Source: Candidatus Rubneribacter avistercoris (GTDB lineage Bacteria > Actinomycetota > Coriobacteriia > Coriobacteriales > Eggerthellaceae). From it: a stretch of DNA of 42,184 bases. A model generated the notes under the pieces. It was not told the origin of the DNA, did not search any database, and saw nothing but the letters and a program-made list of their open reading frames with translations. How positions within the stretch are numbered: the stretch's first letter is position 1; each line of letters opens with the position of its first letter. Location of the stretch: contig DXCU01000047.1 of NCBI GenBank assembly GCA_019115845.1, positions 1-42,184 on the forward strand. Reading direction: 5' to 3'. Shown piece after piece: positions 1-42,184 of the stretch. A program made the translations under genes and the position numbers.

Positions 1-2
1 GG

Positions 3-98
3 TACCGGGAGGGGAGGCTGAAGGCGTTCGACGAGGGAGGGCGCAAGGTGTACGATACGATAGCCGGCCGCAGGAGGCGGCTGGGGCTGGCCGCCTAG
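3..98 (+). CDS. C-terminal fragment of an unidentified protein
   Basis: An open frame enters from the left edge and stops at TAG 96-98, giving 31 residues that end in a basic stretch, GRRRRLGLAA. The codons are GC-rich in the style of the downstream genes, which suggests the true end of a gene. The fragment is too short to assign a family, and no motif is recognised. It lies on the same strand as the flavoprotein gene but 362 bases upstream of it. A chance open frame is possible. Confidence 0.35.
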   Translation, partial: YREGRLKAFDEGGRKVYDTIAGRRRRLGLAA

Positions 99-460
99 GC
101 CGTCCGGAAAAACGTCCGCACCCCCTTTCCGAAAAACTTAGCGTGCCCGAAAGGTGCACAAATTCTTTCAGATAGTCGGTGTTCATAGGTTTGGTGTCCG
201 TTTCCTATACCGCTGATGCTGTCTCTCCGCATCAGGTCATTTTAGCATTGCACCCGGTCAAGTTAGTCATAAGTGGTCGCCTGGCCGGCCTTATGCAAAT
301 TGCGCATGATGGTATGTGTTTTTTGGTCGGCGCACCCCCCGGTGGCGGTCTTAAAAAGTTCATTACTTGCATTGGCATTGTGACAAGGTATTCCTCCATG
401 ATGACGATGCGGCCCGACGTTGGCTGTGCAGAGGTTTGGGAGCAGAAGGAGGAGACAATC
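99..460. other. Gene-free region upstream of the flavoprotein
   Basis: No convincing gene lies here on either strand. The flavoprotein frame stays open back to an ATG at 179, but those extra 94 residues look non-coding and have no ribosome binding site. The stretch is visibly more AT-rich than its surroundings. It contains two similar short segments with a ccgaaaaac-like core near 103-118 and 127-139, and an interrupted palindrome ATGC-AAATTGC-GCAT at 293-307 that could be an operator half-site pair. No promoter with both good -35 and -10 boxes was found, although the flavoprotein promoter should lie here. Confidence 0.5.
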
Positions 461-2179
461 ATGACAGTTGAAGAAACAATGGCAGGAACGTGCGAAGAAA
501 AGGGTTTGTCTCGTCGTAGCTTTCTTGGCGGAAGCGCTTTGGCGTTGGCTGGCGCGGTTACTACGGCACTCGTAGGATGCTCTGGATCGGAGAACGTCCA
601 GCGTGGCGAGGGCCAGGCCGCCACGAGCAACAATGTGGTCTGGGATGATGAGACGGACATCATAGTCGTAGGCGCAGGTGGCGCAGGTCTTTCTGCCGGC
701 ATCACGGTGGCCACAGAGGGCTTGGGCGAATGCATTCTCTTTGAAGCCGCACCCGAAGAGCGCATGGGCGGCAATACGCGTGTGAGCGGTCAATGTGTAT
801 TCATTCCCAAGTCTGTCGAAGGCGCCATCGAATATCAAACGAACCTGAATGGACCGTACGAAGTGGAGCCGGAACTTGTGCGGGCGTGGGCCGAGAACAT
901 TTGCGAAAACTTGGACTGGCTTACCGACCTTGGGTTGGAGTTGGAGAAGACGAGCGCTTACAGTCCCGAGTGGCCTGATGTACCCGGTTGTGATGACGCC
1001 CAGGTTTATCTGGTGGAGGGAGTCATGTCTCACATGATTCTGTGGGACCGTTTAAAAGAAGTGGCCGATGACTACGAGCTCGACATCCGTTGCGATTCGC
1101 GTGTTCGTGATCTGGTGTTCGATCCTGTTACAAAAGAGGTTTTCGGCGTAAAGGTTGAGGTCTCGGGTAGTGAGACGTTCGTGAAAGCTCGCAAGGGCGT
1201 TGTGTTGGCCTGCGGCGGATTCGAGAACGATGCGGAACTCATGAAAACCTACCAGACCATAGGTTATCCTCATAACATTCCTTTCGGCACGCCCTACAAT
1301 CGCGGAGACGGCATTCGCATGGCGCAGCGCATTGGCGCGAAGCTGTGGCATATGAATAGCTTCGCTATGAGCGGATATGCGATCCGTCCGTGCACTGAAG
1401 GCGAAGACGCCGATGCCGGTGGGGTCTTGTACTTAGACACCCATGACTACCTTTTTGTGGGGAGTGACGCGAAACGGTTCGCCTACGAAGAAGCCGTGAG
1501 CATTGGCCGCCACGGGAAAGACCTGGTGGGTGGTGCATCTGTGACCGAGGGCACCATAAGCCCCGCCTTTTTGATAATCGGGCAGGGTGCGTTTGACTCA
1601 CGGCTGATCTGCTTCGATGAGTATCCGGACGGTTGGCCAGCGTGCTTTCCCGACTTCTTCTGTACAACAAATCAGGCATTGGTGGATGCGGGACTTATGG
1701 CGAAGGGGGAGACGATCGAGGAGTTGGCCGAGCAGCTTGGCTTAAACCCAACCGTTCTTGCCAATACAGTGAAAACCTATAATGACCATGCGGCTGTCGG
1801 TGAAGATCCAGACTTCGGTCGCGGCACACCGGTATACGGCGGCTTCGACACGAGCCAAGGAGCCACGGACGGCGATGCGGCAACACCCACTATTGAAGCA
1901 TTCGACCTGGTTGCGCTTGAAGGGCCTTACTACGGCATTCCCATTGGGTCGGGCATCATCAACACGCAAGGTGGCCCGAAGCGCGACGTTGCTGGCAATA
2001 TTGTGGATGTGGATGAGAACCCTATTCCTCGGCTTTATGGTGCAGGTGAGTTTGGCACCATCTACTCCTACAGCTACAACGGCGGAGGCAACGTGTCGGA
2101 GGCTCTATCGTCTGGCCGGTTGGCTGCCCGCTCCGTAGGCGCGCTGGAAAGCTGGGACGTGGCAGGGACTAGAGCGTAA
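461..2179 (+). CDS. Tat-exported FAD-dependent reductase (fumarate-reductase-like flavoprotein), lipoprotein
   Basis: The protein has 572 residues. The ATG at 461 is chosen because AAGGAGG lies just upstream and because it places a twin-arginine signal at the N-terminus: SRRSFLGG at residues 17-24, a hydrophobic core, then lipobox LVGC ending at Cys40. Residues 66-79 carry the Rossmann FAD motif DIIVVGAGGAGLSAG. The family segments GVVLACGGFEND, GDGIRMAQRIGA and a C-terminal GAGEFG...NGGGN...GRLAAR segment follow, as in the flavocytochrome c / fumarate reductase / urocanate reductase superfamily. Fumarate-type enzymes have HxxNRLGGN at this last site, whereas this protein reads YSYSYNGGGN and lacks that His and Arg. 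It is therefore probably not a fumarate reductase, and its substrate is unknown. Electrons likely come from the multiheme cytochrome encoded next. It is predicted to act outside the membrane in anaerobic respiration. Confidence 0.88.
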   Translation: MTVEETMAGTCEEKGLSRRSFLGGSALALAGAVTTALVGCSGSENVQRGEGQAATSNNVVWDDETDIIVVGAGGAGLSAGITVATEGLGECILFEAAPEERMGGNTRVSGQCVFIPKSVEGAIEYQTNLNGPYEVEPELVRAWAENICENLDWLTDLGLELEKTSAYSPEWPDVPGCDDAQVYLVEGVMSHMILWDRLKEVADDYELDIRCDSRVRDLVFDPVTKEVFGVKVEVSGSETFVKARKGVVLACGGFENDAELMKTYQTIGYPHNIPFGTPYNRGDGIRMAQRIGAKLWHMNSFAMSGYAIRPCTEGEDADAGGVLYLDTHDYLFVGSDAKRFAYEEAVSIGRHGKDLVGGASVTEGTISPAFLIIGQGAFDSRLICFDEYPDGWPACFPDFFCTTNQALVDAGLMAKGETIEELAEQLGLNPTVLANTVKTYNDHAAVGEDPDFGRGTPVYGGFDTSQGATDGDAATPTIEAFDLVALEGPYYGIPIGSGIINTQGGPKRDVAGNIVDVDENPIPRLYGAGEFGTIYSYSYNGGGNVSEALSSGRLAARSVGALESWDVAGTRA

Positions 2180-2188
2180 GGCATCGAC

Positions 2189-2235
2189 GGCGGGGCGAAA
2201 GCGAGTAGCTTTGATTGAAATGTTTTTGCCCCGCC
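2189..2235 (+). promoter_or_regulatory. Intercistronic stem-loop between flavoprotein and cytochrome genes
   Basis: GGCGGGGC at 2189-2196 pairs perfectly with GCCCCGCC at 2228-2235. Pairing continues inward with one G-U and three A-U pairs, giving a 12-bp stem with a loop of about 23 bases. It begins 9 bases after the flavoprotein stop and ends just before the cytochrome ribosome binding site (aaggag near 2240). No T-run follows. It could be a processing or stability element that sets the ratio of the two products, or a weak attenuator. Confidence 0.55.
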
Positions 2236-2253
2236 AGGCAAGGAGACGCAGTT

Positions 2254-2868
2254 ATGAAAAGGAAAGGAATTATTGCAGTCGCAGTGTGGTTGCTTGCGGC
2301 GTGTATGGTCGTTGGCGTAGGTTGCGCGCCGCAGGAGGCGACGAAGGATGTTGGGTCGTCGGATGCGACCGATTCGCAGGCGTCTGTGACCGTTGATTGG
2401 TCGCCCGACAGCGACTGCACCCTGTGTCATACGTCGGAGCAAGAGTCTATGGAAAATGCAGATTGCGGAGTGTCAACCCATGCGGAAGCGGCGTGTGTTG
2501 CCTGTCATACAGACGCCGAAAGTTTGGGCACGGTCCATGAAGGGGCAACTACCGACGATAAAATGCCCAAGCGGTTGCGCAAGACTGAAGTATCCGAAGA
2601 TGCGTGTTTGACCTGCCACTATGGCACACGCGAGGGTTTGGCTGAAGCGACGGCTTCCCTGACCGTGGTCGACAAAAACGGCACAGAGGCACATCCTCAT
2701 GATCTTCCTGCCACCGAGGCAGGCGAACACGAGAGTATCGCGTGCGGCGAGTGCCACGCCATGCATACCCCGGGCAGTTCTGCGGATACGCTTCTTGAAG
2801 CAGCTACTGAGCGTTGCCAAAAGTGTCACCATCAAAACGTGTTTGAGTGTGGAACCTGTCACGAGTGA
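2254..2868 (+). CDS. Hexaheme cytochrome c lipoprotein, electron donor to the flavoprotein
   Basis: The protein has 204 residues. The ATG at 2254 follows an AAGGAG site and starts a short basic n-region with a hydrophobic core. Cys24 (VGVGC) is the likeliest lipidation site, and an earlier LAAC at 14-17 is a weaker candidate. There are six CxxCH heme-binding motifs: CTLCH (55-59), CVACH (81-85), CLTCH, CGECH, CQKCH and CGTCH, the last ending one residue before the stop. The layout recalls the tetraheme cytochrome domain fused to the flavin domain in Shewanella fumarate reductase, here as a separate protein with more hemes. It sits 74 bases downstream of the flavoprotein gene, so it probably passes electrons from a membrane quinol or NapC-type donor to that enzyme on the outer face of the membrane. 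No membrane quinol dehydrogenase gene is visible in the window. Confidence 0.85.
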   Translation: MKRKGIIAVAVWLLAACMVVGVGCAPQEATKDVGSSDATDSQASVTVDWSPDSDCTLCHTSEQESMENADCGVSTHAEAACVACHTDAESLGTVHEGATTDDKMPKRLRKTEVSEDACLTCHYGTREGLAEATASLTVVDKNGTEAHPHDLPATEAGEHESIACGECHAMHTPGSSADTLLEAATERCQKCHHQNVFECGTCHE

Positions 2869-2934
2869 CGGCAACACGAGAGATGCCGGAATCAAGGGAT
2901 GCAGCAGGGCAGTTTTGGTATAAAAGGCGGGGTC

Positions 2935-3831
2935 ATGCGTGATATTCGGGGCTATGTGTATATGTTTGGAGCTGTTATGTGTTTCGGGGCGCTACCAGTC
3001 TTCGCGAAACTCGCTTATGGTGCTGGCTTCGAACCGCTACAGCTTTTGATTGTGCGCATGGCGTTGGCTCTTATCGTGCTGGTTGTGTTGTGCTTTATCA
3101 CAGGGCGCTCGTTGGCGGTACCTGTTGGCTCGCGCCTATCGTGTCTGGCTGTTTCTGGAGCTTATGGATGCATGTCCCTGTTGTTCTTTACCGGGTGTCA
3201 AGGTCTGGATGCTGGGGTGGCCAACGGGCTGCTGCATTTGAGTCCGCTCATGGTGCTCGCCATGGGGGTAATTGTGGGCAGGCGCTTCTTTTGGCTGCAG
3301 TGGGCAGGGGTCGCCATGGCTATAGTTGGATTTTTCCTACTTGCAAATTTTCAAGGAGGCATCTCGTCGGGTTCGGGAGTGGCGCTTGTGCTTGCGGCGG
3401 CGTTTTTTTCGGCGGCAAATACGATAGGTGTGGCTTCAGAGCGTCTGCGCGGCATCGATTCCTACGTGCTCGCGTTCTACGCATGTGTCATCACACTTGT
3501 CTTCAGCTTAGTTCTGTTTTGGGGCGTGCCGAACAGCGTAGGGGCTTGGAGTATCCCCGGGGTTTTCTGGGCATTTGTGTTGGCTGTAGTTTCTACGGTG
3601 TTTGCGCTTACTCTGTACATACAGGCAGCACGGTTGCTTGGTCCTGCGAAATCTTCGCTTTTGGGTAATGGCGAGGTCGTGGTCAGTCTTGTTCTCGGTG
3701 CGGTGTTACTTGATGAAGTGCTCACATGGCAAAACGTCATAGGATGCTTGTGTGTGGTCGCCTCGTGCTTACTCGCTGGCATGTCTGGTTCGGACGCGTC
3801 ATCCGCAGGCAAGGCGGGGCTGATGCGGTAA
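2935..3831 (+). CDS. DMT-superfamily EamA-type transporter
   Basis: The product is a 298-residue, very hydrophobic protein with about ten predicted transmembrane helices in two homologous halves, the EamA pattern: an N-terminal half starting YVYMFGAVMCFGALPVFAK and a second half starting around GSGVALVLAAAFFSAANTIG. The start at 2935 has a purine-rich aaggcgg upstream. An in-frame ATG at 2899 would add 12 residues but its AAGGG abuts the start codon, so it is disfavoured. The gene begins 66 bases after the cytochrome stop and is probably cotranscribed. Family members export or import small metabolites such as amino acids or nucleosides, and the substrate cannot be read from sequence. Its position suggests it may move the substrate or product of the adjacent reductase, which is an inference only. 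Confidence 0.8.
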   Translation: MRDIRGYVYMFGAVMCFGALPVFAKLAYGAGFEPLQLLIVRMALALIVLVVLCFITGRSLAVPVGSRLSCLAVSGAYGCMSLLFFTGCQGLDAGVANGLLHLSPLMVLAMGVIVGRRFFWLQWAGVAMAIVGFFLLANFQGGISSGSGVALVLAAAFFSAANTIGVASERLRGIDSYVLAFYACVITLVFSLVLFWGVPNSVGAWSIPGVFWAFVLAVVSTVFALTLYIQAARLLGPAKSSLLGNGEVVVSLVLGAVLLDEVLTWQNVIGCLCVVASCLLAGMSGSDASSAGKAGLMR

Positions 3832-3855
3832 GGGCAAACAGACGGAGCGTGACGT

Positions 3856-3893
3856 AGCAGAGCGTTCGTGATATAGCGTGCGAGCGCTCTGCT
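3856..3893 (+). terminator. Strong hairpin after the transporter gene, possible terminator
   Basis: AGCAGAGCG at 3856-3864 pairs perfectly with CGCTCTGCT at 3885-3893. Four more inner pairs (ttcg/cgag, one of them G-U) leave a loop of about 12 bases. It starts 25 bases after the transporter stop. Only a weak T-rich sequence (ccatattt) follows, so it may be a terminator of the non-canonical kind found in GC-rich genomes, or an RNA-stabilising 3' structure. Confidence 0.5.
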
Positions 3894-4057
3894 CCATATT
3901 TGCGGCGGCTGCAACTAGTTGCGGCGAATGTTGGCGTTGCGGCATTTTCCCGTTCTCAACCGGACGAGCGTCCTTTACACTGTCGGGCAAGGGTTTTACG
4001 GGCCGTCGCGCGCCGCGCGGCGGGACCGCGGAGACGAGCCGACGACGGAGGCAAGGC

Positions 4058-4675
4058 ATGGAGCTGTTGGAGGAGCGCATCAGGCGCGACGGGGTGGTGA
4101 AGTCCGAAGGCGTCCTAAAGGTGGACAGCTTTCTGAACCACCAGCTGGACATCGACCTGTTCGATGCGATGGGCGCGGAGTTCAAGCGTCTGTTCGCCGA
4201 CGCGCCCGTCACGAAAATCCTCACCATCGAGGCGTCCGGCATCGGCATCGCATGCGTGGTGGCGCGCCATTTCAACGTGCCGGTGGTGTTCGCGAAAAAG
4301 GCGCAGTCCATCAACCTGGACGGCGAGATGTACACCACGCGCATCCAGTCGTTCACGCATGGGCGGGTGTACGACGTCATTGTGGCGAAGAAGTTCCTTG
4401 GACCCAATGACCACGTGCTCATCATCGACGATTTCCTGGCGAACGGCTGCGCGCTCAACGGCTTGATAGACCTGGTGGCGGAGGCGGGCGCCACGGTGGA
4501 GGGCATTGGCATCGCGGTGGAGAAGGGCTTCCAGCCGGGCGGCGCCGACCTGCGCGAACGTGGGTACCGATTGGAATCGCTCGCCATTGTGGACGCCATG
4601 GATCCCGTCACGGGAGAGATCTCGTTTCGCCATGCGTCCGCCGCAGCCGCCTCCCCTAAGGAGGCCCGCGCGTGA
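4058..4675 (+). CDS. xpt: Xanthine phosphoribosyltransferase
   Basis: The protein has 205 residues, close to the usual length of about 190-200. It converts xanthine plus PRPP to XMP in purine salvage, in the cytoplasm. The whole protein resembles Bacillus Xpt: an N-terminal [11 protein letters not shown] segment, [11 protein letters not shown] near residues 52-62, VPVVFAKK near 74-81, and the PRPP-binding loop [12 protein letters not shown] at 119-130. The ATG at 4058 is chosen because it aligns with the family N-terminus; the purine-rich gacggaggcaagg just upstream serves as ribosome binding site. The frame is open further back to 3878, but that part is not family-like. The stop codon overlaps the GTG of the permease gene (GTGA), so the two genes form an operon. 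No guanine/xanthine aptamer-like sequence was seen in the leader. Confidence 0.95.
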
Positions 4676-6210
4676 AGCCCTTCAACCATGAGGAGCTGAC
4701 CAAGCTCGACGGAGACGTCCCGTTTCTGCGTGCGGTGCCTTACGGCATCCAGCACATCCTGGCCATGTTCGTGGCCAACCTCGCGCCCATCCTCATTGTT
4801 GCGGGCGTGGCCGGCCTCGGCGACGCGCAAACCGGCACGCTCGTGCAAAGCGCCATGCTCATCGCCGGCATCGGCACGCTCATCCAGCTGTTCCCGCTGG
4901 GGCGCGTGGGGTCGGGCCTGCCCATTGTCATGGGCATCAGCTTCACGTTCGTCACCGTGCTCACGGGCATCGTGGCCACGTACGGTTACAACGCCGCCAT
5001 CGGGGCCATCATTGTGGGCGGCATCTTCGAAGGCGTGCTGGGCCTGTTCGCGAAGTACTGGCGGCGCATCATATCGCCCATTGTGGCAGCCGTGGTGGTC
5101 ACGTCCATTGGGTTCTCGCTGATGAGCGTGGGTGCCACGTCGTTCGGTGGCGGCTCGGGCGCGGAGGACTTCGGGTCGCCGCAGAACCTTGTGCTGGGAT
5201 GCGTGTCGCTGGGATCGTGTCTGGTGTTCCAAGTGCTGGCGAAGGGCAAGACCAAGCAGCTTTCGGTGCTGTTTGGCCTGATCGTAGGCTATGTGCTGGC
5301 CGTGTTCATGGGCAAGGTGGATTTCAGCGGATTTGCCGACGTGGGGTTGTTCGCGCTGCCGCAGATCATGCCGTTCGCGCCCGAGTTCAATGTGGGGGCC
5401 ATCGTGTCGGTGGCGCTCATCTTCTTGGTGTCGGCCACAGAGACCATCGGCGACACCACGGCGCTTTCCATGGTGGGCCTTGGCCGCGAGGTGCGCGAGC
5501 GCGAGCTGTCGGGCTCCATTGCCTGCGACGGTTTTGTCAGCTCGCTGTCGGCGTGCTTCGGGTGCCTGCCCATCACGTCGTTCTCGCAGAACGTGGGCCT
5601 GGTGGTCATGACGAAGGTGGTGAACCGCAAGGCTATCGCCACCGGTGCCGTCATCATGGTTTTGGCGGCGTTTCTGCCGGTGATCAGCGTGGTGTTCTCG
5701 TCGCTGCCCGAGGCGGTGCTGGGCGGCTGCACCATCATGATGTTCGGCAACATCATAGTGAGCGGGTTCCAGATGATCGCGCGTGCCGGGTTCACGCAGC
5801 GCAACATCACCATAGCGGCGCTGTCGCTGGCGGTGGGCATTGGGTTCACGCAGGTGGGAGACTTGTTCGCCATCTTCCCGGAGCTGGTGCAGAGCGTGTT
5901 CGCGCAAAACTGCGTGGCCGTGGTGTTCTTGGTGGCCATTGTGGCGAACCTCGTGCTGCCCAAAGACGAACCGGAAGCGAGGGCCGAAGATGCACCTGCG
6001 GCAGATGCTCCGGCCGGAGGGGCCGATGGCGCGCCCGCTGCGGCGAGCGTCCCAGCTGGGGGTGCCCCCGCAGCGGCGAGCGCCTCGGCCGGGAGCGCGC
6101 CTGCGACAGCGAGCGCTTCGGTCGGGAACGCGCCCGAATCCGGGACTGCGCCCATCGCGCCCGCTTCCGCGATGGCAACCGCCAACCTCGACGAACCTGC
6201 CAGCGCGTAG
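4672..6210 (+). CDS. pbuX: Xanthine permease, NCS2/NAT family
   Basis: The product is a 512-residue nucleobase transporter starting at a GTG that overlaps the xpt stop by four bases. About residues 20-430 are membrane core. They include the NAT signature [10 protein letters not shown] (306-315) and the substrate-site region [10 protein letters not shown] (255-264). Context with xpt and similarity to PbuX/UacT-type proteins indicate xanthine, possibly urate, taken up by cation symport. Residues from about 431 to the end form an unusual hydrophilic-to-neutral tail rich in Ala, Pro, Ser and Gly, built partly from a 33-bp tandem repeat. Such a tail is not part of the family fold and is probably disordered. 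Uracil permease is the main alternative, but the xpt partner argues against it. Confidence 0.92.
6040..6138 (+). repeat. Three 33-bp tandem repeats in the permease tail
   Basis: Three in-frame units at 6040-6072, 6073-6105 and 6106-6138 share a gcgagcg core and each encode 11 residues of the pattern AASxxxGxAPA. The units have diverged by several substitutions. They lie entirely within the low-complexity C-terminal tail of the permease. Confidence 0.75.
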
Positions 6211-6261
6211 CGCCTCGCGTGCGGAGGGCGGAGCTCTCTTTGAGAAACTCTCTGTTAAGCC

Positions 6262-6293
6262 AGGATTGACACGAACCCATGCTGGTCAATCCT
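6262..6293 (+). terminator. Short hairpin after the permease gene
   Basis: AGGATTGAC at 6262-6270 is the exact reverse complement of GTCAATCCT at 6285-6293, with a 14-base loop. It lies about 50 bases after the pbuX stop. No T-run follows, so a terminator role is uncertain. Confidence 0.35.
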
Positions 6294-6310
6294 CGAGCCG
6301 AGTTTCCCCC

Positions 6311-6342
6311 GGCCGGCCGGGTCTTTGCCCGGCGGGCCGGCC
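6311..6342 (+). terminator. GC-only hairpin, possible terminator of xpt-pbuX
   Basis: GGCCGG at 6311-6316 pairs with CCGGCC at 6337-6342, and CCGGG at 6317-6321 pairs with CCCGG at 6328-6332, with a four-base bulge and a tctttg loop. This gives 11 G-C pairs about 100 bases after the pbuX stop. There is no T-run. Confidence 0.4.
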
Positions 6343-6376
6343 CGGCCTCTGCCGGCCCCGGTTCAACAGGGGCGCA

Positions 6377-6547
6377 CCCGCAGGTTGGTCACAAACCGCG
6401 CCCTGTGGCACTCCGGATGGCCGATCCGGCGCGTCGGCGGGCCGTGCGATTCTCGCGACCTGGGGTTTCTCCGGACTCGGCGGGCGCGGAGGGCGGAAAA
6501 GCGGCCCCACGCGTGCCACAGGGCGCGGTTTGTGACCAACCTGCGGG
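6377..6547. repeat. 171-bp element bounded by a perfect 35-bp inverted repeat
   Basis: Positions 6377-6411 are the exact reverse complement of 6513-6547, with 101 bases between the arms. The interior contains a further hairpin (CCGGAT 6413-6418 / ATCCGG 6424-6429). The whole would fold into one long structured RNA or DNA cruciform. Both arms contain the block gttggtcacaaaccgcgccc. No target-site duplication is visible at the outer ends. It could be a MITE-like element, a genome-wide palindromic repeat, or a structured transcript. Confidence 0.7.
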
Positions 6548-6830
6548 CGGTCCCTCGCCGAGCGCTGCCGGCGGGGTCTGTGTCAATGATGGTTTAACAT
6601 AGAGTTGAGAAATCGGCCTCGGAGGGTATTTTCGGCAGGTCGCTCGCCTCGTTCGTTTCGATACCTCCAACGTTTCCGATCCTTGGCTTTCGCAGATTTT
6701 CTGGCTGAGATTGCCTTGATGCCTGAACTGCCGTTTTCCTTGTTGTGGCGTAGATGGCGCGGATTGCTGGCGCCGCGCGTCCAAATAATGTCGCTTTCGC
6801 GCTGAAACAATACAAAAACCTAATGTTTTT
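6548..6830. other. Gene-free region upstream of the giant gene
   Basis: Short open frames occur on both strands but none has a credible ribosome binding site or a protein-like composition. The right part (about 6595-6830) is less GC-rich than the surroundings, as promoter regions often are. It ends in the small palindrome AAAAAC-ctaat-GTTTTT at 6814-6830. Confidence 0.5.
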
Positions 6831-6851
6831 AAGGGGGGCTTTCTATATAAT
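6814..6851 (+). promoter_or_regulatory. Candidate promoter of the giant surface-protein gene with overlapping palindrome
   Basis: TATAAT at 6846-6851 is a perfect -10 box, 170 bases before the chosen start at 7021. The sequence 17 bases upstream (about 6823-6828) is a poor -35 box. The palindrome AAAAAC (6814-6819) / GTTTTT (6825-6830) covers the -35 position, so a regulator bound there could control this promoter. Transcription would give a 5' untranslated region of roughly 160 bases. Confidence 0.45.
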
Positions 6852-6930
6852 GGGGGGTGTCAGTATCGCATACGGACGAGCGTGCGATGATCTGGGGAGA
6901 AGATGCCTGCCGTGCCGTTGTCCAAGGCCG

Positions 6931-6954
6931 CGCCCTTCGCTAACGAGCAGGGCG
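6931..6954 (+). promoter_or_regulatory. Hairpin in the 5' leader of the giant gene
   Basis: CGCCCT at 6931-6936 pairs with AGGGCG at 6949-6954, and the inner triplets tcg/cga extend the stem. It lies about 65 bases before the start codon and is followed by only three Ts. It does not match any riboswitch known to me. Confidence 0.3.
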
Positions 6955-7020
6955 TTTCAGGCGAAAACGATTGCTTGGTCCCCGCATCGTCGCTGAATGG
7001 GGAGTAGGAAGGGCGTCAAT

Positions 7021-7203
7021 ATGAACGAAGGGTGCAGTCGGAGCGGCAAGATGGGCGCCGCGTCGGATGCAGGGGGCGCGTCGGGAGCGACGCTTTCCGT
7101 CTCGCGCACGCCGTTGTGGAGGCGCTGCGTGTCGGCGGGGTTGGCGGCTCTGCTTGCCGTCACCATGATGGACGCGCGCGGAGTGCAGTACGCGCTGGCC
7201 GCC
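7021..7203 (+). other. Sec signal peptide of the giant protein
   Basis: The first 60 or so residues consist of a long polar n-region ending in WRR (33-35), a hydrophobic core around residues 38-50 and an ALA-A cleavage-like site at 58-61. The extended n-region is common in large Gram-positive surface proteins. No twin-arginine motif of the SRRxFLK type is present. Confidence 0.75.
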
Positions 7204-10200
7204 AACCAGGGCCAAAGCGAGGAAACCGCCCCGATGGCCGAAACGGACGCGGACGCATCGTCGGGCGACGAGGCTTCGCAGCCTTCCGCGGAGGCCGGTT
7301 CCGCTTCTGCGGCAAATGGCGAAGAGGCCGCCTCCTCTGCTGCCGATCCTTCGAGCGAGTCCGACCAGTCTGGCGTCTCCGACACGGAGACCCCCTCCGA
7401 AGGTGGTTCCGACGCAGGCGCCAGCGCCGTCGCCTCGGACGAAGGCGACGCCTCCAAGGGGCAGGCCGCCGACCCGTCTGCCACCCCAGCTACTTCCGAG
7501 GAGGAGTCCTTGCCGGCTCCCGACAACCTGGTCCCCGCCGATCAAGTGGAGCCTGCGCGCAACGATGGACGGGGCAACGTGGCCTCGCTTTTGGACCCGC
7601 GCGTGGACGTTTCGGGCGCGCCGCGTGCCGACGCAGGCTTCTACCAGGTGGGATCGTCGGCCGCGCATGTGGATGTGGAGCTGGGGCAGCTGCGGTCCGC
7701 GCTTGGCGACGGGCATTTGGGCGCGGCCTACGACGGCGACTGCGTGGTTGTGACGGTGGACGCCCCGTACCTGTACTTTACCGACGACGGCACGTTGAAG
7801 GAGACGCTCTCGCCTGCGGAATGGCTGCAAAACGGCGGCCAGGAGGCCGGCATGCGCGCGGCCGTGGTGGCTGACGAGGTGCCGGAAGGATGGTCGGCGT
7901 GGACGCGGTGGAGCGCCGAGGAGGGCTACCAGCGCGTGGGCGACGACGACGTGCGCTCCGGCGTGAGCGGGCGCATCGTGTTGCGTTACGACGGCGTGGA
8001 GGGTACCGGCACCGCAGGCGGCCGCCTGCGCGCGGATTCCGTCATGCCCTCGTTTGACCTGCGTTTTGCCGGCGACGTGCCCGCAGGCCGCGATGTGTCC
8101 GTGCCTGTGGGCTACATGGCGGGCTCCTTCACGGCCTCCGACGGCTCGGTGCTCACGGGCATGGCCGAAGGTTTTGCCGGCACCGTTGTGCTGCGCAACG
8201 ACGAACCCGCTGCCAAGGCCGACTTCCAGGCGGAGCGCATCGCCGCGCCTGCGGAGGGCGAGGAGGCGGGTTGGCTGGCCTACCGCGTGACCTACCATGT
8301 GCCCGAGGGCTATCCGGCAGCTTCGGGAATTGGCCTGAGCTGGTCGGACGGCTATGACCGCAGCGCGCCTGCGGCTGACGGCGATGCGGCCCTTCCGGTG
8401 CTGCTGGACGTCACGGGGCTGTCCGATCAGGACGTGGCGGCCATCGACCCATCCGATACGGCAGCGGCCGTGGCAGCGGGCGCCTCCGTGTTGGGCGCTG
8501 GCGCCGACGGGCGCTGGGCGCTTTCCGCAGAGGACGAGCGCGCCGTGGCGCCGGGGGAAACCGTCGTCCTGTACGCGGCTGTACCGTACGAGACCTCGAA
8601 AAACGCCAACGGGGGGGGGTGGCTACTTTCGTTTGCCGGTGCGGCGAAGCTGCGCCCGTATGCTCGCTATAACGTTGGCGGCGTAACCGAGTTCGCGGGT
8701 TCTTTCGAGGAGGCGGGCATCGCGCTTGCGCCCGCCGCACCATCTGACGAGGGCGGAGCGACCGGCGAGTCCGGCGAACCCGACGAGTCCGGCGGCTCCG
8801 ACAACTCCGACAAGCCCGGCGAATCTGACGACCCCGGCAACCCCGACAAGCCTGACGGCTCCAACGTCCCCGGCGACGACGCTTCGGCCGACGCCTCCGC
8901 CAACAATCCGGCTCTCGAAATCCCCGACGAATGGCAGCCCCCCGAGGGCTCCAACCGCCTGCCGGGCATGTACGCCGACCTGGACACCGCCCTCGCCGAC
9001 CGCATTTCGCTTTTGCGGGCAAGCCAGATGACCCAGGATCACTTCCAGCCTTACCTGACTCAGGACGGTGCGGAAAAGGTCAGCGACAACCTGTTCATGG
9101 TAAGAACGACGGACGCGCCGCCGACGGTTACGCTCCAAGCTGCTATGACCTCGCTTCCGGTGGGCGGCTATTTGAGCGGCGTTGAGTTTCATCTGAACAT
9201 CCCCTATCTCTACCAAAATGCCGGCGGCGCGCTGGTGGGCGTGTACACTGAGGCAGAGTGGGAGGCCAACAAAGCGAATAATCCCGCAGCCAATGCGGAT
9301 AACAAGCGCATGTACTTCACCATTGACAGCCCGGATACCTTTTTCCAATACTATCAGTTGTACAAAGATCCTGGGGACGGTACGCCCCTCACCGAAATCA
9401 CCAAAGAAACGTACAGCGATGAAAAGGGTCTGACCGGCAAGTATATTCTGAAATACGTTGGTGCGAACGGCCTCGGTCAATTCGACAACCAGTTCCAACG
9501 AGCCACCTTCAGTCTGCGTTTCGCCGGCAACATTCCCGAAAACGCGGGCGGCACCGTTCAGCTCGGAGGAACTGCGGACAGCTGCTACAACCGCGATGGA
9601 ACTCTGGTTGCCCAAGGGCCAATTAAGATTTCGCCTGATGACTCAAGCGGCACGCTGGTGCGTCAGATGTCTTTCATCGTGACCAACCTGAAATGGGAGC
9701 ATGCGGCCGAGTGCGTCCACACGCCGGTGCTGTGGGATAAGTACAACTATGCCGTGTACAAGGTCACCATCACCAACACCTCTCCGACAGAAGACAGTGT
9801 GATCGACCGTTTCGAACACTTCTTCCGGTTCCAGAACGTGACCACCGACGGGGGCTGGGGCATGCGGCCCGAGGATCTTATGGCCTGGAAGGTGGAAGAC
9901 GGCCAGATTGTTCCGAACGATAATTTCGACGCGCAGCACAACGAGCTGACTCTTGTGGGCGTTCCGGGGCAGGGCGGCGCGCTCATATACGACACCACCG
10001 CTTGGACCGACGATCAGTACAACCAGCTAGACATGGCCACGTTCGCCAACGTCAAGGACGTTGACCCCAACGCCGAGAGCATCTGCTATCAGACAGGCGG
10101 CCAGGACGGGCTGATCTCGTTCTACACCAAAGACGGCGAAGGCACCCTCATTTCGACCGAGGGCGGGGCGAAACCCGACAACAAGGACCACACCACGTTG

Positions 10201-13200
10201 TTGGTGGCGCTTCCCTACACTACGAACATCCCCCGTAACGGGCTGGGCGCGTCCGAGGCGTTCCAAAGGGCGTACTTCGAACTTGAAACTACGGTTCACT
10301 TCGGTAAATTGGGGGAGAACGACTACACGTGGACCAAGTTCTTGGAAACGTCGAATGGCTTTGACGAGCCGGATCCCGGTTTTTCGCTAGAGAAATGGGC
10401 TATCGACCGCAGCAGCGGCGACGGCAGCGAGAGTCTTTCGAATCGTGGCAAAGACCGCTTGGGATATTTGAGCGGGTATGTCATCAACAATATGCAGTCT
10501 ACTGGCAATATGCCGCTCTTCGGATCGCGGGCAAGCGGCGGAGACTTCGACTCTACCGGTGAGCTGGAACCCGGGCAGGAGAGCCATCCCGAAGGCAGCG
10601 ATATCGGTCCGGCGTTGGTGGACACCCTGCCCGGCGGCTGGGAGTTTGGCAACGTGGAGATCACGCTGCCCCAAGTTGAGGCCGAGGCGGAGGGTGAAGA
10701 AGCGCTCGGCCCGCAGCTGTCCGACTACTACTATGTGGCGGAGGGCGAAGAGCACCCCGAGGCCGCCGCGCTCCAATTCGAAGTGGAGGACAGCGCGGGA
10801 ACCCGTCAGTGGATAGGGCTTGACCTTCCTCCCACGCGCATCGAGAACGAAGAGGACGGCTCCATCAAATCTGTTACCTGGCGCTTTGGTGGCGAAGGGC
10901 GCGCCAATTCGCTGGCGGCCGAGTTAGAAGCTCGTGGCTACGGTGCCAAAGTGGGGTCGAGTGCCGGACAAAACGGCCTGTTCACCGGACGTTTCCGCTT
11001 GCTTTTCCACGAACCTGTGGGCACGACCGAAAAGATTCCGGGGCAGGTGCAGGTGAACGGCTTCATGCTGGAACCTGGCCCCGCGCACGATGCCAAGGAG
11101 TACCTCAACTCGGCGCGCTTGGAGTACGCGCAGCGTTTGTGGGTGACCGCTTCCCAAACGGCTGGCGACGGGGTGCAGTCCGGATACCAGTACTTCAACC
11201 GTGCGAGCGATCCGGCAACAGCGGTGCTGCAGCCCCTGTTGCCGCTCGCGCCCACGGTGGATGCAAAGGCGTACGCCGATGCGGATCAGGCGGCCGATCC
11301 CGATGCCACGTTGGAGGATAAGAGCAGCGTGCCGCTGGACGTGCATTCGGCGGGCTGGCGTTACTCGTTTGGCAATCCGGGTTCGTCCATGTTCGAACCT
11401 GCCCAGATCACGGTAGGCCCGCTTCCGCTGGTGGACACCGGCGAGAACAAGCTCATGTCCAGCGTGGAGGTGTCGCACCTGTCGCTTTCCCCCGGGTTGG
11501 TGGAAACACTGGGCGATTTCGCTGGTATTGACGTGACGTACCGCGTGTACGATGACAACGATGAAGAATGGAAGACGGCTACCAAGACCATCGATTCCAA
11601 TCAGATCAAGAGCTATTTCGATCAGGATGCAAACGCGTACGTGATTCCCAACTCGTATTGGGCGTGGATACCCAGCGAAGACGATCCCGACAAGGACAAT
11701 CCGTATCGCCAGCGGCTCTTGGAAACCGTGACCGTGCGCTACGATCGCGTGTACGGCAGCCAACCTGCCGAAGACATCCAGGCGTTCATCGACGTGTTCG
11801 GCACGGGTAAAGTGGTGGGCACGTATGGCGTGGAAGCGGCGTTCGAGACGCTGTATCAGCAAGAGGATTGGAACATGCGAGGTGCGGATACCTCCGTGCT
11901 GGAGGTGTTCCCCGTGGAGCCTCGCGTGAGCTCGGTTGCCTACACCGATGCGCAGGTTCCCAACCAGGATCCGCTGACCACGTCCGCCGATGCTCCGGAG
12001 AAAAATCCGCTGGAAGTGCCGCTCAGCCGTCATCAGAGCGGTTGGCGGTTCGCTATATGGAACAACAGCGCCGCGTTGATGGAGCCTGCGCTCATCACCG
12101 TGGGTCCGTTACCGCGCAACGAGTCCGGCAGCGAGCCGCGTGGTTTCGTGACGTCGCACGTGTCGCTGTCGGCCGAGCTTCTGGCATCGGGCGAGGGCGT
12201 GTCGGCGTCGTTTGCGGTGTACGATAACGCCGGGGGGACATCTACGGTCGATTTGGACTGGGACGGTCTGAAAGGCTACTTGAATTCTGAAGGAGACTTG
12301 GTGGTGCCCGCCGAGGCGTGGGGCGGCGGTTATTTGGCAAGCGCCACCGTCCGCTTCGAAACGTTCCGCGGCAATGCTCCCGCTGGCGGTATAAACGGAG
12401 GAGCCTACGTGGACGTGTTCGGCACGCCCACGTTGATGGACGTCATGCATTTGCAAGCGGAGTTCTCCACCGACTACGAGGTGGAGGAGTGGAACAAGTC
12501 CTCCACCGACAGATCCTATATCGCCACAACCACTATCAAACCCACGGTGACCTCCTCATACGGATGGAGTTGGCAGGGCGCCGAGCTGAGCGGCGCCATC
12601 CCGTATCGCTGGGGTTTCGCTGAGGGCGAACAGGCATGGGTGCAGGCGCAGCTGGCCAACCCCACCGAGGCGGAGGCCGACAAGGTGGCGCTGGATGTGT
12701 CCGCAAGCGGCATCACGGCGGATCCGCTTGCCGGTGCACGAGGGTTTCTGCCAAACGGGGTGGCGATAGAGGGGTTCCGGGACGCGGCTGATGCGCCGGC
12801 CACGGGCGAAGGCGCACTCTGCGGAGCAGACGGAGCAGCCGGTGGCAGGGCGGCCGTGCGTCACGAATCGGGCACCATCGAAGGGGTGGAGCTGTACGCG
12901 TTCGACAACCTGCCGACAGAGGACGATGCCGCCGTGCCGGTGCGCTCTTTCAACGCCGAAGCGCTGGCGAAATGGATTGACAACGGTGTGCTGACCATTC
13001 CGGACACCGAGTTCCCGCAGGATGCGCCGGTGGCGCTCGTGCGGGTGAAGTACGCCCACTTGAGTGCGCAGTCATCAATGGTTGTGCGTATGCTTGGATA
13101 TATGAACACGCACGGGGCTCCCGTGGCGGGCAGTGCGAACCATACGTACCAGAACTCCATCACCACCTCGGCGCACTTCTTCCCGGTTACGGATGCTTAC

Positions 13201-16200
13201 GGGGATGGAATCGAGTGCAAAAGCTCTGCGACGGTGCTCATCGGTCAGTTGGGGACTGTCACCACGGCTCACTCTTTCAAGCCGGCTGACGTGCGGCCGA
13301 CTGACGGGCCAACTGAAAGCACCGACGGCGGCAGCATAGAGGTGGCGGCGCATGCGGAAAACGTGGGCTATCGGCTCTCCTTCCAAAACACCAGCTACGC
13401 GCGTTCTGACGAATCTACGATAACTCTGGACGTGCAAGGCATCGCACGTCGCGGCGCCGAAGATGAAGACAACACGGTACGCGGCTTCCAAACCAAGACG
13501 GTGGAGGTAAGCGCTGACATACTGAAGCTGGGCGCGAACCGCGATGGCTCCACGGCGTTCGAAAAAGCCCTGCTCTTCTTCCTTGACCCCACCACGGGTG
13601 AGCAGGCAGGAGAGGCGTTTGAGATGGACGCGCAGGCCGTGCAGAGTGCGCTGGCCAGCGCGGATTCGTTTACGCTCACGGTGGGCGAGGGAGTGTTGGC
13701 CGACCGTGCGGGGCAGTATTTGAGCAAGATAGAGTTGCGATATGCCTCTATTGATCCCGTTACGTCGGGCGCAACGCTGGGCATAGAGCTGACGGGCAAG
13801 GCCGACTGGTACGATGATCACGTGGCCGCGCAGACTTTCGAGCAGAAGGGCGCGTTCGACACGCGCATCCCCAGTTCGCAGAAAGCCGTGCTGCGCGTGG
13901 AGCGCCCGGCGGCCGAGTTGCACACCTACGTGCAGTACGCCACTGCCGATGATGGCACCGAGTGCGAGGATCCCAACTACACCAACCGCGGAGGTTCGGA
14001 CGACAACACGCGCACCCAAGTTGTGGTGCCCTACGACCGCGACTTCACCATGTGGGCCACCGTGCAAAACGAGCGCAACGTGTCGGTGCTCGACGACCTG
14101 GATGTTGTGCTGACTATGCCGTTGAAGTACGAGACGGGCATTAAACAAGAGGATGGTTCCACGGTGGACGCGTGGACGGGCTTCCACGTGACCAGCTTCA
14201 CGGTGAACCAAGATATTCTGTCATGCTTCCCGCAGGGGCAGGTGGGCACCATCCGTCTGACCGGCTATGCGCCAGACGCTGATGCGAATGCCAGCGCGGT
14301 GGTGAAGGAGTTGCGCCCGGTAGCCGACCCCAGTGCGGGCTGGGATGCGGGCGACACAACGCTGAACGGCAATGAGGTAGCCGGCTTTGCAGATGAACGG
14401 GGAACGTTCTATCCGGTGGAGAACGGCCAGGTGACGATTGAGGAGAGCGCTGTTGCCGCCCTGGGCATTCAGAACCTGCTGACCATAGAGCTGGCATCGT
14501 GGAAGAACATGCAAGAAGACGACGCCAGCGCCAACTCGGAAGCTGAGACGCAGGTCATAACGGTGCACGGCTTCGAGGATAGCATGTTCGGCACGGAGGA
14601 CACGTTCCAAGCGCAGACGATCAATCATCTGGGCGGGTTCCGCGCGGGCGATAAGGCTTCGTCCTACGAGGTGAAGCGTACCGACTTGTCAGGCGTGTAT
14701 GTGAGCAAGATGTACTTCGACGCCGTTAACCGCGTGGGGTATTACGACGAGGATACGGCATCTTCCGGTCAGCGTCTGACCACCTACACGCAGGGGACGA
14801 TGGATTCCAACCATGCGCGGCAGTCGCATGGCAACGTGCAACCTGAATATGGAGAGCAAAACTGTGCGTTGAACTTGGGATACAAGGCCCAAGGGTCGTA
14901 TCTGGTTGATTTCCGACAGGTGAATAGCCTTGATGGGCCGGAATACTCGTGCTACATGCAATACGGGTCGTATCGTGACAACGAGCAGAGAGAGATAAGC
15001 TATTACAATGATGCCATCAAGCCTGTTTCGTATAACACGGGCTTGCAGATGACCATCAACCAGGAGCTTCCCTCCGACGTGTTCGATGCGTATTACGTGC
15101 TGGTGCGTGCGCAAGCGCTTCCCTTCCTCGAGAACATGGACGTGACCTATGCCGATGGCTCCGTTATGAGCGTATCGGGCGATGAAGTGCGTGCGCAGGC
15201 AAAAAACGGTGCGGCCGACTCTGTGCGGATGGATTCGAAGGGCAATCCGTACTTCCGCCTGAACCTGCTTCGGTTGGAGGACGGCGAACATGTGCCCGAC
15301 TATGGGAAAGATAGCGGCGACGCGTACTCCTACCGCGACCCGTTCAGCGCCTACAAAACCGATGCGACGCCTAAGGGCGTCCAGCTGGTGGAAAGCGTGT
15401 CGTACACTTTGAGCATCAACCAATGCCAGTACACGGATGCGATCAACCAGGCGGGTGATGGGCGCGGGAATACAGCGAATCTGCCCGACTACGGCACGTG
15501 GTTCGGCGACAACCTTCAATACGACAATCCAGACTGGATCAACCTCATGTCGTTTGAGGTGACGGGTCGTTTCTATAAAACATGCGACAATCGACAGAGC
15601 GTCACCACGGTGACAGTACGGGCGGGCGGTGACTATTCGGGTAACAACCGCGCAGGGCACAAGGCTGTCACGCGCTACGACGACGGTAGCGGAACTTCGA
15701 GCCACAAGAGCGAGTGGTCGTACGACAACAGAAAATGGGGTCATAAAACGACCTATAGTCATGTTGATTACGAAGGCCAGATGAGCCATCTGCAGACGAT
15801 CAGCCAAGTGTCGGTGATTGACGATGGCAACTATGTGCGCAAGGGCGTGAACACGGATCTGGCGTACGAATTGGACGTTGACGATAGCGTCAAATTCGCG
15901 GACGACCAGAAGTTCTACGTGTCGTTTTACCGGAAATACACGAACAATCTTGTCAGCCTCTCCGGCTCAGACTACAACGATTGGAATTACGGCCGCATAT
16001 CGTTTGCCGACCGCGTGGTGTTGCAAGATACCTTCCCTGTGTGCTTCCCCAATGACGAGTTGGGGTACTACGGGTTTTTGAGCACGGGGATAGGGATTCC
16101 GGCTGACTCCGGCGTGCTGAGCAAGCTGCAAAGCCAGCTTGCCAAGCAGCAGGGCGCCGTTGCTCCCGAATTGAGGTTGACTACCAAGCAGTGGCAAAAA

Positions 16201-19200
16201 GACGAGTCCGCTGCGGGTGGCTATGCGGAAAACGAGGGTGCTGCGCGCACCATTGCGGTGACCACGGAGGGCACCTTTGAGCGAGACGCCAGCGGTGCGG
16301 AGCGGAAGCTGTCGGATGAGACGATTGCCGACCTGTTGGGTGCGACAGCTGCTGACGGCACGGTGTATGTGCAGTTTGCGCGGCCTGATGAAGAACCGGC
16401 CGTTGAGATCAAAAGCATGGTGGAGACAGGCAGGAAACCGTTCGTCATCGATCTGCACGAGAACGAATTTATTGCCGAATTGTCGATTGAGCTAGGTGCA
16501 TATGCCGGTGACGTGGATGGTGCGGGTGAGACGCATCAGCGCTACAACGGCGAGGCTGACGGCACGGAAACGGATATTGACCTGCACGTGCTTGGCCGAC
16601 CTTATGTGTACGGTAGCCAAGAGAATCCCCTAACAGGTGGCGCAACGGCTGTATCTGATGCTACGAATACGGTGAGCGCTATCAGTTATCTGAACGAGGA
16701 TCCGGATACGCCTATCTCTTCGCCTGCGTGGAACTACTACGACAATCATGACAGATCTTCCGACCCGGCAGCGTTCACCGGCTACTTGATTCCGCTCCGG
16801 TATCGCTACACACTGCACGGTGAAAACGATGTGACGGACACGCCGTATCCCGTGGTGTACGACTTTAATGAGAACAACGATACGCCCACGAAGACTATCT
16901 ACGAGGCTCGTTTCCAAAACGTCGAGGATGGAACGCCGGGAGTGGATGACGCCAAGCGCGCTTCCCATATCAGCCATGTGACGCTGACGAGTGATCTGGA
17001 TGACAGCTCGCGTCTGCAGACCGTTTACGTGCCACAGCGTCTGGTGCCTGGTGGTCAAGGATATTCCGAAAACTGGCTGCGGGTGGTTTCCCTGTCGTTC
17101 GTGGCGAACGGGAAGACGGTGGAGCTGTCGTGGGAAGATCTCGTGGATGCGGGTGTGGTGTCCAGTCAGGCAAACGCAAAGGGCGATTATGAGGTTGACC
17201 TAGAGGCATACCTGCGACAGGATTTGAAGAATCAGCTGGACGGCGACCCGGACACGGTGTCTCAGGAACTGGTGACCACGTATAAGGCCACGACGGATAC
17301 CAACAGCATCGATGGTTACAGAGATGATCCCGCTGTGGACGTTGAATACGTCAAGGCGCACATCAGCAGCATCTCGCTGACGTTCGATTCCCCCAATGCC
17401 GACCGCTATGACCCGACCACCATGTTGGATTCGGGCAAGTATCTGGCTAACGAAGAGGGCGGGTACGCGTTCTCGTATGAGTGCGTGCTCGTAGACCGCA
17501 CGCTCGATGCGTTCCAAAACTCCTCATCTGCTGATGAGGGGTGGGACCGTCTGGCTACGCCGACATTCTCAAAGCAAGTCACGAATTCCTACACATACTC
17601 ATCCTCATTATCGGATGCCACCCCCATACGGCACGATTTGTCGGTGTCCAACGTGGAGACGAAGGATCCGAATCATAACACCCCAAGCGCTGTAAGCTCC
17701 GATCCTACGTTCTCCTACCATGCGCGCCATCGGCTTGGTTTGCTGGAGATGAGCATGGCTCGCGGCACGAAGATAACGGTGGAGGGGGCGGACGGCTCGC
17801 CCACCGAGCGGACCCTGTTCGCCTACGACCGCGACGACCGCTCGCTTGCGTCCCCGTCGAGCGCTGATCCGCTGGCCGGTGAACCCACCAACATCCCCGA
17901 CCGTAACCTGTATGCAGGCGACTACGTGGAGTACACGCTCACCATTCAGGCGGGCGAGGATGCCAATCTGCCGCTTGAGCAGGCAACCGGCCGCTTTTCC
18001 GTTGCCGCGGGGCAGCGTATTGTGGGCTGGGAGGTTGCTGACGACAGCACGGCTGTGGGTGCGGATGGCAAGACGCTTCCCGTGACGGCCAAAATAGGTT
18101 CGGCGGAGGGTGGCGCGCAGGGTATGCGCGAGGCTCCGGCGCAAGAGGACCTTTCCGTGGCGGAGGGGCAAGAGCAGTACGAGCACAACTGCGAGTTGGT
18201 GTTGACGGTGGGCGATGCTTCGCTCAACCCCGATGACGCGCAGATGCAGCAGGGAACGTTCGTGAACATTCGCGTCATCACCCAGTTGACGAGCGAGCTG
18301 GGCGATGACGGCTATGACAGCGAAGAGGGTGTGGCGTTCCAAGACGACGAGCCTGCGTGGAAGGGCAAGTCGCCCACTGCCCAGTTCATGGTCACGGCAG
18401 CGCCGAAACACGGTTTCGCGCAATACCGCGTGCGTGATGTGCGCAGTGCGCGCTATCCAAGTAAGCAGATGGACGCGCTTCGCGGAACATCCACGTCGTA
18501 CAATACAAGCTACGGAACCGACGATGGTTCATCGAGCACGCACTTCTACCGCGAGATCACTCAAGATGCTCGTTTGGACGGACAAGAACAGCTAGGTATC
18601 CGCGCCACTTCGGCACTGACGTTCTATACGCATAATAACAGCAGGTCCTACGGTGCAAGAATTGCTGCGGAGTGGCTGGAGGTTGATCCCAATGCTGGCA
18701 GCTCTGCCACCGTTGAGAAAAACCCGGCCGACACTGACGGCAACCCCATGAAGCTTACGGTGTCGGATTTGAAGAACCCCACCTACCATGTCGAGGATAT
18801 GACGGTGACGGTGCTGTTCACCAAAGATCACGATGAAAAGGGCAACCCCGTGGGCGTGCCTATCTTTGAGTTGACGGACACGCCGAAGCTAGCATCGTCG
18901 GTGGGTTCTGCTGACGGCCCGAAAGACGTGGGTTACCCCGAGGGCATCGTTAAGAGCGAGGCTGGGCCAGACCCCGACAATCCGGGTCGTCCTGATGTCA
19001 AGGTGGAGTACTACGAGCCGAGTCAGGGTGCATGGCTTGAGTATGATGCGCTTGAGACGCTCATGAAGCAGCAAGGTCCTGCCGAAACGGATCACGTGGT
19101 AAACGACAGCGTGCTCCGCACAGCTACCGGCGTGCGCTGGACGTACTACGATGTGCCTGCGCGTGCGGAGGGCGATGCAGGGGAGTTTTTGCTGGATGAT

Positions 19201-22200
19201 GTGGCGCTTATCGGCGTGGGTCGTTACCACGATGTGCGGTTGGACGAGGGAACCGTGGCCAGCAAGGAGCAGGCAACCAGTTGGGGCTTCGACCAATACC
19301 TTGACGTAAGTTTCACGCATCGCCACAACGAGAGCGAGCCGTTGTTCTCCAAGGGCTCCGTGGAGGTTGAGGCGGCTCCCGCTCTGCATGGCACGTGGCT
19401 CACGAAGCAGGATGATTACAACGATTATGTTCGCGTGACGGTGTCGCGCCGCACGCCTGTGATGCAGTTCCATAACCAGGTGTTCCAGACCCAAGAGCAG
19501 GCTGTTGCGGGTTATGACGCGGAGGCCGACCAGAAACTGGGCTACATTCCGGGCGAGACGTTCTGGTACAAGGATACGCTGCGTAACGTGAAGGAGGGTA
19601 CGAACCCGGGCGTCAGCGACTTGCAGGGCGAGTTGTATAACCCCGTGTTTTACGAGCGCATACCTGCAGACTATCTCAAGCAGGCTCTGGGCATCGATGC
19701 CGGGGCCAATGTCACAGCTGACTATTTGAAGGAGCAGATTAAGCAACACCTGCGTTGGACGGATCGCGATGGCAACAATGTAACCACCGCGCGTACGACC
19801 GACGTGGGTATGGAGCTGTCCGTTGAATTAGTGGATGAATCCGAGGCGCCTGACTACGGTGGTGCCATGACATACGCCTCCACCTCGGAGGTTTCCACGC
19901 CGGCGGGCGGTAAGCCATTTGCCGACCTGAACCCCACGGATTCCGGTGTGAGTGAAAACACGACGTTTTATCTGTTCAAGATAAGCTGGGAGCCGGCGGC
20001 TGGCACCGAGGGCGGCAATCTGGCTGATGCGACGGATTTGGCGCCGGTTGATCGCGTGAAGGCGGGCAACACGCGCATGGAGATTGGTGACACCATAGAA
20101 CTGTGGTTCCCCGTGCAAGCGGCACTCGATGGGTTGCCCCAGGTGTACACGGATCTAGACCAGGCCGCACTGTCGTCGGGAACGACGGGTGCCGAGCCTG
20201 CGTATTTCCCACGTCTGGGCGAGTATGCGGCGAATTCGTATTATTACTCCTCCAATCACTCCGCTGATCCGCTGGGAGGTCCGCAATTCACCAGTTCTAC
20301 CGTGTCTTCTTATGGGATGACCAAGGTGAATAACGGCGATGTGCTCATGGATCTGGATTCGCTGCTGCACGAGAGCGGGTTTACGGGCGATCGTCCTGAT
20401 GATACTGATCTGTGGGAGACATTTGATGGCTCGCTCACCTACTTACCGGGTGAGATTAACGATACCGACGATAGCTTCCTTGACAAGGATATGCGCACGC
20501 TGAATAACTGCCAGACGGCGCGTTACTCGCCTCAACGTCCCAGTGATGCTACGACGGAATCCTGGCCAGAGGCCAAGCGCTACACACGTACTGATACATC
20601 ATCATCCTCTACGCATACGCGGTATGCGCTCTCCTTTGACAAGCTGTGCCTCACGCCACGCATTGGCGCGCTCTTGGAAAACGAAACCGAAGTTCCGGTG
20701 GTGTGGAGCCAAACGCGCGTTCATTTGCAGAAAGCCTGGATAGCCACGGCAAGTGAGTTTGTGGTAAAGGGCGATGACCCCGCGATGGACAATGGCTCTG
20801 CGCCAAACTACGACAGCGCGCGCGTGTACGATTCGGGTCGCGATCCTCATAGGAGTTACACGGGTACCTTTGAGTGGCAGACCTCTTATCAAGGTGTCCT
20901 ATGGGGCCAGCACACCACCGCTCTACAGTACAATCAAGATTTCACTGCGCGTCTGCAGGCGCTCAACTACGGCGACCGCACGCTCGACGGCGTGGAATTC
21001 ACCTACGTGCTGCCGCGTGGTGTAGAGCCGGTGTTTGCCGACGATGGAAGCACCGTTGAAGTAGACGCTCAAGTGTTGGCTCAAGCTGTGTCTGCCGCTA
21101 GCCCTGGTGCCGATCCGTATGCCGAGGAAACATGGAACGACATCTCCGATGACCTGGTAAAGGTCGAGGTAGTGCAGCGCCCCGATGGTGACTACGAGGG
21201 CTACGACGCGCCGAGCGCCGTGCAGGATCCGGCTGCGTACCGTGACGGTAAGGCGCTTAAAGCAAACACAGAGGACTTGTCTGCGGATCTGAGCATGTCG
21301 TCCTATGAAGCTGAAGCTGCTGCGGCAGGTGATGTTGAGTCGTATCGCGACAGCCCGCAGCCATGGGTGCTCAAAATTACCGTAGAGCAGCCTCTGGGCA
21401 AATGGTTCTATCGCGCGCAGGACGGCAGCGAGGTCAACACATCCGACCCCGATGATTACGCCGATGGCGGCTACAAGATAAACGTGGATGTGCCGGTGCA
21501 CGTGTTCGCAAACAACGCTAATGGCGAATGGAGCGACCGCGTGCTGGTGCGCCCTGTGGACACGAGTCGCTCCGAGGGCATGGGTAGCCGTTCGAGCGCC
21601 TACTACCAGGTGTTCGATATCGACCACTGGGAGGGTGCCACGGCGCAGGCCGATAAGGCGCACAACGTGCAGCCCTACGGCATGGATTGGCGCTGGGCTT
21701 CATGGTATGGGACTGGCTACAAACAATTGTACGGCTCACCCAATATGCCTGCCGTCAACGGCAAAACCGTGCAGAACAACACGGTGTCTGCCGACGATCT
21801 GAGCGTCAAGGTGGCCAACACAAGCGCCATTGCATGGGGTAAAGCGTACAAAGACGCCGGGAGCGAGGCGCCGCTCTATGCGCAGACGGGTACTACGGCC
21901 GTGCAACGTGAGCCGCTTGTGCGCGTGTGGAACACGCTGGGCGAAAACGGCGTGAGCGGCTCTGTGGCCGACTACTATCTGATGCAGGAAGCTGATCATC
22001 GCCAGTTGAACGTCCATATGGAAAACCGCTATTGGTGGAACGATATTCAGAAGACGTCATATCAGAATCATTACCACAACTATGCCACTGACGGTGGTGC
22101 GCGGGGCGACCTCGTGCTGCCTGTGGTGACTACGGTGCTGCCGCAGGGCATTGCACCGGTTGATAGGGATACCGGTCTGCCGTACAGCCCTTCTCCGGAT

Positions 22201-25200
22201 GTGGAGCAGGATTTTGACCAGGCCGATTGGGGCGTGTCCTACACCGATGGCGCAACGGCGAACGAACCCGACGCAAACGCGGAGGATATGCGGCCCGGAT
22301 TCCGAGCCACGGTCACCTACGAGAAGGTGACGATGACCGATACTGATGGCGACACGGCGGCTTCGGATGGCGAGGAGTACCGCTACGTGGTGCGCTTCTT
22401 GCCGCAGGGCGACGACCTGGACGCTCCCGACGGTGCCGTGGGCGCCGGCAACAGCGAGCAGCGCATCAAATCCGATGGCGCGGGGTTGTTCTCGTTCGAT
22501 ATTGTGACGTACGAGGAGCCTGTGCGCGAAGAGGGCGATCCTGAACAGGTGGAGAACTCCTACGAGAACGTGCGCAGCTACGTGAGTTCGGCCATGGGCG
22601 GTTACCGATTCATAAGCGACACCGACATAGGAGGCAATCCCTATTTGGTGGGCGCCGAAAAGCAGTCGTCGGGAGATCTGCGTTTGGATGCCCGGGCGAG
22701 CAAGGATTATCCGACTGCGCCCGTGCCTTCCAATTGCATGGCCGACGAGGGAACGCGCGAAGAGGTGCCCTTCAATTGGCTGCCCGGGTTCAGCGGAACC
22801 TATGCCGAGATGGGCGACATGCGAAACACCACGGCAAACGAAGAGGGCGATGTGTCCCTGGGCGACGTGGTGGAGCGTGAGGGGCTGCCTTTGCTGGTGG
22901 AGGACTACGCGTTCCGGCCGGCGTGGTCGCTGACCGAGGAGAGCACGCAGGCGCTGGATGGCGATGACGCTGCCGTCTATCAGGATGCGTTTTCCAATCG
23001 AGCGGCGGGGAGCGCCGATCAGATTCCCGACGCAGGTTCGTATGCCGCTTTGAAGCTGCGGACGTCGTATCCGTCGTTCACCTCCTCCTATGAGGTGGAG
23101 GCCGATCCCGTGCGTCCGCTTGACGGAGCCGACCCCTCCGCTACGGGAACGACCAATACCGGGGACGGCGCGAAGGGCGATCTCGCAGGCGGCGACGGCG
23201 AGGTGTTGGACGCCGACGGCGGCAAAACGGGCGAGGCTGACCAGTCGTGGCAATACGGCGATGAGCCCTGGTATGCTCTCACAGTGAAGAACAACCTGGC
23301 GGATGAAGAGAATCTCGGCTCGTCGGGCGCGTTGGCCCACGGCAAGCTGGTGTTCTCGTTCCATCTGCCCGAACAGGTGACGTTCTACAACAAGGCCACG
23401 CTGGACTCCAACAACTATGCCGATTACGAGGACGACGACTACCAGTTCTTCGTCGAACGCACTTATACGCCACGCGGTCAGACCGATCAGGTGACCGAGA
23501 CCCTGACGCCCAAGCAGCTGCGCGCGGCCGGCTGGACGGTGAACGTCACCGCGCAGCCCGACTACGGTGCGAACAATTACAGCGATCCCGATTACGCCAA
23601 GCCCGACTACGACGATCCCGACGATGCGGGTGCGGGCAGCACGGCCAAGCCGAAGTCGCACGAGGGCGAGGTGCTGGTGGTCGAGCTGGCGCCGCCTGAC
23701 GACGCCACCGATGCGGAGTTCGATGGTTCGAACAGCATGCTGGAGGCGTACTGGAAAGACGGTATCCGTCCGGACGGCTACTTCGGCATGGGCGACGTGA
23801 TCACGCTCAAGGTGCGCACGGTCATCGACAACCTGGGCGACGAGGAATCTGCTGCCGAGGGCATGCCCGAAACCTACCGCGAACAACTTGAGAACATTCG
23901 CACCTGGGACGGCGAGGGCTCGCAGGCATACGTGACCACGCACGACCGAACCCTGGGCTGGACGGACGAATGGACGCACACCTATTCCGACAACTACACC
24001 GGAGACGAAGGTGCGGCAGGAGAAACCAAAACCAAGCCCAAGCTGCCCGCAGACCCCGATTTTCCGGTAAAGGACTTCTCCGACCAAACCCCCGACCGCT
24101 TCACGTTCGACAATCGGGTGGAGGATGCGCCGGGGTACCTGGACGAGGGCGACCCGAGCAATCCGGATGACGACGTGCAGGTGCCTGACACGGACTACGA
24201 TGCGGACGGCGAGCTGGACGACATCTACACTGCGGCCGCCGCCGGTTGGTTCAAGGTGGCCAAGCCCAGCGCTTCCATCCGCGCTGATACGCTGGACCAG
24301 CGCAGTCTGGTGTCCGATCCGGACTTCGGCGTGGTTTTGGGCGATGACGCCCACGAACGCGGGTCCACCACCATGATGGTGACGCAGGCCATCAACACCG
24401 GCGGCGCGGTGAACAGCTTCATCGTGGATTGGCAGGTGCCTTATTGGGCTACGGGCCAAGGCTCGGTGCTGGATGCGCCTTTTGGAAACTCCTCCATGGC
24501 CATCGGCCGCACGCAGCCGGGTGTGGAGCGCGTGAGCACCGGCGTATGGGAGATTGGCGGCACCGAGTACACCCAGGAGGAGAAGGAATCCATAGAGCAG
24601 CAGCTGCGCGTCTACGTGCTGGTGCGCCAGGCGTCCACCTCCTACACCGATTCCGCAAACGGATACGAGGAGCAGAACGGACCTTCGTATCAGGACAAGG
24701 AGAACTTCGCGCTGGCGGGCACTTCCAAGGATCGCGACTATTACAAAGCCGGCGAGTGGAAGCTGGTGGGCGATCCGAACGGCTATGTCGTTTCCGACAA
24801 GCAGAACGTGGAGATACCCCTATCGACCGAACGCGGCAAGGACGTGCGCCAAGTACGTTGGATTATCACTGCTGGCTCGCTGGACGATACGAACGCTGGG
24901 CGCGCTTGTCCGGTGCCGCAGGGCCTGCGCCTTGCGGTGGATGCTGCGGTGGACGACGATGCGTCCGACGAGACAAGGGAGTTCACCTTCGGTTCGCAAG
25001 AGCCTGACGACGTTGACCCGCAGCGCGCCAACGTGGGTTGGACGCCGTTGAAGAATCCGGACGGCACAAGCTATCAGCGTGACAAGTACGGCGTGGTGAG
25101 GATTGAGGCTCAGACGCCCATGCCCAAAGGCATCACCAGCAACGCTGCTGCCGTGGTGTGCAACACGCTGGTCATGGAAACGCCGAGGATTCCCGAAGGC

Positions 25201-28200
25201 GCTGCGGCCACCAGTGCCGCAGAACTGCCCACCTATGTGGCGGTGGACGACGATGATCTGGCCGAGGCCGAGGCTGCGTCTGAGGTTGCGCTTGCGGCTG
25301 GCGAATCCGCTGCGGTGATGGAAGCCGCCAACGGAGGCGGAGCTTTCGTGGCCTCTACCGACGAAGGATTGGAAGCCGCTCGGGCTGCGGGCCTGACGGT
25401 GCTCGATGTTGGCGATGGCGATGCGGGCGGCACCGAAACCGACGATGCGGAGAGCATTGTGCCCACGTCCATCGTGCATCTGAATCACTTTGCAAGCGCC
25501 ACGCCGCGCTACGATGACACGAAGTACCTGCGTTCGGACGACGCACGGGCGCGGGCGGGCTTCTACCGCGACCCGGAGTATCCGTATCTGGCGTTCGATA
25601 TGCATCAGTCCTATTTCGAGGGCGGAGGTTTGAGCGGCTACGCATGGAGCAATTTCTCCACTCGCCCCACCATAGACCCCCGTGCTTCGCGCATGATGCG
25701 CTACCAGCTGACGTTGAGCAACTTGAGCAACAAGCAGCTTGAGGCGTTGGGTCTGTACGACGAACGTCATGGGGAGGACTACTGCTCCAATCCGCAGCTG
25801 TCGGTCATTCTTCCGTTCATCGAGGCGTTCGGGGCGGCCGAGGGGTTGACGCCCGACGACTTCGAGTTCGTTTCGTACGACAACTATACAAGCGAAGACT
25901 GCCCGTTGAACCCGGCGTACACCAGCAGCCCGACCATTGAGAAGAAGCCCGTCTTGGACGATGAGGGCAAACCGACATACGACGACAACGGCGAGCAGGT
26001 GTTTGAAGAGGTTACGCGTCCTGCCGCCAATCTGGACGACGCCACGCCGCTGTGGACGTATTATGTGGCTGAAACGGAGATGAGCGAGAGTTCTGCCGGC
26101 GACTACTCTTTCGCGCCGGGAGCATACCAAGAGCAAAGCAACGGCGGTTTGGGGATGCCCGAGCCTTACGTGGGCGGCGACCTCCTGGTGGCCGACAAGC
26201 TGGGTTCTGCGGACAGCCAGGTGAACCGCAAGTTCATGAGCTGGCACTTTGCCGGCACCGAAGACAGCGGCAACCAGAACCTGGGTCGCCTGGAGGCGGG
26301 CAGCACGCTGGTGGTGGAGTTCATGATGCCCATTCGCGAAGATGCGAACGGCGCCATCGTCAAGGAGTTGCTGACGGCTTCGGGCTACGGCTACAAGCAG
26401 GGCAACTTCAACGGGTACGTGCCCGCCGTGCAAACCGGCGAAAGCAAGATAGGCATAACGCGCGACACCCGCGATGTGAACTTGGACGGCATCAACAATC
26501 AGAAGATGATTATGAAGCAGATGGAGTCCATGGGCTTTGCCTCCAACAACACCACGCTTCAGACGAAGTACGCCTCCTCCCAGGTGAACACCTTGTTCAC
26601 CATCGGAAGCTCCAACGTGAACGGGCCGGTGGCTGTGCCCGAGGGCACAAGCTACACCTACCTCAACTCTATCGACAACGTGGGCGCCAACGAGACGTCC
26701 GCCTTGGGCTTCGTGCGTTCGGCCATGCTCGACATTCTGCCTTACGAGGGCGACAAGTACGCCAGCAGCCCTGGAGAGGGCAACGAGGGCGTGCCCCGCA
26801 ACTCCCAGTGGAACGGTTGGCTGGACGATCTCGACTCCATCAAGATGACGCGTGCCGTTCCCGACGGCCTGCTGGGCGATCGTGTGGACCAGGAGCTGGG
26901 CGAGAGCGAGTGCAGCATATGGGTGGGCCCCTTCAAGAGAGAGGGCGGCGCCCTTGTGCCGCAAACCGAAGCCGAGCTGCCCGAATTGTATCGTTTGTCC
27001 GGAGACGCCGACCGCTTGAAGTGGATGAACGCGCTGTACTACGACGTGCGCGACAACAAGGGCGCGGGCATGGCCGATCTCGGCTTTGTCAGCTTGTCCG
27101 AGTTCAAGCAATACTGCGCCGACCATCCGGCTGAGGCCGAGAAGCTGAAAAAGGCCATCCGTGCGCTGTGGGGCCAGGTGCTAAACGATGACGTGTTCAT
27201 CTATCCGCTGGGCACCATCCGGCTCACCTACGATTTGCGCGCTCCGCTCAATCTGCCCAAGTACCTGGGCAACCTGTCGGGCGATCCTGTCTTCGACATG
27301 GATGCCGAAGCCAATCCGGGACGGGCCGAGCAGCTGGCTGACACCATGCAGAAAAACACGTTCGCCAGCCGCGTGAACAGCGGAAGGTCGGCTACTGACG
27401 ACGAGAACACCTCGGTAACCGAGTACGCCTCCGCCGGCGCGTTCGTGGACGCCCCGGCCGAGCGCGGCTACATTGGCGACTACGTGTGGTTGGACCCCGA
27501 CTGGGATCGTTTGCAAAACGACACGGACGGCGAGCTGACCCAGGACGGCTTGGGGCGCGAAACCACCTATCACCTGGCCGACAACGGGCGCTGGCTGCTG
27601 TCCACCGACAAGAGCATCGACCCTGACACCGGCGTGTGGGAGGGCCTGCACGGCAACGGATCGCGCACGGCCGACCTCTTCCGCGACCTCGACTACGACG
27701 GCGAGGCGGAAGACCCCGGCATCAACGGCGTGAAGGTGGAGCTGCTCAACGCCTACGGCCAGCCGGTTAACCGCGACGGGCAAGCGTCCTCGCTGGTGAA
27801 CGATCCGGCGCTTACGGACGGCAAGGACCAGTGGGTGGTGTGCGACCCGGAGACGGGCGAGCCTATCATCAATCAGAACGGCGGCTACGACCTGGCCGAG
27901 GCCGGCGCGCCTTACTCCTATGTGACCGAGTCGGACTACTACGACAACAAGGGCTACTACATTTTGTCCAACCTGGCTCCGGGCGAGTACCGGCTGCGTT
28001 TCACCTTCCCCAAGGAATACGCCGGCTACACGCTGAGCACGCGCAGCATCGGCCCCGATGACGACGGGGACGGCGTGGCAGACACCGCCATGACCATAGA
28101 GCATCGCGCAGACGACCTCGCAACGGCCGACGTGGACGAAACGGCGCTGGTGGCCACCTCCGACGTGATACAGGTGGATGCAGTGGCCTTTGACGAGGAG

Positions 28201-31200
28201 GCGCTCAAAGCCGGCCAGCCCGACCAGGTGCACGCGGCCTACGACGCGCGCATGACCAGCTACGACGTGGGCATTGCCATGCCTGCCACCTACGAGGGCG
28301 TGGTGTATCGCGACGACCTTCTGGCAGACGGCTCGCCCGAAGGTGACAAGGGCGAGGACGCCATCGACGGCGTGCTGGACTACTACGGCACGGGCATCGA
28401 CGATACGCTGGGCAGCGGCACCGCTGCGGAGGAGAAACGCCTGGCGCGCATGACGGTGACGGTGCACGACTACGATCCGGTCACGGGCGAGGTGTCGGAC
28501 GGGCCCGCGCTCGATGCCGACGGCAAGCCCGCCGTGCAGGAGACGGAGGCCGACGGCGCGTTCTCGTTCAGCTTGCAAACGGGGCGGCACTACGTGGTGA
28601 CGTGCGAGGACGAGTACGGCACGCAGCTGCTGAAACCCACGCTGTACGTGCGCAGCAACGACCCGCTGGAGTTCCCGGTGCGCCCCGGCGCGACGGGCGC
28701 CGATGGCGTGTGGGACAACGACCTGCAGCTCAAGGAAGGGCGCGGCATCACGCGTGCGTTCGAGGCCGTGGTGCCTGTGGACACCGACGGCAAGGCGGTG
28801 TACGAGCAGGATGGCGAGGCGTGGACGGGCCTTGCGCACTACCGCAAGCTCGCGCTGGGCTGGATAGACGGCACGAAGGGCTACCTGGGCAACTTCGTGT
28901 GGGAGGACAAAGACTACGACGGCGTGCAGGACATGGACGAGCCGGGCGTGCCAGGCGTGAAGGTGACGCTGGAGACGTACTGGTGGAATCCGGACAAGGA
29001 CGGCGGCGCGGGCTGGGAGCAGTTGGTCGATCCCGCCACGAAGAAGCCCGTTTTGCAGACGCAGACCACGAGCGCATCAGGTCTGTACCTGTTCAGGGAC
29101 GTGCCCACCTACGTGGCCGATCCGCTGGGTGCGCAGCCCGACCTTGACGAGGACCAGAAGGACAAGTACTTGGCGGGCTATCGTCTGCGCATCGCCGAGG
29201 GCGACCTGGCAAACCTGACCACCGACTGGGGCGTGACGCTGCGCAACGTGGATGTGGGCGAGGAGAACGACTCCGACCTGTCCACGGCTCCTGTGGCCGA
29301 TACGGCAGATGGTGAGTCGTACTGGATGAACGAGGAGGGGCTTGCAAGCGGCTCCGACGACGATTTGGCATTTGACCAGATGATCGTCATTGCCGGCGAG
29401 GCCGACAACCAAACGGTGGACGCCAACACGTGCGAGATCAAGCTGCCCGACGGCTCGACGAGCACCTACGACTTGGCGAACGCCCAGCGCATAGAGAAGT
29501 GGGACGCCGGCTTGGTGGCGGTGCCCACGGCCAGCGTGACCGGGCGCGTGTGGCATGACGCCGATTACGACGGGTTGCAGAAGCGCGACGAGCTCGGGAA
29601 TTGGGACGCGTCCGAACCTGGCCTGGCTGGCCAGCAGGTGACGCTCACGCAGTGGTACTACGACGGAAGTGCGTGGCAGCAGAACACGGCGTTCGGCGCG
29701 GATCGGTGGACGAAGGGCATCGTGACGGGCGGCTCGGCGGCGACGGGTACGGTGACGGTGAGCACGGATGCGGAGGGCCGCTATGTGTTTGACAACCTGC
29801 CGGTGGCGTACACAACAGACGATGGGCAGCACTATCTGGCGGCCTATCGCGTGACCTTGGACGACGTGAATCACGATGCGGATGGCGAGCCGTGGCTGCT
29901 CACGCGCTACCATCAGGGCGAGGACGAGGCGTCCATCAGCCTTGATTCTGACGTGGCCACGTTGGGGCAACCCCTGGTGGTGACCGACCGCTACGCTGCG
30001 GGTGCCGCCGGCACGGACGAGGGCGCGCGTGCGCTCGACGGTCTGATCATCCTGGCCGACAAGGTGGCGGACGCGGGCACGGCCCATCCGCTGGTTGACG
30101 ACCAGGCAAGCCAGGTTGCTGTGGCGGCCAACGACTCCTTCGACGGCCAGGCGGCCGTCTACGACTGGTTGACGTGCGTGGCCGACGAGAACGGCCAGGT
30201 GCGCGGCGGCGACGTGGGCGAGCTGCCCGCGCCGCGTCCGAGCATCTCCGGCTTCGTGTGGCTGGATGCCGACAACGACGGCATTCGCGATGCCGAGGAG
30301 ATGCAGGCGGCGGCTGGCGCTGGCGCGGACGACCTGCCCAACGGCGTGGAGGTGACGCTGGAGCGCTACGTTCCCGACGGCAACGGCAGCTGGATGAAGG
30401 ATCCTGGTTGGACTGACCTCACAGCCCGTACTGCCACGCAGCAGCCGGTGGCGAGCGCTATTGTGCCGACGGGTGATGATGCAGATACGGGTGGCGCAGA
30501 CAGCGACGTGGCTGGCGGCTCGGATGCAGGTGGCGCGGCCGGCGATTCGAGCGCGGGCGGCGATGCGGATGCGGGCAGCAACGCGGATGCCGCAACCGAG
30601 CAACCGGGCGTGTTCGTGTTCGAGAACCTGCTGGCCTCGAAGAGCGACGGGGCGAACGGACGCGTGCCGTACGCCTACCGCGTGCGCGTGAGCGACGCGC
30701 GCTACGCGGACGGCAACCTCATGATGGCCAAGTACCAGGAGGGCGACAGCTATCAGGTTGATTCCGACCTGCGCTTTGAGGACGGCTTCCTCATGGCGGC
30801 GGACGCGGCCGGCGCGGCTGTGGAGTACGACGTGCTGCTTGATGTGGCCGACGACCAGTCCTTCGGCGCGAACGTGATGCGCGACCAGCCTGTTTCCGGC
30901 AATCCCAACTACCAGGAAACGAATCCGGGCACGCAGGATGCCGCCACGCTCATCTACGATGCTGCCAAGGCATCCGATCGCGCTTCGAACGACGCGGGCG
31001 TCATCGTGCCGCCGAAGCACACGGTGGCGGGCCGCTTGTGGCAAGACGCCGACAACGACGGCCTGATAGATGAAGGCGAGGAGGGCCTGTCCGGCAAGAA
31101 GGTCACCCTGAAGCAATGGAAGAGGGCGGCTGACGGCACCTGGTCGGCGGCAGGGGTCGATCTGACCGCCACCACGCAGACCGACGGGTCGTTCTCGTTT

Positions 31201-34200
31201 GACAACCTGCCCACCTACGTGCGCGGCGTGGGCGGCGAGGTGCTGCTGGCGGGCTACACGCTGGAGGCGGCCGGCAGCGGTGCCGATGGCATAGGCGACC
31301 TGCCGCTTGCCCGCCTGCTGTCGGACAGCCCCCAGCAAGACGGCGCCAACTCCACCATGCGGGGTCCGGCCGATGCCGCCGCCAACGCCGGCGTGTACGG
31401 CCAAGACAGCTATCCGCTGCGTTGGAACGAGCAGAATAGCCAGGATAGCAATGCGAATGGTCTGGTGCGCAGCGTGCTGGACGGCCGGCTGGTGCTGGCC
31501 TCCCGGGCAGATGACACCACCACAAACGCGTACCGCGTGGATGCGGGCGGCCTGTCCTTCGACGTGTCCGCCGGTCAAGACGAGCTGCGTATGAACGGCG
31601 GCGTGGTGCCCGATGCGAAAGGAAGCATCACCGGCGTGGTGTGGAACGACGCGGATCGCGATGGCATGCGCACCGAAGATGGGGATGACAAGCCGGTGGA
31701 CGGCCGCCGGGTGTACCTGACCCAGTGGTACCTGGGCGACAACGGCCAGTGGGTGCAGAACACCGCCTTCGGCGCAGGCGGCGACGGCGGCCCGGTCGGC
31801 AGCGTCTCGACGCTCACAGATGGCGAGGGCCGCTATTCCTTCGACAACCTGACATCCTACGTGCGGGTGGGCGCCGACGACTTCCGTCTGGCGGCGTATC
31901 GCGTGAGCGTGCTTCTGCCCGATGGCGAACTGGCCTCCGTCTGCCATGCGGGCACCGACCGCACCATCGACTCCGACCTGGCGGCTCCGGCCGAAGGGTT
32001 GAAGGTGGGCGAGCTGTTCGAAACGTTTGACGACGGCGCGGGCGCAACAACCCAGCTGCGCGAGGATGGCTTCATTATTCTGGCGCAAAAGCAGGATGCG
32101 TCTGCGGCTGTTCCGTGGTACACGGGCACGTTCAACGGCGTGACCTACGACGCGCTGGCCGGCCGCGAGCAGCAGCGCGGCGGCGACGCGGGCGTGGTGG
32201 ATGAGCCGCGGGCCACGGTGTCCGGCGTGCTGTGGTGGGATGCCAACCACGACGGTCTGTATAACTCGCAGGCCGCGGTTGGCACGGCGCCCGAGGCGGT
32301 GCTGCCTGGGCGTACGGTGCATCTCGCGGCGTGGTATCGCAACGAGGAGCAGGGCGCATGGGAGCGCTATGCGGCGGCCGACCAAGAAGCCACCAGCGGC
32401 AGCGACGGACGCTTCTCCTTTGATGTGGCGGCGTCGGCCCAGGTGGACGGCGTGCGGCGTCTGCTGGGCTACACCCTGGCGGCCGACGGGCAAACCTATT
32501 CTGACGCGGGCTCTGCGGGCGTGGGCGGTCTGCCTATCACGTCTGTGCAGGTGGATTCGCCTACGTCCGACAGCGCGAACTCCAAGGTGCGCCGACCGAA
32601 CGACACCTCGGTGGAAGCTCCGCAGACTGCGGAGGATTACGCCATCGCCTGGGCGGGCGAGGACGGTGCGGACGACCAAGGCACCGTGGACGGCCGTCGC
32701 GTGCTGGACGGGCGCGTGGTGGTGGCCGCCGCCGATAAAGACGGCATGAACGACGCCTACGAGCTTTCGGGCTACAACGTGGCCTTCGCCGAGGACGAGA
32801 ACCGCATGCACGGCGGCTTCGTGCCGGCCGAGCAGGGCAAGGTCGAGGGCCTGGTGTGGAAGGACCTTGACTACGACGGCGTCCAGGAAGACGGCGAGCC
32901 GGGCATCGGCAGCCGCCAGGTGTACCTGACCCAATGGTACCTGGGCGACGACGGCCAGTGGGTGCAGAACGCGTCCTTCGGCCTGGGCGGCAATGGCGGT
33001 CCGGCCGGCAGCGTCTCGACGCTCACAGATAGCGAGGGCCGCTACTCCTTCGAAGGCTTGGCGCCCTATGTGCAGATGAAGGACGGCGCGCCTGTGGATC
33101 AAACCGTGCGTGGCGACGACGACTTCCGCTTGGCATCCTACCGCGTGAGCGTGCAAGGGCCCGAGGGCGACGAGGTGGTCACGCGCTTCCATGCCGGGTC
33201 TGACTCTTCGAAGGACTCCGACGCGGTGGTGACCGCCGACGGCACGCCGCTGCCGCTCTATCAGCAGTACGAAGACGCGCGGGCCGACGGCGCGGTCATC
33301 GTGGCGCATCCGGTTGCCGACGGCGACGCGCCCGCCGTGTACGCAGCCGATTACGCCGGCGTGAGCTATGACCCGGTGCGGGCCGAAGAGCGCGTTTTCG
33401 GCGGCGACGCCGGGTTCACCGACCGGGAACCCGCGTTTGTGTCCGGGCGCATCTGGGACGACGCGGACCGCGACGGCGTTCAGGACGATCCGGCCGACGA
33501 GCCGGGCGTCGCGGGGCTGACGGTGACGTTGGAGCGCTGGTACTTCGATGCCGACGCGGATGAGTGGAAGATCGCACCCGCCGGTGCGTTGGAAACGACG
33601 GCGACCGGCGCCGACGGTGCCTATCGTTTCGAGGTGCCCACCACCATCACGGTTGACGGCACGGTGCGGCTCGCCGGTTACAAGGTGCGTGTGGACGGCG
33701 CCCATCTGGGCGCGCTGCCCGAGGCGTGGGGCGTGACGCAGCGCCGCGCCGGGGACGATCGCGCCCTCGATTCCGACCTGGCCGAAGCTGTGAAACCGGC
33801 GCTTTTTGGCGCGCCTGCGGCGGCGGGCGGCACCCGCTACCTCACCGACGACGGCGAGTTCATCGTGCCGGCGCAGCCTGCCGCCGATGGCTCGCAGTAC
33901 GCGGTGGCGGGGCCGGGCGGCGCGTCCTACGATGCGGCGCGCGGCTTCGAGGACGACACGTGGGACGGCGGCCTGGTGGCCGTGCCCACGGCGCGCATCG
34001 AAGGCGTGGTGTGGGACGACGCGAACAGCGACGGCCTGCGCGATGAAACCGCCGAGCACGGTGTGGACGGCCAGCAGGTGCTGCTGGAGCAGTACGTGCT
34101 CAAAAACGGCGCGTGGGAGCGCAACGATGCGTTTGGCGCAGCGGGCACGGCGGCGGTGACTGCGGCCACGAATGCCGAGGGCCGCTACGTGTTCGACAAT

Positions 34201-37200
34201 CTTCCTACGGCGTGGACGGACACGGCCACGTCGCGGTCGTACCTCGCCTCCTACAAGGTGTACGTGGGCGCGCTTGCGGGCGACCGCCTGCTCACGCGCT
34301 ATCATGCCGTGCTCGATGCGGGTCCGGCGGCCAGCGTGGGCGTGGACTCGGATGCCGACGGTGCGGATGCGGCGGGTTGGCATCCCTTGCATGACCAGGT
34401 GGTGGCCGATGACGGTTCGGTGCAAACGCGTCCGGGCGACCGCATCGTTCTTGCGGCGGCTGCGGCTGGCGCAAGCGGCGCGTTTATTGGCGAGGATCCG
34501 GCCACGAACCGCTCGTACGACCTGTTGGCCGCTGCGCACGAGGCGACGGCCGGCGGTGATGCGGGCCTGGTGGAGCTGCCTGCCGCCGAAGTGTCCGGCG
34601 TGCTGTGGTGGGATGTCAACCATGACGGCCTCTACAATGCGCAAGCCGAAGGCGACACGGCGCCCGAGGACGTGCTGTCCGGCCGCGCGGTGCGCCTGGC
34701 CGCGTGGATGCTGGACGATCAGGGCGCTTGGCAGCGCTATGCGGCTGGCGACCAAGAGGCGCTGACGGGCGGCGACGGTCGCTTCTCCTTCACGGTGGCG
34801 GCCTCGGCGGCCGATGGCAACGTGCGTCGGCTTCTGGGCTACACGCTGGCGGTGGACGGCCAGGCGTTCGATGCGGCGGGCTCTGCGGGCGTGGGCGGCC
34901 TGCCGGTGACGGCTCTGCAAGCAGATTCGCCAACTTCCGACAACGACAACTCCAAGGTGCGCCGTCCGGGCGACGCTTCGGTTGCGGCGCCGCAGAACGC
35001 GGGGGACTATGCTATAGCCTGGAACACCGGAGCCGGCGCGGACGATCCGGCGCACCGCGTGCTGGGCGGCCGTATGGTGGTGGCCGAGCGCACGCAGCCG
35101 GGCATGGTGGCCGACTACGACCGCCTGGGCTACAACCTGGCCTTCGCCCAAGACGAGAACCGCATGAACGGCGGGTTCATCCCCGCTGAAACCGGCTCCA
35201 TCGAAGGCGTGGTGTGGGAGGACGCCGACTACGACGGCGTGCAGGGAGATCCGGCACAAGAGCCGGGTATTGAGGGCCATGGTGTGTACCTGACCCAGTG
35301 GTACCTGGGCTCAGATGGCACCTGGGTGCAAAACGCAGATTTCTCCCGCACCACGACCACTGACGGGGAGGGCCGCTATGTCTTCGAGGGGCTGCCGTCC
35401 TTTGTGCGGCTGGCCGCAGACGGCTCGTTTGCCCCGGCGGGGCACGCTACCGATGACTTCCGTTTGGCCTCCTACCGGGTGAGTGTGGATGCACCTGGCG
35501 AGGGCCGCATTGTCACGCACTATCATGCGGGCGATAATCCGCAGGCGGACTCCGACGCGTTGCTGGTTGCGGGCGAGGCCACCATACCGCTCTACGAGCA
35601 GTTCGTTTCCGCCGATGGGGCGGAACGCTCAGACGGCGCGGTCATTGTGGCGCATCCGGTGGCTGCGGACGATGCGAGATCTCCGTATGGTGTGGAGTAT
35701 GCTGGCGTTATGTTCGATCTGGTCCGTGCTCAGACCAATCCTGTGTCCGGTGGCGATGCGGGCGAACATTTGGTTGCTACCACGCACATCGCGGGCGTGG
35801 TGTGGGAGGATGCTGACGGTAACGGGCTGCAAAACGAACGCTCGGAGGTGTCGGGTTCTTCGGAGGGCTATCGTCCGGAAGCTGGCATCGACGGCGTGGA
35901 CGTGGTGCTTACCCGCTATGTGCCCGATGCGGATAACGCGGATGGCGACGGCGATGGTTGGAAGGTGGACGAATCCTTCACGCCCATGGTTCAAGCAACT
36001 GGTCAGGGTGTGGATGGCTTCGGCCGCAGCTCCCACGGTGTGTACCGCTTCGACGGCCTGGATGCGTGGGGCACGGTGGACGGTGCGCCCGTGGTGTACG
36101 CCTACCGGGTGGAGCTTGCCCGTCCCGACGAGGTGAAGGCGTCGTGGCTGCTGTCGGTTCCGCGCTTGGGAGAGGATGGCACCTTCGACTCCGACCTGTT
36201 CCAAGACGGTCTTCTGGCCGAGCGCGCGGCGCAGGAGCACCTGGTGTTGCTGGGGTTGGCCGACGAGGGCACGGCGCTGGACAACCGGGTGCAAGCGCCG
36301 GCCTCGCGCGCAGACGGCGCGGCGTCGCTGGCAACGTACGACCTGGCGCGGGTGCTCTCGCGCGACCACGACGACGCCGGCCTCATGGCGCCGCCGGCAA
36401 ACGCCATAGCGGGCACGCTGTGGGTTGATGCTAATTACGACGGTGTGATAAGCGACGGCGAGGAGTTGCTGGCGGGCAAGCGCGTTGCGCTGTCCACGTG
36501 GCTTCTGGGCGAGGATGGCTGGACGAAGACAGGGGAGGCGTCCCAGCTTACAAACGGCGCGGGACGTTTCGAGTTCGGCGGGCTGGCCGCTTCGGCGCTT
36601 GACGAGGATGGCGTGCGGCGTTTAGCGGGTTACACGCTTGCGGTTGACGGGTCCCAAGGTCCCGAGGGCACGGGCGGTCTGCCGGTGACGGCGTTGCAGA
36701 CGAACTCGCCTGCGGCTGACGATCTCAACTCCAAAGTGCGCCGGCCTGGGGACGGCTCCGTCGTGCCGCCCGCGTCCGAGGAGGATAGGGCCATCGCCTG
36801 GACGGAGGCTCATGTGGCCGAGTCCGACAAGTCCGTGCTGGACGGGCGCATCGTGCTGGCGCGTCCCGCTGCGGAGGACGACGCCACGGTGAACGGCTCC
36901 TACGTGCTTGAGGGCTTCGATGTGGCCGAGGGCCGCAGCGAGCTGCGCATGAACGGCGGCTTCGGACCCTTCCCGTTTGGCGTGCTCGAAGGCGTGGTGT
37001 GGGACGATGCGAATTACGACGGAACGCAGGACCTGGCCTCTCCCGGCGAGGAGGGCTTGGAGTCCGGCATGCCCGGGCAGGCCGTGCGGGTTACCCAGTG
37101 GTATCGCGAAGGCGGGGAATGGGTGCGAAACGAGGCGTTTGGCCGCACCGCGATCACCGACGAGCGGGGCCGGTACCGCTTTGAGAATCTGGCGCCGTAC

Positions 37201-38790
37201 GTGCAGATGAAGGATGGCGCGCCGGTGGAGGAGGGCCAGTCGGGCGACGACGACTTCCGCCTGGCGGCCTACCGGGTGTCGCTTGACGGCGCGCCCGAGG
37301 GCTACGCGGCCACGCGCTACCACGTGGGCGACGACCCCACGGTGGATTCGGACGCGCTGCTTGATGCAGCTAACCGGACGCTGTCTGTGGTGGAGCGCTA
37401 TCCCGACGGCACCGAGGGCGCGCTGCGCGGCGATGGGTTCGCCGTGATGGCCGTTGCGGTTGACGGGGCTTTGAACAGCCAGTATCGCGATACGTTCGCG
37501 GGCGTGGAGTACGACGTGTTGCGCAGCGTGGCGGCTCAGCGCGGGGGCGACGCGGGCTTTGTGGCCGTGCGTTCGGCCAGCATCAGTGGTCGGGCGTGGG
37601 TGGACGCCGACGACGACGGCTTGCAGGGTCGGGACGAGGCCGGCCTGGCGGGCGTGAGGGTGAGTTTGTCGCGGTACGCGTACCGTTCGGGCGCGGCGGA
37701 TGGCGATCGTTGGGAGTTCGACGAGGCGTTCGAGGCTAAAACGGCCGTCACGGCCGAGGACGGCTCCTACGCCTTCGCCGGTTTGCCGGCCGTCGGCGCG
37801 GTTGCTGCGGACGATGGCGCGGCGGAAACGCTGGTGTACGGTTACCGCGTGGTGGTGGAAGAGTTCCCGCAGGGCTTCGACGTTTCGCGGCTTGATGCGG
37901 GCGATGCCGCGGTCGATTCCGACTTGGACGAGGCGACGGCGTGGCTGCTGCCCGATGAGCCGGTGGAGGGTCTGATCGTGCTGGCCGATGCGGCTGACGG
38001 CTCCGATCCGTCCGACATCGGGAACGGGCCCGGAGGTCGCGCGTACTCGCCGGCGGCCTCGCACGACTGCGCCTGCCTTGACGCGGGCTTCGTGCCGCAC
38101 GGTCTGACGGTCATCGAGGGTCGCGTGTGGGATGACGATAACCGCAACGGTTTGCAGGATGTGGGAGAGCAGCCGCTTGTGGGCGTGGAGGTGCGCCTGG
38201 ACCGCCGGGAGGTTGCGACGGGCGGCGATGCGGCGCCCGCCTCTGCGGCCGTCGGGTCCGCTGTCGCCGGGACTGACGAGGGTTGGGTGGACGTGGCCGG
38301 CATGCCTTCGGGCGAGGATGGCGCCTATCGCTTCGAGGAGCTTCCCGTCTGCTCGGAGACGGGCGTGCCTTACCAGTACCGCGTGCGCGCGGAGGGGCCG
38401 GAGGGCTCGCACGTCACCGAGCTTGACGCGCAGGGCAACACGCGCGACAACGAGGACAACGATTTCGCGCCGCTCGATCCCGACCGCGGGGACGCGCTCG
38501 GCGCGACTGCGGCCTTGACGCCCGGCTCGGCCCGCTTTGGAGGGGCCAACGCATTTGGGCAGTCCTTCGACCTGGTGCACGTGGCAAGCTGGACGCGCGC
38601 CGACGGCAACGCGGTGGATTTGGGGCTGTGGTTTGACGAGGGAGTGATCAAGCCTCTGCCCAAGCTGGGCGACCTGTGGGCGCGCCTGCCGTTCGCGTTG
38701 ACAGTCGCGGCGGTTGTCGCCACGGCGACGATCGCCGTGCGCCGCAGGCGCAGGCGCGGGCTGGACAAGGGCGAGCCTGTGGGTGCGTAG
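7021..38790 (+). CDS. Giant cell-surface protein (about 10,589 aa) with SdrD-B-like repeats
   Basis: One uninterrupted frame of 31.8 kb encodes a protein of about 1.1 MDa. The ATG at 7021 is preferred over 6997 because aggaaggg lies 8-9 bases upstream. Order of parts: Sec signal peptide (residues 1 to about 60, cleavage near ALA-AN); acidic Ser/Ala/Glu linker; a beta-rich-looking module present twice (about 7588-8735 and 9028-9700), separated by a Gly/Ser/Asp/Pro linker (8741-8930); at least four modules of 205-225 residues (11251-13905); a long stretch to 27465 without a family I can name, in places resembling DUF11-type surface modules; 18 SdrD-B-like domains (27466-38640); and a terminal helix with an Arg-rich tail. 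The SdrD-B family forms rigid calcium-stabilised rods in Gram-positive surface proteins. An adhesin or very long surface fibre is likely, but no ligand or enzyme domain is recognisable. The gene is flanked by xpt-pbuX and by an IS element, and appears monocistronic. Confidence 0.9.
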   Translation: MNEGCSRSGKMGAASDAGGASGATLSVSRTPLWRRCVSAGLAALLAVTMMDARGVQYALAANQGQSEETAPMAETDADASSGDEASQPSAEAGSASAANGEEAASSAADPSSESDQSGVSDTETPSEGGSDAGASAVASDEGDASKGQAADPSATPATSEEESLPAPDNLVPADQVEPARNDGRGNVASLLDPRVDVSGAPRADAGFYQVGSSAAHVDVELGQLRSALGDGHLGAAYDGDCVVVTVDAPYLYFTDDGTLKETLSPAEWLQNGGQEAGMRAAVVADEVPEGWSAWTRWSAEEGYQRVGDDDVRSGVSGRIVLRYDGVEGTGTAGGRLRADSVMPSFDLRFAGDVPAGRDVSVPVGYMAGSFTASDGSVLTGMAEGFAGTVVLRNDEPAAKADFQAERIAAPAEGEEAGWLAYRVTYHVPEGYPAASGIGLSWSDGYDRSAPAADGDAALPVLLDVTGLSDQDVAAIDPSDTAAAVAAGASVLGAGADGRWALSAEDERAVAPGETVVLYAAVPYETSKNANGGGWLLSFAGAAKLRPYARYNVGGVTEFAGSFEEAGIALAPAAPSDEGGATGESGEPDESGGSDNSDKPGESDDPGNPDKPDGSNVPGDDASADASANNPALEIPDEWQPPEGSNRLPGMYADLDTALADRISLLRASQMTQDHFQPYLTQDGAEKVSDNLFMVRTTDAPPTVTLQAAMTSLPVGGYLSGVEFHLNIPYLYQNAGGALVGVYTEAEWEANKANNPAANADNKRMYFTIDSPDTFFQYYQLYKDPGDGTPLTEITKETYSDEKGLTGKYILKYVGANGLGQFDNQFQRATFSLRFAGNIPENAGGTVQLGGTADSCYNRDGTLVAQGPIKISPDDSSGTLVRQMSFIVTNLKWEHAAECVHTPVLWDKYNYAVYKVTITNTSPTEDSVIDRFEHFFRFQNVTTDGGWGMRPEDLMAWKVEDGQIVPNDNFDAQHNELTLVGVPGQGGALIYDTTAWTDDQYNQLDMATFANVKDVDPNAESICYQTGGQDGLISFYTKDGEGTLISTEGGAKPDNKDHTTLLVALPYTTNIPRNGLGASEAFQRAYFELETTVHFGKLGENDYTWTKFLETSNGFDEPDPGFSLEKWAIDRSSGDGSESLSNRGKDRLGYLSGYVINNMQSTGNMPLFGSRASGGDFDSTGELEPGQESHPEGSDIGPALVDTLPGGWEFGNVEITLPQVEAEAEGEEALGPQLSDYYYVAEGEEHPEAAALQFEVEDSAGTRQWIGLDLPPTRIENEEDGSIKSVTWRFGGEGRANSLAAELEARGYGAKVGSSAGQNGLFTGRFRLLFHEPVGTTEKIPGQVQVNGFMLEPGPAHDAKEYLNSARLEYAQRLWVTASQTAGDGVQSGYQYFNRASDPATAVLQPLLPLAPTVDAKAYADADQAADPDATLEDKSSVPLDVHSAGWRYSFGNPGSSMFEPAQITVGPLPLVDTGENKLMSSVEVSHLSLSPGLVETLGDFAGIDVTYRVYDDNDEEWKTATKTIDSNQIKSYFDQDANAYVIPNSYWAWIPSEDDPDKDNPYRQRLLETVTVRYDRVYGSQPAEDIQAFIDVFGTGKVVGTYGVEAAFETLYQQEDWNMRGADTSVLEVFPVEPRVSSVAYTDAQVPNQDPLTTSADAPEKNPLEVPLSRHQSGWRFAIWNNSAALMEPALITVGPLPRNESGSEPRGFVTSHVSLSAELLASGEGVSASFAVYDNAGGTSTVDLDWDGLKGYLNSEGDLVVPAEAWGGGYLASATVRFETFRGNAPAGGINGGAYVDVFGTPTLMDVMHLQAEFSTDYEVEEWNKSSTDRSYIATTTIKPTVTSSYGWSWQGAELSGAIPYRWGFAEGEQAWVQAQLANPTEAEADKVALDVSASGITADPLAGARGFLPNGVAIEGFRDAADAPATGEGALCGADGAAGGRAAVRHESGTIEGVELYAFDNLPTEDDAAVPVRSFNAEALAKWIDNGVLTIPDTEFPQDAPVALVRVKYAHLSAQSSMVVRMLGYMNTHGAPVAGSANHTYQNSITTSAHFFPVTDAYGDGIECKSSATVLIGQLGTVTTAHSFKPADVRPTDGPTESTDGGSIEVAAHAENVGYRLSFQNTSYARSDESTITLDVQGIARRGAEDEDNTVRGFQTKTVEVSADILKLGANRDGSTAFEKALLFFLDPTTGEQAGEAFEMDAQAVQSALASADSFTLTVGEGVLADRAGQYLSKIELRYASIDPVTSGATLGIELTGKADWYDDHVAAQTFEQKGAFDTRIPSSQKAVLRVERPAAELHTYVQYATADDGTECEDPNYTNRGGSDDNTRTQVVVPYDRDFTMWATVQNERNVSVLDDLDVVLTMPLKYETGIKQEDGSTVDAWTGFHVTSFTVNQDILSCFPQGQVGTIRLTGYAPDADANASAVVKELRPVADPSAGWDAGDTTLNGNEVAGFADERGTFYPVENGQVTIEESAVAALGIQNLLTIELASWKNMQEDDASANSEAETQVITVHGFEDSMFGTEDTFQAQTINHLGGFRAGDKASSYEVKRTDLSGVYVSKMYFDAVNRVGYYDEDTASSGQRLTTYTQGTMDSNHARQSHGNVQPEYGEQNCALNLGYKAQGSYLVDFRQVNSLDGPEYSCYMQYGSYRDNEQREISYYNDAIKPVSYNTGLQMTINQELPSDVFDAYYVLVRAQALPFLENMDVTYADGSVMSVSGDEVRAQAKNGAADSVRMDSKGNPYFRLNLLRLEDGEHVPDYGKDSGDAYSYRDPFSAYKTDATPKGVQLVESVSYTLSINQCQYTDAINQAGDGRGNTANLPDYGTWFGDNLQYDNPDWINLMSFEVTGRFYKTCDNRQSVTTVTVRAGGDYSGNNRAGHKAVTRYDDGSGTSSHKSEWSYDNRKWGHKTTYSHVDYEGQMSHLQTISQVSVIDDGNYVRKGVNTDLAYELDVDDSVKFADDQKFYVSFYRKYTNNLVSLSGSDYNDWNYGRISFADRVVLQDTFPVCFPNDELGYYGFLSTGIGIPADSGVLSKLQSQLAKQQGAVAPELRLTTKQWQKDESAAGGYAENEGAARTIAVTTEGTFERDASGAERKLSDETIADLLGATAADGTVYVQFARPDEEPAVEIKSMVETGRKPFVIDLHENEFIAELSIELGAYAGDVDGAGETHQRYNGEADGTETDIDLHVLGRPYVYGSQENPLTGGATAVSDATNTVSAISYLNEDPDTPISSPAWNYYDNHDRSSDPAAFTGYLIPLRYRYTLHGENDVTDTPYPVVYDFNENNDTPTKTIYEARFQNVEDGTPGVDDAKRASHISHVTLTSDLDDSSRLQTVYVPQRLVPGGQGYSENWLRVVSLSFVANGKTVELSWEDLVDAGVVSSQANAKGDYEVDLEAYLRQDLKNQLDGDPDTVSQELVTTYKATTDTNSIDGYRDDPAVDVEYVKAHISSISLTFDSPNADRYDPTTMLDSGKYLANEEGGYAFSYECVLVDRTLDAFQNSSSADEGWDRLATPTFSKQVTNSYTYSSSLSDATPIRHDLSVSNVETKDPNHNTPSAVSSDPTFSYHARHRLGLLEMSMARGTKITVEGADGSPTERTLFAYDRDDRSLASPSSADPLAGEPTNIPDRNLYAGDYVEYTLTIQAGEDANLPLEQATGRFSVAAGQRIVGWEVADDSTAVGADGKTLPVTAKIGSAEGGAQGMREAPAQEDLSVAEGQEQYEHNCELVLTVGDASLNPDDAQMQQGTFVNIRVITQLTSELGDDGYDSEEGVAFQDDEPAWKGKSPTAQFMVTAAPKHGFAQYRVRDVRSARYPSKQMDALRGTSTSYNTSYGTDDGSSSTHFYREITQDARLDGQEQLGIRATSALTFYTHNNSRSYGARIAAEWLEVDPNAGSSATVEKNPADTDGNPMKLTVSDLKNPTYHVEDMTVTVLFTKDHDEKGNPVGVPIFELTDTPKLASSVGSADGPKDVGYPEGIVKSEAGPDPDNPGRPDVKVEYYEPSQGAWLEYDALETLMKQQGPAETDHVVNDSVLRTATGVRWTYYDVPARAEGDAGEFLLDDVALIGVGRYHDVRLDEGTVASKEQATSWGFDQYLDVSFTHRHNESEPLFSKGSVEVEAAPALHGTWLTKQDDYNDYVRVTVSRRTPVMQFHNQVFQTQEQAVAGYDAEADQKLGYIPGETFWYKDTLRNVKEGTNPGVSDLQGELYNPVFYERIPADYLKQALGIDAGANVTADYLKEQIKQHLRWTDRDGNNVTTARTTDVGMELSVELVDESEAPDYGGAMTYASTSEVSTPAGGKPFADLNPTDSGVSENTTFYLFKISWEPAAGTEGGNLADATDLAPVDRVKAGNTRMEIGDTIELWFPVQAALDGLPQVYTDLDQAALSSGTTGAEPAYFPRLGEYAANSYYYSSNHSADPLGGPQFTSSTVSSYGMTKVNNGDVLMDLDSLLHESGFTGDRPDDTDLWETFDGSLTYLPGEINDTDDSFLDKDMRTLNNCQTARYSPQRPSDATTESWPEAKRYTRTDTSSSSTHTRYALSFDKLCLTPRIGALLENETEVPVVWSQTRVHLQKAWIATASEFVVKGDDPAMDNGSAPNYDSARVYDSGRDPHRSYTGTFEWQTSYQGVLWGQHTTALQYNQDFTARLQALNYGDRTLDGVEFTYVLPRGVEPVFADDGSTVEVDAQVLAQAVSAASPGADPYAEETWNDISDDLVKVEVVQRPDGDYEGYDAPSAVQDPAAYRDGKALKANTEDLSADLSMSSYEAEAAAAGDVESYRDSPQPWVLKITVEQPLGKWFYRAQDGSEVNTSDPDDYADGGYKINVDVPVHVFANNANGEWSDRVLVRPVDTSRSEGMGSRSSAYYQVFDIDHWEGATAQADKAHNVQPYGMDWRWASWYGTGYKQLYGSPNMPAVNGKTVQNNTVSADDLSVKVANTSAIAWGKAYKDAGSEAPLYAQTGTTAVQREPLVRVWNTLGENGVSGSVADYYLMQEADHRQLNVHMENRYWWNDIQKTSYQNHYHNYATDGGARGDLVLPVVTTVLPQGIAPVDRDTGLPYSPSPDVEQDFDQADWGVSYTDGATANEPDANAEDMRPGFRATVTYEKVTMTDTDGDTAASDGEEYRYVVRFLPQGDDLDAPDGAVGAGNSEQRIKSDGAGLFSFDIVTYEEPVREEGDPEQVENSYENVRSYVSSAMGGYRFISDTDIGGNPYLVGAEKQSSGDLRLDARASKDYPTAPVPSNCMADEGTREEVPFNWLPGFSGTYAEMGDMRNTTANEEGDVSLGDVVEREGLPLLVEDYAFRPAWSLTEESTQALDGDDAAVYQDAFSNRAAGSADQIPDAGSYAALKLRTSYPSFTSSYEVEADPVRPLDGADPSATGTTNTGDGAKGDLAGGDGEVLDADGGKTGEADQSWQYGDEPWYALTVKNNLADEENLGSSGALAHGKLVFSFHLPEQVTFYNKATLDSNNYADYEDDDYQFFVERTYTPRGQTDQVTETLTPKQLRAAGWTVNVTAQPDYGANNYSDPDYAKPDYDDPDDAGAGSTAKPKSHEGEVLVVELAPPDDATDAEFDGSNSMLEAYWKDGIRPDGYFGMGDVITLKVRTVIDNLGDEESAAEGMPETYREQLENIRTWDGEGSQAYVTTHDRTLGWTDEWTHTYSDNYTGDEGAAGETKTKPKLPADPDFPVKDFSDQTPDRFTFDNRVEDAPGYLDEGDPSNPDDDVQVPDTDYDADGELDDIYTAAAAGWFKVAKPSASIRADTLDQRSLVSDPDFGVVLGDDAHERGSTTMMVTQAINTGGAVNSFIVDWQVPYWATGQGSVLDAPFGNSSMAIGRTQPGVERVSTGVWEIGGTEYTQEEKESIEQQLRVYVLVRQASTSYTDSANGYEEQNGPSYQDKENFALAGTSKDRDYYKAGEWKLVGDPNGYVVSDKQNVEIPLSTERGKDVRQVRWIITAGSLDDTNAGRACPVPQGLRLAVDAAVDDDASDETREFTFGSQEPDDVDPQRANVGWTPLKNPDGTSYQRDKYGVVRIEAQTPMPKGITSNAAAVVCNTLVMETPRIPEGAAATSAAELPTYVAVDDDDLAEAEAASEVALAAGESAAVMEAANGGGAFVASTDEGLEAARAAGLTVLDVGDGDAGGTETDDAESIVPTSIVHLNHFASATPRYDDTKYLRSDDARARAGFYRDPEYPYLAFDMHQSYFEGGGLSGYAWSNFSTRPTIDPRASRMMRYQLTLSNLSNKQLEALGLYDERHGEDYCSNPQLSVILPFIEAFGAAEGLTPDDFEFVSYDNYTSEDCPLNPAYTSSPTIEKKPVLDDEGKPTYDDNGEQVFEEVTRPAANLDDATPLWTYYVAETEMSESSAGDYSFAPGAYQEQSNGGLGMPEPYVGGDLLVADKLGSADSQVNRKFMSWHFAGTEDSGNQNLGRLEAGSTLVVEFMMPIREDANGAIVKELLTASGYGYKQGNFNGYVPAVQTGESKIGITRDTRDVNLDGINNQKMIMKQMESMGFASNNTTLQTKYASSQVNTLFTIGSSNVNGPVAVPEGTSYTYLNSIDNVGANETSALGFVRSAMLDILPYEGDKYASSPGEGNEGVPRNSQWNGWLDDLDSIKMTRAVPDGLLGDRVDQELGESECSIWVGPFKREGGALVPQTEAELPELYRLSGDADRLKWMNALYYDVRDNKGAGMADLGFVSLSEFKQYCADHPAEAEKLKKAIRALWGQVLNDDVFIYPLGTIRLTYDLRAPLNLPKYLGNLSGDPVFDMDAEANPGRAEQLADTMQKNTFASRVNSGRSATDDENTSVTEYASAGAFVDAPAERGYIGDYVWLDPDWDRLQNDTDGELTQDGLGRETTYHLADNGRWLLSTDKSIDPDTGVWEGLHGNGSRTADLFRDLDYDGEAEDPGINGVKVELLNAYGQPVNRDGQASSLVNDPALTDGKDQWVVCDPETGEPIINQNGGYDLAEAGAPYSYVTESDYYDNKGYYILSNLAPGEYRLRFTFPKEYAGYTLSTRSIGPDDDGDGVADTAMTIEHRADDLATADVDETALVATSDVIQVDAVAFDEEALKAGQPDQVHAAYDARMTSYDVGIAMPATYEGVVYRDDLLADGSPEGDKGEDAIDGVLDYYGTGIDDTLGSGTAAEEKRLARMTVTVHDYDPVTGEVSDGPALDADGKPAVQETEADGAFSFSLQTGRHYVVTCEDEYGTQLLKPTLYVRSNDPLEFPVRPGATGADGVWDNDLQLKEGRGITRAFEAVVPVDTDGKAVYEQDGEAWTGLAHYRKLALGWIDGTKGYLGNFVWEDKDYDGVQDMDEPGVPGVKVTLETYWWNPDKDGGAGWEQLVDPATKKPVLQTQTTSASGLYLFRDVPTYVADPLGAQPDLDEDQKDKYLAGYRLRIAEGDLANLTTDWGVTLRNVDVGEENDSDLSTAPVADTADGESYWMNEEGLASGSDDDLAFDQMIVIAGEADNQTVDANTCEIKLPDGSTSTYDLANAQRIEKWDAGLVAVPTASVTGRVWHDADYDGLQKRDELGNWDASEPGLAGQQVTLTQWYYDGSAWQQNTAFGADRWTKGIVTGGSAATGTVTVSTDAEGRYVFDNLPVAYTTDDGQHYLAAYRVTLDDVNHDADGEPWLLTRYHQGEDEASISLDSDVATLGQPLVVTDRYAAGAAGTDEGARALDGLIILADKVADAGTAHPLVDDQASQVAVAANDSFDGQAAVYDWLTCVADENGQVRGGDVGELPAPRPSISGFVWLDADNDGIRDAEEMQAAAGAGADDLPNGVEVTLERYVPDGNGSWMKDPGWTDLTARTATQQPVASAIVPTGDDADTGGADSDVAGGSDAGGAAGDSSAGGDADAGSNADAATEQPGVFVFENLLASKSDGANGRVPYAYRVRVSDARYADGNLMMAKYQEGDSYQVDSDLRFEDGFLMAADAAGAAVEYDVLLDVADDQSFGANVMRDQPVSGNPNYQETNPGTQDAATLIYDAAKASDRASNDAGVIVPPKHTVAGRLWQDADNDGLIDEGEEGLSGKKVTLKQWKRAADGTWSAAGVDLTATTQTDGSFSFDNLPTYVRGVGGEVLLAGYTLEAAGSGADGIGDLPLARLLSDSPQQDGANSTMRGPADAAANAGVYGQDSYPLRWNEQNSQDSNANGLVRSVLDGRLVLASRADDTTTNAYRVDAGGLSFDVSAGQDELRMNGGVVPDAKGSITGVVWNDADRDGMRTEDGDDKPVDGRRVYLTQWYLGDNGQWVQNTAFGAGGDGGPVGSVSTLTDGEGRYSFDNLTSYVRVGADDFRLAAYRVSVLLPDGELASVCHAGTDRTIDSDLAAPAEGLKVGELFETFDDGAGATTQLREDGFIILAQKQDASAAVPWYTGTFNGVTYDALAGREQQRGGDAGVVDEPRATVSGVLWWDANHDGLYNSQAAVGTAPEAVLPGRTVHLAAWYRNEEQGAWERYAAADQEATSGSDGRFSFDVAASAQVDGVRRLLGYTLAADGQTYSDAGSAGVGGLPITSVQVDSPTSDSANSKVRRPNDTSVEAPQTAEDYAIAWAGEDGADDQGTVDGRRVLDGRVVVAAADKDGMNDAYELSGYNVAFAEDENRMHGGFVPAEQGKVEGLVWKDLDYDGVQEDGEPGIGSRQVYLTQWYLGDDGQWVQNASFGLGGNGGPAGSVSTLTDSEGRYSFEGLAPYVQMKDGAPVDQTVRGDDDFRLASYRVSVQGPEGDEVVTRFHAGSDSSKDSDAVVTADGTPLPLYQQYEDARADGAVIVAHPVADGDAPAVYAADYAGVSYDPVRAEERVFGGDAGFTDREPAFVSGRIWDDADRDGVQDDPADEPGVAGLTVTLERWYFDADADEWKIAPAGALETTATGADGAYRFEVPTTITVDGTVRLAGYKVRVDGAHLGALPEAWGVTQRRAGDDRALDSDLAEAVKPALFGAPAAAGGTRYLTDDGEFIVPAQPAADGSQYAVAGPGGASYDAARGFEDDTWDGGLVAVPTARIEGVVWDDANSDGLRDETAEHGVDGQQVLLEQYVLKNGAWERNDAFGAAGTAAVTAATNAEGRYVFDNLPTAWTDTATSRSYLASYKVYVGALAGDRLLTRYHAVLDAGPAASVGVDSDADGADAAGWHPLHDQVVADDGSVQTRPGDRIVLAAAAAGASGAFIGEDPATNRSYDLLAAAHEATAGGDAGLVELPAAEVSGVLWWDVNHDGLYNAQAEGDTAPEDVLSGRAVRLAAWMLDDQGAWQRYAAGDQEALTGGDGRFSFTVAASAADGNVRRLLGYTLAVDGQAFDAAGSAGVGGLPVTALQADSPTSDNDNSKVRRPGDASVAAPQNAGDYAIAWNTGAGADDPAHRVLGGRMVVAERTQPGMVADYDRLGYNLAFAQDENRMNGGFIPAETGSIEGVVWEDADYDGVQGDPAQEPGIEGHGVYLTQWYLGSDGTWVQNADFSRTTTTDGEGRYVFEGLPSFVRLAADGSFAPAGHATDDFRLASYRVSVDAPGEGRIVTHYHAGDNPQADSDALLVAGEATIPLYEQFVSADGAERSDGAVIVAHPVAADDARSPYGVEYAGVMFDLVRAQTNPVSGGDAGEHLVATTHIAGVVWEDADGNGLQNERSEVSGSSEGYRPEAGIDGVDVVLTRYVPDADNADGDGDGWKVDESFTPMVQATGQGVDGFGRSSHGVYRFDGLDAWGTVDGAPVVYAYRVELARPDEVKASWLLSVPRLGEDGTFDSDLFQDGLLAERAAQEHLVLLGLADEGTALDNRVQAPASRADGAASLATYDLARVLSRDHDDAGLMAPPANAIAGTLWVDANYDGVISDGEELLAGKRVALSTWLLGEDGWTKTGEASQLTNGAGRFEFGGLAASALDEDGVRRLAGYTLAVDGSQGPEGTGGLPVTALQTNSPAADDLNSKVRRPGDGSVVPPASEEDRAIAWTEAHVAESDKSVLDGRIVLARPAAEDDATVNGSYVLEGFDVAEGRSELRMNGGFGPFPFGVLEGVVWDDANYDGTQDLASPGEEGLESGMPGQAVRVTQWYREGGEWVRNEAFGRTAITDERGRYRFENLAPYVQMKDGAPVEEGQSGDDDFRLAAYRVSLDGAPEGYAATRYHVGDDPTVDSDALLDAANRTLSVVERYPDGTEGALRGDGFAVMAVAVDGALNSQYRDTFAGVEYDVLRSVAAQRGGDAGFVAVRSASISGRAWVDADDDGLQGRDEAGLAGVRVSLSRYAYRSGAADGDRWEFDEAFEAKTAVTAEDGSYAFAGLPAVGAVAADDGAAETLVYGYRVVVEEFPQGFDVSRLDAGDAAVDSDLDEATAWLLPDEPVEGLIVLADAADGSDPSDIGNGPGGRAYSPAASHDCACLDAGFVPHGLTVIEGRVWDDDNRNGLQDVGEQPLVGVEVRLDRREVATGGDAAPASAAVGSAVAGTDEGWVDVAGMPSGEDGAYRFEELPVCSETGVPYQYRVRAEGPEGSHVTELDAQGNTRDNEDNDFAPLDPDRGDALGATAALTPGSARFGGANAFGQSFDLVHVASWTRADGNAVDLGLWFDEGVIKPLPKLGDLWARLPFALTVAAVVATATIAVRRRRRRGLDKGEPVGA
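7204..7587 (+). repeat. Acidic Ser/Ala/Glu-rich linker
   Basis: This segment just after the signal peptide is dominated by Ala, Ser, Glu, Asp and Gly with almost no hydrophobic residues. It is expected to be disordered and to act as a spacer. A second linker of this kind (8741-8930) uses short Gly-Glu-Ser/Asp-Asn-Pro-Asp-Lys-Pro units. Confidence 0.65.
7588..9700 (+). repeat. Duplicated N-terminal module (N1 and N2)
   Basis: Two modules share an ordered set of features: a PYLY segment followed by an AEW motif (N1 APYLYF...PAEW near 7761-7825; N2 IPYLYQ...EAEW near 9200-9270), then an L(R/K)Y(D/V)G motif, then (D/S)LRFAG(D/N)(V/I)P (N1 near 8060, N2 near 9510). They have diverged well beyond recent duplication. 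N2 visibly uses more A/T-ending codons than N1. Confidence 0.65.
11251..13905 (+). repeat. Four tandem modules of about 205-225 residues
   Basis: Modules begin near 11251, 11920, 12541 and 13252. The first two are clearly alike: each opens with a short proline-valine segment, has SGWR, (I)TVGPLP, a SHVSLS/SHLSLS strand, a YDN/YDD motif and a dVFGT motif about 40 residues before its end. The third and fourth keep the spacing and several strands but have diverged. The domain family is not known to me; composition suggests beta-sandwich modules. Confidence 0.6.
31018..32211 (+). repeat. Class A-B domain pair (domains 6-7)
   Basis: Domain 6 is class A: it has a GYTLEAAG segment, then GGxxDLPLA...DSPQQDGANSTMR and ends LRMNGG. 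Domain 7 is class B: it has the strand YLTQWYLGDNGQWVQN, then a DDFRLAAYRVSV segment. The same A-then-B order recurs at 32212, 34585 and 36400. Confidence 0.7.
32212..33990 (+). repeat. Class A-B-C domain triad (domains 8-10)
   Basis: Domain 8 (32212) is class A, marked by LWWDANHDGLYN, RRLLGYTLAADG, NSKVRRPND and ENRMHGGF. Domain 9 (32836) is class B, marked by YLTQWYLGDDGQWVQN and APYVQMKDGAPV. Domain 10 (33433) is class C, marked by VTLERWYFDADADEWK. This is the first complete triad in the array. Confidence 0.7.
34585..36399 (+). repeat. Class A-B-C domain triad (domains 12-14)
   Basis: Domain 12 (34585) matches domain 8 closely (LWWDVNHDGLYN, RRLLGYTLAVDGQ, NSKVRRPGD). Domain 13 (35194) matches domains 7 and 9 (YLTQWYLGSDGTWVQN). 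Domain 14 (35782) is class C (VVLTRYVPDADN) and resembles domain 5. A single class D domain (33991) separates this triad from the previous one. Confidence 0.7.
36400..38106 (+). repeat. Class A-B-C domain triad (domains 15-17)
   Basis: Domain 15 (36400) is class A (LLAGKRVALSTW, RRLAGYTLAVDG, NSKVRRPGDGS). Domain 16 (36979) is class B and shares APYVQMKDGAPV and DDDFRLA(A/S)YRVS with domain 9. Domain 17 (37576) is class C (VRVSLSRYAYRSG). This triad is more diverged from the other two than they are from each other. Confidence 0.65.
38656..38787 (+). other. C-terminal membrane anchor with degenerate sortase-like motif
   Basis: LPKLG at 38656-38670 is followed by Asp, a hydrophobic helix of about 18 residues (38689-38742) and a run of six Arg, then a short polar tail. 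The layout is that of an LPxTG cell-wall sorting signal (LPKTGD is a common form), but the Thr that sortase cleaves after is replaced by Leu. Either a variant sortase is used or the protein stays membrane-anchored. Confidence 0.7.
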
Positions 38791-38843
38791 TCCGTCGCTG
38801 CATAGTCTGTCGGCTGGGGCTGTAACAAAAGTCCCCTTTTATG

Positions 38844-38879
38844 AAAAGCCGAGACCTCGCATCTGGGGTCTCGGCTTTT
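38844..38879. terminator. Intrinsic terminator inside the left IS end
   Basis: AAAAGCCGAGACC at 38844-38856 is the exact complement of GGTCTCGGCTTTT at 38867-38879, with a 10-base loop. The A-run before and T-run after make it a bidirectional terminator. It would stop transcripts of the giant gene entering the element and protect the transposase from read-through. Confidence 0.85.
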
Positions 38880-38961
38880 CGGCTTTTGCGAGGCGCTCAA
38901 TGAAGGAGAAAGATGGGCAAAAGAGACGATGAAAGTTCTCGGGGTTGGTGAAAAACATAGC

Positions 38962-38999
38962 TTGACCTGGCATTATATGGTATAATAGCACCAGGTCAA
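38962..38999 (+). promoter_or_regulatory. Transposase promoter within a 9-bp inverted repeat
   Basis: TGGTATAAT at 38978-38986 is an extended -10 promoter (TG-n-TATAAT). TTGACCTGG at 38962-38970 and CCAGGTCAA at 38991-38999 form a perfect inverted repeat around it, starting 19 bases before the transposase ATG. Transcripts entering from outside would carry both arms and fold next to the ribosome binding site, while those starting at the internal promoter would lack the left arm. Confidence 0.6.
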
Positions 39000-39017
39000 A
39001 CAAGCGGAAGGACGATT

Positions 39018-40595
39018 ATGGCCCGACCCGTTTTCAAGCCCGTGAACCAGCGCCAGCAGATGCTTCTGCCGCCGGATCTTTCCGACCTCATCCCAAAAGA
39101 CCACCTCGTGCGCGTCGTCGACGCGATCATCGAAGCCATCGACGCGAATGAGCTTTATGCGCTCTATCCCGGAGGGGGCGCGAGTGCGCACGACCCGAAG
39201 ATGATGCTCAAGGTCGTGGTATACGCCTATGCGAGCGGCGTCTACTCCTCGCGCAAGATCGCGCGCGCGACGCGCGAGAACATCCACTTCATGTGGATCG
39301 CGGGCATGACGCCGCTTGACCATATGACTATAAACCGCTTTAGAAGCGAGCGTATCCGCCCCGTGTTCGAATCCATCTTCGCGCAGGTGATAGAGCTTTT
39401 AGCAACACGCGGCCTTATTACGCTCAACACCTATTTCCTCGACGGCACCAAGATGGAGGCCGCCGCGAACAAGTACACCTTCGCCTGGAAAAAGGCAACC
39501 GAAAACCACCAGGCGAAGCTCCGCGCGAAGGTCCGCGCCCACTTGGACGAGATCGACCGCATGAACGAAGAGGAGGACCGCCTCGCCGAAGCGCTCCCCG
39601 AGCCCGAAGAGGTCACCTCCGAAGACATAGCCGAGGCGGCGCGCCGCATCAACGAGCGCCTCCGCGCCCGCCCGAAGGACAGGGAGCTCAAGCGGGCCAA
39701 GAAGGCCTTCGAAGACGACTACCTCCCCCGCATGAAGCGCTACGAAGGCCAGCTGGCCCTTTTCGAGGGGCGCTCGTCGTTCTCCAAGACCGACCCGGAC
39801 GCCACGTTCATGCGCATGAAAGAAGACCACATGCGAAACGGCCAGCTCAAGGCCGGCTACAACGTGCAGATAGGCACCGAAGGTCAATTCGTCGTCTCTT
39901 ACACGCTCCATCGCCGGGCGGGGGACACCGCGTGCATGATCGAGCATCTCGAGCACCTTCGCCGCACAAGAGGGACCCTCCCCGACGTCGTGGTCGCGGA
40001 CGCGGGATACGGAAGCGAGGAGAACTACGCCTATCTCGAAAGCCGCGGCGTAGAGGCCTTCGTGAAGTACAGCATGTTCCACAAGGAGCAGAAGCGCTCG
40101 TTCAAGGCGGATCCCACCCAGCCGAAGAACTGGACCTTTGATGAAAAGAGCGATACTTGGGCATGCTCCGGGGGTCGCACCCTTCATTTCCTGAAAGAAA
40201 AGGCGGCGAAAAGCGAGCTTGGCTTTGAATCGATCACGCGGCTCTACCACTGCGATGACTGCTCAGGATGCCCCCATCAAGCAAAATGCACCAAAAGCGA
40301 GGACGAGTCGCGAAATCGCACTATCTATATAAACCCCTCCCTCGTAGACCATAGAAACCAAGCCGAACGAAGGCTCACGAGCGACGAGGGGGTCGCTCTC
40401 AGGCGAAGAAGGGCAACCGATGTGGAAACCGTCTTTGGCGACATCAAGAGCAACTGGCGCTTCAAACGCTTCACCCTGCGAGGTCTTGCAAAGGCAACCC
40501 ATGAATGGGGCCTTGTCGCGCTCGGGCACAATATGAGAAAGATCGCCCGGATCGTGGGAGCCAAGCAAGCGTCAATGGATGTCGCATTCGCCTAA
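39018..40595 (+). CDS. IS1182-family DDE transposase
   Basis: The protein has 525 residues and appears intact. It starts at ATG 39018, six bases after GGAAGGA. It opens with RPVFKPVNQRQQMLLPPDL and has a conserved N-terminal DUF772-like region (about 20-130) containing HDPKMMLKVVVYAY. Likely catalytic residues are Asp142 (FLDGTKMEA), Asp328 (VVVADAGYGSEENY) and Glu470 (RRRATDVETVFGDIK). A long charged coiled-coil-like insertion (about 155-245) and the family segment RNGQLKAGYNVQIGTE (273-288) lie between the first two. A Cys cluster, CDDCSGCPHQAKC (412-424), is the typical zinc-finger-like element. The length fits the family, and all catalytic positions are present, so the element may be active. 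Confidence 0.93.
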   Translation: MARPVFKPVNQRQQMLLPPDLSDLIPKDHLVRVVDAIIEAIDANELYALYPGGGASAHDPKMMLKVVVYAYASGVYSSRKIARATRENIHFMWIAGMTPLDHMTINRFRSERIRPVFESIFAQVIELLATRGLITLNTYFLDGTKMEAAANKYTFAWKKATENHQAKLRAKVRAHLDEIDRMNEEEDRLAEALPEPEEVTSEDIAEAARRINERLRARPKDRELKRAKKAFEDDYLPRMKRYEGQLALFEGRSSFSKTDPDATFMRMKEDHMRNGQLKAGYNVQIGTEGQFVVSYTLHRRAGDTACMIEHLEHLRRTRGTLPDVVVADAGYGSEENYAYLESRGVEAFVKYSMFHKEQKRSFKADPTQPKNWTFDEKSDTWACSGGRTLHFLKEKAAKSELGFESITRLYHCDDCSGCPHQAKCTKSEDESRNRTIYINPSLVDHRNQAERRLTSDEGVALRRRRATDVETVFGDIKSNWRFKRFTLRGLAKATHEWGLVALGHNMRKIARIVGAKQASMDVAFA

Positions 40596-40599
40596 AGGA

Positions 40600-40616
40600 A
40601 TGCGGGCTTTCCGCAT
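40600..40616 (+). terminator. Small hairpin just after the transposase stop
   Basis: ATGCGG at 40600-40605 pairs with CCGCAT at 40611-40616 around a gcttt loop. It is a minor structure just before the larger terminator at 40627-40661. Confidence 0.4.
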
Positions 40617-40626
40617 CCCAAACCAA

Positions 40627-40661
40627 AAAGGGCTGCAACCCATTGTGAGTTGCAGCCCTTT
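40627..40661. terminator. Intrinsic terminator after the transposase
   Basis: AAAGGGCTGCAAC at 40627-40639 is the exact complement of GTTGCAGCCCTTT at 40649-40661, with a 9-base loop. A/T-runs on both sides make it bidirectional. It would end the transposase transcript and also block minus-strand transcripts from the ech operon. Confidence 0.85.
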
Positions 40662-40699
40662 ATTTGCCGGAGGCTTTTGTTACAGCCCCAACGGACGGT

Positions 40700-40715
40700 G
40701 GGCCGTGCTCGGCCC
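40700..40715 (-). terminator. Short GC hairpin at the end of the ech operon
   Basis: GGGCCG at 40700-40705 pairs with CGGCCC at 40710-40715 around tgct. On the minus strand it follows the echF stop by about 15 bases. The sequence beyond it is only weakly T-containing and runs into the IS end within about 10 bases, so any original terminator tail may have been displaced by the insertion. Confidence 0.4.
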
Positions 40716-40731
40716 TGCGGGGAGGAGCCTC

Positions 40732-41070
40732 TCACTCCGCCGTCAGCACCAGCTTCGATTTCCGCGTGGCGACGGCGGGACGCGCCGCCTCCATCGAAAG
40801 GCACTTCTGCGGACAGCGGGAAACGCACGACGCGCACTGCACGCACCGGAACCGGTCGACGGTCCAGGTGCTCTCCTGCCTGTCCACCTCGATGGCGTCG
40901 GCGGGACAGCACCTCGCGCAGACGCCGCAGAACACGCACTCCTCCACGACGCACTCCACGACCCCTCGAGCAATTGGCGAGGGCCTTTTCTCCATCTGCG
41001 GATACTGTATCGTCTCAGGCTGTTTGAACAAACTCCCGAGGGTCATCCCCCCGAGTTTGAATCCTCCCAT
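40732..41070 (-). CDS. echF: Ferredoxin-type subunit of energy-converting [NiFe] hydrogenase
   Basis: The protein has 112 residues with two [4Fe-4S] sites: CVFCGVCARCCP (Cys45, 48, 51, 55) and CVQCASCVSRCP (Cys76, 79, 82, 86). The N-terminus MTLGSLFKQPETIQYP resembles EchF/HycF-type subunits, which have a LKNLFSKPATxxYP-like start. It would carry electrons between soluble ferredoxin and the small-subunit cluster on the cytoplasmic face of the membrane complex. The ATG at 41070 is taken as start; an ATG at 41046 is an alternative. The gene begins 7 bases after the echE stop, whose last codons supply the GGAAAGG ribosome binding site, so translation is probably coupled. It appears to be the last gene of the operon. 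A subunit of another group 4 hydrogenase complex is the main alternative. Confidence 0.85.
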   Translation of the reverse strand: MGGFKLGGMTLGSLFKQPETIQYPQMEKRPSPIARGVVECVVEECVFCGVCARCCPADAIEVDRQESTWTVDRFRCVQCASCVSRCPQKCLSMEAARPAVATRKSKLVLTAE

Positions 41071-41077
41071 GGTCGGC

Positions 41078-42166
41078 CTACCTTTCCGTGCAGCTGATGC
41101 AGGGGTCGATGGTCAAAATGATGGTGGGGACGTCCGCCAGGCTGCATCCCTCAAGGGCGCGGACCAGACCGGCCAGGTTCTGGGACGTGGGCGTGCGTAC
41201 GCGCACGCGCGCCAGGTTCTTCGTACCGTCCCCGCGCACGTAGTAGTAGGCTTCGCCGCGCGGCTGCTCGATCATCGTGCACGCCTGCGCCCCGTCGGCG
41301 GGCGCCCCTTTCACCGGCACGAGGATATCGCCCTGCGGAATGCCCGCGATGAGCTCGCTGATGAGGTCGATGGATTGGAACACCTCTTTCGCGCGCACCT
41401 CGCAGCGCGCGAGGCAATCGCCATCCGAGGCGACGATGGGCTCGAACCCGGAAAGGCCGGCGTAGGCGCCGCCGGCATGCTCCCGAACGTCGTAGGCGAC
41501 GCCCGAGGCGCGCGCGAACGGCCCCACCATCGACAGATCCAACGCCTCCTCCTTGGACAGGACGCCAACGCCAAAAAGCCTGTTTCTCACCGAGGAGTCG
41601 GAAAGGAACGTGCTCACGATCTGCCGATACTCGTCGCGCAACCCCTCAAGCTCCGATTTCATGCGCGCAAGCTGCCCCGCATCGAGGTCGTGGACCACGC
41701 CGCCCACTTCCACGGCGTTGAAGATGACGCGCCCGCCCGTGGTGGCCTCGAACACGTCGAGCACCCGCTCGCGCAGCCGCCAGCAGTGCATGAACAGGCT
41801 CTCGAAGCCAAAGGCGTCAGCTGCCAGGCCCAGCCATAGAATATGGGAATGCACGCGCGAAAGCTCGTGCCAGATGGCGCGCAGATGTTCGGCGCGCGGC
41901 GGCACCTCCACGCCGAGAAGCGCCTCCACCGCCTCGGCGTAGGCGTAGGCGTGCCCGAACGAACAGATGCCGCAGATGCGCTCGGCCACATGCAGAAATT
42001 GGTGGTAGTCGCGCCTCTCGGCAAGCTTTTCAAGCCCGCGGTGGATAAAGCCAATCTGCGGGATTGCCTCGATGACGGTCTCGTCCTCGACCACGAGGTC
42101 GAGGTGCAGAGGCTCCGGCAGCACCGGGTGCTGCGGGCCGAACGGGATGACGGTCGCCTTCCCCAT
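41078..42166 (-). CDS. echE: Catalytic large subunit of group 4 (Ech-type) [NiFe] hydrogenase
   Basis: The protein has 362 residues. It reduces protons with ferredoxin electrons, or the reverse, coupled to ion transport. The nickel ligands are visible as RICGIC (Cys65, Cys68) and DPCISCTER at the very C-terminus (Cys356, Cys359). The N-terminal GPQHPVLPEPLHLDL and IPQIGFIHRGLEKL segments are typical of the complex I 49-kDa/EchE family. The length matches stand-alone EchE and not the longer HycE with its fused domain. The sequence ends right after the CxxCxxR motif, so no maturation-protease extension is present. ATG 42166 is preferred to GTG 42175 because GGAAGGAAGG lies eight bases before it. 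An upstream operon gene, probably the 30-kDa-like subunit, should end at or just beyond the window edge. Confidence 0.93.
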   Translation of the reverse strand: MGKATVIPFGPQHPVLPEPLHLDLVVEDETVIEAIPQIGFIHRGLEKLAERRDYHQFLHVAERICGICSFGHAYAYAEAVEALLGVEVPPRAEHLRAIWHELSRVHSHILWLGLAADAFGFESLFMHCWRLRERVLDVFEATTGGRVIFNAVEVGGVVHDLDAGQLARMKSELEGLRDEYRQIVSTFLSDSSVRNRLFGVGVLSKEEALDLSMVGPFARASGVAYDVREHAGGAYAGLSGFEPIVASDGDCLARCEVRAKEVFQSIDLISELIAGIPQGDILVPVKGAPADGAQACTMIEQPRGEAYYYVRGDGTKNLARVRVRTPTSQNLAGLVRALEGCSLADVPTIILTIDPCISCTER

Positions 42167-42184
42167 GCTACTCACCTTCCTTCC

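Follow-up and report, generated by a model that had tools for sequence, protein, structure and literature searches.

What could a single bacterial gene of more than ten thousand codons be for, and is its product made all the time? The gene lies in a window of 42,184 nucleotides (the whole stretch of DNA analysed), which is an entire contig of the 3.2-Mb genome, 99.6% complete, of the gut-type bacterium Candidatus Rubneribacter avistercoris. Positions 7021-38790 of its forward strand, which also carries the other features of the gene given below, form one open gene, from an ATG at 7021 to a TAG ending at 38790; its 10,590 codons, one stop included, specify 10,589 aa with a mass of 1.134 MDa and a pI of 4.2. 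The mechanical call of the frame begins at 6997, but we prefer 7021 as the start because a Shine-Dalgarno-like AGGAAGG (7006-7012) stands 8 nt upstream of it, in agreement with the ribosome binding site claimed in an earlier reading of the sequence alone (hereafter the sequence-only reading). A likely intrinsic terminator, AAAAGCCGAGACC...GGTCTCGGCTTTT (38844-38885), places its stem just after the stop. The sequence-only reading had also taken the frame for a single maintained gene, and here several kinds of evidence agree. GC content at the three codon positions is 0.66/0.47/0.77, with one frame held throughout; comparison with the closest homologue puts dN at 0.32 and dS at 1.08, the differences being mostly at third positions, and by this measure the gene is under purifying selection; and colinear homologues exist in several genera. 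High GC does yield long spurious frames, such as an antisense frame of 2,067 aa in this window, yet that frame is the second-longest of the window, so chance is no explanation for the giant one. With a dN that stays well under dS over the whole gene, third-position bias and colinear relatives against it, the notion of a high-GC artefact that yields no single translated protein is already refuted, on these comparative data, and retains a negligible probability.

The gene seems to stand alone, no neighbour suggesting a function. Upstream are a flavocytochrome-c-like oxidoreductase, a c-type cytochrome, an EamA-type transporter, a xanthine phosphoribosyltransferase and a xanthine permease; downstream come an IS1182-family transposase (39018-40595), just after the giant gene, and then NuoI- and NuoD-like proteins on the other strand. 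A repeated element of about 390 bp, MITE- or REP-like, occupies 6240-6630 and has dozens of copies in the genome at 73-89% identity. Its 42-bp inverted arms (6370-6411 and 6513-6554) were considered as an invertible promoter, a proposal that we rejected because they belong to this multicopy element.

The protein begins and ends like one destined for the cell wall. Its signal-peptide-like segment (aa 28-61; 7102-7203), Arg-rich and hydrophobic, reads SRTPLWRRCVSAGLAALLAVTMMD... and matches the conserved homologue counterpart SFRTKPWVRALSVVLSVLLAVTMFD...; the signal peptide of the sequence-only reading corresponds to this putative one, recognised by eye and by its conservation in the family. At the other end, aa 10546-10589 (38656-38787) combine LPKLGD, a hydrophobic stretch and the Arg-rich tail RRRRRR. 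The C-terminal anchor claimed earlier is therefore present in a sorting-signal-like form, albeit with a motif that is non-canonical for LPxTG: at the equivalent site homologues have LPTTGD, LPTLGD, LPKTGD, LPQTGD, LAQTGD or LPQTSD, with LPxTGD in the majority of homologues. Four loci in the same genome match the sortase family PF04203 above cut-off.

Between these ends, the N-terminal part was accessible to structure prediction, with an AlphaFold2 model of aa 185-1384 built from 28 sequences at pLDDT 79. It predicts a first module of beta-sandwich domains (aa 185-566; 7573-8718), a disordered, acidic, low-complexity linker with short tandem repeats and pLDDT below 50 (aa 567-666; 8719-9018), and a second module of two beta-sandwich domains (aa 666-1117; 9016-10371). 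In VIA-align comparisons the first domain of module 1 resembles the pilin domains of BcpA and EbpC (Z 8.3-8.6), and the second domain of module 2 resembles the MSCRAMM N3 domain of ClfA, SdrG and SdrD (Z 8.0-8.9, rmsd about 3.3-4.1). These Z values of 8-9 are middling, and the tool warns of a possibly common arrangement; on the predicted model the likeness is one of fold and not of family membership. Sequence searches of the N-terminus against Pfam, NCBIfam and PDB gave no useful match. Nor did they recover an N2-N3 ligand-binding pair, and by fold one domain aligns to N3. Integrin alpha chains topped the list of fold relatives, but their TM was 0.1 and their rmsd 8-33 A across several beta-sandwich domains, and we discarded them as a chain-of-domains effect.

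The remainder of the protein falls into three zones. Four diverged repeats of about 220 aa (aa 1399-2290; 11215-13890; hhalign E 1e-35 to 1e-5) are followed by a core (aa 2291-7083; 13891-28269) that contains the best conserved part of the protein. When slices of this core were compared with chunks of the protein, no internal repeat appeared up to aa ~6800. A PDB sequence search with these roughly 5,000 residues gave no match, and an AlphaFold2 model of one stretch (aa 4195-5394) reached pLDDT 38 and was set aside. Neither Pfam nor NCBIfam gave a match from aa 1 to ~6970; at aa 6970 a weak SdrD_B match begins, the first in the protein. The third zone, recognised from domain matches and a repeat count, consists of 17 SdrD_B-type repeats (aa 7085-10471; 28273-38433) spaced at about 205 aa, which carry W-x-D-x-[DN]-x-[DN]-G loops and exceed the PF17210 cut-off at several places. 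The NCBIfam model MSCRAMM_SdrD, whose cut-off is 2500, scored 11-24 bits, so the whole-protein SdrC/SdrD model does not describe the giant. The description of the first 20 kb as mostly non-repetitive is accurate except for the four diverged repeats, and that of long stretches as belonging to no nameable family applies to aa 1-6970, the rest being SdrD_B. Likewise, the separation of this giant from repeat adhesins suits its first two thirds, which are mostly devoid of families, and fails for its C-terminal third, whose SdrD_B stalk makes it partly a repeat adhesin after all.

How widespread is such a protein? The sequence-only reading had proposed an orthologue search across Eggerthellaceae with a comparison of lengths. 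Of 138 genomes of the family, 18 have homologues of aa 6001-6800, and among its better genomes these fall in 5 of 48 genera. A more sensitive profile run on 398 genomes of the class, with 153 genera, led back to those 5 and gave no match outside Eggerthellaceae, and an N-terminal profile added a single partial match, in a sixth genus; to judge from these profiles, the giants are restricted to one lineage. In the genera examined, colinear homologues align over 7,900-9,400 residues at 39-62% identity. Identity is about 35-55% in the core in most homologues, against about 27-35% in the N-terminus, and the SdrD_B-type repeats number 8 to 35. Inside long contigs the homologous open frames, several per genome, span 9,363 to 34,927 codons from stop to stop, shorter ones sitting at contig ends. 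The protein in the window, which could have passed for a lone case, is thus among the smaller members of its family. The two largest frames, of 30,639 codons (G152:C1) and 34,927 codons (G151:C39; 104.8 kb without any N), were checked in full, and both terminate in LPQTSD followed by a hydrophobic stretch and an Arg-rich tail. Genome G151 holds three giant frames that sum to 87,564 codons, about 9% of its 2.8 Mb, and G152 holds two, about 7% of the genome. Residues 124-1635, 2289-7422 and 7430-10541 of the window protein match successive stretches of the larger giants, which therefore share one colinear skeleton; most of their extra length falls in the C-terminal repeat zone and in the stretch that corresponds to aa 1635-2289, and by colinearity the zone of ~220-aa repeats is much longer in relatives of 30,000-35,000 aa. 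Because assemblies may break at poly-G or at repeats, the number of giant genes is probably underestimated. In Enterorhabdus sp. P55 (G006), one giant gene is apparently split near the N-terminal linker between contigs C73 and C237.

The sole homopolymer of at least seven bases in the giant gene is a run of nine Gs at 8611-8619, and it is in frame. Loss of one base there brings a stop at aa 554, and gain of one base a stop at aa 550. The tract encodes part of an insert, SKNANGGGW, which falls in a low-confidence loop of the AlphaFold2 model and which homologues outside the genus do without. When the codons of the gene were shuffled, only 4 of 2000 versions had a run of nine or more Gs within the first 1.7 kb, which speaks for a switch. 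A G9 arose anywhere in 82 of 2000, and we therefore dropped the argument that a poly-G in the giant gene is rare by itself as too weak. The genome also contains, mostly outside or upstream of genes, about 56 runs of nine or more Gs, and a single one in the giant gene is not improbable on its own.

The family offers a stronger comparison. Across 33 genes totalling 785 kb, 18 tracts of G8 or longer lie within -700 to +1700 of the frame start, and the other 706 kb of coding sequence have none (the binomial p of about 1e-18 is inflated because orthologues are not independent). Antisense C8 runs have no such bias (0 near the start, 3 far from it). The window gene, G149:C2 and G088:C1 (183k; Adlercreutzia faecimuris JBNU-10) are in frame at the tract, as G042:C7 probably is, and G002:C45, G151:C39, G045:C18, G045:C7 and G045:C1 are out of frame exactly there, these three ON, one probable ON and five OFF genes being homologues and paralogues and not strains of one species. 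In G002:C45, from the same genus as the window and with its tract at the equivalent place, and in G151:C39, the signal peptide is in a different frame from the rest, with the change at the tract; in the three G045 genes, a start codon with a Shine-Dalgarno-like sequence runs into the tract out of frame. Some other family genes have the tract in the leader. Homopolymers near the 5' end act as switches as a general principle (PMC2831843), and two hallmarks of a contingency locus are found here: a 5' homopolymer whose change by one unit breaks the frame (the G9 at 8611), and ON and OFF states among related alleles.

We regard a sortase-anchored giant adhesin or surface fibre, subject to ON/OFF phase variation through poly-G, as the probable explanation. 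At the far tip would sit the adhesin- or pilin-like beta-sandwich modules, on a long stalk made of the conserved core together with the 17 SdrD_B-type repeats, and the C-terminus would be tethered to the cell wall through the LPxTG-like signal. Replication slippage in the 5' tract would toggle expression: nine Gs, as in the window, keep the frame open, and one G gained or lost would end translation at about aa 550, before the stalk and anchor. A clone would then contain both cells that bear the fibre and cells that lack it. The sequences show the open gene and its conservation, the order of the domains, the 5' placement of tracts across the family and the two frame states among its members; that the protein is displayed on the surface, binds a ligand and is switched reversibly in live cells is what we infer. 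The sequence-only reading had foreseen a very costly surface structure; a surface giant is supported, but the tract makes the gene look like an ON/OFF contingency locus, and production is probably intermittent.

Two other accounts deserve attention. The protein might be a giant repeat adhesin or stalk made constitutively, the tract being a neutral accident and the out-of-frame relatives products of sequencing or assembly errors. The length of the window's G9 rests on one assembly of one strain, and tract lengths of G9-G13 in assemblies can be wrong (PMC9187656). That homopolymer errors are common, that these genomes have many runs of nine or more Gs, that 18 of the 33 genes have no G8+ tract near the start and that the window copy is in frame would all fit such an account. 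It does not explain why tracts are biased 18 to 0 toward the 5' end, nor why this one encodes an insert dispensable in homologues; in five relatives, with genes of 30-105 kb, the tract is the sole place where the frame breaks, whereas errors should hit other runs too. We find it unlikely. Alternatively, the giant could be mainly a structural surface layer or filament, or a spacer with enzymes in its core, rather than an adhesin, which is compatible with the poly-G switch. The family-less core, and its better conservation than that of the N-terminus, unusual for a passive stalk, speak for this possibility; the predicted resemblance of the N-terminal modules to adhesin and pilin domains, the SdrD_B stalk and the lack of any catalytic family found anywhere in the protein speak against it, and on balance it appears rather doubtful.

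The probable phase-variable fibre has partial counterparts among known systems. Record proteins of Chlorobium and Omnitrophota (~36,800 and ~85,800 aa) share its extreme length in unrelated lineages, and the 34,927-codon frame would be among the largest known proteins. The Sdr proteins of Staphylococcus (SdrC, SdrD) have SdrD_B repeats (PF17210), a cell-wall anchor and an N-terminal MSCRAMM-like fold, which in the giant comes from a predicted model; the giant differs in being several times longer and in its core of ~5,000 aa without a family, its variant anchor motif and its poly-G switch, and we noticed no long Ser-Asp repeat region. Bifidobacterium breve, a direct precedent for the switch, belongs to the same phylum as the giant's host. 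In its strain UCC2003, intragenic G-tracts of about 10-12, similar to those of the giant family, join or separate the signal-peptide and LPXTG parts of sortase pili (Bbr_0113, Bbr_1889), more than one locus per genome is present, as in the giant family, and the ON form is enriched in mice (PMC9187656). These pili, in contrast, come from a pilin operon that includes a sortase, their protein is of normal size, and their switching was shown experimentally, whereas we infer that of the giants from sequences. Apilactobacillus kunkeei, from another phylum, has several very large extracellular proteins per genome, Giant1-5, that make up 6% of the genome; they differ from our family in their 3,000-8,000 aa and beta-solenoid N-terminus, and the abstract on them mentions no phase switch (PMC12863079).

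Switching of this kind may extend beyond the giants. In the genome of the window, a BspA/DUF285 leucine-rich-repeat protein with a G10 just after its start (L161, G000:C43:53323-57332) and an M6-peptidase-like protein with a G9 just after its signal peptide (L163, G000:C44:14931-18939) are likely to be two further phase-variable surface genes. The genus-mate G002 has 610 overlapping matches to G9 or longer. A genome-wide repertoire of poly-G switches is likely on such grounds.

Our literature searches found nothing relevant on the giant family, on homopolymer phase variation in Eggerthella or on SdrD in Eggerthella. The parts are of known kinds, an anchored repeat adhesin and a poly-G switch; the scale, the family-less core and the combination, absent from the literature searched, appear to be new. 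These may well be the largest known phase-variable genes, a claim that we hold with as much reserve as conviction: single-base slips would toggle fibres on the cell wall that range from 1 to nearly 4 MDa, encoded by up to about 9% of a genome, with a conserved core of ~5,000 aa and lengthened by repeat expansion in two zones. To the question of what giant bacterial proteins cost the cell, an ON/OFF contingency switch would be a testable answer, and the graded series from 9,363 to 34,927 codons on one colinear skeleton opens the growth of giant proteins to study. The family, for which we found no describing paper, is likely to provide major, variable surface antigens of Eggerthellaceae.
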